Positions 1-64,000 of a DNA stretch of 64,000 nt are shown piece after piece. The notes beneath the pieces are model-generated. The model was not told the origin of the DNA. It ran no database searches and was given only the letters and a program-made list of their open reading frames with translations. Source of the DNA: Liolophura sinensis (taxonomy: Eukaryota > Mollusca > Polyplacophora > Chitonida > Chitonidae); assembly GCF_032854445.1 (NCBI RefSeq), contig NC_088300.1, positions 10,726,001-10,790,000 on the forward strand, written 5' to 3'. Every line of letters starts with the position of its first letter. The first letter of the stretch is position 1. The position numbers were made by a program, and so were the translations under genes.

Positions 1-178
1 CCGTTTGTAGTCGATAAACGCGTCCAATGGAGAATGAAAAGTGACAAATAGGTTACAGTTTATAGTCGATAAACGCGTCCAATGGAGAATGAAAAGTGAC
101 CAATAGGTTACCGTTTGTAGTCGTATAAACGCGTGCAAGAGAGAAGGGAAAGTGAAAAATGGGTTACCGACTATAGTT
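1..178. repeat. Tandem repeat, about 56-bp unit, 3 copies at window edge
   Basis: Three adjacent copies share the core tagtcg-ataaacgcgtcc, an AATGGAGAATGAAAAGTGAC-like stretch and a 'aggtta' end. The third copy has small indels. The array runs off the left edge of the window, so its full length is unknown. It lies beyond the 3' end of the lectin receptor gene. Confidence 0.8.
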
Positions 179-822
179 TTCCTTCTACAAACAAGATTCT
201 TTTAAATAATATTAAATTCTAACTTTGGTAAGTTTTTTGTGTAATAAAATGTGTTTTTGTTTTCAATAACACAAAATGCGGATTTTATAAACGTTTATTG
301 GAGTTTATTTTTCAGCTGTTCCTCCATTACAACACATTACAACATTACAAGTGATGAAAAATGAACAGCTACAAGCAAGTGAGATAAAGCTGTGGAGCTA
401 CATCAGTGTGTCTGATCCCATCTAACCAAGGCTTATTAAATCGATACCCTCACAGTAATGGTTTTATTCTACTAACTACATCAACGTGTGAAATATAAAC
501 ATAGATTGTTAGTTGAAATGTATATTTCTATTAACAGAAAGCAAATATGGCATTACAGTTGGTAGTGTATCTAATGTGTACTGCATGTAAGGCGGTTTAG
601 AAAAGGACCTTAACCTCCCTTTGGCAACCTTTCATATACTAAACGTTTTGTTGTATTCACAACTAGAGTCACACAGTAAGGATTAGCCATCAACATTTTG
701 GACAGTTTTACAGCATCACCAACTTTCTGTTCTGGTCTATTTTCTTACAACAAAACACAATTCCAAACGTGGCTTATTCACAAAGTTTTTGATGGATTAC
801 AACACATAGAATACGCTGTTCA

Positions 823-2540
823 TTACTTGTTGTCAGATAATGCCTTAACAGTTAGTTTCTTAAAATGGGGAACAATATCCGAGAGCAGAATAACTCCGTA
901 GATTGAAAGAAGAATGCCTAAGCCACAAGTGCCCAGTGCCATCGGCACCACTCGGCTTTCATACACACTGATAAGTTTACGTCGCGTCGAAGACAGATTG
1001 GTCTTGTTAATTTCCAGTTTTGCTATTAGATTATCTGTAAATTTCGCTTTTGTGATAATCTGAGGTCTTATAGGATGCTGAACACAAGGACAAGAGCAAA
1101 GTTGCCTTGATGAATTTGTTTTCGGGGGTGTCGTCCGTAAAGCTGTTGTTACTGATGTCGATGTGGGTGTTGCTGATGTTATGGTTGTTTCTGTTGTTGC
1201 TGTCGTGGCGGCTGTTTCCGTTGTTGTTGTTGTCGTTGTCGCTGATTCCATTGTTGCTGTCGTGGTGGCTGTTTGCGTTGCTGCTGTCGAGGTGGCTATT
1301 TCCTTTGTTGCTGTCGCTGTGGTGATTTCCGTTGTTTCTGTCGTTGAGGCTGTTTCCGCTGTTGCTGTAGCTTCCTTTGTGGCTACCGAATTGGGAGATG
1401 CTGGTCCCTGTGGTAGCAACAATGGTATTCGAACAATAGTCGCTGATGTGGCTGGTTTGTTATCTTCTGCAGTAGGAATTGAAAAAACGCCCATAGTTGT
1501 GGGTACATCTGATGTTCCTGTGAATCAAAATCAACATATATACATAGCAGGTTACGTCAAACAAACGACATAAGCCTATTCCAGAAATAGCGCTAGTGCA
1601 GCACAATGACGTAGGAGCCTGTCATCGAATCCACACGAATCCAAATCCAGCTCATGCTGCTTTCCTCAAGCCGTACTTGAGAAGGTCTTTCAGCGACCTG
1701 CGGATGGCTGTGGGTTTCCTCGCGCTTCTATCCGGTTTCCTTCCACAACAATACTGGCTACCGTTGCACAAGTGAAATATTCTTGGATACGGCGTTAACA
1801 CCAATGAAATAAATAAATAACAGGACCATTTCCGAAGATGAGCCACGGACGTCAGATAACCACAGTCAAAAACAGACATTTTGCTTATGAACGGTTTTCA
1901 AGTGAATTCTTTTCAGACTGAGTAAATAAGATAGAAAAGTTCCTTGGAGAGCTAAAGTATGTTTTGCAGAACTATTCAAAATTATTATTATCTTGACTCT
2001 CTGTTTAAAGTAAATATCAAGGTCTGATTGATAACGAATCACTACTATCCCTCTTCACACGAAGACCGTGTGCTGTTGGTTTATAGCTGTTGAAGTACGC
2101 ATGAGTAAAGCTTAATCCACAAAAGATTATTTTTTTTGTAAGATCAACACAACACATCCGTTATAACGTTTTCAATGGGCTCCACTGATAGTCGTGCCGC
2201 TGTGTGTCATCAAGCTTAACTGCTACGGTACTTTGATTTCTCGGTGATAAGACAATATGGCGTACATTACCTGTTGGCAATCCTGCTCTGGTCATTGACA
2301 CTGACGTCATATCCGTCTGGGACTTTCCTGTTATACTGGCCTTATTTCCGGGAACAACTGTGTGGCTTGACGTCACACTGAGGCTATAAGCTGTGGTAGA
2401 AAGAGGAGTCGACGTGCCATCGATGGTGGGAGGGTCTCTGGTTGTTGCCAAGCATCTGGGAGATACAGGGGATTCAAAGCAAGGACTGGATGGTGTTTTA
2501 TTTCCATGCAGCAACGGCAGAACATCTGAGCGTATCTCCA
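823..2540 (-). CDS. Exons 5-6 of lectin receptor: Ser/Thr-rich stalk and transmembrane tail
   Basis: Exon 5 (2540-2271) encodes a Ser/Thr/Pro-rich linker and ends at a GTAATG donor. Exon 6 (1517-823) starts after gattcacag and encodes a stalk of about 80 residues made almost only of Thr, Ala, Glu and Ser (coordinates about 1130-1380), as expected of an O-glycosylated mucin stalk. Then come CSCPC, a polar linker with two N-glycosylation sequons (NKT, NLS), the basic RRKL, and the hydrophobic helix GLGILLSIYGVILL before a Lys-rich tail. The stop is TAA at 825-823. The stalk DNA is a degenerate trinucleotide-like repeat, so stalk length probably varies between alleles. The plus-strand Val-rich frame across it is a shadow. 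Confidence 0.75.
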
Positions 2541-5500
2541 CTGATAAAAACCCAGGTTAAAGATGAATCTGGTTATCAGATTAAACTGCCAAACAACATG
2601 GTGGGTAAGCCACAAATACAGAAACGTTTAACAAACAAACAACATGGTTAGTAAGGCACAAATACAGAAACGTTTAACAAACAAACAACATGGTTAGTAA
2701 GCCACAAACACAGAAACGTTTAACCAACGAACAACATGGTCAGTAAGCCACAAATACAGAAACGTTTAATAAACAAACAACATGGTTAGTCAGCCACAAA
2801 CACAGAAACGTTTCACAAACAAACAACATGGTCAATAAGCCACAAATACAGAAACGTTTAACAAACAAACAACATGGTCAGTAAGCCACAAATACAGAAA
2901 CGTTTAACAAACAAACAACATGGTTAGTAAGCCACAAATACAGAAACGTTTACCTGTCAAATAATCTAGCTAGCAAGCCACAAACACGGAAAGATTAAAC
3001 ATCTTAGTCTTAGCCAGTAAGACACAAATTCATTAACATGAAATTGACAAAAGACAGTGACCACGAGTAAGCCAACAAAAGACGTAACAAGTAAACCACT
3101 AAAAGCACAAGAACGAAAATTGAATACACCCAGCATTACATTAAAAACGCAACCATTAAGCTACTAAAGCATATCCTGTGTGAAATACACTTACTCTGAA
3201 AACACGTTTTTGTCATCAGAACGGAATGTCTGTCCTTGGTGGTTTCTATCTTGGCCAGGAAAAATGGATTGCTGTGGTAGTACAGTGTGCACTCTCCCCT
3301 ACCTGAGTTATACGTGAAGGTCCAGCATTCCAAGCCGGACCAAGTTCGTGAAGTACACAGCTGTGAACAATCCCTCTGGGATGTATCAAAAACTTCACTG
3401 TCTACAGAACTCGAGTTCATTGTCAATGTAGTTTTGAGATGCTCCTGATACGTACATGGCACACCTGAAACGGTCAAGTTGTAACAGTGTCACTTGAGTC
3501 AAGAATTCACTTTAATAAAATTGAAACGGTCACGTTGTCACGGTTTCACTTGACTGAAGAATTCACTTCAATAAAATCAGAATCCCTTCCCTACTGGAGT
3601 AACCACAAATGACAGTCATACAATGAAAGCATGTCATAATCCTATTGGTGAGATATTTGTGGTTCCTGCTGCGGACAAACATTTGGAATATACTGGGTTC
3701 TGACATTATCTGACATCCACTAGAATTATACAGAAAGATGCATAGGCCTACCCTCGTTGTTTACAGATTCTACTACAACATTGCCGAATATAAACTTGAC
3801 TTCTGATCTAACATTTCTTCCGATTCTACGTCCAGTCTCCGTCACAGAGATTAAAACACATTGTATTATAAAAGTCATAGCATCGACGAGAAAAAGTGGT
3901 AAATGATCACATGTAACTGGTGAAATCCGATGTCTTACCGATTTATCCCAGATACGGGTTTTATTCTAAAACTGTTCGTGTAAAGGCTTCAAAATTAGTA
4001 ATTTAGACACCCCCTAGCAACATGGCTTTAGGGGAATTAGGGGAAAAGATAGAGTGATGTTAAATGCAATTTAGTAGAAATCTCATTTCAAATGAAAAAG
4101 AAGTTCCTCTCAGCGGCCCCTCACGGCAGCAAGATTTGTGTTGAGAAACAGAGGCACGTGACATAACGCCAATGGTTGTCGGCGTAAGCCTACCGATCTA
4201 ATGTGGACGACCGATTCATATCCCTGTAGTTTCCAGCTAAACAGCCCACACTTAGCCATCACACTTTCCTCCTCGTCTATAACATGACAAAATCTTAAAA
4301 TGCCCTCTGCATATCAATGTGTTTCAATTTATTTATTGATTTATTTCATTAGCGTTCATCTGATCTGATTGGAAATTTATGCTGCACTCAAGAATACCAG
4401 TATTTCAGTTATTCCAGATCAATATGCCAAGCCAGCTATCTTTCAAAGCGCCTTTCACATCAACCACTGTCCATTTCACACAAAGATGGATACAATAACA
4501 CACAGCTTACTAAATATTGTTTATCTTTCTACGAGACAAATACATGTATCACGGTATCTACGACAACTGCACACAAGAGATGTTTGAATAAATCGTCAAT
4601 ATTTTACCGCTTCTTTCTAACAGCCATTATTGTAAAATAACAACAGAGAGTTAACGCAGGCCTATATGATCAGGGACATGCAGTGAGTCTTCTGTTGACC
4701 ACATACACTTTATCGTTTTTGCTTATGTCTTATACACATATGTTTTCAAAACATTTTTTTATAAACGGCGGCAGTCAGATGTATTGTATGTAGAAAGCGG
4801 TACAAGACTGGAAGAATTCCAAGAAGTGACCTTGTTAGTACCTGTGGCTACAAGGTCGCAACTATGGAACCTCTTGTCAATAAATGAAATCCACAAACCC
4901 ATATCTTGTGTGCAAATGAACCCAGGTTCTCTGTCTTTGTTATCACATGGTGTCGTCCTCCATTCAAAAACGTCTGAGGTAGTGGTTCTTCGTTGGTAAA
5001 CCACCCGCATACAAAAGTCCGTGGAGAGGTTGTTGGGTTCTCCACCTGGGAACTGATGGTGGCAAACTGGAAGACAACCGTCCACCCAAACGACTGAGGC
5101 TTCCCCTGGATAGACTAATATCATACCCAGCCACACGTCAAAGTGCTCTCTGCTGAAAAACAGTTCAAAATTTTGTTCCTAGATTCGGCTTTGAGGGTAC
5201 AGTATTATGTGTCACACGGCAACACCAAATAATTGTTAGCAGAGATGATAACACGACGTGTTCTTATCTATTACAGTGCGATATCAAATGATTTTCAACT
5301 AAAGTGAACATGTGCAATTCTCTTTTCTAGCACAATGTCGAAGGATTTTCAGCCAGACAGATAATGCAGAAATTATTTTCAGTCAAACTAATAATTCAGC
5401 ATGATGTTTTCTGTCAAAATTCATTGTAAATGATTTTTTAACAAACCCATCATGTGCAATGTCCTTTTCCGTCACAAAGTAATACCAAAGTCTTTCCAGC

Positions 5501-7748
5501 CAAACAACACGTGCGCAATGTGCTTTTCTTTCACAATGCGTTTCCTAAATGACTTTCATTCAAATTCTGTGGTATTTCAATATAATAATACATGATCTTC
5601 AGCCAAACTGATCATAAAGACAACAGCATGGAGAACTTAGCTAACAAATGGTCACACGGTGACATCCAACCGATTGTCAGTTAACCTCAGTTTTTTGTTC
5701 TTATAAATGCTCAAATGGTAACAACTTTAATACGACAAAAGAAAAAAAAAGAGAAGAAAAAAAAAACAGATTTATTATTAGACCACGTCATTGGTCTAGA
5801 ATTACGCACAATGCCATTTTGTTTTATCAGTCAATGCAAACAATACAGAGGAATCCACCCTTTGACTCTTAGCCAACCAGAGAATCAGGATATTGAGGTC
5901 ATACTGCCTTAACCTCTGATACAAAATGACTACTCCATGGCATACAAAAGCATAGCCGCGACAACTGTGTGTTAGTTGGCAAATGGTCACAGGTAACCGG
6001 TGAAATACGGTCTCAAATGATATTTAGCCATACTGATCAGGCAAACCGTCCTTTTCTGGCACTCTGTGACACCTAATGCAAGAGGGCCACATAAGAAAAG
6101 ATAAGGTTGTTGTATGTAAAGAAAAGAGAGGTTTCTATTGCGGCGACGGTAACTGTGGCATACGTCGTTTGAACATGAACCCGTGTGCATATGGTCAGTA
6201 CATATGACTTTGTATATATAATCAGTTTTGGAACCAGTTAGTATATAGTCAGTACCGGAACCAGTGCGTATATAGTGAGCGTATCAACATGTGTACATGT
6301 AGTCAGTATACGAGCCTGTACATTACTGTACTTAGCCTTCATGGTAAGTACGCGGGTCCACATATATGAACATAACTGAACATACATGTAATCTGCATGT
6401 GAACCTTTGTGAATTTAGTCAACATATAGGATAGTGCATACACAGTTTTCACATGGGACATGTAGGCTATGTATTTAGTCAGTATGTGAACATGAACATA
6501 GGCCTACATATTTTCAGTATTTGGAGTAGATGCACACAGAAATCCACACGCTAACTGCATACGCAAATGGCACTGTTGACGTCAGATGTGTCTACCTTAC
6601 TGCCATCACACTTAGTTCGCGGATCACGGATCGGTAGTAATCCCACTCCAGGCGAGTTTCTGGCTGAAGTAAACTTCCTCCACTTCTGTTGCAGATATCG
6701 TAGGCCTCATTCCACGAGAAGATGTTCGTATAATACTCTACTTTTGTCAGATTGGACGGTATAGAAGCTGTAAAAGTCAGAAAAACAGTAAAACAGTATG
6801 CTGGGTACTTCGGAAAGTATTGTAACGTAGGACGTGGTTTGGAATGGCTTTACATTGTAAAGATAATAATACAACTTTTCCCCATTACTGTTAAAACCCA
6901 GTCAGCTTGGTCACAATGAAGCCATATTACAGTTGAAACTGGACAGCAATGAACAATACTGTGCAGCCATGGACAAAACAGGGCAGAAATGAACAAAACT
7001 GGGCAGAAATGGGCCATACTTGGCACCAATGAACAAAACTGGGCAACAATGGATAAAACTGGGCAGAAATGAACTAAACTGAGCAGCAATAAACCAAAGT
7101 GGGCAGCAATGAGCTAAACTGGGCAGCAATGAACAAAACTGGGCATCAGTGAACAAAATTGGGCAGCAATGAACAAAACTGGGCATCAGTGAACAAAACT
7201 GAGCGGCAATGAACCACAGTGGACAGCAATGAACAAAACTGGGCATCAGTGAACAAAATTGGGAGGCAATGAATCACAGTGGGCAGCAATGAACAAAACT
7301 GGGCATCAATGAACAAAATCGGGCGGCAATGAACCACAGTGGGCAGCAATGAACAAAACTGGGCAGGGTGAACAAAATAGGGTAGCAATGAACGAAACAA
7401 GGCGGTAATGAACAAAACTGGGCAACAATGAACAATAAAAACTGCCATTGTAGGCCTACACATAAATCTGAACTGCTCTGAAGTGGTAGAAAACCAACAA
7501 CACAATGGTTTCAAAGAAGATTTCCAGGAACAGGCTCAAATACACATCCAGTTGCAGTTTCAAATGAATGTCCCCCCAAAGAATTTTTTACCCGTTTTTT
7601 AAATTTTTTTTTTCGCCAACGACGCACAATTCCGGAACAAGGTACTAAACTGACAATCTCAATACACAGGGTGGATGTGAGAGCAGTGCTTACCGTTTGT
7701 CGTGTATACAGAGCAACAGAGGCTGGCTGTCAGGAATATCGCCTTCAT
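823..7748 (-). CDS. C-type lectin / PAN-like / mucin-stalk transmembrane receptor, six coding exons, complete
   Basis: Predicted single-pass cell-surface glycoprotein of 590 residues. Coding exons in transcript order (minus strand): 7748-7694, 6767-6596, 5152-4842, 3464-3195, 2540-2271, 1517-823. All introns are GT-AG and codon phases agree at every junction; the exons sum to 1773 nt, an exact 591 codons with stop. Order: signal peptide (1 to about 19), C-type lectin domain (about 25-170), PAN/apple-like domain (about 180-270), Ser/Thr-rich linker (270-360), Thr-rich stalk (about 407-489), CSCPC cluster (500-504), one membrane segment (about 551-573) and a short cytoplasmic tail. The domain combination suggests a glycan-binding surface receptor; the ligand is unknown. 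The tail region (RRKLISVYESR then the membrane helix) resembles a C-terminus I associate with many molluscan receptors. A possible poly(A) signal (TTTATT on plus) lies near 294-309. The model is inferred, without transcript evidence. Confidence 0.8.
1590..1820 (+). mobile_element. SINE family A copy, near full length
   Basis: It has a tRNA-like head (gcacaatgacgtaggagcctgt), the central block with gacctgcggatggctgtggg, and the end block tgaaatattcttggatacggcgtt followed by an AAATAAATA tail. It sits in intron 5 of the lectin receptor, in the opposite orientation to the gene. Confidence 0.75.
2594..2955. repeat. 46-bp minisatellite, about 8 copies
   Basis: The unit contains acagaaacgtttaacaaac and acatggttagtaagccacaa; the repeat period measured between gaaacgttta cores is 46 bp. 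It lies in intron 4 of the lectin receptor, close to but not overlapping the exon 5 acceptor, and shows no exon similarity. Confidence 0.9.
3195..3464 (-). CDS. Exon 4 of lectin receptor: PAN/apple-like cysteine-rich domain
   Basis: A 270-nt exon bounded by a tttcag acceptor and a GTAAGT donor, phase 1 to phase 1. It encodes about 90 residues with spaced cysteines (VPCTYQ, RDCSQLC, LECWTFTY, ECTLYY, TKTCFQ). This spacing and the WTFTYNSGRGECTLYY stretch resemble PAN/apple modules, which bind protein or sugar. A single phase-1 symmetric exon is typical of a shuffled domain. The match is by pattern only. Confidence 0.65.
4842..6767 (-). CDS. Exons 2-3 of lectin receptor: C-type lectin domain
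   Basis: Exon 2 (6767-6596) reads FSWNEAYDICNRSGGSLLQP and then PETRLEW, the usual N-terminal half of a C-type lectin fold. Exon 3 (5152-4842) continues with FDVWLGM, VVWVDG, then GGEPNN, DFCMRV, FEWRTTPC and GFICTQ. The EPN tripeptide is the motif associated with calcium-dependent mannose-type sugar binding in this family. The second calcium-site motif (WND in classical members) is not obvious: EWR occupies that place. Cysteines for the conserved disulfides are present. Exon 3 starts at a tandem NAGNAG acceptor. The junctions are phase 1, phase 2 and phase 1. The intron between these exons (4.2 kb window segment 5153-6595) holds two decayed minisatellites. Confidence 0.8.
5215..6080. repeat. 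Decayed tandem repeat of roughly 80-90 bp
   Basis: Recurring blocks such as 'atgatcttcagccaaactgat', 'gtgcaatgtccttttccgtc' and 'tcacaatg' alternate through this intron segment with many substitutions. It reads as an old minisatellite that has lost regularity. Boundaries are approximate. Confidence 0.5.
6180..6510. repeat. Decayed short tandem repeat
   Basis: The motif family 'atagtcagtata-gaaccagt' or 'catgtgaacatgta' recurs every 30-40 bases with heavy drift. It lies in the intron between lectin receptor exons 2 and 3, just before the exon 2 donor. Confidence 0.45.
6925..7432. repeat. 20-bp minisatellite, about 25 copies
   Basis: The unit gggcagcaatgaacaaaact repeats with small changes (aat or cagt, gggcc). 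It fills much of intron 1 of the lectin receptor, between the signal-peptide exon and the first lectin exon. The long minus-strand open frames across it only translate the repeat. Confidence 0.9.
7694..7748 (-). CDS. Exon 1 of lectin receptor: start codon and signal peptide
   Basis: The ATG is at 7748-7746 and is followed by MKAIFLTASLCCSVYTTN, a short basic start and hydrophobic core typical of a signal peptide. The exon ends in phase 1 at a strong GTAAGC donor (7693-7688). The split codon joins the next exon as GCT, which keeps the frame and leads straight into the lectin domain. Confidence 0.75.
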
Positions 7749-10340
7749 GGTTTTACAGTGTAGGCTGGAGTGTTACACTGTCTGCTGAAGGAGAAATGAG
7801 CAGAGATGACAGATGGGAGACTGCATTGTCTGTACTGTATACACTCAGGGCAGTCGAGATTATTGCAAATTATTAATTAAACACACACTTTTTTTTAAAA
7901 AACGCCATTCAACGTTTGTATTTCGCATGCGGCCACATGCACACGAATTTTGCATAAAGGCGCAGTTAATAAAGGAAAATTAACTTGTCAAACAAGTAAC
8001 AAGTTACTTGTTAAAATTTAGAGCGCCATGTGAGGGATTTGAACTTAACACCAGTATACAAGTGGTTAACGATAATCGCAGGTATCTGTTAAGTCACAGT
8101 ATTATTACGATGACGAGTTTCGACGGGTCAGTCCCTCTCTCTTCAACACACTACTACTTTTTCTGCCAGAGCGGTGACGCTGAGAGTAAACCCTTGGATC
8201 CAAGGCAAGAATACAGGGTTATGTGTGAATAAACTTTAGATTGAATAATTACAGAATAACCAAGACTACTTGTATCCACCTTACTTTCTGTTGATCTTAT
8301 GAAGCTGCTTACTACTGAAGAAGAGTGACTGTCCCTCTAAACGCAAGTATCGTTCTCATCCAACATTTCCCGCAGCGCACAACCCATTTATTACAAACCA
8401 CTATTCCCGGACACCATTTTAAATAGATTAGCAATCACGCAAATGCACTGATATAAAGGTTATTGAGTGTCCATCAGCAAGGTAGCCCATTTAGACCGTT
8501 TACACTGAACATTCTGGAGGGAATCAATGTCTCAACACGTCTGTTCAGTTATTCAAAAAAAGAGTAATAATAATTAACCCTTCAACCAAAACTGTCAGTA
8601 TCACGATATTGGTTTTGGATGGAACAATTTTGAATCAGAATCGATATCTCGATATAGGCTTTTAACATAAATTACAATATATACAAAGAGTGTATCGATG
8701 GTGACGATGGAAATAGATTGACATGAACTTTGTGGTATAAATAGCGCAAATGTATAATTACTTACTTTTTCCCTAAAAGAAACTAAAAACTGGAAGATAA
8801 CTTCACAACCATCAAGATGACAAGTTATCAGGGATGGACAAATGAGTCAAGTATGCATTGGCTGCCTTCATATCCGGACTAGATTCCTATACCTGTTTAG
8901 AAATTGCCTTAAAAATAAAATAAAACAACAAAAGGCAATATTTCTTTTTAACGGTAAGACAGGGTTCGTTCATTCGGAAAAATCAAGGAGCCGCGTCGCA
9001 TGTTTCATTCTATAAGCCCACACACAAAGGTAACCACAGCAAACTGTTTTTCATACAGTCCTTACAACTTAACTAATAAAGGCTTGTGTATCGATAACAC
9101 CTGGAAATACATGTGGGATACTCTGCTGAATGTGGGCGAGTCACATTTTATTTACATAGTTTAAACTTACAAATCACGGAGACTTATGAAGTTATAAATT
9201 TATAGATGTAGGAGGCAGATGCCAGTCCAAAATGAAACATTCCTGACCCTTCAATGATTGCTACCTTTCATTCTCCTCACTATGTCAAATAAAACTTTGC
9301 TGAAAAAATGCAACCTTTAATACTTAAAGCGGATATTATTTTGCATTTATGCTACAATTCCGGCTTCTTGCAGAGGTCACTGCTAATGTTGGAGAAAACC
9401 AGACTTGACAAGGGTGTAATAAGCTGTCTTCCGCCTGGTTGCTCTTGTGTTGTACTAAGCCCAACGGTTTCATATCTCTGTGGTAATGGGGTACAAGACG
9501 GGCGCATGGCAGACACCCATGAGGTTTTGATGCGACAGTCCTCCATGGGCGTAGAGAGTGTGATGTATGACCTGATCGCTATTGTCGTTACAAAGGATGA
9601 ACTCTCTTTGCGGGTCTATTATATAGCAAATTATGATTATTAAATTATTATTTTATTTAAATTGATTAGGATTTATTAAATATTAACTAATAAATCGGGA
9701 CGTGCTATTACAATGTGGTGCACCGGTCAACATTCGGTAATCCTTGGTCGGAAAATACCGCTTTGCAACATATTCTGAGTATTTCAGAGCAAAATGTTTT
9801 TTGAAGACTAGGTCATAGTTTGAGATATAATCTTGAATATTGCATGCATTTGTCATAATAATTTATAGTTATCTTTTATATGTTATCAAGCATGACAGTT
9901 TTGGTGAAGGTTCTCGTCAAATCTCTATTCAGTCTACAGGACAAAGTGTCAACACAGCTCTGAGATAAATATTGACGTGAGATGTCACCGAGAAGTGCAA
10001 CCATTGAGCGCTTGAAAGTACAGGTATTGCCATCTTTATAATTTGTCAGGTATAATGCGCGATAGCATGGGACAGGTTCTTTACAGTTAACCATTAAGAC
10101 ACTTGATCAATAAAGCTTTGCACTGGTACTTGGTACCATTAAACATAGCTTTTAGTGTTAAACAATACATGGTTCAAACATACGCTGTCTATGAGAACGT
10201 AGTGTGTACTTCAAGTCACACCCACGTATGTACATGTATGTTTATATATGCAAGTACAGACTTCTTTGTAGGAAGCTATGGATGGAATGGGTTATAGCAG
10301 AAGTAGATCTATGAATAAACTCGTTCGATCCTTCACACGG
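7749..10340. other. Intergenic, no gene recognised
   Basis: AT-rich sequence upstream of the lectin receptor start. The only stretch with gene-like composition is 9352-9610, where the minus strand stays open for about 85 codons; I recognise no family in it and its flanking splice sites are weak. No RNA gene or transposon was recognised. Confidence 0.5.
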
Positions 10341-11880
10341 ACATTCCCGACAGAATTAAGTCTGTAGTGTACACACTGTGTGAAAGGCTAAGGCATATGG
10401 TTGATTGTCACAATGCTTGATGAGCTAAGAGAGGGTAAAGTCTGTTGAGTACACACGGTGTCAGGGTGTGAAAGGCTAAAGCATATGGTTGATTACCACA
10501 ACGCTTGATGAGCTCAGAGAGGGTTAAGTCTGTTGAGTACACACGGTGTCAGGGTGTGAAAGGCTAAAGCATATGGTTGATTACCACAACGCTTGATGAG
10601 ATAAGAGAGGGTTAAGTCTGTTGAGTACACACGGTGTCAGGGTGTGAAAGGCTAAAGCATATGGTTGATTACCACAACGCTTGATGAGCTCAGAGAGGGT
10701 TAAGTCTGTTGAGTACACACGGTGTCAGGGTGTGAAAGGCTAAAGCATATGGTTGATTACCACAACGCTTGATGAGATAAGAGAGGGTTAAGTCTGTTGA
10801 GTACACATGGTGTCAAGGTGTGAAAGGCTAAGGCATATGGTTGATTACCACAATGCTTGATGAGCTAAGAGAGAGTTAAGTCTGTTGAGTACACACGGTG
10901 TCAGGGCGTGAAAGGCTAAAGCATATGGTTGATTACCACAACGCATGATGAGCGAAGAGAGGGTTAATTCTGTTGAGTACACATGGTGTCAGGGTGTGAA
11001 AGGCTAAAGCATATGATTGATTACCACAACGCTTGATGAGCTAAGAGAGAGTTAAGTCTGTTGAGTACACACGGTGTCAGGGCGTGAAAGGCTAAAGCAT
11101 ATGATTGATTACCACAACGCTTGATGAGCTAAGAGAGGGTTAAGTCTGTTGAGTACACATGGTGTCGGGGTGTGAAAGGCTAAAGCATATGATTGATTAC
11201 CACAACGCTTGATGAGCTAAGAGAGGGTTAATTCTGTTGAGTACACACGGTGTCAGGGCGTGAAAGGCTAAAGCATATGGTTGATTACCACAACGCTTGA
11301 TGAGATAAGAGAGGGTTAAGTCTGTTGAGTACACACGGTGTCAGGGGGTGAAAGGCTAAAGCATATGGTTGATTGTCACAACACTTGATGATATGAGGCT
11401 GTTAAGTCTGTGGGGTACACACGGTGTCAGGGCGTAAAAGGCTAAAGCATATGGTTGATTGTCACAATGCTTGATGAGCTAAGAGAGGGTTAACTCTGTT
11501 GAGTACACACGGTGTCAGGGCGCGAAAGGCTAAAGCATATGGTTGATTGTCACAACGCTTGATGATATGAGGCTGTTAAGTCTGTGGGGTACACACGGTG
11601 TCAGGGCGTGAAAGGCTAAAGCATATGGTTGATTGTCACAATGCTTGATGAGCTAAGTGAGGGTTAACTCTGTTGAGTACACACGGTGTCAGGGCGTGAA
11701 AGGCTAAAGCATATGGTTGATTGTCACAATGCTTGATGAGATAAGAGGTTGTTAAGTCTGTGGGGTACACACGGTGTCAGGGCGTGAAAGGCTAAAGCAT
11801 ATGGTTGATTACCACAACGCTTGATGAGATAAGAGGCTGTTAAGTCTGTGGGGTACACACTACGTGAGTGTGTGAAACGC
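10340..11880. repeat. 88-bp satellite array, about 17 copies
   Basis: The unit contains 'gtacacacggtgtcagggtg', 'aaaggctaaagcatatggtt' and 'accacaacgcttgatgag'; the spacing of aaaggct cores is exactly 88 bp in the central copies. Two variants (ending agagagggttaa or gaggctgttaag) alternate toward the right end, which suggests higher-order duplication. It is intergenic, with no open frame and no similarity to neighbouring exons. Confidence 0.95.
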
Positions 11881-12214
11881 TAAGAGTATGATGTAGCCAT
11901 ATTTAGTAAAATCTTTACTGCAAAACTCAAAACATCAGCGATGCTTTAATACATTTAATCGTGGAGTAGCCAGTATGGGTAAGAGAGGCGATCTTTCATG
12001 TGTCACTCTGGCATCAATTTCATCCATCTTTTTGTGTATTCCTTACCCTTACAAAAACAAACAGGGGTTGAGGCTATCAAACTCACTGCAGACAGTAAGA
12101 CTATAATACATAGGCCCAGCGTACGTGAATAGTTCAAATTTGTTAACATTTCTAAAACAATAATAAAAGTAAAAAAGACTAAAATGTCATTTGATATTCC
12201 CCCAATACTTTTTA

Positions 12215-12798
12215 TATAGAAAAAAAGACATTTAAAGGTAAGGATACTTACGATGATGGAATTTTTATATAGAAAAAAAAGACATTTAAAGGTAAGGATA
12301 CTTACGATGATGGAATTTTTATATAAAAAAAAAGACATTTAAAGGTAAGGATACTTACGATGATGGAATTTTTATATAGAAAAAAAAGACATTTAAAGGT
12401 AAGGATACTTACGATGATGGAATTTTTATATAGAAAAAAAAGACATTTAAAGGTAAGGATACTTACGATGATGGAATTTTTATATAGAAAAAAGACATTT
12501 AAAGGTAAGGATACTTACGATGATGGAATTTTTATATAGAAAAAAAAGACATTTAAAGGTAAGGATACTTACGATGATGGAATTTTTATATAGAAAAAAA
12601 GACATTTAAAGGTAAGGAAACTTACGATGATGGAATTTTTGCATAGAAAAAAGACATTTAAAGGTAAGGATACTTACGATGATGGAATTTTTGCATAGAA
12701 AAAAGACATTTAAAGGTAAGGATACTTACGATGATGGAATTTTTATATAGAAAAAAAGACATTTAAAGGTAAGGATACTTACGATGATGGAATTTTTA
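12215..12798. repeat. 54-bp minisatellite, about 11 near-identical copies
   Basis: The unit reads 'gacatttaaaggtaaggata', then 'cttacgatgatggaattttt', then atatagaaaaaaa. Copies are almost identical apart from the A-run length, so the array is young or homogenised. Each unit carries a donor-like aggtaag on the plus strand and gtaagtat on the minus strand. It is intergenic, downstream of AP4B1. The minus-strand frame running into it from 12003 is judged non-coding. Confidence 0.95.
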
Positions 12799-13986
12799 TT
12801 TTCATAACTGAATGAACTTCGCTGTATTCATGTGACTGAAAGTTAAAGTCAGCAGGGTATCAGATATCTTTGAAAATACCGAACCGTCGTGAAATTCACA
12901 CATTTGCTTGGGTATTAATATTGCATGTTAACATCATACATATTGAGATGTTACCTGATTACCTGTGTTGTTTATTTGATAACACCTGTACTAAAATAAA
13001 ACGGGCGGGTAAGTGCGTGCGTTGTTGATAACTGTCACACTCAAGACAAGTCCAATACAAATGCCACCAACCACAATAAACTCACATGATGTTATGGGAG
13101 AGAAAAAAATGGAACAGATAACTGAGTTACTAATTCAGTGGACATAAATGGGCTGAGATTTTGTGAAGCCATTCTCGATCTCAATGTGTCAGCTCTGTCT
13201 TGGCAGCTGATCGCAAATTCCTAACATTTGTGTTCACTGACGGCCTGTTTCTACGCTCAGAAAGCTGCCTCTGCAGCGCACGATTAATAGGCGCACATCA
13301 CATCAGCATTTCTTCCGCCATGGACTATCATAGCAATGTGGCAGAGATTATACGCCAATATCCATATACATAGGACTTCACGAACTTTACCACTCTGGTA
13401 CATGCAACACAGTTATTGTAATTTTTATTTTTAACATTTTTGTGGGTTCAGTCTGAGAGTTTTTACTTCCCATCCTTGACCAGACCGCTTGCAAGAATTG
13501 CCTAGCTTTTTCAAAAATGTGAAAAGATGTGAGTATGTTGTTTATTAGCTGGTCTAAGTCTGTGAGAAAAAAGAAACTGCCTAAAAAACTGTCCCAAAAA
13601 TGAGAAGAAATAGGGCATATATGCCCTGCAAGCAGATCCTAAAAATTCTTGTCTGAGGTTGATTTTTGTCGTCACACATTCTGGAAATGTGGAAATGCAA
13701 AAATATGTATTTTATATCACCTGATAATGCCTTTTCACAAATAAATAAATAATTCTCAAAACGACCTGGTAACAATCAGATAATAAATTAGGACAAGTAA
13801 TTGTATTTTGACATACTTTTTTTAATCATTCCTTTTGTGATACTTAAAAGAATTTTGAGTTGTGCTTTGAAGACATGGATGATCATCATCAAGTGAGAGT
13901 GCTGCCTCATTGAATACAGTTTTTAAAAATTTATAATTTAACTGTACTTGGCCTATCATAGTCAAGACTACATTAAACCTGGCCTC
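12799..13986. other. AP4B1 3' flank
   Basis: No further gene was recognised. A minus-strand ATTAAA-type poly(A) signal is possible near 13822-13828 (TTTAAT on plus), about 160 bases after the AP4B1 stop. At 13586-13614 there is a solitary sequence (gtcccaaaaatgagaagaaa) resembling the inverted-repeat end of the element at 22191-22351. Confidence 0.4.
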
Positions 13987-16196
13987 TCATGTTCCTTCCA
14001 AGATACCAATAGCTTTCTGAACATCACACTGTAAGAGTTTATAATAAAAGTGGGCAGAGTCTGACAAATCTTGGTCCTCATCTGTGGCACAGCTCTCCAG
14101 AATCTGTCCTAAACTCTCCTGACATGCTCCAGGACTCCAGCTGAACAGCTTCAGGCCTGCTGTGAGGAAGCTTCTTTTCAGGAGAGAATCTGCTTGCTCT
14201 AACCAGTTGTCTATCAGGTCCTCCATGATGTATGCCCCCTCAGGTATCTCCTGCCTGTACCGACCCAGCAGGTGGAGGAACGCTGCTTTTCCCAGGGGCT
14301 CTGTGAGTAAGCAGTACTTCCCACACAGAGACAGGACGATAGGGGCCAGTTCTCCTGTACTGTCCACTGCCAGCTGCTCCATAACCTGTACCACATTAGA
14401 CAGCGTGTGGCCCAGGCTAAGTTCCACTAGATCCTGAAGCTTGGAGACACATGCTTGCAGACCTGATGGTGAAGCACGTGCTACATCGCCCAGGTTTGCC
14501 ACGGCTGCGGCTGACACTTCCATGACCATATCTGTACAACTCACCCCCAGCTCCTCCACTACCTCCGTCACATTGGCCTCTGTCACAAGACTTGCCAACA
14601 ACTGCAGTCTCTTCACCTTGATGTAGGGGGCCTCATTGTGCCGGCAGAGAAAGGCATGGGTGTAGTCTGTGAAGGCAGCTTTACATTCAGGCATAAAGTC
14701 AGCTACCAGCTCCAGTATTGTGTATGTGAGCTCAGGGTTTCCTGTCGTCAGTGATGACAAGACAGTGTCTCTGGCCCTTATAAACACCTCTAGTCTTAAG
14801 TCTGCAAACTCTGCCACAATACAGAGAAAGAATCTCAGACAACTGGTGGAGACTGCCAGGTTAGAATGCTTCAGGAAGGAATCAATGATGTTCATGATGT
14901 CAAACATTTCCTCCTCGGATTTGGGTGAGTACTTGGTGAGGACAGAGAAGACGGTCACCAGGCCCCAGTCTGTGAGCTTAGGGAGGGTATTCAGGAGGTG
15001 GTGAGCCATGCTCTGGTTGATCACCACCCCTCCTTCTGTCCTGAGCACCTCCTCCAGCACAGACAGCGTATTGACCACCACGATCGGGTCACTGTCCCGG
15101 ATCATACCGTAGAGCTCGTCCACTAAACCCACTTCTAAAACAGCAGCTGAGGAGACTGCGTGCAAACGCTGACAACAATTCACAGCCACTCGCCTCACGT
15201 GGGCACTTTTGTCCCGCAGCCCCTGGGGTAAGCATTTTAAACAGTAGTCAAGGAAGGCTTCATTCTGGATTGAGCAGAGCGTTTTTAGGGCCAAAGCCCT
15301 GGTCATGGGGTTACTGTCGTTGGTGTCTGTCATCAGTGTGTTGATAGCCAACAGAGTGTGTTCTTTCTCCCCACGGCTATACTCCACCAGGAAGTGACAA
15401 GCTACCTTCTTCACAACCAAGTCTGGGTGAGCCAACAGCTTTACCATAGGGGGCGATAACTCAGTAAGGTCCTGCCCAAAGCTCATCATGGTCAGTACCT
15501 GTCAATGACATAATGTTAATGTTGAAGTCAGTGGCAAGTTCTGAGTCTAGAAGAAATATACTACAGATGTAATGAAGACAACAATTTTACCTCAATGTAT
15601 AAAATTTCTGGTACTGCTACACATTGTCAGTTGAATGAATTTATTTTATTCATTTATTTCATTGGTGTTTAACGCCATATTCAAGGCGTTGTATATATTC
15701 AACTGATACAACGGCAGCCAGCATTATAGTGGGAGGAAACCGGCCAGAGCCAAGGAGAATCCCACGACCATCCGCATTTTGTTGGCAGATCTTCCCACGT
15801 AAGTCGGAGGGGAAGCCAGCCTGATCGAGAGGCACTTGAACTCATAGCGATCGCATTGGTGAAAGGCTTCTGGGTCATTCCGCCGTGCTGGCGTGTTATC
15901 ATAGCTATCATGAAAAGCTATCTGAGATTTTCCTGAGCAAATAGTTCCTTTTTGCAGTAAAACAGTAAAACAAACCGAACAAGACATGGGGATTCGGCTG
16001 AAACAAGTTTAGGCTACATCGGTCTACTCAGTGATCAGCTTTCGTCAGCCAGAGATAATGACAATTAGTAGGCCTAACTGTTTACCCGTTTCATTACACT
16101 TCTGCACATCAAGTGGTCATTGTACATTTCCTGGCTGCTGAGGAGAGTTGACAACTCATCTAGATTGACAGCACATGGCACAAACCCCGTTGACAT
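13987..16196 (-). CDS. AP4B1: AP-4 adaptor complex subunit beta, trunk only (two exons)
   Basis: AP-4 is a clathrin-independent adaptor that sorts cargo at the trans-Golgi network; beta-4 is one of its two large subunits. Exon 1 (16196-16086, 37 codons, MSTGFVPCAVNLDELSTLLS onward) ends CRSVMKR at a GTAAAC donor. Exon 2 (15498-13987) opens in phase 0 after ttgacag with VLTMMSFGQD. The product is 540 residues of HEAT/ARM-like helical trunk. Segments such as LLAINTL, GLRDKSAHVRRVAV, DPIVVVN, EGGVVIN and AHHLLN match the beta-4 family rather than beta-1 or beta-2. Family members are usually about 740 residues; here TGA falls just after HFYYKLLQC...AIGILEGT, where the trunk ends, so the hinge and ear (about 200 residues) are absent. 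A possible in-exon donor (ATTG-GTATCT, about 14010) could splice to an ear exon, but none was found. The trunk in one 1.5-kb exon contrasts with the intron-rich neighbours. A SINE lies in the intron. Confidence 0.88.
15635..15905 (-). mobile_element. SINE family A copy in AP4B1 intron
   Basis: Read on the minus strand it has the tRNA-like head, central block (atgcggatggtcgtgggat-like) and the end block before a T-rich (reverse of AAATAAAT) tail at 15635-15660. It occupies about half of the single AP4B1 intron, in the same orientation as that gene. Confidence 0.75.
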
Positions 16197-16724
16197 CTTC
16201 CAAATCTGATTTGCCCTTTTACATCTCTGTTAGTCGTCGCTGGGACCTCTGCGCCACAGAACGACTGGGCCGCTTACACCAGTCAAAACACTTCGAGTGC
16301 ACCTGGTAGGCTATATAGTTTAAATTCTTGAATGTATTCTTTAACACATGTAGTCAAACAGTAATGTGAAATAGATAAAGCCCACGACCGAACGTGGTGT
16401 ATACATTGGCAAAGTAATAACTGATTTATTGTACACATTTAGGCCGTAGTTACAGTAGGCTGTTATATTGGTAGCTGAGACAGTAAACAAAGAATTCGTC
16501 CAATATAGTCTACATCATGATATTTGTTGCATGTGGTGCATATCTCCATTCTTTATATGTGCTTTAAATGCTGTCTGCATGATCAGGGAAAAGTCATCTA
16601 TAATTGCCTGTTCCATCCAGCATTGTGTATGGTTTTCTCCAGGTTGTAGGCCTAGGCATGCCTGGTTTCATTTACCCAGAAACTTGATTGACAGCATATA
16701 AGTGAAAAAATGTATGTGCGACTT

Positions 16725-16905
16725 AAAAAGTCGTTGTCTCAGGTTTTCCAGAAACCGTCGAAAGGTCGTGGGTATGCCCCGCGCCTTTGTCCAATTTCTT
16801 CCTACCATAATACTGGCCGCCCCCGTATATAAATTAAATGTACTTGAGTACGGCGTAAAGCAAGAATCAAATAAAATCAAATAAATAAATAAATAAATAG
16901 ATAAA
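16725..16905 (+). mobile_element. SINE family A, 5'-truncated copy
   Basis: It retains the central block (gtcgtgggtatgccccgc, ataatactggccgcc) and the terminal 'gtacttgagtacggcgtaaa' with a long AAATAAAT tail. The head is lost. Confidence 0.7.
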
Positions 16906-17719
16906 AAGAAATTGAATAAGTTAAAAAAGAGTTTTTAGGAGGTATCGGAAAAAATCGTTTCACGTGCAAAATGCAAGCATTTAACAAAAGAGTTTATAGC
17001 GAGGATCCATGCAATCCATCTATCTGAATCCGCCGCACTTCTCCCACGCAGTCGCTCGCTTCTGCTGTTCACTCGAGTGCAAACGTTTTCGTAATACGAC
17101 GAGCATTTGCTCGGCGCATGGAAGTGGGGTGATATGGACTTCCTTGGTTCCATATAGCCTGTTATAATACTTACAAACTTGTAGCTTCAGTCTAGTATTA
17201 GTTTATCTATTTTAGGTTGAAGTTACATGTTACTTCATGACCTTGTAACTTCTAACTAAAGGTCTCTTATAAATTGCCAAACGGATGAGCGTTGTCGATC
17301 AAACAAACAGCAATATGTATAGATCGGTTGTTAATTCAGGCTAAGACCCTCTGAATCGCCTACTCCAATTATTACAACCGCTTCTCAGTAAACATGGACG
17401 TCATTCGCACTCCAAAGACTTGAACAATTAAGACATTTCAAACGTTGGATATGCCATCGCTGTATCGGCCCTACATGCAAACGATTTGAGGTAATTATGG
17501 GCATTCTATTTTCGGTTAATTGGACCCAACAATTTTAACATCGCAATAGTTTAAATATTGACGTTGTATATGAAAAACAAAGGAAATCCTTGGCTGGGTG
17601 CAAATATTACCTAATTATCATGTAGGCCTACAATTTTTTATTTCACAGTATTTATTCAGCCTATACCTGTATATATTGTATGTATGCATGATACAGCTTT
17701 GTCAATCAGAATCGATTCT

Positions 17720-17832
17720 GTATCACTTTAAATAACGGCAGCAAACATTACAGTGGGTGGAAACCTCGCAGAACCTGGGGGAAACCTATGGACGACCATA
17801 CACAGGTTGCTGGGAGCCCCCTTAGTCAGTTA
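17720..17832 (-). mobile_element. SINE family A fragment, diverged
   Basis: Minus-strand match to the central block only (caggttgctgggagcc, ggtggaaacc, acggcagcaaacatta). Both ends are missing. Confidence 0.5.
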
Positions 17833-18529
17833 TATAGCCTAAGCATAAGCCGCCAGGGAGCGCCATGTACGACACATAATTTAATTATACCTTAACTGTG
17901 CGAATGTGGTAATTTGATCGTGGCCATGCTACACTTAAGACGCAGGCAGCAGTAGTTTCCTGTTCGCTGAATTACCAATTATAGACAATAACCGACCTTA
18001 GATTAAAAGCACACAAACAAAATTGTGCTTAACTGCGTCACTAAATGCGATCTCTGATTGGTCACGTGATTGTTACAAGAAGAATAGCGTATACCCAGTG
18101 ATGCCCTGCTAAGAATCTCGTAATATAACAAAGACACAGAATATATAATTGGGAACCGTCCACGGGTTGTGTATGTTAGTTCCATAAATACTGCGCAATA
18201 TCATAGGTATAAGCTGGGATGAAATCAGTAGGTCATGAATATGTATTGGCATGCATGAATATATCGGGTGGGCATAAAAAATGGGCCGTAAAAATGCACA
18301 CAGAACATGCTTTACATGCATGTAAAACTTCAGGTCAATACATGCTGTACTTTTTGAGACACCACCCCTCAGATTTTGTTAAACTTTTATTCTAATAAAC
18401 AGTACACTAAGTCATCAAATTTGTAATTTACGGTATTTAATATGCACACACCCTATCAACGATTGCTTTACATGCGTCCAAACCCTGATCTCAGTAAATG
18501 CAGTACTTTTTGAGATACCATCCCATTTT

Positions 18530-18790
18530 GTTTATTTATTTACTTGAATGGTGTTTTACGCCGTATTCAAGAATATTTCACTTATACGACGTCGGCCAAC
18601 ATTGTGGTGGGAGGAAACCGGACAGAGGCCGGGGGAAACCCACGGCCATCTGCAGGTTGCTGGAAAACTTTCCCACGTACGGCCGGAGAGGAAGCCAGCA
18701 TGAACTGGGCTTGAACTCACAGCGACCGCATTGGTGAGAGGCTCCTGGGTCATTACGCTGCGCTAGCGCGCTAACCAGGCAACTACGCCA
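18530..18790 (-). mobile_element. SINE family A, full-length copy
   Basis: A complete copy in reverse. The head includes gttagcgcgctagcgcag and the B-box-like gagttcaag; the central block, the 'gaatatttcacttatacgac' end and the tail follow. It is a good representative of the family. Confidence 0.85.
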
Positions 18791-19524
18791 TCGAAGCCCC
18801 TCCATTTTGTTTAACGTTGCTTTCCCTGTTATTGAACGCCGACATTGAGAGTGCGGCTGTACTTCGCACAGGTGAGCTAAAAACTGTAGTCATGCTACGT
18901 TGATTGTTTAATATGTTGTAGAGAAAAGTGCAAGCTGGACATAGAGGTGTGTCATGGCAGCACGCAAATGTTAGGGAATATGTATTTTGGAGGTTGAGGT
19001 TGAAGTTGACAAATTTACTACATAAATAAGAAATCATTCACAATTACTCTACTAAAATGAACACCGAAGACTAGACAAAAATCGCCATTTCTCAATCAGT
19101 CATAAAATACCTATACATGTACAGGAATTAGTCTTATTTATTTATTACTTCCTCTGACTAAATAGACAACTTTGGCTATGCAATTTAGAGCTAGATTCCC
19201 TTTGGTTTTCACAAATAAGAAAGTATTGAAAACTATATTAAGAAATTCTGTCGATGAAATACGGCTCTTTTCACGGAGCCTTTTAAAGTTATACATGTAA
19301 AACATTTCGCCAAAGACGCGCTCATCGGTGCCTTTCATATAAAACTCTGGGCCCCAATTTGTAAACTCGGAACCCCTTGCATAGCTCGGCATCCCGACTC
19401 CTAAACTCCCCAGTAATATCTAATGCAATGTACTGGGGTAGACTTTTAAATACAGTGCTCCGACTTCTAATTTCGTTAACATTTTAAACTTTTTCACCAT
19501 ATCTTTATAGAGTTACACAGTCTA

Positions 19525-19735
19525 TACTCTTAAATTCAGACCCCATCTCAGGGTGCCCATGCATGGTGGCTGAGATCTCGGATACAGCAATCTAGCGTTG
19601 GGCGAGGCAGCAACAAATCCCATTTTTAAGTCTTTAATATGACGCGAACCTGTTTTGATCACGGGGTCTCTCGACTTCGAGGCGGACGCTGTAACCATTA
19701 GGCCACCGAAGGGGTCCATTATGATATGTACGTGT
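19525..19735 (-). mobile_element. tRNA-derived SINE, family C
   Basis: Reverse orientation head: ttcggtggcctaatggttac, agcgtccgcctcgaagtcg, with a B-box-like region near aaaacaggttcg. This is followed by a non-tRNA body containing cgagatctcagccaccatgc. The head resembles a tRNA but has no matching acceptor stem, so it is called a SINE, not a tRNA gene. A related head occurs at 43555. Confidence 0.6.
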
Positions 19736-20689
19736 GTGGCAAATATCGTCTTAGTTTATGTACCTACACACTTATCGGATTAGTTTTCAGATTTAGGTAC
19801 TGGGTGTAATTATACGGATTATAACATGTTTGAACAGTATGTTACCAAGAAGGCTTCTGAGAAGCGTAATAATGACTTCAATTCCACCCAAAACAAGAGA
19901 TTTATGGCCCTAGCCGACCTCCAGCCGGCCGCCCAGTAGGGCTCAGCGGATGACGTCATAGATGGTCAACCAAAAGCAAGCTGGTCTAAATAACCTGGGA
20001 ATTCGTATCCACACGATGTCATTTTTTTGAGAAGTATTCTATAACGACAGTTGAGAAGCAAATATACTGCCGTATCAATTTCAGCTAATAGTGAACGACC
20101 TTGAATTTCCAATTTATGACGCTGACATCTCTGGCCAGACTTCAGAATCGGAGATTTTAGACATTGAATTTGACCTTTGTCCATGCATTTTCCAGCGCAT
20201 AGCCATAGCTTTGTCCCGTGTTGCACTGTACATTTCGTGTATTTATTTTAAGATTTAATATTTATTTGCCATCCTTTCCCTCTGCCCGATTCACATAAAT
20301 ATCATTCTATTCCCTGAAGGATTCTAAATTCATACCTATATATGAGGTGACAGGTGCCGGTACATGTTATTGTCGGCCTTCCGAATAGAGTCGTGTACAA
20401 TATAAATACATGAAGAATGTATACGTTTAAGTTAGATTGAACAAGAGATTTACTATCTATCATTTTTCCGTTCAGTTAAAAATTAAATCCACTGAGTGCA
20501 GGTGTCACCAGGAAACTTAAAAAAAAAAAAATAAAAAAAAAATAAAAAATAATAATAATAATTCCAGGGCTCTTCGAAAACCTGTTTTTACAAACGTATG
20601 CAGAACAGCAAACCATTTTCGTGTGAAATTCGATATGCTTGTTGTCACTCCTGTAGCTTTTTTTTATCACTGAACTAAATGACGATGGT

Positions 20690-20940
20690 CGGTTAGCGCG
20701 CTAGCGCAGCCTAGTGACCCAGGAGCCTCTCACCAATGCGGTTACTGTGAGTTCAAGACCAGCTTATGATGGCTTCCTCTCCGGCCGTACGTGGGAAGGT
20801 CTTCCAGCAACCTGTGGATGGTCGTGGGTTTCCCCCAGGCTCTGCCCGGCTTACACCCACCATAATGCTGGTCGCCGTCGTATAAGTGAAATATTCTTGA
20901 GTACGGCGTAAAACAGCAATCAAAAAAAAAATAAATAAAT
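20690..20940 (+). mobile_element. SINE family A, full-length copy
   Basis: Full unit: head ggttagcgcgctagcgcagc, tgacccaggagcctctcacc, B-box-like gtgagttcaagacc, the central block with gcaacctgtggatggtcgtg, the end block tgaaatattcttgagtacgg and an A-rich AAATAAAT tail. Confidence 0.9.
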
Positions 20941-22007
20941 GACGATGTTAAGGTTGGACTTGTATGACGTAATTTGGCTGAGACTACAGAGGTTTGGTGG
21001 AAAAAATGCATAAAACCAGCCACAGTATCCAGTGATTTTTAAGTACCTTATTACTTAGATTAATTTACCCGTTTTTGCTTTTTTCACACTCAATTTAACA
21101 ATATATACGGGGTAGTTAATTATGAATAAATAATGAATCTGGGCCCTAATCCTTTAATGTGTACCGGTGCGGTACCAAATGGTGTAGGCTTATTACCTGT
21201 GATACACATCTTGGGCTATACGCAAGCACATATATACAAAACGGCATATTCTCTTTTTGAAAGTAAAAGGTGCTGTGAAAGTTAATTGATAGAAATCTAG
21301 TCCAGACACTACCCACCACCCCACGCCCACCCCCACCCCCATTTCCATATTTCTGAAGTATATAAAAAAAAGCTTTTCTAAAACCAGTTTTAGAAACTGT
21401 TACTGCAAATCACAGTGTTTGGCGTGTGGTTGAATATAACACTAGTAATCAAACTTGCAGACAAGTCACGTACCAGTTCAAACAAACGTAGTGTGAGTGT
21501 GTCACATACCGCACCTCGATCATTTGGCAAACCTATAATTTATCCAATGGTAATGGCCGTAACCCATTTCTAGGTTACCGTGATAAAGGGATGAAAACAA
21601 AGGGAGTACTTGATTGGTGGATTGAGGCCCGCCCCTTTTGGTCTATAGTCAAGCGGTGAAGGTCGCCAGATATGAAAACACTCGCAAGTTATGCACTGTC
21701 TTTTGCTCGTAAGTCTGAAAGATGCACCAGCATGTTCGTCGTGATAAAAGTTGATTTAAGCACCACATTCGTTCACGGAAAATTCATGAGCTGTCATACC
21801 AGTTTAGTTTGAGTGTTTCTGGGGCGTGAGTGTGTTTGTGTCCGATACGAAATCTCCTAAAACTCCACAAGAACTGGTTACAAATAACGTACGGCGAAAA
21901 GCGTGGCATAGAGTTAGTGTTATTCCCATGGTGTGTTGTAGCCGTGTGGTGGGTCCGTAGTGTTCTCGTTGAGTTGCCTGCTTCACCATTCAGTCACAGT
22001 TCTCAAA

Positions 22008-25000
22008 ATGCCAACTGCCAGATCTGAAGGAGCTTCCACACCTTGCTGCCTTATCTTCTATGTCAACGGGAAGAAAGTAAGTAGCCTATGGTAAACACAG
22101 TGTACACGTAGCAAGCATAACGATCATAGATAGGTTTATATAGGCAACTGGTTTATGATATATAACGTGTTGAGCATTCCTGTGTCGTATATACCCTAAT
22201 TCTTCTAAAATTTGGGACAGATAGTAGTACGGTAGTGTTGAAAGTCGAATGTTACATTCGAAAAAAGAAACTCAGTATTCCTGCTTGACTTACATATATA
22301 TTGGCTAAAATGAGCCGATCAGGTGTCCCAAATTTTAGAAGAAATAGGGTAGGCCTACCCTGTCAAACAAGATGTGTATGATGTGTACGATGTTGGTATA
22401 CTATTCGTTTTATGATGACCTTCCGGGGGTATACAGGTATATATTTGGCTGAGGTTGATAATGTTTTTCGATATTATCAACCTCATCCAAATGTCTACCC
22501 GTATACCCGTACACAACTGCTTACTGCAGGACAAAATCCTTAAATCTTTCCATGTCGGTGTTGAAGTTCAGGGCCTTCCAACGTCGAAAGAAGGTTGTAA
22601 TCGATGTCATTTTCTGTTAAAATTATAGTTCACTCAGTGTATCGTACAGTTATTAAACATCGGAGCTGTCGTGCTTCTGTGAGTGACGCCGGAGCTACGT
22701 CATTGTAGTCACTATTTAGTGCTAATCAAATGAAACGTGCGAAGAAGATGAGATGACAGAATACTGTGATGGATGGGATGCTGCGATTTCGATTTCGGAA
22801 TGGAAAATGTCGATTTGGATAATGATGGGGATAGTATGGTACTCAGTAGGGGAAGTCTCGTCACTGAACATTCAGTCTTTGCCCATGTCAAATTTCTCAT
22901 GCACGACCAACAGGGTGATGTTGTGATTAACAGACAGGGACGAAACTGATTGATATGTGTCGGGACACAGGGGCTTCTGGAAGGTGATATAACCACATCT
23001 AGGAATGACAAAGACATTCAAAGGATAAAGGTTTGGTCCCATCCTGTTTTCAGGCCTCAAACCAAGGCAAAGTGTCCTAGGACTTTACCTGATCTTTCTG
23101 GAGGAAATTCTTCAAAAGATTTTAACTGTCCTTTTCATCATGGTGGGAACAAAAATTATCGCAACATGCTCATTAGATTTTTTTCATATTTCCACAGTAA
23201 CGCTTACCCATTTTGCCACGTTCTTTTTATTAGTGCGAAACTAAAAACGTTTCTTTTTTTTCCCGACGTCGGCCATGATCAAAGCAGATGACAAAAAGTT
23301 GTTTTTGTTCAAGCAAAGCTGTCTCCCTTTTTTGTTACATTTTGCATCTGCGTCCCTCGCCTTGACTCGGGATATATCTGCACGTGATGCCTTCACTCCA
23401 GGAGTATATGGAAACTGAAGTAGCCCCGGAGTCCTGTCATATTCGTTCTCAATGAAATCAGTAGAATTTTCTCCGAATGGTGATAAATGTATGTGTAGGC
23501 GTACACTGGCTGGGAACAGAGGCTATATACATTTTCTTAAGATTAATAGACAGGGGTCAATTTTCACAAAATATAATCAACTTCATTTGTAAATCTGACA
23601 GCCTGAAATTTGACAGCTTTCCCAGACGACCATAAAGTGAATTTTTAAATTAGAAAAATTTTACAAAGTGAATTCATCCTTTACATAATAATTCAGTTGC
23701 ATCACATTATTTGATTGGTGTTTTACACCGTACTCAAGAATATTTCACTTATACGACGGCGGCCAACAGTATAGTGGGTGGAACTGGGCAGGGCCCTGGG
23801 GAAACCCACGACCATTTGCGGGTTACTGACAGACCTTCCCATGTACGGCCGGAAAGGAAGCCAGCATGAGCTGGACTTGAACTCACAGCACATTGAAACA
23901 TTAAAAAAAAGGTATAAAGTGAAAGTATACATGGCAGATCTCTGTCTTAAAGTTTAGTATTATATGCATGATTTTGTTTCATGCCAGTGTGGTTGTATAA
24001 CTGTAAATATCTGGCCTACATCTCCTGCAGTCACTCGCACTGTATGAATGTGTCAGAGGTCACACTTCACTGACCTATGGGTGTGACAGGGAGGACAATG
24101 GCTGCTGTCAAAACACCAAGATATACATGTTGCCCCTGGGGCACTGACCCACATCCTGAAGGTCAGAGAGTGAGAGCCAGTAGGGGTCAAAATATTTTAT
24201 ACATCAAGTACTTCAGAGCATTGACACGGAGAAAACTGAGGTCATCCAATATGTGAAATGCATTATATTTCTGAGGCCTATACATTTCCATCATAGTAAA
24301 ACAACACAGAAGTAGATTAACAAACATTCATTTATCTTTCTGAAGTTATGAATATTTCCATGATCAAGAAAATGTAATCTTGTGATGACCTGTGCTCAGT
24401 TTGCATTAGGTCATCAATTTTATTTTGGGGCCGCAAAAAATTGCCTATACAATAAACCGATTTTGATCCCTCTTAGCATGAGGACACAAGAACTGCCCAG
24501 AACAGCTGAGGTCTTCAGTCTGATCACACCTACACTGTCTATATCCCTTACTAGTTTGATGGATGGTGTTGTCAACCCGGAAAAGCCGGTCAGTGGTAGC
24601 CTGGATATGAAGTAGACCTACAATATAATACATGTGTATGTGAATGACTGGTTCCTGACCTCTGACCTCCAATATTAATACCCTCCTGAGGGCTCTGCCC
24701 ATGCAGTTTTCTCCAACCATATAATGCTGGCCCGCCATTGTATTTATATATGTATGTGAAATATTCTTGAGTAGCCCATGGTGTAGAACATCCCTCAAAT
24801 AAATAAATGAACAAATAATAAATAAATCTGATCCTAGGTAGGTTATGATTTTGAAGTTTTGCAAGCTCATGATTCTAATAGTTACTTTCTGAGATTATCT
24901 GAGGCTATGATTTTGAAGTTATGATTTTGAGGTTATGATTTTGAGGCTATGATTTTGAGGTTATGATTTTGAGGTTATGATTTTGAGGCTATGATACTGA

Positions 25001-28000
25001 GGTTATGATTTTGAGTTTATATGAGGTTATAATCCTGAGGTTATTTGTGGTTATAATTCTGATGTTATGACCCTGAGATTATGATTTGTTTGTTTTATAG
25101 ATTGTGGAGAAGAATCCTGACCCGGAGACAACATTACTGCTGTTCCTACGGCAACGCTGTATCCTTACTTAGGAATTCATGTGATTTGATTGTCTTTTTT
25201 TAGTTATATATATATATAAAAAAATTCTTAAAGCTGATTTGGTTAAAATTGTTAATTTCTGGACTGAGCTGGTGATAAAATGTGTTTTGCAGGTTACACA
25301 GTAATATTCTTTTTGTAACAGAAGAGACAAGGAAATTCTGGTAGCCCCATTTTGGCCTATAATAGGCGTTTTTACCAGTGTCTTTTTAGTTGTCATAACA
25401 CCATAAAAGGTATCTTAGAGGATATTTGATTGTCCTCATTTATCAGACCATTAGGTCATTCCTCTCACAAACTTGTAGGTTTCCAAGGTTTCTCTCTTAT
25501 TCTGCTAATTATTTATCTGGTCAGAATCATGATGTTCAGCAGTCAAGCACCACTACAAGCTTGCTGCCTGTAACTTTCTTAACCATTTTTGTCAGTGCGC
25601 CTGACGGGCACTAAGCTAGGCTGTGGGGAAGGAGGATGTGGCGCCTGCACCGTGATGCTCTCCAGATTCGATCGCAAACAGAAGAAAATACTGTATCCAT
25701 TCTATGATATTATCCCCAGCCGGTGGCTAACTGTCATGGCTGATTACACTTATGAGTGTCCAAAGTTAATATAAAGCTTGATATCGTATTGACAGTTCTT
25801 ATGACTTGGGATTCAAGAAAAGAATTACGTGTATACTTTTATCACTAAGTTGAACCTGGGACAATTATAACATTTAGATTCACCCCAGTCTGAGCACAGA
25901 GAGAAGCTTTTTCTACATGTAAAGCAAAGTGTTTCATGATACATGTAGTAGATGTACATGTACCTGGATACGCTCACATACATAACAGATGTCAGGAATT
26001 AATGTGGCGTTAAAAGTTATTTTGTTATGTTTTTTAAGTCAAAGGAATTGTCCTATGCCTAGAACTTGTCCAAATTTTAATCTTGTTTTAAGTATCTGAA
26101 ATGTACATGTAGTTTAGCCTGAAAAAACTTCTGATCTTGAGTGACAATTTCGCCTTAGCCATTTGTCAGACATTACTCTGTCAACTCTTGTCTATATCCG
26201 TTATGTAATGTACATGGACTGGCTGTGACCACAGTGGAGGGGATAGGCAGTGTGGCCCAGGGGCTACACCCTGTCCAGGTAAGGGGTAGCTAACAACAGT
26301 TGAAGGGATAAGCAGTGTGACTCAGGGACTTCCACCTGTCCAGGTAAGGGATAGCTAACAGCAGTGGAGGGGATAGGCAGTGTGACCCAGGTAATACACC
26401 CTGTACGGTTAAGGGATAGCCGGCAACAGTGGAAAGAATAGATTTATTTATTTGATTGGTGTTTTTACGCCGTAGTCAAGAATATTTCACTTATATGACA
26501 GCGGCCAGCATTATGGTGGGAAGAAGCCGGGCAGAGCCCTGGGGAAAGCCAGGACCATCCGCAGTTTGGACACTCCATCCCTGGACACTCTGTCCGGGTA
26601 AGGGATAGCTGACAACAGTGGAGGGGATAGTCAGTGTGGCCCAGGGGCTTGTCCAGGAAGGGATAGCTGACAACAGTGGAGGGGATAGGCAGTGTGGCCC
26701 AGGGGCTACACCCTGCCTAGGTAAGGGATAGCTAACAACATTGGAAGGAATAGACAATATGACCCAGTTATTACACCCTGTCTAGGTAAGGGATAGCTGA
26801 CAACAGTGAAGGGGATAGGCAATGTGGCTCAGGGTCTATACCTTGTCCAGGAAGGGATAGCTGACAACGGTGGAGGGGATAGGCAATGTGGTCTAGGGAC
26901 TACACCCTGTCCAGGGAAGGAATAGCTGACTACAGTGGAATGAATACATCTGGAATATAATACAGAATTTGCAATCCAAATTGTGCAATGTTTAATTCTA
27001 GATGTAATAAAGATTTTGAGGTGTTTAAATCTGGAATGTAATGCACATTGTGTAGTGTATAAATCTGGGATGAAATACAGATTGTAAGGTGTTTAAATCT
27101 TGGATGTGATACAGATTTAGAGGTGTTTAAATCTTGAATGTAATACAGATAGTGCAGTCTATAAATCTGGGATGTAATACACATTGTGCAGTGTATAAAT
27201 CTGGGATGTAATACACATTGTGCAGTGTATAAATTTGGGATGTAATATACATTTTGCAGTGTATAAATCTGGGATGTAATACACACTGCAATGTATAAAT
27301 CTGGAATGTACTTCACGTTGTGCAGTGTATAAATCTGGAATGTAATACAGTCTATAAATCTGAAATGTATCACAGTGTATAAATCTGGAATGTAACAGTG
27401 TATAAATCTGGGATGTAACAGTGTATAAATCTGGGGTATAACACAGTATTTAAATCTGGGATGTGACACTGTATATATCTGGGATGTACAGGGTGTCCCA
27501 GAAGCCGCATTGTGCAGTGTATAAATCTGGAATGTAATACAGTTTATAAATCTGAAATGTATCACAGTGTATAAATCTGGAATGTAACAGTGTATAAATC
27601 AGGGATGTAACAGTGTATAAATCTGGGGTATAACACAGTGTTTAAATCTGGGATGTGACACTGTATAAATCTGGGATGTAACACGATGTTTAAATCTGGG
27701 ATGTAACACAGTGTATAAATCTGTTATGTAACATAGTGAATAAATCTGGGATGTAACAAAGTGTATAAATCTCGGATATAACAGAGTGTATAAATCTAGG
27801 ATGTAACAGTGTATAAATCTGGGATGTAACAGTGTATTAATATGGGATGTGACACTGTGTAAATCTGTGTTTAAGTCAGGGATGTAACACTGTATAAATC
27901 TTGAATGTAACACTGTTTAAATCTGGGCTGTAACAGTGTATAAACCTTGGATGTAACACAATCTATAAATCTGGGATGTGACACTGTGTAAATCTGTATA

Positions 28001-29085
28001 AATCTGGGATGTGACACTGTGTAAATCTGGCATGTAGCAGTGTATAAATCTGGAATGTAACAGTGTATAAATGTGGGATGTGATGCTGTATAAATCTGGG
28101 ATGTAACACTGTTTAAATCTGGAATGTAACACACTGTATAAGTCTGGGATGTAACACTGTATAAATCTGGGATGTAATGCACTGTATAATCTGGGATGTA
28201 ACACTGTGTATAAATCTGGGATGTAACGCCTACTGTCTGGTGACACATGTCTATGGTGACTGTGAGACAAGATAGTGGAGGATGGCCGTGGTTCATTTCT
28301 TACTCTATTGATCTAGTTTTCAGTCTAGTCCCAGCTGATGAACAACTTGTATGCCTGTAATGATCGAAATGACGCATATCTACCTTGTGTAATATTTCAG
28401 GAGAGGATAGCCAAATCGCACGGCTCCCAGTGTGGTTTCTGTACCCCAGGCATTGTCATGTCCATGTACACCCTTCTGAGGAACAACCCTCTGCCCTCCA
28501 CACATGAGATGGAACATGCTTTTGATGGTATGTCAGTCACTGCTATGTTGTAACACACACTGGAATTTTACTTGATTGCCAGTCTCCCTTTGTCACACTT
28601 GATATCCTTTGTGTTATTTGCATATACATGTACATGCACTGTAAGAAGCAATGAACAAACACTGAGTACTGAGAGGTTAGAGCATGAAAACAGGACTGGT
28701 TGGCCTGATTGGCCCGGTGTTGTTATAATAGCTATGTTATAATGTGACACGTGGACATGATGGAGTACTTCAGCGCTGGCAACACTTTGGCGGCATGGAT
28801 TTGGCATGCCAAAAGAAGCAGACTTTTGTTACTGGTACACATTAAGTTCATAATTTAATGAAGGAAGTGATAATGATACTTGTAGCATTATGCCTGTCTT
28901 TCTCAATGTTTGGGCTGCCCTGTCTGGCCTTTTTTCCCCTGTAGACCATGCATATTGTGTTTGCTGAGAGGCAATAGTGTCTTGTATTTAAGATGTTCAC
29001 ATACGTGAAATGTTGTTCTGTAGGAAACCTTTGCCGCTGTACTGGTTACAGACCAATACTGGATGGATTCCGCACCTTCACAAAG
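22008..29085 (+). CDS. XDH: XDH exons 1-6: N-terminal two 2Fe-2S domains
   Basis: Exons: 22008-22076, 25101-25158, 25596-25692, 26170-26278, 28401-28527, 29024-29085. The protein begins [20 protein letters not shown]. The plant-type ferredoxin motif [19 protein letters not shown] (exon 3) supplies three cysteines and NSCLYPLC (exon 4) the fourth. The second cluster is bound by [10 protein letters not shown] (exon 5) and [10 protein letters not shown] (exon 6). Most XDHs read NACLxPxC at the fourth cysteine; here Ser and Tyr replace neighbours but the cysteine is kept. Phases at junctions agree throughout. Intron 1 (22077-25100) holds the inverted-repeat element, a foldback hairpin and two SINEs; intron 4 holds an exon-4-edge array and a second minisatellite. 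Confidence 0.95.
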
Positions 29086-29808
29086 GTACTGTGTCTGCTT
29101 GTGTTAATGTGTAATTGGCTGTGGCAAGTGCATCGAAAAAGGGCCTAGAAAACAAGTTGTTTTCCACAAATTGGGAGCCTACTTTCAAATAACTTTTCTT
29201 AGCAGATCAAACCCTTCCCCATGCCATATCAAAAGTTTTCCTCTATAGAACCCGCCAAAATTTTTCTACAAGAATTTGAACATAGGAGGAGTGGTAAAAA
29301 AACTGAGATCTTTATGTTTTTAATGAGAATGTGTAAAAATGATTTTTTTTCACTTTATTATCACACAAATCGTGTTTTTATTTTTAGATTTTAGACTGCC
29401 ACTAGACCATTTTGAGAAGGACTCCACCTATCAAACATTGAGTGCTAGGACAACATTTTGTATTCCATGGAACAAAAAATAAAAAGTCAAATCAATGGAG
29501 ATAAATTTTCCTAGATAAAGATAACATCAAATGTCTACAAAAAAACGCATCTTCTTCCTTCAGATTTGCAAGAGTTAAGTCCCTAGGCAGTTTACACCGC
29601 TTGGCAGTCTTTGTAAATTCAGCTCATGAGGGTCTTTTCGTTCCAAAACATTGGTAAAGGTTCTTACATATCTGATTATTTTTCAAGTTTATTTTATTAC
29701 GTACTATTTTGTAGGGCTGGGTTTGTTATATACTGGAAGTAAATTGACAATATCACTGGAGAATACATTTGCCGGGTACACATTTTATTTTAAAAATATT
29801 AAACTTAC

Positions 29809-29878
<70 letters not shown>

Positions 29879-32800
29879 AACCCAGCCTTGGACAGGGAAT
29901 TTCCCAGCGCACAATGTTTTTGGTGCCATGGTGATCGTAAGTGGTCAACAACGCCCATGTGCCCACTTCCTGTGGTTTCCTCCACCCTTAAAACTGGCCG
30001 TCATTGTATAAGGAAAACTCATGAGTATGGGCTTAAGCAACAATCCAATAAGTAAATAAATAAACATTTGGAAAATCTCAAAACATTTTTCATGTTTGCC
30101 AATACATATGTTTAATGTTTCAGGTTGCATGAAAACATTTTTTTTTTAAATTTTTGGTGCCTATCTATTTGTAGGAATGTGCCATGGGTGAAAACTGTTG
30201 TAAAAATCTATCAAAGACAAGAGAAAATGGTGACCAGAATGGAGTCAAACTCAGTGATGTGAGTTTTGTTACAGTTGTGTTTTGTCATTCAAATATGCCG
30301 TATTAATCATTTGAGATTCTGAATATACAAAGCACTAATGTTGCCCGAAATGAAGACTTTAGAGTATACTTGTATATATGAAGATTGCTCTGTATACTTG
30401 TATATGTGAAGACGTGTCTGTATACGTGCATATTTGAAAAACTATACTTGTATATGAACTATACTTGTATGTGAACTACACTTGTATATTTGAAAACTTA
30501 ATATTGTCAAATGTCAATGTAATTTTATGCTAGTACATTGATTTAAATAGATAGTTGTGAATTTGCTTAAATATCAGACCAGTACCGGTTGTGCCTTGAG
30601 CCCATTATCTCTCAGCATGGTACTATACATATATGGTTGTACATTACCTGAATAATCCTTCCTTCAGATTTGCAAGCGATTTGGTGCCTGACTCTGAGGT
30701 CTCTGGTTCGAAACCCGCAGTGGTCTCAGCCAAATTCCGCTCTAGAATCTGTGCTATATTCAGGAAGTGTAATCCCTATTAACAATAATACTGTTGCTAA
30801 ATAAGATATACATGTAAGCATATACTTATATTATTGTTACATAATTCCACTGTAACACAGGTGACAGTGGATCATTTGGATGCCAAGGATTTCAAACCAT
30901 ACAACCCTTCTCAAGAGCCCATCTTCCCTCCAGAACTTCAGGTATGGTAACCACGGTAACTTCATTGAAGCTTTGTTTTTGTTTTGTACAGTTGTATGTT
31001 TATATATTTTTGTTCTTGATGTGTATGAGGGTCACTTGTTGATAAAACTGTTGGAGCTGGTGCTACCTTGACCAGGGATGCAGCGTGTTTGGATCCAATT
31101 AATGCTAGTTTTGTCGGTAGATTTTGTCAGGTATGTGCCTGGTATAAAGGTTTTCTCTGTGGTTTGTTACACCGGCCCCGATAGCTTAGTTGGTAGAGCA
31201 TCTGCTTCAGGAGCTGTAGATCCAGGGTCAATCCTCTGCCAGGTCACACCTAAGGCTTTAAAAGAGGAAGTTGTAGCTTTCTCACTTAGCGTTCAGCAAT
31301 AAGGGGAAGTGCAATGACTGGTTAACCCAAATCAGTATAAATGCTCTTTTGGGGCAGCTTACTTGTCTTCAGTAAGCCGTCTCTGTGAAGCAGCACTAGG
31401 TAAAAGAGTGGTGGAAATCTGTCCTGCAATAAGGAGGCATATTACATGCATTCTAAGGATTCCTTCATTGTCATGTGACTGAAAAATTGTATGATGTTAA
31501 ACCCCAAGCACTCACTCACTCCATGGTTTGTCACAACCATTTATATGTTGCTGGAAGACCTTCCCACATATGACCGGAGAGAAAGTCAGCATGAGGGGGA
31601 CTTTTAGCCAGCATGAGGTGGATAAAACTCTGTAGTGTGTGCATGTTAATTGTTATAATTCTCCATTTTATGAATGGTTATCATCAGTCAAGTTTTATTC
31701 TGGCAGGAATAAGCCTCTTACAATGTGTATTGCAGTTAACACATGTAATTTTATGATTCTTTGCTTTGCTGGATTACTAGATGTCAGATGAATTGGACAA
31801 GGCATCACTGAAGTTTGAGGGAGAAAGAGCCACTTGGTACCGTCCAGTGACCCTCACTCAGCTACTGGAGCTGAAGGCATCCCACCCAGACGCTGTGCTG
31901 GTCAATGGGAACTCAGAGATAGGTAAGATTTGTATGGGGAAATACAAAGTAGAAACTTCAGAGACACTTGTGAGTAACAATTATATGGGGATTTGTAGCA
32001 TAGGGATACATGTACAAGGATTGAGTGAGTTGGAGCCCAGATGTACAAGGATTGGGGAAGGTGGAACTCAAATATACAAGGGTTCAGCGAGTTGGAATTT
32101 AGATATGTAAGGGTTGAGGGAGTTGGAACTCAGAAGTTCATGTACATGGATTGAGGGAGTTGGAACTCAGAAGTTCATGTACGTGGATTGAGGGAGTTGG
32201 AACTCAGAAGTTCATGTACGTGGATTGAGGGAGTTGGAACTCAGATGTACATGTACATGGATTGAGGGAGTTGGAACTCAGAAGTTCATGTACAAAGATT
32301 AAGGGAGTTGGAACTCAAATGTATCTCTACATGGATTGAGGGAGTTGGAACCCAGATGTACAAAGATTGAGGGAGTTGGTACTCACATTTACAAGGGTTG
32401 AGGGAGTTGGAATTCACATGTATTATTTGCCATTATTATCCTGTCATCAAATTTTTAATCTACAGTCAAGTACAACACGACAAAGTGCTCATTTATTCAT
32501 TTTATCAGTAACCAGAAAACTGTTGATAAATTGACACAGCAGTGTAGAATCTTTTAAAAATTACTTAGTATAGTCTGCTTTGTTTTTGGTTTACACAGGG
32601 GTGGAAATTAAGTTCAAGTCCAAAGTGTATCCAGTAATAATTGCCACGACACATATCCCAGAACTGAGAGGGGTAGAGCTGACAGATTCAGGCGTGGTGT
32701 TTGGGGGATCAGTAACGCTGACAGAGATTGAGATCTACCTCAGATCTGTTGTGGAGTTGCTGCCAGGTAAGACTAGATTTGTTAGATTCAGGTGTGGTGT

Positions 32801-35800
32801 TTGGGGATCAGTAACGCTGACCGAGATTGAGATCTACCTCAGATCAGTTGTGAAGTTGCTGCCAGGTAAGACTAGATTTGTTAGATTCAGGTGTGGTGTT
32901 TGGGGATCAGTAATGCTGACAGAGATTGAGATCTACCTCAGATCAGTTGTGAAGTTGCTGCCAGGTAAGACTAGATTTGTTAGATTCAGGTGTGGTGTTT
33001 GGGGATCAGTAATGCTGACAGAGATTGAGATCTACCTCAGATCAGTTGTGAAGTTGCTGCCAGGTAAGACTAGATTTGTTAGATTAAGGTGTGGTGTTTT
33101 GGGGATCAGTAACGCTGACAGAGATTGAGATCTACCTCAAATCAGTTGTGAAGTTGCTGCCAGGTAAGACTAGATTTGTTAGATTCAGGTGTGGTGTTTT
33201 GGGGATCAGTAATGCTGACAGAGATTGAGATCTACCTCAGATCAGTTGTGGAGTCACTGCCAGGTAAGACTAGCGCTGACAGATTTAGGTGTGGTGTGTG
33301 AGGGGTCAGTGGTGCTGAGAGAGACTGAGATCTACCTCAGATCAGTTGTGGAGTCACTGCCAGGTAAGACTAGAGCTGACAGATTTAGGTGTGGTGTGTG
33401 AGGGGTCAGTGGTGCTGAGAGAGACTGAGATCTACCTCAGATCAGTTGTGGAGTCACTGCCAGGTAAGACTAGAGCTGACAGATTTAGGTGTGGTGTGTG
33501 AGGGGTCAGTGGTGCTGACAGAGATTGAGATCTACCTCAGATCAGTTGTGGAGTCACTGCCAGGTAAGACTAGAGCTGACAGATTCAGATGTGGTGTTTG
33601 GGGGATCAGTAACACTGCCAAAGGTTGAGATCAGCCTTAGATCAGTTGTGGACTCCCTGCCAGGTAAGACTAGAGCTAACAGATTCAGACGTGGTGTTTG
33701 GGGGATCAGTAACACTGCGAAAGGTTGAGATCAACCTTAAATCACTTGTGGAGTCTCTGCCAGGTAAGACTAGGTCTGTCAGATTCTGGTGTGGTATTTG
33801 GGGGGATCAGTGATGCTGACAGAGATTGAGATCTACCTCAGGTCTGTTGTGGAGTCACTGACAGGTAAGACCGGAGCTGACAGATTCAGGTGTGGTGTGT
33901 GAGGGGTCAATGGTGCTGACAGAGACTGAGATTTACCTTAGATCAGTTGTGAAGTCACTGCCAGGTAACTAGAGCTAACACATTCAGGTGTAGTGTTAGG
34001 GGAATTAGTATCTGAAAGAGATGGAGATCTACCTCAGATCAGTTGTGGAGTTGCTGCGACGTAAGACTAGGTCTGTGGTGTTTTGGGGATCAGTAACGCT
34101 GACAGAGATTGAGATCTACCTCAGATCAGTTATGCTGCCAGGTACTGTATGGGCTCAGGCTTTTAAATCTTAAAAGAACATCTCAGACCAAAGACAAAAA
34201 TGTCACGAAATGAGAATTTATAGTGGTCAGGAAGTTAATGTATGAAGAATAAAGAATAAAAAAAAATGTCTTTGCTCGATGTGTCTGTGAATATAATAGA
34301 ACAAACTATTTGATCAGAATTTTTTTATGTTTGTCCAGCAAGTAGTTTTGACTCAAAAATCCCTGCGGAGGAATGTGAAATGTTGATATTTCTTACCTTT
34401 AGTGCCCAGATTAAATCTTCTAACTAAGGTTTTTTGAAGCACTGAGTGGACCATTTTTTGTATTTATTTGTTTTATTAGTGTTTTACGCATATTCAGGAA
34501 TATTTCACTTGTACGACTGTGGCCAACATTATGGTGCTAGGACCACCTTTTGTAGTCAACAAGAATAGTTGAATATGTGTTAATACATGGATTGGCACAC
34601 TGAAATTATTTGCAGAATATTTACAACATGTATTTAGTGGGAAATGTGTTTGTTTTATGTTGTGTATTTGTACTTATTTCTCTGTCAAATAGAGCACAAG
34701 TCCAGGACATATGTTGCCATGTTAGAGATGCTGCGTTGGTTTGCTGGACATCAGATCAGGAAATGTTGCTGTAAGTACTGAAAGTTTTGTATTGTACACT
34801 GTTTAACATTTTCACTCTTATGTGATTAATGTTCACCGTGGAAAAAAAAGATATGAATTGCATGTGAATGAAAGGATGAATGAATGATTATAGCTTGACA
34901 CCACGATGGCAATATTTCAGCCATATTGTGAGGGGAACATGTTTATACTAGGAGACAGTAAATGACTTTTGATGTGATGGAAACATTCAAAGTAAAACAG
35001 AAAAGACAGACAGAGTTCAGAGCAGTTAAGAAGAACCAACCCTCGTTAAAACTCAAAACCACAATATTTGTATTAGAATAGATAATCTAGAAAATTGTAT
35101 CCCAGTGTATACATATACATGTATACATGTATACATGTATGTGGAAAGAATTTGATCTTGTATATAGGCCAATGGTGTTTCAAATATTTAATGACAGCAT
35201 CACCAGTAATGCTGTCATGTAAATCAAATATAGTGTTGATTGTGTAAAACTTTTTTGAACATTAAAGTGCTTGTGTGTGCTGTAGTTATTTTGATGCTAT
35301 GTATGGTGTTTTGTTTGTGTGGTATTTGCAGGTCATTGCCTATCTTATATGGTTTTGTTTCCTGTATTTGTAGGCTATTGCAGGGAACATCATGACAGCC
35401 AGTCCAATCTCTGATCTGAACCCGATCCTTCTGTCAGCTAAAGCTGTTCTCAGACTGGCTTCTAAGGGTGAGTCACCTTGACATCTTTGTCAGGCATAAC
35501 TTTGCAGTGTCCATTCAACTTGTATGGTCAACAAAAAGTTTGAATGCCTTCCTACATGCATGCGGTATTACAGGTAAAATATCTCATTTAATATTATTAT
35601 AATATTATGTCAGCAGTAAAGTGAACTTGATTGAGTGTGAATAACAGGAGAAAAGACTTTTGATAGTCCTGCTCTACCCTGACAGCAATTAAACATCATA
35701 CAACCAATTAATACACTGTGACAGCTTGTCCTCTATTTAGCAATAATGGTTTGCTGGATCTCTTATTATGTAAATGTAAACCACATGTTCAGATTAATAA

Positions 35801-38800
35801 TTTCTCTTTCACTCTCCATACGTTTTTCAGATGGTGGTTACAGAGAACTGAAAATGGATCACAATTTTTTCAAGGGTTATCGCCGCACTGCTGTCAAACC
35901 AGAGGAAATTCTTATTTCAGTTCACATTCTGTTCACCTCTGAGGCAAGTTCATTTAATAATTGTTTCCTACAATGTTAGCACAAGCATTTGGAGAACTAC
36001 TTAAGGTACAAAATTCTCCCAACACTTACAACTATATGAGAGATAGTCTGTTGAAATTTAGCACAGCATCATCTACCTCCACCTCTAGTCCAGTTTAACC
36101 CTTGCAAAGCTTTGACACTCATGGTCAGTCTCCTTATTTTCCTTCTTCGTGATTTGTCAAGATTGATGAAAAGATTTTGAATGTTAATGGAGAAATGCTG
36201 TTTTTCAGACGGAGTACTTTTCAGCATACAAACAATCACACAGACGAGATGATGACATCGCCATTGTAAATGCTGCAGTGAGGGTGGTGTTTGAGGAAGG
36301 GTGTGACCGGGTGCGGGAACTGACCCTCAGCTACGGTGGGATGGCTCCCACCACTGTCATGGCACACAAGGCCATGAAGTCTGCTGTGGGAAGGTCAGCT
36401 GTAGCAAGTCATAATTATGTCCTCCTCGTACATCTAGGTGAATTCTCCGAGTGCAATTAGTATTACTATATTACTATATGTGTTGTGAAATGATCTTTTA
36501 CAGATCTCTCTCAGTGTTTTGGAGAAATTTTGCGTATGAATGTAGTTCTTTAATTATCCGCCATATTTATTTGAATGAATCACGGAGTTGATCTTATTTT
36601 ACTATTAACTTGCCAAAAAGGGAATCTGTTTATGTTCTCTGAATACCTATTATTGTGTAATCACTGATGTACTAATTATTGTGTAATCACTGATGTACTA
36701 ATTATTGTGTAATCACTGATGTACTAATTATTGTGTAATCACTGATGTACTAATTATTGTGTAATCACTGATGTACTAATTATTGTGTAATCACTGATGT
36801 ACTAATTATTGTGTAATCACTGATGTACTAATTATTGTGTAATCACTGATGTACTAATTATTGTGTAATCACTGATGTACTTCAGTCTGTGAATTCTCAC
36901 TCCTGTATTGCAACTTATCATCAGGTGTTGGGATGATGAGTTGCTGTCTCAGGTGTGCAGGGATCTGGCAGAGGACATGCCCCTCCCCCCTGGAGTTCCG
37001 GGTGGAATGGCGGAGTATCGGCAAACGCTTACTGCTAGCTTCTTCTTCAAGTTCTACCTCTCTGTCAAACTCAAAATACAGAATCAGGTGAGTGAATTTA
37101 CACCCTACAAATATAACGTATTATCATCAGGTCTAACCTGTCATTTTTAAGTTTGATCTTTGGTTTTTTAAAATAGTTAAATATGACGTTGACAAACCGT
37201 GATGTTACTTGCTCTGTGGTGTTTTCCATTTTGGCAGCTGTCAGTCAAGTCTCCAGTTCCTGCTTCCTATCACAGTGCCACTCCCACATTTCACAGAGAA
37301 CCAACCAGAAGTCTCCAGCTGTATGAGGAAGTGGTTGAGGGACAAGATATTGAAGATGTGGTGGGTAGGCCCCTCCCACATCTATCCTCCATCAAGCAGG
37401 CCACAGGAGAGGCTACTTACGTGGATGATATGCCACCATACAAAGGTACACTATTACTCTTGGAATAACCTCATTGTGTTCCTCTGAGCTCCTTTCTACG
37501 GTGGTCAGTTTAGTAGCAGAATTTACTGAGTTTTAAAGTTGCTGTAGTTTGAAAAACAGATCTTCAGTTATTTCAGTCCCAAATGGAAAGGAAAACTTAT
37601 TAGCTTGAAATGTGTGTGCATGAAGCTCTGGAGAAAGAAAGTGCTGGCTACCCATCCTGGCCATGGCCTTTGGTGCCGTGTTGTAATTAGCATTTTAAGT
37701 TTTTCACATTTGTTGTATCAAAAATAAACAAGAAAGACTAGATAAAAAAAAATCATTGATTATTGTAAAGAACAGTCATTAAAATCCCAGTTGTTTTACA
37801 GCATACATGTAGCTATGATCATTATTGGTCATTGATGGAAGTCACCAATTATTTATTTTATTACTTTTCATTAATATATATGTGTGCACATGTAACTGCC
37901 AGTCAGTGTCATTTTCTAATATTTGTTTTTCTGTTTATTGATGTTGTCTTGGGGCTTTTATGACCATCTTACTATTTGGAACCCAACTTTATCGTGGATG
38001 AACTATCACTTATCAGTGTGTCACTCAGACATCCTATCACTCCATGATATCATGTTGTTATTCTTGTGTCTTCTGTAGAGGAATTGTTCCTGGCCCTGGT
38101 CCTTAGCACTAAAGCCCATGCTAACATCGTCAGTATGGACGTCTCTGCCGCCCTGGAGATGCCGGGTGTTGTAAACTGTGTTACCTGTAATGATGTACCT
38201 GGCAGTAACCTGTGGGGCATCATCAACCAGGACGAACAGTTGTTTGCTGATCAGAAGGTATCACATGCAGCACTATGTTTATCACTACCTACCTTATGTA
38301 CCTGTCCTGTAACGATGTACCTGGCAATAACTGGTGGGGCATCATCAATCAGGATACGCAGTTGTTTGCTGATCAGAATGTATCACATACAGCACTATGT
38401 TTATCTTTACCTACCTTGTATACCTGTCCTGTAATGATGTACCTGGCAGTAACCTGTAGGGCATCATCAACCAGGACGCGCAGTTGTTTGCTGATCAGAA
38501 CGTATCACATACCTACCTTTTGTATCTGTCCTGTAACGATGTACCTGGCAGTAATCTGTGGGGCATCATCAGTCAGGATGAACGGTTGTTTGCTGATCAG
38601 AAGGTATTACATACAGCACTATGTTTATCACTGTCTACCTTATATACCTGTCCTGTAATGATGTACCTGGCAGTAACCTGTGGGGCATCATCAGGACACA
38701 CAGTGGTTGCTGATCAGAAGGTATCACATGCAGCACTATGTTTATCACTACCTACCTTATGTACCTGTCCTGTAACGATGTGCCTGGCAATAACTGGTGG

Positions 38801-41800
38801 GGCATCATCAATCAGGATACGCAGTTGTTTGCTGATCAGATTGTGTCACATACAGCACTGTTTATCTTTACCTACCTTGTATACCTGTCCTGTAATGATG
38901 TACCTGGCAGTAACCTGTAGGGCATCATCAGTCAGGATGAGCAGTTGTTTGCTGATTAGAAGATGTCACATACAGCTCTGTGTTTATCACTTACACTTTG
39001 TACTTACCTTACATGTACCTGTATGTACCTTTCCTATAACGATGTACCTGGTAGTAACCTGTGGGGCATCATCAACCATAATGAGGGGTTGTATGCTGAT
39101 GAGAAGGTGTCACATACAGCACTATGTGTCACTTACCTACCTTACATTCCCCTGGGCTCTGCCCGGTTTCCTCCCGCCATAATGCTGGCTGCCATCGTAT
39201 AAATGAAATATTCTTGAGTACGGCGAAAAACACCAATCAGATAAATAAATATATACCTACCTCACATGTATGTACCTGTCCTGTAATGGTGTACTTAGCA
39301 GTAATCTGTGGAGGATCATCAACCAAAACAAGTAGTTGATAACCATCAACACATTCAGTGAATATTTGTGAATTGATATTGTTCTCCTATTGCCTGCTGT
39401 ATATATAAGAAGACTGCTAGTTCGTGTATGTGTGTTTGTGCTACAGGTAACAGGTAAAGTGTGTTTTTGCTACAGGTAACAGGTAATTTGTGTTTGTGTT
39501 TCAGGTAACGTGTCAGGGTCAGGTAATTGCAGGTATTCTGGCCGACACCCAGTTACACGCTCAGAGAGCGGCTAGAGCTGTGTTCATTGAGTATGAAGAA
39601 CTGGAGCCCATCATTACAATCAAGGTAAGATTACATAGGTGCTCAACCTCCCAGGTGTGATAACTGGTGCAAATTGCAGGTGCTCTGTTTATAGTGGTTA
39701 GTAAAATTTTACATAAGGAGGTGTGTTATTCATTCTTCAGGACACATTATGTGGTGGTTAAATCACAGTCTGGGACAGGAATTCCTGAACATCCCCAAAG
39801 TCTTTCTGAACATCCCCAAGCCTTCATTGTTCCTGGCATCTTTGTTATATTAGTGATAATAAGCGAGTGACATTCAAATCAGTTGGGGCGGTTTTGTATG
39901 AAGGGTTTTTTTTCTTTCTTTATACACCAGTATGGCCTTACACCTAGCTTTGTTCTGGTATGTGTCACACCTTGGACAGTTTGTCAGTTGCATGCCCCAA
40001 TGCCAGTGGTTTAATCCATACCCTAAATTTCTTGAACTGGTAAAGCTACCTTTGCGTATGGTGATAAACACTGTTCGAATATATAAAATGTTGACATTCA
40101 TGACGGAGTGGGCCTAGAATATTTTGCACATGTAGTTTAGTACTTTTGTACAAACCTTGACTTCCTGTTGGTACATACATTGTGATCATATGTTCACTTG
40201 ACATGACAGGAAGCCATCAAAGCTAAGTCGTTCTTACTGCCCACCAACTCCATCCAGAAGGGAGACCTTGGGGAGGGATTTAACCTGGCAGACCACATCC
40301 ACCAAGGGGAGATGACTCTGAATGGACAGGAGCACTTCTATCTGGAGACACAAGGATGTCTTGTGGTCCCAGACAAGGAGGATGGTCAGATGCTGGCCTT
40401 CTCTTCTACACAGGACGTGGCAGAGTGCCAGGTAAAAGATACAAGCAAAGGGTGTTTGCTGGTGTGTTTTTATAATGTAAGACCTAAAAACAAGTTCTAT
40501 AGTGATAATTAACTATTTCACCCCGTAAAAAACACAGTATTTTAATAGTATAGGCCTACAATAATTGACACTGCATTACCATTCATACTGTTCAACTGTT
40601 CACACTGTGCAAACCTTCACACTGTATAACCATTTCTCACTGTAGATCCATTTCATGTTGTTTAACCATTCATACTGTACAACCATTTCACAGTGTAAAA
40701 CCATTTCACACTGTACAACCATTTCACACTATACAAACACTCACATTGTGTAACCATCCACTTTTCACCATTCTCACTGTAGGTCATTTCACATTGTGTA
40801 ACTACTTGTATTGAAACTGTACAATCTTTCACATGGTATAGCCATTAACACTGTAGACCTACGTCCATTCAGTGTGTACAACCATTCATTGTGTACAACC
40901 ATTCAGTGTGTACAACCACTCGCACTGTATATCCATTCAGTCTGTACAACCATTCACACTGTACATCCATTCTCACTGTACAACCATTCACACTGTACAA
41001 CTTTTCACAATGACAACCATTCATGCTGTATAACAATTTCTTACTGTTCATTGGATAGTGTGGAAAGGCCTGCAGATCTGTGCACAGGCACTTGAGTGAT
41101 GTTAATGGCCTGTTAATTATCTGCCATGTTTCAGACTGTGATTGCCTCAGCCTTAGGCGTTCAGGACAACCGGATTGTCTGCAAGACAAAGAGGCTAGGT
41201 AAACTATGGAATTAACTGACAAAAAATCAAGATTTCACTCTAGTCTGAGAGGCAATGTACATGTCATAGACATTGGTGTACATATAAGGAAAAGTCAGGT
41301 TTATTTTATGAGCATTTTCCGTATAATGTGCACAATACTTTTAGTTTGGATGCATCCTGGCTTTAAAGTGTGATTTATGCCCATCATCATTATTTTATAG
41401 TTTTGTAAGTGAAAGTAGTTAAAGTATTGCAGGCATAATACTGATTTGCATTAATGCAGACAGTAAAACATATGTAGGCTCTACAGTATTACACTTATGT
41501 AATATTTATACTTTGATTGATTGTCAGGTGGGGGATTTGGGGGTAAGGAGACCCGAGCAGCAGCCTTGACAGGAGTGTGTGCAGTGGCAGCCAACAAGTG
41601 AGTTAGCAGGGTAGAATTATGATATGTGTCATACAGGTGGGTGGGTGGGTGGGGGTGGGGGGAGACTCATGCAGCAGTGTCTACGGTGACAGCTATAAGC
41701 AAGTGAGTCAGCAAGCTAGAATTACATTCTGTGTGACACAGGTGGGGGATTTGGGGTATGGAGACTCACAGTGAGCAGCGGCAGCCAACAAATGAGTTAG

Positions 41801-44800
41801 CAGGGAAGAACTGTGTTATGTGCACAGGTGGGTGATTTTGGGGGTAAGGAGACTCAGGCAGCAGTGTGTGCACCTGTTGGCAGCTAACAAGTGAGTCAGC
41901 AAGCTAGAATTACGTTCTGTGTGACACAGGTGGGGGATTTGGGGTATGGAGGCTCACAGTGAGCAGCGGCAGCCAACAAATGAGTTAGCAGGGAAGAACT
42001 GTGTTATGTGCACAGGTGGGTGATTTTGGGGGTAAGGAGACTCAGGCAGCAGTGTGTGCACTTGTTGGCAGCTAACAAGTCAGTCATCAGGGTAGAATTA
42101 TGTTATATTTGACACTGGTTGGGGATTTGAGGGTAAGGCTTGGGCAGTGAAAGAATAATGTGTGCTTCTCAGAGGTTAGTGATTGGCTGTAAAAGGCATG
42201 ATGCTTGTCCCAGGTTTGGTAACACTGTTCCTAACTCCTGTAGTAGATGTGTTGTTTGTTGTTTGTTGATGCAGGTGCATGAGGGTGGTTCGCTGTGTAC
42301 TAGACAGGGATGAAGACATGAGCTGTACAGGTACCAGACATCCTTTCTTGGGGAGATACAAGGTAGGTTCTGAGTTTTGCTGGGCTTAAATAGCCTCTAG
42401 TTTTGACGGTAGGGCACTATTCTCATTGTGACTGATCTGACCCTGTTCAATTAATTTGCAGGATTAAATCCAGCACTTAATGGTTCAGCTGTAGTTTTGA
42501 GCTGAAAGGTTCACCAATAACATACCAAAGGTTGGTGGTTTACTCTGAACAGTCCATTTTCCTCTGAACATAAAACTGCATGGCCTTGACTGCATGGTGT
42601 GCTGGATTAAACAACTACTAAATGAATCCATTTACATTGCAGCATGTGAATGTTCCTTTGCATCATGTAGATAGTCACACATTCCGCTATTGAAGTAATT
42701 GTGAAATTTTAACAAAAAGCACCTGACACATGATATTGAGTCTTTCACAAGGAACCTATATTAAATTGTATTTCTAGAGGTCAAAGGTCATTGGGTGTGC
42801 TATAGTGTTTTGTACATCTAACATTCTTGACATTTACACAGTGTTGTACATGTAGAATTGTAACACTTCACAGTGTTGAAGAATTGTAACATTCCACAGT
42901 TTTGCAGGATTGTAACATTTCACAGTGTTGTAGATTTGTAACATTTCACAGTGTTGTAGAATTGTAACATTCCACAATGTTGTAGATTTGTAACATTTCA
43001 CAGTGTTGTAGAATTGTAACATTCCACAGTGTTGTAGAATGGTAACATTCCACAGTGTTGCAAGATTGTAATATTTCACAATGTTGTAGAATTGTAACAT
43101 TTCACAGTGTTGTAGAATTGTAGCATTAAGGTGAAGCCATGAAAAGCTTGGTATCCATGTTTATGTGAATATGTTGTATAATTTAGGTAGGGTACACGAA
43201 GACTGGCCGTGTGACCGCTCTGAACATGGAGCTCTACTGTAATGCTGGACATACCATGGACCTGTCACTACCTGTGAGTTCACTCTGCAGACATACAGGT
43301 TGTCTTTATAACCCTAAACATCTGTGCGCAGGTGATCAGGGGTAATTGATTAGCAGCATTAAATCTGAGTTAACCTGGCCAGCAGAACTGAGGCTACATG
43401 CACATGTACACGGAAATGATTCAATTTTTTGGATAGTTTGGATATTCATTTATGTATAAGATATGCTTTATATATACAGCTTTCAATATAATTACACTGA
43501 CATGATAAAATTAATGTTAATAATATTTCGAGCTATTTGCAATATAAATATGACCGCTTTGGTGGCCTAATGTCTAGAATGTCTGCCTCAAAGTCGGGGT
43601 CAAACATGGGTTGGGTCATATTGAAAGCTTTAAAAATGGTACTTCTTTTTGCTTTGCTTGGCGCTCAGCGCTGAGAGGTTAGAGCAAGGAAACAGGACTG
43701 GCTGGCTCGGTATCAGTACAGTGTGACTTGGTAGGTTGTCATGTCTGGTATCTTTGTCATGATAAATCAGTGGTGGCAGCACTTTGGTGTCATGGACTCA
43801 CCCTGCCACAAGAAGACACTGTATATATACATGTACACACATCTAATGACTCCTTGTCAAATGACTGAAAATTGTTAGGTACATGTACGACTTACATGGA
43901 TTTATGGTAAATACAAATGAAATCCTGTGAAGGGTTGTGGCATTGTTCAGTATTTTACTTGCATTGTATTGTCCAGGTAATGGAGCGTGCTCTGTACCAC
44001 TGTACAAACTGCTACAATGTGCCAAACATCCACGCTGTGGGGTACCTGTGTCGCACCAATCTGCCCTCTAACACAGCCTTCAGGGGCTTTGGGGCGCCTC
44101 AGGCCATGATGATCTGTGAGAACATGATGACAGAGATAGCCAACAACCTGGGTGTCTCCCAACAACAGGTAACTCCACAGCAGGTTTCTCTTTATGTGTT
44201 AATTCAATACATAACATGATAATAATGTAGACATGTATGTCTTTCTTCCCCCGGGCTCTGCCTGGTTTCCCACCACCATGAAGCTGGCTGACGTTGTATT
44301 AATGTAAGTGAAATATTCTTAAGTACACTGTAAAACACCAATCACATAAATAAATAAATATTTGTCTTAATTTTGTCAACATTCTGTTATCATTAAACCA
44401 AAGACTGACAGCCTTGATATACATGTAGAACACCTGTACTTTTGTATGGGACTATTATAACCTTGATGTGGAACACCTTTCATTTTGTCATAGAACTGTT
44501 ATAACCTTGATTTAGAACACATGTACTTTTGTCATATTACACTTTGAAGCCTTGATTTGAGCATGTATCTTTTTTCTCAGGTACGCTGGGTGAACATGCT
44601 GAAGGAAGGGGATAGCATGTACTATAATCAGCCTCTACTAAACTTTCACCTGCCCACCTGCTGGGATGAATGTCTGACTCAGAGTGACTTCAGAAAACAA
44701 CAGCAGCTCGTCACACAGTTTAACAGGTGTGCTAGTTGTAATGTAATTTGTAGTGCACAAGTATTTTTCTTCAGTTTTGTAAGAAATTAATTTTATTTGA

Positions 44801-47800
44801 AAAAAAATAATCAGTTTTTGTTTTTAACTTTTACTGTATTTAACATCTCAAACTTTCATTAAACATCAGTTTTTGTCTGGTAGTAAGTGTGCTGACTCTT
44901 CAAGTAATGTTGACATCAAAGCCATGTCTTCATCATATCTGAGTTACATTATCGCATATTTGCAACATGCGGATGGTCATGGGTTTGCCCCTGGGCTCTA
45001 TCCGGTTTCCTCCTATCATAATGCTGGCCATTGTCTTACAAGTGGAATAATCTTTAGTGCAGAGTAAAGTATCAATTAAATAAATAAATAAATGACAGAG
45101 TCCCTGAGATATATCTGAGGTATAGGCATATGCCTGAGGTGTACTTGAAGTACAATACACCTCAGATAATATGCATGAAATCTACAAAATGTAGACTATG
45201 AAGTGTACCTTGGTGTACATGCACCTGATGTCTGCAAAGGAAACCATGTTTTGATAATACCTCTACCTGAGCAGCTGACTTGTATCCATCCAGGTTGTCC
45301 TAAACCAGATTTTCGGTTTCAGAGATAACCGCTGGAAGAAGCGTGGCTTGTCTGTCATCCCCACCCAGTTTGGAGTTGCCTTCACTTCAACTCATATGAA
45401 CCAGGTTAGCAATGCTAGAAAAGAAGCAAAGCATCCCAACTTCAAGACAGATTTTAATTCTGTAAAGCTATTTGGAAGTCCAGAATAAACGTTAAGCATT
45501 TTTTCAGTTTTAAAATCCTAGTCCTAATTAAATATGCCAGACAGTTTCGGTGAATTCTCACATGTACATGTAAGCGAAAAAACATCAAATGACTCTCATG
45601 GCTAATATCATGTGTTTTTACACTCTGTTGCCAACAAAATATTTGTCACTCTCTTTGCATGTCCTATATAGTACATGCTTTAATAGGCAAGGTCCCACCT
45701 CTCGTAATTTCAGGCCTCAAAAACTAATCGTACGTTACGTCACAGTCGCTGTTGTATAACAAGGGAGGTAATTCACAGCAGGCCTATTGTTGTAAAGCTG
45801 TCATCAAAACCATTTTTCTATTATCATTTGATTATGTTTTCCCATCATCATGTTGTTGATGAGGTGATAACGGTAAGCGCTCTCTCTCTCTGTTTAGGGT
45901 GGGGCCCTACTGCACGTGTATAGGGATGGCTCAGTGCTGCTGACCCACGGAGGTGTGGAGATGGGGCAGGGCTTACACACCAAGATGATACAGGTAACCA
46001 GCCATGCCCCAGTGAAAATTACATGACACAAGTACTGCCTTACACTTTATGGTGCCTTTGCAAATGAAACACGAAAAAGCTATCTTTGTTTTTTTAAGGA
46101 GCTATTTTTAAGCTACAGTGAATAGTGTTTGTGGGTTTGTATGAAATACTGATACCTAAACATTTCATCTCTTTGTACACTTTTCTACGAAAGGGGATTT
46201 TTCATTTACATTTTATCACCAAATGCTGTGTCTGAAGTGCTCCAGCTGTATTTTCACTCTCTTACATTTTACAATGTGAACAGGTAGCGAGTCGAGCTTT
46301 AGGCATCCCAGCAAGCAAGATATTCATCGCAGAGACAAGCACGGATAAAGTGCCCAACACATCCCCAACGGCGGCTAGCATGGGCTCTGACATTAACGGC
46401 ATGGCTGTCATGGTGAGAAGCAAAGCCTCACGAGATTCACACAGGAGCTTTTGTGGCTGCATGTACATGTAGCTTATCTCCTTCACTCCACCCTTCCCCA
46501 TAACTTTTAGTCAGAGAAACAGTATACATGATACAGTCATGTTTTATATCCACCCCTCTGTCTGTTGTTCTTTGTCAGGGCAATCATGTTAGATGTGAAT
46601 GGCTATTTGGACCTTGACAACTTTGATACCTTGGTCTTGGAACACTAGCAGTCATATTTCTTCACCTTTATTTAAAGTTTGCATACTGGATATCACTAAA
46701 TGTGAAATCTGGTTGAGGTTATATCTTCATAATGGCTGCTAAAAGGAATTTTGTGAAGGTTTTGATATGTGTTTGTATTGATCTTAAATGCATGTGTGTA
46801 TTTATTTGTTTTATTGGTGTTTGATGACGTACTCATTTACCTTGGGTAAATTTCTGGTGAACCTTACCACAGTCTTCAGCAGGATTCATGTAAGACTACA
46901 CCAAGAGAACACCATCAAGCGCATCTTGCCACCAACGACCCAAGAACAATGGGAGCAGGAGATTTAAAGAAACTTCACTGTCCAGGAATGATTTTGAACC
47001 CACGTCTGGCACGTCCGAGCAGCTAAAAGCAAACCCCTTGAGCACATGTCCAGAAAGGGCATGAGGAAATATACATGTGAACTGAACAAGATTCCCAAAT
47101 GTACAAGTGTCCAGAGTGGTGAACAACATTCTACTATTTTCACACTTCTTATTTTCTTTCAGGATGCTTGTCAGAAAATTAAAGATCGGCTTTTACCTTT
47201 CAAGAAACTAGATCCAAAAGGGAAGTGGATTGATTGGGTATGCTGTCTTAAGGTTGCTTGTGGGTGAAATGTTTATGGATGTCCCTGTTATGATTGAGTT
47301 TTCTTTGCCACGCCAGCATACATCACAGTCACATTTACACTCTACATTTATCACATTTACACTTTTTCGAAAGTCCAGATTGGGGGCACTAGAAGCAGGT
47401 CCCATGTTTCAAGTATGTTTATCGATCACGTCATTTCTGAATATCTCTCACCATTGATAGAAGAAAAGCATAAAATAGAAGGGTTATTAAGAAATGTAAA
47501 ATATGTCTCAAAAATTGAAAAAAAATTCTGTTTTTTATGCATATTTTTTCATTTTCTTTAAAACCACACTCTTAATACTTCCTTTCCATGTATCCTTTAA
47601 GAAGATTCAGTGTTTCAGAAGCTAGTTATCATGTTGCATCAAAATTCATTCTTAGCTAAATGTAAAGACTACTGTATTTTACACAAAGATTAGCACTTTA
47701 AAGGTTTAAGTTTTTTTTACTTGATTCTGATTGATTTATCCACCTCTTTTTACTTTTAGGTAACTGCTGCTTATTTTGATCGTGTTAGTCTGTCCGCAAC

Positions 47801-50800
47801 TGGATTTTACAAGTTAGTAGGATGACTGAAGCGGTGTCTTTTACCTATATAACCTCCTCTGTCATGTCTCTTACCTATACAGTCTCCTCTGTCATGTCTG
47901 TTACCTATATAATCTCCTCTGTCATGTCTGTTACCTATATAACCTCCTCTGTCATGTCTCTTACCTATACAGTCTCCTGTGTCATGTCTGTTACCTATAT
48001 AATCTCCTCTGTCATGTCTGTTGCCTATATAATCTCCTCTGTCATGTCTGTTACCTATATAATCTCCTATGTCATATCTGTTACCTATACAGTCTTCTCT
48101 GTCATGTCTGTTACCTATATAATCTCCTCTGTCATGTCTGTTACCTATACAGTCTCCTCTGTCATGTCTGTTACCTATACAGTCTCCTCTGTCATGTCAG
48201 TTGCCTATGTAATCTCCTCTGTCATGTCAGTTGCCTATGTAATCTCCTCTGTCATGTCAGTTGCCTATGTAATCTCCTCTGTCATGTCTGTTGCCTATAT
48301 AATCTCCTCTGTCATGTCTGTTGCTTATATAATCTCCTCTGTCATGTCTGTTACCTATACAGTCTCCTCTGTCATGTCTGTTACCTATAAAATCTTCTCT
48401 GTCATGTCTGTTACCTATATAATCTCCTCTGTCATGTCTGTTACCTATACAGTCTCCTCTGTCATGTCTGTTACATATACCGTCTCCTCTGTCATGTCTG
48501 TTACCTATATAATCTCCTCTGTCATGTCTGTTGCCTATATAATCTCCACTGTCATGTCTGTTACCTATACAGTCTCCTCTGTCATGTCTGTTACCGATAC
48601 AATCTCATCTGTCATGTCTGTTACCTATATAATCTCCTCTGTCATGTCTGTTACCTATACAGTCTCCTCTGTCATATCTGATACATTAATATGTACATGT
48701 ACATGCAAATCTATATGACCCAGGAGCTGCTTACCAGTGCCGTCGCCATGAGTTCAAGTCCAGCTCATGCTGGCTTCCTCTTCGGCCATAAGTGGAAAGG
48801 TCTGCCAGCAACCTCTGGATGGTCGTGGGTTTCCCTGGGGCTCTGTCTGGTTTCCTCCTACCATAATGCTGGCCACCGTCATATTAGTTCAGTATTCTTG
48901 AGTACGGCGTAAAACACCAATCAAATAAATAAATAAATAAAATGTCAATCTACATGAATCTGTGGGGCTAAAAATTCCATTATTACATTCATTTGCTCCA
49001 TTAAGCCATGAAAATGTAACATTTTATAGCTGTAAAGATTGGTGAAGGATAAATCAGGATTGGTTTTGCCAGTTTCTATTCTTCTGTATAGGCCTACATG
49101 TTCGTGTGGATTTTATAATTTAGTTTTGTCTCAGGGTGCCTGGGCTAGGCTATGATGAACAGAACAACAAAGGGAACCCCTTCAGTTACTTCACAACAGG
49201 TGTGGCTTGTTCTCTGGTGGAGGTGGACTGTCTGACAGGAGACCATCAGGTAATAACCAGTACATTCAGTTTCTGAAAGTCAGGTGTGGCGTGTTCTCTA
49301 GTGGAGGCAGACATTACTGTCTGACAGGAGACCATCATGTAATAAACAGTACTGGTACATAATCTGAGAGATGATCTGATGTAGAATCAACCAGTGGCAT
49401 ACAGTGTCCGAGGAGTTATGGGAAGGCATTTGAAATGCATGATAGTGCAGCAAACTGACCCAGGAGCCTCTCCGGTCATACATAGGAAGGTCTCTCAGCA
49501 ACCTGCGGATGGTTGTGGGTTTCCCTCGGACTCTGCTAGGTTTCCTTCCACTATAATGCTGGCTGGCTGCCATCATATAATTGAAATATTGTTGAGCATG
49601 GCATAAAACACCAATCAAATCAATCAATAAATACCCTGGATAGATGTGCATGTATCTCAGCGGATGTGTCTTCATTGCTTGATACAGGATGACCTCTTTC
49701 TGTTTTCAGGTGTTGAGGACAGACATTGTGATGGACATAGGCACCAGTCTTAACCCAGCCATTGATATTGGTCAGATAGAAGGAGCTTTTACGCAGGTGA
49801 GTGCATGTACAGCCTGCAGAGGGCTAACATCATCTACAATGTAGGTAAGCCTTAAATATTGCTTCCAGTTCTTACCTGAAGTCTGTTCCTTCTCTTGTTA
49901 ATATCAGCGTTTGTCATCAAGCGTTGGTTTGAATTAGAAATCTCTAGCTTTCATCCAGTGAGTGGTTTTATGCTACATATAGAAGTCTCTACTGTCCCTG
50001 TACTTCTAAAACACATGATTTGTCGTCCAGAGGTTAGTTTATACCAGAAATCTGTTCCTTCATCATTTGTAATCCAAGGGATGGTTTCTATAAAGCAGTA
50101 TGTACCTTCCCTCGCAAATATCAATTGTTAATCTTCCTTAAGGTGGCCATAATATGACAGCAGTATTGTCAAGGTGACCTTATAGTACCATACTAATTGC
50201 TTCTCCTCCAGGGCTATGGCTTGATGCTGATGGAGCAACAGAAGGTCACACCATCAGGCTATCTGTTGACTAGGGGACCAGGTGCCTACAAGATTCCCAG
50301 TTTCGGCGACGTCCCAGTAGAGTTTAATGTCTCCTTGCTGAAGGGCGTATCAAACCCAAGGGCTGTCTACTCATCCAAGGTTGGTTTAGGTTTATGCATT
50401 ATATGTACAGGTTTTCCCCAATTTCTGCTCGGTTTCTCCCTCCAAAATGACTGTTGCCGTCAAGTACATGTAAGTGGAATGTTCTTGAGTGCAGGGAAAT
50501 GCACCAATCAGATAAAGCAAATAAAGTAAATCATCAAATGACAAAAAAGCTGCTGTTATATCACAGCTACAGTGTCATTTGACAAGACATAGTAATCGGA
50601 ACCAGGTAAACTTCAATCATTCCTTTGTAGTTCCTTTGGAATGTAGTTTCACCAGCATACAAAAGCCATCTGAATGTTGATATCAGTTTTACGATTTATT
50701 GCGGCTGGAGTATACCCTTAATAGATTTTTACATGAATGAAGGTTGCCACAGTTGGCACAGACACAGTATAGATGTGTGGCTGAAATATTTCAAAACAAG

Positions 50801-51506
50801 TCAAGAGGTTTATATTTGATCCCTCTCCCTCTACAGGCTACTGGTGAACCACCGCTGTTCCTGGCTGCGTCTGTCTTCTATGCCGTAAAGGATGCCATCA
50901 TGGCAGCCCGAGCAGAATCTGGTCTCCATGGTAACTTTGCTCTCAGTTGTCCGGCCACACCGGAGAGGATCCGTATGGCATGTGAGGACCAGTTCACAAA
51001 AATGGTGAGTTATGTGTGGTCACCTTGTTTAGAGAGAGTCATCAAAACATGATGTACCTTTACACCTGTCCGGAATCTAGTCGGCTAGTATTTGGAAGAT
51101 GTTTTAAATAATTTTGGTAGATATGTTCCCATGTCAGTCTGTACGTTTTGACATCACAAAAATTATTAAGGTTGCAGATATCTTGAAGGTTTTGAAAAGA
51201 AAGGGTATTTTACCTGTTTTCAGATTTATTCATATGAACTGCATGTATGACAGAATTTCAAGGACATTGTATAAAATGAGTACAAGAGAAGGTGCTCGTT
51301 CAAATCCAGCTTTGGGCAGGGATATTTTCTATATAACCAGCCATCCAATATTTGGAATGTCTTGGTGGCAATAAGCGGCTTCCAGTTCTCATAAGGTGTT
51401 TAATCTCACTGAAGAACTCTGCATGTATGTTGTTGTGACATCTGGTATGTTTCAGTTCCCTGCAGCTGAACCAGGTACATTTAAACCATGGTACGTTGAA
51501 CTTTGA
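22008..51506 (+). CDS. XDH: Xanthine dehydrogenase/oxidase, 35 coding exons, complete
   Basis: Molybdo-flavoenzyme that oxidises hypoxanthine to xanthine and xanthine to urate, passing electrons through two 2Fe-2S centres and FAD to NAD+; cytosolic (peroxisomal in some animals). The start ATG at 22008 has A at -3; the TGA ends at 51506. Exons total 4030 nt, one more than 1343 codons. The extra base is traced to exon 11, so the intended protein is about 1342 residues (vertebrate XDH is about 1333). XDH rather than aldehyde oxidase is supported by [10 protein letters not shown] (Glu802 of the bovine enzyme), NTAFRGFG (Arg880), GEPPLFL (Glu1261) and FFKGYRRT in the FAD/NAD region. All introns are GT-AG except a GC donor after exon 13. 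Introns are crowded with minisatellites, several made of copies of exon edges. Exon coordinates are given in the three domain entries. Confidence 0.95.
22191..22351. mobile_element. MITE-like element with about 27-bp terminal inverted repeats
   Basis: Left end accctaattcttctaaaatttgg and right end ccaaattttagaagaaataggg are near-perfect reverse complements (22191-22219 and 22324-22351) around about 105 bases of non-coding sequence. Size and structure fit a small non-autonomous DNA element. Solitary related ends occur near 13588 and 56793. It lies in XDH intron 1. No target-site duplication was confirmed. Confidence 0.55.
22427..22508. repeat. Foldback hairpin, 35-bp arms
   Basis: Arm 22428-22462 (gggtatacaggtatatattt, then ggctgaggttgataat) pairs with 22473-22508 (attatcaacctcatccaaat, then gtctacccgtataccc) around a 10-base loop, with few mismatches. 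It could form a long stem in RNA or be a tiny foldback transposon. It lies in XDH intron 1. Confidence 0.7.
23705..23890 (-). mobile_element. SINE family A copy, head-truncated
   Basis: Reverse copy: ttggtgttttacaccgtact and caagaatatttcacttatac at the 3' end, central block with gggtggaactgggcagggcc and gtacggccggaaaggaagcc, ending within the head (gagctggacttgaactcaca). In XDH intron 1. Confidence 0.8.
24680..24805 (+). mobile_element. SINE family A, 3' fragment
   Basis: It retains gggctctgcccatgcagttt, ataatgctggcccgcc, gtgaaatattcttgagta and an AAATAAATGAA tail. In XDH intron 1. Confidence 0.65.
24885..25080. repeat. 14-bp minisatellite (gaggttatgatttt), about 13 copies
   Basis: The 14-base unit with variants (gaggctatgatttt, gaggttataatcct) runs to within about 20 bases of the XDH exon 2 acceptor. 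No similarity to the exon. Confidence 0.85.
26227..26940 (+). repeat. Tandem array copied from the 3' edge of XDH exon 4
   Basis: Exon 4 ends 'accacagtggaggggatagg', 'cagtgtggcccaggggct', acaccctgtccag and then gtaagg. Intron 4 continues with about nine copies of a 60- to 64-bp unit holding the same stretch, a donor-like ccag-gtaagg and 'gatagctaacaaca'. Some copies have lost the GT (ccaggaagg). Only the first is in the exon. A SINE interrupts the array at 26440-26565. Confidence 0.9.
26440..26565 (-). mobile_element. SINE family A fragment inserted in the exon-4-edge array
   Basis: Reverse copy with gatttatttatttgattggt, gaatatttcacttatatgac, cagcattatggtggg and gggcagagccctggggaaa, ending in gaccatccgcag. 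Array units lie on both sides, so the array had already begun when this copy inserted. Confidence 0.8.
26940..28240. repeat. 23- to 26-bp minisatellite (tgtataaatctgggatgtaa), about 50 copies
   Basis: Long degenerate array in XDH intron 4 between exons 4 and 5. Period varies through indels. Two stretches (around 27290-27480 and 27505-27680) are near-identical blocks, a higher-order duplication separated by a 'gtgtcccagaagccgc' insert. Minus-strand open frames across it only translate the repeat. Confidence 0.9.
28640..28805 (+). mobile_element. SINE body fragment (same body as 43650-43830)
   Basis: The block gagaggttagagcatgaaaa, caggactggttggcctg, and further on agcgctggcaacactttggc and ggcatgccaaaagaagcag also occurs at 43665-43820. 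It has no tRNA-like head here. In XDH intron 5. Confidence 0.55.
29813..29875. repeat. (TA)n microsatellite, about 30 dinucleotides
   Basis: Uninterrupted TA run in XDH intron 6. Likely length-polymorphic. Confidence 0.95.
29890..30062 (+). mobile_element. SINE family A, diverged copy
   Basis: Recognisable only by order: ttcccagcgcacaatg, ctggccgtcattgtataagg, actcatgagtatggg and an AAATAAATAAA tail. In XDH intron 6. Confidence 0.4.
30175..37087 (+). CDS. XDH: XDH exons 7-15: linker and FAD domain
   Basis: Exons: 30175-30258, 30861-30941, 31781-31922, 32599-32766, 34693-34770, 35374-35467, 35831-35943, 36209-36393, 36925-37087. Recognisable blocks: ECAMGENCC linker, [19 protein letters not shown] and GVEIKFKSK of the FAD fold, [10 protein letters not shown], then [48 protein letters not shown], and FFFKFYLSV at the end. 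Exon 11 contains one base too many (AAA at 34761-34763), which breaks the frame before the conserved GGN segment. Exon 13 ends with a GC donor (35944-35945). Exon 10 is followed by an array of copies of its own 3' end. Confidence 0.93.
31175..31525 (+). mobile_element. tRNA-derived SINE, family B, about full length
   Basis: The head gccccgatagcttagttggt, agagcatctgcttcagg carries an A-box-like segment, and gggtcaatcct is a weak B box. A body with ccgtctctgtgaagcagcac follows, and the end is 'gactgaaaaattgtatgatg', ttaaaccccaagcactcact. This head-plus-tail combination is common in molluscan genomes. It is not a functional tRNA: no matching acceptor stem and a damaged T arm. In XDH intron 8. 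Confidence 0.75.
31545..31600 (-). mobile_element. SINE family A central-block fragment
   Basis: A short reverse match, gttgctggaagaccttccca and catatgaccggagagaaagt, to the central block. No ends or tail. Confidence 0.5.
31960..32420. repeat. 37- to 40-bp minisatellite (ggattgagggagttggaact), about 11 copies
   Basis: The unit also includes cagaagttcatgtaca. It begins a few dozen bases after the exon 9 donor in XDH intron 9. A short 'ggaactcaga' string is shared with the end of exon 9 but is too short to prove an exon origin. Confidence 0.85.
32767..34147 (+). repeat. Array copied from the 3' edge of XDH exon 10, 14 extra donors
   Basis: Units of 99-100 bp repeat the last ~75 bases of exon 10 (gtggtgtttggggatcagta, acgctgacagagattgagat, ctacctcagatcagttgtgg) with the donor and first intron bases (ccag-gtaagactag). 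Donor GTs stand at 32767 (true), 32866, 32965, 33064, 33164, 33264, 33364, 33464, 33564, 33664, 33765, 33865, 33965, about 34061 and 34142. The frame of exon 10 stays open across the first units to 33128. Later units drift (protein-like shadow frames to 33813 only translate copies). Confidence 0.95.
34455..34545 (-). mobile_element. SINE family A, 3' end fragment
   Basis: Reverse end block: tatttgttttattagtgttt, tacgcatattcaggaatatt, tcacttgtacgactgtggcc, aacattatggtg. In XDH intron 10, just after the exon-10-edge array. Confidence 0.65.
36640..36885. repeat. 26-bp minisatellite (attgtgtaatcactgatgta), 9 near-identical copies
   Basis: Very regular copies with almost no substitutions, so recent or homogenised. 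In XDH intron 14, ending about 40 bases before the exon 15 acceptor. Not similar to the exon. Confidence 0.95.
37238..51506 (+). CDS. XDH: XDH exons 16-35: molybdopterin (Moco) domain
   Basis: Exons: 37238-37445, 38079-38257, 39505-39624, 40210-40431, 41135-41198, 41528-41597, 42275-42362, 43187-43273, 43977-44168, 44581-44726, 45323-45404, 45898-45993, 46284-46412, 47163-47237, 47760-47812, 49135-49249, 49710-49796, 50212-50379, 50837-51004, 51456-51506. Motifs in order: [39 protein letters not shown] (Gln767), [10 protein letters not shown] (Phe798, Glu802), [20 protein letters not shown] (Arg880), VAFT (Phe1009), [73 protein letters not shown] (Glu1261), and a C-terminus of FKPWYVEL. All phases agree. 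Bovine residue numbers are from memory of the well-studied structure. Confidence 0.95.
38258..39335 (+). repeat. Array copied from the 3' edge of XDH exon 17, about 9 units of 121 bp
   Basis: Each unit repeats the exon 17 end (aacgatgtacctggcagtaa, cctgtggggcatcatcaacc, gttgtttgctgatcagaag) followed by the donor-like gtatcacat and the start of intron 17 (cagcactatgtttatcacta). The true donor is at 38258; donor-like GTs recur near 38380, 38502, 38604, 38721 and 39107, with changed bases in other units (ttgtgtc, agatgtc). A SINE interrupts the array before the last unit. Frames across it translate as repeated CNDVPGSN-type peptides but carry stops and shifts. Confidence 0.93.
39140..39252 (+). 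mobile_element. SINE family A 3' fragment inside the exon-17-edge array
   Basis: It has cctgggctctgcccggtttc, ataatgctggctgccatcg, gaaatattcttgagtacggc and an AAATAAATA tail. Array units flank it on both sides. Confidence 0.8.
39436..39504 (+). repeat. Two extra copies of the XDH exon 18 acceptor edge
   Basis: The true junction reads tgtttgtgtttcag-gtaacgtgtc. Immediately upstream are two ~30-bp copies, tgtgctacag-gtaacaggta and ttttgctacag-gtaacagg. Both hold an acceptor-like AG followed by the start of the exon, with drift after six bases. Short, but arranged as in the larger edge arrays. Confidence 0.7.
40590..41050. repeat. 17-bp-type minisatellite (accattcacactgtacaa)
   Basis: Irregular array of accattcacactgtaca variants in XDH intron 19, ending near the exon 20 acceptor. 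No exon similarity seen. Confidence 0.8.
41600..42135 (+). repeat. Six degenerate copies of the whole of XDH exon 21 with both splice sites
   Basis: Exon 21 (41528-41597) is short. Intron 21 holds copies starting near 41635, 41738, 41826, 41929, 42015 and 42113, each with an acceptor-like acag, a gtgggggatttgggg-type exon start, and most ending in a cagc-aacaa-gtgagt-like donor. Copies near 41738 and 41929, and near 41826 and 42015, are near-identical pairs, so a block of about 190 bp was duplicated. The copies contain a stop (GGT GGG TGA) or lost bases, so none is a usable alternative exon. Confidence 0.9.
42830..43125. repeat. 26-bp minisatellite (cagtgttgtagaattgtaac), about 11 copies
   Basis: Regular array in XDH intron 22, about 60 bases before the exon 23 acceptor. 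The unit does not match either neighbouring exon. Confidence 0.9.
43555..43875 (+). mobile_element. tRNA-derived SINE with family C head and shared body
   Basis: The head ctttggtggcctaatgtcta, gaatgtctgcctcaaagtcg parallels the reverse copy at 19525. The body gagaggttagagcaaggaaa, caggactggctggctc matches 28640. The end 'gactgaaaattgttaggtac' resembles the family B tail. Suggests related SINEs sharing modules. In XDH intron 23. Confidence 0.65.
44250..44365 (+). mobile_element. SINE family A, 3' fragment
   Basis: ccccgggctctgcctggttt, gaagctggctgacgttg, gtgaaatattcttaagtaca and an AAATAAATAAAT tail. In XDH intron 24. Confidence 0.75.
44960..45095 (+). mobile_element. SINE family A, 3' fragment
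   Basis: gcaacatgcggatggtcatg, ggtttgcccctgggctctat, ataatgctggccattgtct and an AAATAAATAAATAAA tail. In XDH intron 25. Confidence 0.75.
46414..47162. other. XDH intron 28, no feature beyond a SINE remnant
   Basis: Apart from a short reverse SINE-A-like remnant near 46800-46835 (tatttatttgttttattggt), no repeat, gene or exon copy is seen. Confidence 0.4.
47825..48690. repeat. 30-bp minisatellite (cctcctctgtcatgtctgtt type), about 29 copies
   Basis: The unit contains ctcctctgtcatgtctgtta and cctatataat or cctatacagt. It starts right after the exon 30 donor region in XDH intron 30. Because 30 is a multiple of three and the unit lacks stops, it gives a 298-codon open frame, which is an artefact. 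No match to exon 30 or 31. Confidence 0.95.
48705..48942 (+). mobile_element. SINE family A copy, near full length
   Basis: tgacccaggagctgcttacc, gtcgccatgagttcaagtcc, the central block with ggatggtcgtgggtttccct, the end 'cagtattcttgagtacggcg' and a long AAATAAAT tail. Directly abuts the 30-bp array in XDH intron 30. Confidence 0.85.
49268..49348 (+). repeat. Single duplicate of the XDH exon 31 donor edge
   Basis: The segment caggtgtggcgtgttctcta, gtggaggcag, then ctgtctgacaggagaccatc and atgtaataaacagtac repeats the last ~60 bases of exon 31 plus the start of intron 31 (ccatcag-gtaataaccagtac). The donor-like position reads atGTAATA. The copy also has a 5-base insertion (attac). One extra unit only. 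Confidence 0.85.
49440..49635 (+). mobile_element. SINE family A copy with internal deletion
   Basis: tgcagcaaactgacccagg head remnant, cctctccggtcatacatagg, gcaacctgcggatggttgtg, ataatgctggctggctgcc, tgaaatattgttgagcatgg and a caatcaataaata tail. In XDH intron 31. Confidence 0.75.
50405..50528 (+). mobile_element. SINE family A, 3' fragment, diverged
   Basis: caggttttccccaatttctg, ctcggtttctccctcc, 'aagtggaatgttcttgagtg' and gaaatgcaccaatcagataa. In XDH intron 33. Confidence 0.55.
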
Positions 51507-52880
51507 CCTCTGAACCTGGTGACTTGAATGCCCTTAATTCCGGTGAGAAGTGAAGGGGTCTTACATCGTACTCTGAGAGCAGAATTTACATGTACATATA
51601 TGTATGTAGGACTGATTTATCTGTGCAGGAAGATAGGATCTTCAGGGTGTGTTAGAAGTACGTTGAATTCATATTGAGTACTACGTGTAGATCTGTTCTG
51701 TGTGAATAGTAGAGATCGTACATCTGACTGCCACAGTGCTAACCTTTTTGATATCTATATTATTGTTAATATACTCCTGTTTGTGCATGAGCTATCTTTC
51801 CTAAAACTGTCCTATTATTCGACTTAATTTTTCACACCCAAGCCCAGAATTGATTATTTGATTAGCATTTTTATGATGATCAACCATTGCACTGTCATAC
51901 TGCCATGTTTTGTATCAAACAGTCTGTCATTCAGAAAGATTTTATGAAAATTTTGAAACATTATTTATCTACCTTTAATTGTGATAGAAATTACTTGCTA
52001 ATGTTTGTTAAAATTATATCTGTTCTCTGGGATCAAGTTTTTTCATGCAGACTACCTCATTCCAGAAGGGTGTCCCATGCAGGTGTTGGTGTATGCATCT
52101 GCCATCCTGTAATGTTTGGCTATATCCTGCAGTGTGGTTATATGTGGTGTTAGAATCTGTCTGATCCAATGATCAAGTGTATGTAGTGTAAGCATCAAAC
52201 TCAGATTACATTACAAGGTTAATCCACATTTTATACAACTAGTTACATACTTTATCGCTTGTTACATACACCTGTTTTGTTGTTTACGTAGGTGTTTATG
52301 CACAACAGTGGATTCATTGAAAGTAAATCAGATTCATGAAGACAGTCCTCATCATGTTTTTATGTCACATTTACAATTCAACAAATAATTTGTACCTTTT
52401 TTGAAATTATGCCAGAGTGTTATTTTGTTCAGGTGATGTTCAGATCTTTTCATTAGGTAAACAAATTCTATGTATTTATTGTAGTTGATCTCTTGAAATG
52501 CAAATGATTTCTTTTATATCTGTTGACATATTACTGATATAGGTGTGAAAACAAGCTGCGTTTGTGTTGCTATTAGTTTTTGACGAATTCTCTGTCTGTG
52601 CTACCGGTTTTAAACATATGGAGCTATTTGTGTTAATCTATTCCATGATAATATGCTTAGTGATGATATAATTATGATGTCTGTTCATGTCCTGTCTGGT
52701 TATCCCCAGAGTTATTGTGAACAAGAATTCATGCCATTTGAGATATGCTTTTCAGATTTACAGTGTTGGCATGGTTGGTATATGTCCAGTGGTTGAAGCT
52801 CTGTCTTTTTAAAATAGGTTCATAAAAGTGAAATACCATCACTGGTTGGTGAAAAAAGGCTTATAGAATTTGACATGTTG
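51507..52880. other. XDH 3' flank, probable 3' UTR
   Basis: No second gene. T-rich sequence without repeats follows the XDH stop. I did not find an unambiguous AATAAA soon after the stop, so the UTR end is undefined. Confidence 0.4.
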
Positions 52881-52884
52881 GCTT

Positions 52885-53290
52885 TGACATGTTGGCTTAT
52901 ATTGTCTTGTGGTTGTCTTTAGAAACCTTCCAGTGCTGCCAGTCTGCATCTCACATAACTGTGGTTTGGTGTCGTATGGTTAACTGTAGAAATGTTTTAT
53001 TGCCAGGCTGTACCTCACATATGTCTGGTTTTGTTATCTTGTGGTTGTCTGTAGAAATATTCTTTTGCCAGGCTGTACCTCACATATGTCTGGTTTTGTT
53101 GTCTTGTGTTGTCTGTAGAAATGTCCTGTTGCTAGGCTGTACCTCACATATGTCTGGTTTTGTTGTCTTGTGGTTGTCTGTAGGAATGTCCTGTTGCCAG
53201 GCTGTACCTCACATATGTCTGGTTTTGTTGTCTTGTGGTTGTCTGTAGGAATGTCCTGTTGCCAGGATGTACCTCACATATGTCTGATTT
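52885..53290. repeat. 65-bp minisatellite, about 6 copies
   Basis: The unit has ttgccaggctgtacctcaca, tatgtctggttttgttgtc and gtggttgtctgtagaaatgt. It lies downstream of XDH. Each unit holds an acceptor-like tgtctgtag, but no related exon is known. Confidence 0.9.
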
Positions 53291-53819
53291 TGTACCAAAG
53301 TGCTTGGAATATTATGGTGCTGATATGGCAGCCCTGCATGTCAAGTTCTGTGTTAAAAGTTTGATTTCCTGAAAAACTTTGTATGTTGTCTTCATTTACT
53401 TGATTTGTGTTCATCTGTAATACAGTTTTGAGTGAAAAACATTGCAATATGGAATCATCTTGCAATTTGTTTTCTGTGTATAGAAATATTTCATGTTTGC
53501 TGGTTGGTATTTTATCAAAGTATCTAGTCAGCGGCTTTGCAAAGGTGACAAACAGAGATGATTGTGGTGCTTGTGTTTGTGACAGTGTAAGCTTTTATGA
53601 TAGTGGTGTTACTGGTCTAAGTGTTGATGTGAGTAGTGGTGCTGGTGTGTTAAAGGGGTGGTGCTGGCACTGGTCTTTGGTGCTAGCATAGGGAAGAGAT
53701 AGAGACTACCATGGTGCTTGTATTTGTGATGGTAATGGTGTTTAATGGTTTAAGTGTTGATACTGGCACTAATTAGTGATGCTGGAACTGGAGTTCCTGG
53801 TGTTGATGATGGTGCTGGC

Positions 53820-54360
53820 ACTATTTATTAGTGCTGGTGAGCTGTAGTTGGTGGTGCTGGTACTGGCACTCTTTAGTGGTACTGGTGAGCTGTAGTTGCT
53901 GGTGCTGGTGCTGGCACTATTTATTAGTGCTGGTGAGCTGTAGTTGGTGGTGTTGGTACTGGCACTCTTTAGTGGTACTGGTGAGCTGTAGTTGCTGGTG
54001 CTGGTGCTATTTATTAGTGCTGGTGAGCTGTAGTTGGTAGTGTTGGTGCTGGTATTATTTAGTGGTACTGGTGAGCTGTAGCTGGTGGTGTTGGTGCTGG
54101 CATTATTTAGTGGTACTGGTGAGCTGTAGTTGGTGGTGTTGGTGCTGGCATTATTTAGTGGTACTGGTGAGCTGTAGTTGGTGGTGTTGGTGCTGGCATT
54201 ATTTAGTGGTACTGGTGAGCTGTAGTTGGTGGTGTTGGTGCTGGCATTATTTAGTGGTATTGGTGAGCTGTAGTTGGTGGTGTTGGTGCTTCATTTATTT
54301 AGTGGTACTGGTGAGCTGTAGTTGGTGGTGTTAGTGCTGGCACTATTCAGTAGTGCTGTT
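53820..54360. repeat. 48-bp minisatellite (gtactggtgagctgtagttg), about 11 copies
   Basis: The unit continues gtggtgttggtgctggca and ttatttagt. It preserves an open frame (16-residue repeat with many Trp and Cys) only because 48 is divisible by three. A looser gtgctggtgctgg background extends from about 53560. Confidence 0.9.
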
Positions 54361-55724
54361 GTTAATGTTTGAAGTACATACATGTACAGTGTATGTTAGT
54401 GATGGTATATTGTTTAATAATGTTGATGGTGGAAATAGCTATTCTAAATTAATGACCAATTTTATAAATTTTCTGATAATTGTGAATTTAGGTTTGTTTA
54501 ACTTGTACAGTAATTTTCATTCAGATTTACCTGTACATATATAGCGCTTAATGGTTCTATGCATGGTGTTTGTAGTACAGTGGATAGCGTGACCAGAGGT
54601 TTGACCAGAGGTTGTACTGCCTTTATTGAGGAAAAAAAGTATGTAGGCCTATCCTATTTGGTACTGGAAACCATTTCATTTATATGATGTTTAGAGATTT
54701 TTATAAATGTTTATGGCCATTATACATGTATTTTATATAGTTGGCCAGGAGTGAATGCTCTATACCGACTGGTGTTCATTTGTATACTAATACACATATT
54801 TTGTATCCTACAGTTCTGCATTTTCTGTGTACACACATTTGTTACTTGTTCACTATTATTTTTCCCACCTTTTTGTGTTAATTACTTTGTTGTTTTTGGC
54901 CATAGTTTTGGATCTGTTTATAGGATTTTGTCTTTTTTCTTTGTTATTTCTATATTGTATGATGTCCTGGACGTTTTGGTTTGAGTTTTAATGTTATTGT
55001 TGTCCAGGTCTGGAGATTCTGTAGCCAGACTGTATAGTCATAGTCTCACCCGTAAAATACTGGTAGTCCCATGTTTTTTTGTAGTTATATACAGAACATT
55101 TATTTATGTTCTTATATTACATGTGTTTATGTTATAATAATAATAATAATAATTAAGAGTACAGCTACATGTGTATGACAAGTCAACACTCAAACCTATA
55201 CATACATATCTACCAGCTGGTACTATAACTATTGATATTCATGGTAATGGCACCAGTTATGAAAAGTTATGAGTGTTAAAAATGAAGTGAATTCACATGT
55301 TTTGCTGTTTGGGCTTCTTCTCTTTTTGAACTCGTCATTATTCATTCATTGAGTATTCCGGAGATTGGGACAAACTTGATTGGTGTTTCAACTTTACTCC
55401 GCAAGGTGGCAGAAACCTTTCATATTGATTCAAAAGACATGTAGACCTACTCATATCCAAGATATGTTTACATCAGTGTTCGTAAAAAGAGAACATGCTC
55501 TTCTCAGATGTCCCTGTTCTCTGATATTTAGTTGATCCAAGCAAATATCTGGTATGAGTAGTTTGAACCGGCCCTGTTGCATAACCCATCACCATGCCTT
55601 GATATTAAAATTAGACATATATTTGATTTGTGGCATGCAAGGTGACATTGGGCTGGTCGCCTGCAATATTCATGCACTGTGTACAGAGTAGCTATCCACA
55701 CGACAGACAGAACTAACAAGTGAT

Positions 55725-56640
55725 AGCCATGATACAAACAGTAGATCGGCTAACAAGTGATTACCACAATACAAACAGTACGTCGGCTAGTAAGCGGTTA
55801 CAACAATACAAACAGTACGTCGGCTAGTAAGCGGTTACAACAATACAAACAATAGATCGACTAACAAGCGGTTACCACAATACAAACAATAGATCGGCTA
55901 ACAAGCGGTTACCACAATACAATCAATAGATCGGCTAACAAGCGGTTACAACAATACAAACAATAAATCGGCTAACAAGTGATAGCCATGATACAAACAA
56001 TAGATCGGCTAACACGTGGTTACCACAATACAAACAGTACGTCAGCTAGTAAGCGGTTACAACAATACAAACAATAAATCGGCTAACAAATGATAGCCAT
56101 GATACAAACAACAGATCCGCTTACAAGAGGTTACCATGATACAAACAATAGATCGGGTAACAAGTGATTACCACAATACAAACAAAAGATCGGCTAACAA
56201 GCGGTTACTTTGATACAAACAATAGATCGGCTAACAAGCGGTTACCACAATACAATCAATAGATCGGCTAACACCCGGTTACCACAATACAAACAATAGA
56301 TCGGCTAACAAGTGATAGTCATGATACAAACAATAGATCGGCTAACAAATGATAGCCATGATACAAACAGTAGATCAGCTAACAAGCGGTTACCACAATA
56401 CAAACAGTATGTCGGCTAGTAAGTGGTTACAACAATACAAACAATAGATCAGCTAACAAACGGTTACCACAATACAAACAATAGATCGGCTAACAAGTGA
56501 TAGTCATGATACAAACAATAGATCGGCTAACAAGCAGCTACCACAAGACAAACAACAAATCGGCTAACAAGCAGTTTCCATTATACAAACAATAGATCGC
56601 CTAACAAGGGGTTACCACAATACAAACAACAGCTCGACAA
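55725..56640. repeat. 37-bp minisatellite (caatagatcggctaacaagc), about 24 copies
   Basis: The unit includes ggttaccacaatacaaa. Two flavours, ggttaccacaata and gatagccatgata, are interspersed in patterns that repeat over several units. Intergenic between XDH and BCS1L. Confidence 0.95.
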
Positions 56641-59600
56641 ACAGGAGTTAAAAGCCAATGGAGTCTGTACAGTTTTTAGGAATAGTGAAAGTATCGATAT
56701 TATGTCCTTTAGATGGACTAGCAATGTGTGAAAAGTGAAACTGTGTATTCCTGTTATAGTTGCGTGTGTACTGGCTGACAAAACCCAGGCCAGATGTCCC
56801 AAAATTAGAAGAAATATAAGGCATTTCATGACAAATCTGGTAGTAAACTTATTAACATGGAAATGCTCTGCAGAAATCAGTACAAATGCTCAAAAGTGTA
56901 CTATTCCACAAGTGTGTCCACGATTTTTTTTTAGCCATGTATGACCAGAAGTTGTACAGGCTGGATGTGGTTTGGTCTGCGGTTCGCTGGTACATACATC
57001 AAAGGCAACACAACCTTCTTCCTCTGAATGCAAAGGTATCCATTCAGGGCATGTGTCTCATAGTTCAGTGAGCTGATCGTACTTTTCATCAGTACAAAAT
57101 ATATGCCTGCAGGAAGTTATGTGTTTGGTGTTTTATGTCATACTCAAGAATATTTCACTCATACGTCGGCGTAGCGCCAGCGCCGCGCAATGACGCAGGA
57201 GCCTCTCACAAATACGATCGCTGTGAGTTCAAGTCCAGCTCATGCTGGCTTCCTTTTCAACAACCTGCAATTGTTCGTAAAGTAAAGTACATGTATATAG
57301 TCGGCTGAACATTGTTTTGGAAGTTGGTCTTGCGATTGTTGACCAGAAATGTTCATAATTAGGCTATACCTGTTTGAGTTGCATGCAGGATGCATGTATA
57401 CCAATATTGGTATACATGCAGATTGTATAATCCTGCGTTTTGGGGATCTTGGTGATGAAATACTCACCACCCCCCATCCCCACCCCCGGCGGAAAATAGT
57501 CCTATTCAGTGTATGCAAGGTCATGTTAAAGATGGCTTGACTTTGGTCTACTTGCTAACTGGTTAACTAGTTCGTCTTGTCTTGCTTCCACAAACGATCG
57601 ATCCTTGACTTAATAAAGAACTAAGTAGCTTGGCCTAAGCATAAGAAGAAAGATCAGTATAAATGTGTATGCTACCTGATATAGTACAAGCAGACTTTAT
57701 TTAATTCTTTAGATTTTTTGGTAGCGGTAATATTTGATCTATGGACTATATTGATGATGTATTTCGTGATATGGCCTGTTGTGGAGAAAATAAGCGAAAT
57801 ATAGCGAAAGCTGGATTCGAACACGCAATGTCATTGGTCAAGGTTTTGATAGTTGCAGCAAACCAGTGTTGTAATATTTAAGCACCAGCAATTCAGTAAG
57901 GGAGGTAATCAGTACCGGCAAGTCCCTCATGATGAATATTCATAAAAAGCAATGTTTACGATTTCAAGATGTCGGCGCCCACAAACACGTGAGGGGTGAA
58001 ATCATAGAGGACGTTGTCCAACTAATTTGAACTGTCGCCCACGTGCGATTTCCAAGGCAATCATCTGAATAGGTGACATGAAAATTCAACTGTATTGTCG
58101 CATTTTACTTTAGAGCGTAACATGTTACAACAACAACAAGACCATGTTATAGGCCAACGTATATATCGTACATTGCCCATGATTTTGCAGTAGGCCTGCC
58201 ACCTCTCACCTCGCTCCCTGCTACTGGCTGTTCTGTTGGACTGATTCCTGTTATATAATCAGTTGTACTGATACCGGGATTCGCATACCGACTACATGTA
58301 TAACAATTCAGTTAGGATCTGCCATACTAGCCTCCTAATATAACACAAGGTTCTGTCACAGGGAACTGCAGGAAAACGTTGAATACATTGTAGCTGTCTG
58401 CTCAGCTTATTTGACATCATTTGTGAAAACATCATTTGTGCTGACATTACAAAAGGGTATAACTGCATGGTAGCTATTATGGAGTGGTAGAGGGTGCATG
58501 GTTTAAGCTGGAGGCCTGGAGTTCAATCCCGAGACAGGTCATACTGGTGATCTTTCATTACTGAATTTTGACACTTAATCCCCTACCTGGTTTGGTGGCA
58601 AACAGCATAACAGGATAGACCAACCTTGTATAATTATTCTGTAATAAATGTATTGTTACGACCCAAACTGTCAGTATTATAAAGAGATGGCTTGTTCGAA
58701 ATACACGACAGTTTAGCCGCACAAAAAAGTAACCAAAACCAGCAGATTTTATTTTACAACAGTTTATTAGCTTTAACAAGAACAGATAATAAGACTTATA
58801 CAAATACTAAAGTACTTAAGTTTAACAAGAAAGGATAGCAGTATCTATACAAATACTAAAGTACTTACGGTGTCAAGTCCAAACGGACGCATATATTCCA
58901 CAATATATACCACACAGGAATAAATGCTCAGAGGCAAATTCACAAGAGGGAAAATCCACAGTATAACTGAGTGTATGACGAAATATACACAAAATTCCAC
59001 AGACAGGGTCCGTGTACTAATAGGCACTGTGTATACAAGAGCACAAATTAAACATACAAGTTCAGACTGAACAAGTGCTCGGTGGAGATTGGATATAATA
59101 AAGCCAGAGGCTATAAAGACACCAAAATTCAGCACAAAAGGCCTACTAAAGTAACACACAGCGAAAGTATCCAAAACTGTCAATAATTCTCCTTTCTCTC
59201 CGTTTGACCTGCTTTCATAGGTCTTATATAGCCTGGTGGAATTGTCTAGAATAAGAAAATTCCTGAATACTTGATGTAAACAAACAGGCACCGAACTGAG
59301 CGCATTCTGGAATATTCTAAGGTAGAGGCTGACAGCAGGCACTGAACTCATCATATGTAAATAGTGGTAAGCTAAATTTAGAAACTGATGGCAGTCGTGC
59401 ACATAACAGTATTAATCATACTTTCATTCTGTTTTGTATTTTTAAATATTATATCTGTCACTGAGTAAAGTAGAAAGCACACATGTATGTAAACATTTGT
59501 CTGTGAATTTATTCAGACTTTTCTCATGATACAGACTGTGACTGAATCCGACACATGTACAAGTGTCTGTAAATTTATCTAGATTGTTTTCTCATTACAG
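56641..59600. other. Intergenic upstream of BCS1L
   Basis: Contains a lone inverted-repeat-like end at about 56793-56820 (gtcccaaaattagaagaaat) and the composite SINE at 57120. Around 58760-58870 two similar segments (aatactaaagtacttaagtt and aatactaaagtacttacgg) suggest a small direct duplication. The minus-strand open frame 59402-58845 is AT-rich and hydrophobic and matches no family I know. Confidence 0.4.
57120..57262. mobile_element. Composite of two SINE family A pieces, reversed tail then forward head
   Basis: 57120-57170 is the reversed 3' end (tggtgttttatgtcatactc, gaatatttcactcatacg). It runs directly into a forward head at 57171 (gcgtagcgccagcgccgcgc, aatgacgcaggagcctctca, gtgagttcaagtccagctca). 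Either two insertions or an internal inversion. Confidence 0.7.
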
Positions 59601-59641
59601 ACTGCAGCTGAGTGCAGTACCTATCTTACCATCCGTGGATA

Positions 59642-62400
59642 ATGGGTGTCTCTGAGATTATCAGCTCTCTTCAGGCAAACCCATACTTTGGTGCTGGGGC
59701 AGGGTTGTTTGGTGTAGGGGCTGCTGCTGCTATCCTGCGCAAAGGCAGTCAGTATGGGATGATCTTGTTCCGGCGGCACTGCATGATTACATTGGAGGTG
59801 CCAAGTAAAGACAAGAGTTATCTGTGGCTGTTACAGTGGATCTCTACGAAGGGCACACGCACCCAGCATCTCAGCGTGGAGACCAGCTTCCACCAAACAG
59901 AGGCAGGACGAATCAACACCCAGTTTGACTTTGTGCCCAGCCCAGGTAGTCATTTCTTCAGGTATAAAAACACATGGATTCGTGTAGAAAGGACTCGCGA
60001 GAAGCAAATGTTGGATTTACATTCTGGTATTCCCTGGGAGACTGTTACACTTACTGCTATGGGGCAAAACCGTGCCATCTATTTTGATATTCTAGAAGAG
60101 GCACGGCATTTAGCATTACAGAAGCGTGAGGGAAGGACTATAATGTATACAGCCATTGGCCCAGAATGGCGTCAGCAGGGTTATCCCCGCAGGAAACGAC
60201 CAATCACATCTGTGGTATTAGACCAAGGAATATCTGAGAGGATTCTGACAGATATTCGTGAGTTTATTAACAGTCCCAAGTGGTACATGGAGCGTGGCAT
60301 CCCTTACAGGAGAGGGTATTTACTCTATGGGCCTCCAGGCTGTGGCAAAAGTAGCTACATCACAGCCCTCTCAGGTAAGGTTTTCAACATAAACCAGCCC
60401 AGCTTTTTATTTGTGCTGCTAACTTTTATGCATTAAACGAAATATATTATTTAGATGGTCTTTAAAATAGACAATGGTCATACACATACATGTACATGTA
60501 TATCAGTTGACATTTTGCCTGTGTGAAATTGAAAGGTGTAGCATAGAAGTGATTGATTCATAAATAACTTTTTAAAAATCATGTGCTGCTCATTCAGTCT
60601 TGCTACTACAATTTACATGTAGGCGAGCAATCAGGACCACAATTGCTATGTTCTTATTTGCGTTGAGCTAGACTATGGTTGCTCTGGTGTTGCTTCATGT
60701 GAGCTGAACTATAATGGCTATGTTTATATTTCATGTAAGCTGGACTATAGTTGCTGTGTTCTTATTTTAGATAAGCTGGACTATAGTTGCTGTGTTTCAA
60801 TCTCAGACGAACTGGACTATTGTACATGTATAGTTCCTGTGTTCTTATTTCAGGTGAGCTGGACTATTGTTGCTATGTTCTTAATTCAAGTGAACTGGAG
60901 TATTGTTGCTGTGTTCTTATTTCAGATGAGCTGGACTATAGTGTGTATGTTCTTGTTTAGGTTAGCTGGACTATAGTTGCTATGTTCTTATTTCAGGTGA
61001 GCTGGACTTTAGTTGGCGTGCTCTTATTCCAGATGAGCTGGACTATAGTTGCTATGTTCAAATCTTAATTCAGGTGAGCTGGATTATAGTTTCTGTGTTC
61101 TTAATTCGGGTGAGCTGCAGTATAGATGCTATGTTTTTATTTCAGGCGAGCTGGAGTATACAATTCCTGTGTTCTGGACTTTAGTTGGCGTGCTCTTATT
61201 CCAGATGAACTAGACTATAATTATCATGTTCTTGTTTCAGGTGAGCTGGATTATAGTTGCTATGCTCTTAATTCAGGTGAGCTGCACTTTAGATGCTGTG
61301 TTTTTATTCAGGCTATGTTCTTAATTCAGGTGAGCTGGAATGTACAGGACCTATGTTTTTTTATCAGACAAGCTGGAGTATAGCTGGTGTGTTCTTGTTT
61401 CAGGTAAGATTGACTTTGGTTGCTGTGTTTTTATTTTAGGGGAGCTGGATTATATTTGCTATGTTCTTAATTCAGGTGAGCTGGATTATCGTTGCTTTGT
61501 TCTTGTTTCAGGTGAACTGGACTATAGTTCCCAAGTTCATGTTTCAGGTGAGCTGCATTATAGTTGCTGTGTTCTTAATTCAGGTGAGTTGGACTACAGC
61601 TGCCATGTTTTTATTCCAGCTGAGCTGGTCTATACATGTAGTTGCTCTGTTCTTATTTCAGGTAAGCTGGACTATAGTCCACATGTTCTTATTTCAGGTG
61701 AACTGGAATATACAGTTCCTATGATCTTTTTTTAGGTGAGCTGGACTAGTTTCCATGTTCTTGTTTCATGTGAGCTGGAATATACAGTTCCTGTGTCCTT
61801 ATATCAGATAAGCTGGATTATAGCTGTGTTCTTATTTCAGGTGAACTGGAATATAGAGTTCCTATGATCTTTTTTCAGGTGAGCTGGACTATAGTTTCCA
61901 TGTTCTTATTTCATATGAGCTGGAATATACAGTTCCTATGTTCTCATATCAGATAAACTGGACTATAGCTGCTATGTTCTTATTTCAGGTGAACTGGAAT
62001 ATAGAGTTCCTATGATCTTTTTTCAGGTGAGCTGGACTATAGTTTCCATGTTCTTACTTCATATGAGCTGGAATATACAGTTCCTATGTTCTCATATCAG
62101 ATAAACTGGACTATAGCTGCTATGTTCTTGATTCAGGTCAGCTGGACTATTGTTGTAATGTTCTTGTTTTAGGTGAGGTGGATTATACTTGCTGTGCTCT
62201 TATTTCAGTTGAGCGTGACTATAGTTCCCATGCTCTTATTTCAGGTGAACTGGACTATAGTATTTGTGTGCTCAACCTGAGTGAGCGAGGACTTTCTGAT
62301 GACAGACTAAACCACTTATTGACTTCCGCCCCAGAACAAAGTATTATTTTGTTAGAGGACATTGATGCAGCCTTCATAAGCAGAGATCTGGCAGCAGAAA
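59642..62400 (+). CDS. BCS1L: BCS1L, mitochondrial complex III assembly AAA ATPase, first two coding exons (partial)
   Basis: BCS1 is an inner-membrane AAA ATPase that moves the folded Rieske iron-sulfur protein across the membrane into complex III. Coding exon 1 is 59642-60374 (probably with 5' UTR from 59601, after ctcattacag); exon 2 is 62245-62400. The start [20 protein letters not shown] fits the family better than the in-frame ATG at 59612. Residues about 17-33 form the single membrane segment, followed by the import region and BCS1 domain ([49 protein letters not shown]). Walker A is GPPGCGKSS (230-238) and Walker B IILLEDID (278-285), then [10 protein letters not shown]. The phase-1 end expects an exon reading NPVxYQGxGRL next, which lies beyond the window. 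About 297 of roughly 420 residues are covered. Both introns are filled with arrays of exon-edge copies. Confidence 0.95.
60640..62244 (+). repeat. Array copied from the 5' edge of BCS1L exon 2, about 28 units
   Basis: The true junction reads tgctcttatttcag-gtgaactgg, actatagtatttgtgtg. The intron is filled with ~57-bp units of form ttgctatgttcttatttcag, gtgagctggactatag. The upstream polypyrimidine tract and acceptor AG are copied together with the first ~18 exon bases. Many units keep a good acceptor; others have attcag, tttagg or catgtg changes. Forward frames through it repeatedly read GELDYS-like peptides from the exon start. Only the last unit continues into the real exon. Confidence 0.95.
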
Positions 62401-62479
62401 GTAAGTTTTAGCCCAGGTTTGAGGAGGAAGTTTGTTTATCTGTGTGGGAATTTTCTCAAGTTTAGATGATTTGCTGATG

Positions 62480-64000
62480 TAGTATATTGACTGGCAGATT
62501 TGTGTATGTTGACAGACCCAGTAACCTATCATGGAATCAGCAGACTGTAACCTTGTGACTTTTGTGTGTTGACAGACCCAGTAGCCTATCAGAAAATGGA
62601 CAGGCTGTAACACTGTGACTTGTGTGTGTTGACAGACCTAGTAGCCTATCAGGGAATGGACAACCTGTAACCTTGTGACTTTTGTTTGTTGAGAGATCCA
62701 GTAGCCTATCAGGGAATGAACAGGCTGTAACATTGCGACTTATGTGTGTTGACAGACCCAGTAGCCTATCAGGGAATGGGCAGACTATGACATTGTGGCT
62801 TGTGTGTGTTGACAGACCCAGTAGCCTATCAGGGAATGGACAGGCTCTAACATTGTGACTTGTGTGTATTGACAGACCCAGTAGCCTATCAGGGAATGAG
62901 CAGGCTGTGACATTGTGGCTTTTGTGTATTGACAGACCCAGTAGCGTATCAGGGAATGGACAGGCTGTAACAATGCGACTTGTGTGTGTTGACAGACCCA
63001 GTAGCCTAACAGGGAATGGGCAGGCTCTAACATTATGACTAGTGTATATTGACAGACCCAGTAGCCTATCAGGGAATGAGCAGGCTGTGACATTGTGGCT
63101 TTTGTGTATTGACAGACCCAGTAGCGTATCAGGGAATGGACAGGCTGTAGCACTGCGACTAGTGTGTGTTGACAGACCATGTAGCCTAACAGGGAATGGG
63201 CAGGCTCTAACATTGTGACTAGTGTGTATTGACAGACCCAGTAGCCTATCAGGGAATGGGCAGGCTATAACATTGTGACTTGTGTGTATTGACAGACCAT
63301 GTAGCTATTCTGGGGATGGACAGGCTATAATATTGTGACTTGTGTTGACAGACCCAGTAGCGTATCAGGGAATGGGCAGGCTATAACATTGTGACTTTTG
63401 TGTTGACAGACCAAGTAGCCTATTAGGGAATGGACAGGCTGTAACATTGCGACTTGTGTGTGTTGACAGACCATGTAGCCTATCAGGGAATGGACAGGCT
63501 CTGACATTGTGACTTTGGTGTTGACAGACCAAGTAACCTATCAGGGAATGGACAGGTTGTAACATTTTGTTGACAGACCCAGTAGCCTATCAGGTAATGG
63601 GCAGGCTATAACATTGTGACTTGTGTGTGTTGACAGACCATGTAGCCTATCAGGGAATGGACAGGCTCTGACATTGTGACTTTGGTGTTGACAGACCAAG
63701 TAACCTATCAGGGAATGGACAGGTTGTAACATTTTGTTGACAGACCCAGTAGCCTATCAGGGAATGGGCAGGCTATAACATTGTGACTTGTGTGTATTGA
63801 CAGACCCAATAGCGTATCAGGGAATGAGCAGGCTCTAACATTGTGACTTTTGTGTTGACAGACCAAGTAGCCTATCAGGGAATGGACAGGTTTAAACATT
63901 TTGTTGACAGACCCAGTAGCCTATTGGGGAATGGACAGGCTGTAACATTGCGACTTATGTGTGTTGACTGACCCAGTAGCCTATCAGGTAATGGGCAGGC
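62480..64000 (+). repeat. Array copied from the 5' edge of BCS1L exon 3, about 25 units
   Basis: Units of about 60 bp read gtgtgttgacag, acccagtagcctatcaggga, atgggcaggct, ataacattgtgactt. Joined to the exon 2 end (GCAGAAA), the string acccagtagcctatcaggga translates as NPVAYQG and then MGRL, exactly the conserved BCS1 sequence that should follow. After ~30 exon-like bases every unit diverges to repeat-specific sequence, so no complete exon 3 is in the window. The last unit (to 64000) has gactg in place of gacag. Array continues past the window. Confidence 0.93.

What the first reader, a model, noticed from the sequence alone, without database searches (positions are those of the whole stretch)
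26227..64000. Recurrent intron arrays built from copies of splice-site-spanning exon edges in two unrelated genes
Seen in sequence: at least eight introns of XDH and BCS1L contain tandem duplications whose unit is a neighbouring exon edge, that is, the donor or acceptor, 18-75 exon bases and a short intron piece. They occur at XDH exons 4, 10, 17, 31 (donor edges), exon 18 (acceptor edge) and exon 21 (whole exon), and at BCS1L exons 2 and 3 (acceptor edges). Unit sizes range from about 30 to 121 bp and copy number from 1 to about 28. In every case the copy that keeps the reading frame is the one contiguous with the exon; the others lie inside the intron. Inference: tandem duplication across a splice site is nearly neutral because splicing keeps one copy, so each event lengthens the intron. 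That would be a ratchet for intron growth and a source of many decoy splice sites. I do not know of this described as a genome-wide habit.
Basis: partly seen in the sequence, partly recalled or inferred. Interest (0 to 1): 0.88.

Follow-up and report, generated by a model that had tools for sequence, protein, structure and literature searches.

The report
Splice-site minisatellites ("mirages") in a chiton
In this chiton genome the edges of gene exons, splice signal included, have been copied in tandem into the neighbouring introns, in one case about 95 times; this kind of repeat was already known as "mirages" in lancelets, and finding it in a mollusc gives a natural test of how cells pick the right splice site.

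Summary
Six XDH junctions (one marginal) and two BCS1L junctions carry tandem arrays whose unit spans the splice site; the second BCS1L array runs beyond the window to about 95 copies. The genome matches the published HiFi assembly of the chiton Liolophura japonica.

It is not private to these genes. In 22 further loci, 11 of 80 tandem arrays span one of 324 called junctions, in 9 of 22 loci. Random placement predicts 4.5 (P about 0.003), or 5.0-5.5 with a GC correction (P 0.008-0.015). The window's XDH alone is not above chance (4 against 2.5). One array lies wholly inside an exon where 8.4 were expected. In 18 arrays the copied GT/AG are not eroded (33 mismatches against 48.8 expected).

Best reading: tandem duplications that happen to span a junction, then minisatellite turnover, silent because splicing uses the exon-attached copy (splicing was not observed). 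The claim of novelty fails: these are the "mirages" of amphioxus Adh3, globin, TnC and PGBD5 genes, with human CBS parallels. New here: a mollusc, a prevalence estimate, a suggestive two-fold exon-edge excess, and intact decoys. A directional growth ratchet is not shown.

The parts
26231..26939 (+).
32674..34144 (+).
38184..39150 (+).
39430..39509 (+).
41577..42138 (+).
49181..49352 (+).
60643..62261 (+). BCS1L exon 2 acceptor-edge array, 36 bp unit, 44 copies; true acceptor, first exon base 62245
62500..64000 (+). Window part of the BCS1L exon 3 acceptor-edge array (60 bp unit, 94.7 copies, to 68112 in L008; true acceptor 68085)
25592..50992 (+). XDH coding exons modelled here (32 exons)

Best explanation
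These are boundary-spanning minisatellites of the kind called mirages. A tandem duplication of some 30-125 bp happens to cover a splice junction. It is tolerated because the copy joined to the exon body still gives the normal exon, so further copies fall in the intron. Unequal exchange or slippage then expands and turns over the array, from one extra copy (XDH exon 29) to about 95 (BCS1L exon 3). Duplications wholly inside coding exons are removed by selection. The copied sites stay intact because they are not used, most simply because exon definition takes the site that gives the shortest, real exon. Shown: the arrays, their positions, depletion inside exons, intact decoys, recurrence in unrelated genes. 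Inferred: the mutational mechanism, near-neutrality, and which site is spliced.
For: Arrays verified base by base at 17 edges and at two BCS1L edges. 11 of 80 arrays in 22 other loci span a junction. Whole-exon-internal arrays 1 against 8.4 expected. Decoys: 266 of 299 copies keep the dinucleotide, 33 mismatches against 48.8 expected from neighbouring positions. Units are a multiple of 3 in 7 of 18 arrays, as chance gives, so they are not protein repeats. Two units tested match only at their own locus. HiFi mean read length 8,347 bp exceeds the longest array seen, 5.6 kb. The same structures in amphioxus do not disturb splicing by RT-PCR (PMC3087553 passages).
Against: No RNA was examined. Edge arrays exceed blind placement about two-fold, which pure tolerance does not predict. 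In 4 of 18 arrays (XDH exons 2 and 19, XDA, MY2) the dinucleotide is more often changed than its neighbours. Copies had to align across the junction to be counted, which favours intact ones. Whole-exon copies at XDH exon 19 are poorly preserved.
Confidence: 0.85

Rival explanations
1. Exon edges are true birth hot spots or refuges: composition, co-transcriptional structure or polymerase pausing raises the rate or survival of tandem duplications there, beyond mere tolerance.
For: 22 loci: 11 edge arrays against 4.5 expected (P 0.003); ratio 1.99-3.34 over five TRF settings and three period rules, P 0.0003-0.020; 11 against 5.0-5.5 after GC correction, P 0.008-0.015; no matching excess of intronic arrays near exons.
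Against: Only 11 arrays; exon sets of the 22 loci are incomplete; window XDH alone 4 against 2.5, P 0.21; units of 25 bp or more prefer GC-rich sequence (tilt 4.0, 95% 1.25-6.75), which explains part of it.
Confidence: 0.35
2. Arrays grow directionally from the exon, which acts as a protected template.
For: Identity to the exon copy falls with distance in 13 of 16 arrays, with permutation P 0.022 or less in four (CCT1, MY2, XDH exon 8, BCS1L exon 3).
Against: Any tandem array shows such a decline from either end; near half more alike than far half in 10 of 16 only, Wilcoxon p 0.17.
Confidence: 0.15
3. The copies are used: alternative or recursive splice sites that regulate the gene.
For: 194 of 299 decoys score at least as high as the true site by a simple score; AGGTRAG, a recursive-site-like word, occurs 15 times in the BCS1L exon 2 array and 11 times in the XDA array.
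Against: Arrays sit at different edges in XDH and its paralogues; no AGGTRAG in 4 of 6 acceptor arrays; unit lengths are not biased to multiples of 3 (7 of 18).
Confidence: 0.07
4. Assembly artefact.
For: Coverage 14x, heterozygosity 1.24%; one amphioxus mirage was mis-assembled.
Against: HiFi reads longer on average than the longest array; copies diverged; same pattern in independent loci.
Confidence: 0.03

Closest known systems
Amphioxus 'mirages' (Adh3, globins BflGb6 and BflGb9, TnC, PGBD5)
   Same: [quoted passage not shown] PMC3902484 passages).
   Different: Another phylum; up to about 95 copies against 6 and 3 in BflGb6 haplotypes; here counted over many loci; RNA and polymorphism not tested here.
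Human CBS c.844_845ins68 and the CBS 31-bp VNTR c.1444_1467+7
   Same: [quoted passage not shown] a 31-bp unit which, by its numbering, covers 24 exon and 7 intron bases (PMC2630376 passages).
   Different: Single-gene cases in people.
Intron gain by tandem duplication (Rogers model; potato RdRp)
   Same: Tandem duplication crossing an intron-exon boundary (PMC4974935 passages).
   Different: There a new intron arises and exon sequence is added; here an existing intron lengthens.
Introners
   Same: Repeats carrying splice signals inside genes.
   Different: Introners copy themselves into many genes (PMC9860276, listing); two units tested here match only their own locus.

Membership tests
Mirages | Tandem repeat whose unit spans an exon-intron boundary | tested here: met
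Mirages | Both 5' and 3' exon boundaries affected | tested here: met
   12 donor and 6 acceptor arrays among 18
Mirages | Units of minisatellite size (10-160 bp in amphioxus) | tested here: met
   31-124 bp in 18 arrays
Mirages | Regular mRNA splicing undisturbed | not testable with these tools
   no RNA data here; RT-PCR in amphioxus
Mirages | Length polymorphism or somatic instability | not testable with these tools
   one haploid assembly only
Introners | Dispersed near-identical copies in many genes | tested here: not met
   two units searched genome-wide: 11 of 11 and 43 of 43 matches at their own locus; the tool skips very common words
Duplicated (mutually exclusive) exons | Whole exons copied with both splice sites | tested here: not met
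   one side only at the edges; exceptions: degenerate whole-exon matches at XDH exon 19; whole-exon copies in MY1 are kept apart and not counted
Intron gain by tandem duplication | An intron at a new position in the protein | not tested
   intron positions were not compared with outgroups

The most novel reading that the evidence does not exclude
In this mollusc exon edges are preferred birthplaces (or refuges) of minisatellites, about two-fold over random placement although they carry splice signals, so that a few per cent of all splice junctions sit beside arrays of intact, unused copies of themselves, and splice-site choice there must rest on exon definition alone.
Probability: 0.35. Interest if true: 0.72.

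Novelty: new member of a known kind. Interest (0 to 1): 0.52.

Why it matters
If a few per cent of junctions carry such arrays (11 of 324 in the sample), a chiton offers very many natural experiments in which near-identical splice sites compete and one is taken: at BCS1L exon 3, 84 of 94 decoys score at least as high as the true site by a simple score. It would show that mirages are not a lancelet oddity. It gives a measurable route of intron lengthening: 7,187 of 10,821 bases at BCS1L, 3,648 of 25,401 at XDH, 6,797 of 237,752 in the 22 other loci. Gene annotation and RNA mapping in such genomes are likely to err at these sites.

Tried and rejected
Amphioxus as the source was considered because of the mirage literature. 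A GFP-family search found nothing (the tool warns that this does not show absence). The mitochondrial gene order (that it is the mollusc order is recalled) led to the Liolophura assembly, which fits in scaffold number and in four scaffold lengths.

Filling in missing exons by low-threshold colinear tblastn gave mostly noise and was dropped, so the junction set of the 22 loci stays incomplete. The exon-overlap listing used a faulty mask; its rows XD0 1924, CCT4 758 and CCT4 7478 are not to be trusted, and that call only prompted the GC test. A tRNA scan of the mitochondrial piece gave nothing. A genome-wide count of paired donor motifs was considered and not run, because arrays fill so much of the introns that most short words would pair.

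Rows dropped before counts: cores judged to be dispersed repeats (21 peptide tags) and 7 extra array copies, in the script; one CCT4 donor moved from the second to the first copy. One search printed 17 exon-overlapping arrays; two (CCT4 758, an over-extended core; CCT6 3255, inside an exon) hold no junction and are not among the 15.

The sample: 19 loci were chosen before their sequence was seen; the three XDH paralogues were taken earlier as the other multi-hit clusters, and one search had looked at them for exons only. At least five clusters with 3 or more hits within 15 kb were not fetched (myosin hits near C10:0.72, C8:10.57, C3:10.78 and C10:35.28 Mb; adaptin hits near C1:31.34 Mb), and intronless CCT copies were left out.
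Full report
What was checked. The window is G000:C6:10726001-10790000 of a 609,464,459-base, 632-contig assembly. It corresponds to the published chiton genome Liolophura japonica: 632 scaffolds, 609.5 Mb (609,495,693 bases, so about 31 kb more than held here), HiFi reads of mean 8,347 bp at 14x plus Omni-C (PMC11068029, passages). Four contig lengths equal numbers in that paper (96,433,062; 28,395,274; 27,489,247; 19,479,325). The mitochondrial contig carries cox3-nad3-nad2-cox1-cox2-atp6 with nad5 on the other strand (gene names by my reading of the translations), which I recall as the ancestral mollusc order.

The observation. XDH exons were found by conservation against three paralogous loci and joined at phase-consistent splice sites (32 exons, 25592-50992). 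A PDB search with the second half of the protein matches XDH with E 1.5e-162. Self-comparison shows donor-edge repeats at exons 2, 8, 15, 19 and 29. The acceptor case at exon 16 is marginal. BCS1L has acceptor-edge arrays at exon 2 (44.0 copies of 36 bp) and exon 3 (94.7 copies of 60 bp, 62500-68112, mostly beyond the window).

Is it general? I took 22 further loci: 19 chosen from Pfam hits before their sequence was seen (9 Cpn60/CCT, 5 adaptin-like, 5 myosin) and the three XDH paralogues. The sample is not exhaustive of the qualifying clusters. Splice sites were called by score beside exon cores conserved between family members or matched by Pfam: 324 junctions there and 64 in the window XDH. 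TRF arrays of period 12 or more, not inside one exon: 80 and 16. Arrays covering a junction with at least 8 exon and 4 intron bases: 11 of 80 and 4 of 16. The 11 lie in CCT1, CCT4 (two), AP3, AP5, MY1, MY2, MY3 (two), MY4 and XDA, 9 of 22 loci, and were each viewed at base level. That the exon ends make sense as protein was judged partly from recalled family sequences. XDH paralogues B and C have none under this rule, and the one in A is an acceptor edge that in the window XDH carries none, so the arrays do not look inherited from a common ancestor of these paralogues.

Against chance. Each array's unit was placed at random in its gene after collapsing arrays to one unit. The 22 loci give 11 against 4.5 expected (P 0.003); all 23 give 15 against 7.0 (P 0.003); the window XDH alone gives 4 against 2.5 (P 0.21). 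Over five TRF settings and three period rules the ratio is 1.99-3.34 for the 22 loci (P 0.0003-0.020) and 1.67-2.73 for all 23 (P up to 0.040). With a GC preference fitted on intronic arrays, the 22 loci give 11 against 5.0 to 5.5 for units of 25 bp or more (P 0.008-0.015); for all units of 12 bp or more there is no GC preference and the result is unchanged. Distances of the other arrays to the nearest exon, seen against expected: touching within the margin 4/2.2, 1-25 bp 3/4.6, 26-50 bp 5/4.3, 51-100 bp 8/9.1, 101-200 bp 13/15.0, 201-500 bp 20/23.3, over 500 bp 28/30.3. Arrays wholly inside an exon: 1 against 8.4; laxer TRF settings show 3 and 6 such arrays, without an expectation computed. 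So selection removes exon-internal repeats, does not remove edge repeats, and edges hold about twice as many as blind placement predicts. The last point rests on 11 arrays and incomplete exon sets, and I treat it as suggestive.

Are the decoys dying? In 18 arrays, 266 of 299 copies keep the dinucleotide. 11 of 146 donor and 22 of 452 acceptor dinucleotide positions differ from the true copy, against 197 of 2293 and 551 of 6729 neighbouring positions; 33 mismatches where 48.8 would be expected from each array's own rate. Against this, 4 of 18 arrays (XDH exons 2 and 19, XDA, MY2) have relatively more dinucleotide mismatches; copies within an array are not independent; and copies had to align across the junction to be counted. 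By a simple consensus score 194 of 299 decoys equal or beat the true site (84 of 94 at BCS1L exon 3, 36 of 42 at MY2, but 6 of 43 at BCS1L exon 2). Units are multiples of 3 in 7 of 18 arrays, as chance gives.

Is there a ratchet? Identity to the exon copy falls with distance in 13 of 16 arrays with at least 4 copies, with permutation P 0.022 or less in four, but the near half is more alike than the far half in only 10 of 16 (p 0.17). Directional growth is not established. XDH introns with an edge array have a median of 1,247 bp (5 introns), those without 558 bp (26 introns).

Mechanism. The simplest account is tandem duplication blind to gene structure, filtered by selection, then minisatellite turnover. 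For a donor array the true site is the first copy and for an acceptor array the last, so in both the site used is the one giving the shortest exon. Exon definition would explain this, and the human CBS junction duplication shows that splicing can take one copy and leave the protein normal (PMC2630376, passages). This step is inferred; no RNA was seen.

Known or new. The same structures are called mirages in amphioxus. [quoted passage not shown] PMC3902484 (passages) adds PGBD5 and cites TnC. The original Adh3 paper is not held (one search was a failed look-up) and is known to me through these two. My literature searches (open-access text, judged from listings) showed no report of mirages in molluscs and no genome-wide count, the one naming molluscs, returned nothing at four of six terms. 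In the Liolophura genome paper the word intron gave 0 hits; of the five-chiton comparison I saw 12 of 23 places found, none about this. So this is a known kind in a new lineage, with three additions: prevalence in a largely pre-chosen sample, a possible edge preference, and intact decoys.

Noticed in passing
window 14029-15498, minus strand: Intronless adaptin-like reading frame of about 490-504 codons (Adaptin_N E 8.8e-60, also Cnd1), possibly a retrocopy.
   Followed up: partly
window about 26442-26594: A dispersed repeat inside the exon 2 array of XDH that also matches loci at all three XDH paralogues.
   Followed up: no
window about 48720-48909, also 39148-39249, 44929-45058, 49466-49632: Another dispersed repeat recurring in XDH introns and in the paralogous loci.
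   Followed up: no
G000:C99 (COX1 hits from 8348 to 102844): Seven COX1 copies spaced about 15.5 kb on one contig, as a concatemer of the mitochondrial genome would give; assembly artefact or nuclear copies.
   Followed up: no
window numbering 69728-70177 (L008 5728-6177): A third BCS1L array (44 bp, 9.9 copies) ends close to the next coding frame (70127-70465); whether it enters the exon was not resolved.
   Followed up: no
L029+L030 (MY1): Whole-exon copies in a muscle-type myosin gene (for example three copies of one exon), which look like ordinary alternative exons and not edge arrays.
   Followed up: no
BCS1L exon 2 array (window 60643-62261) and XDA array (L002 5587-6208): Acceptor copies followed at once by a donor-like word (AGGTRAG, 15 and 11 times), as in recursive splice sites.
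   Followed up: partly
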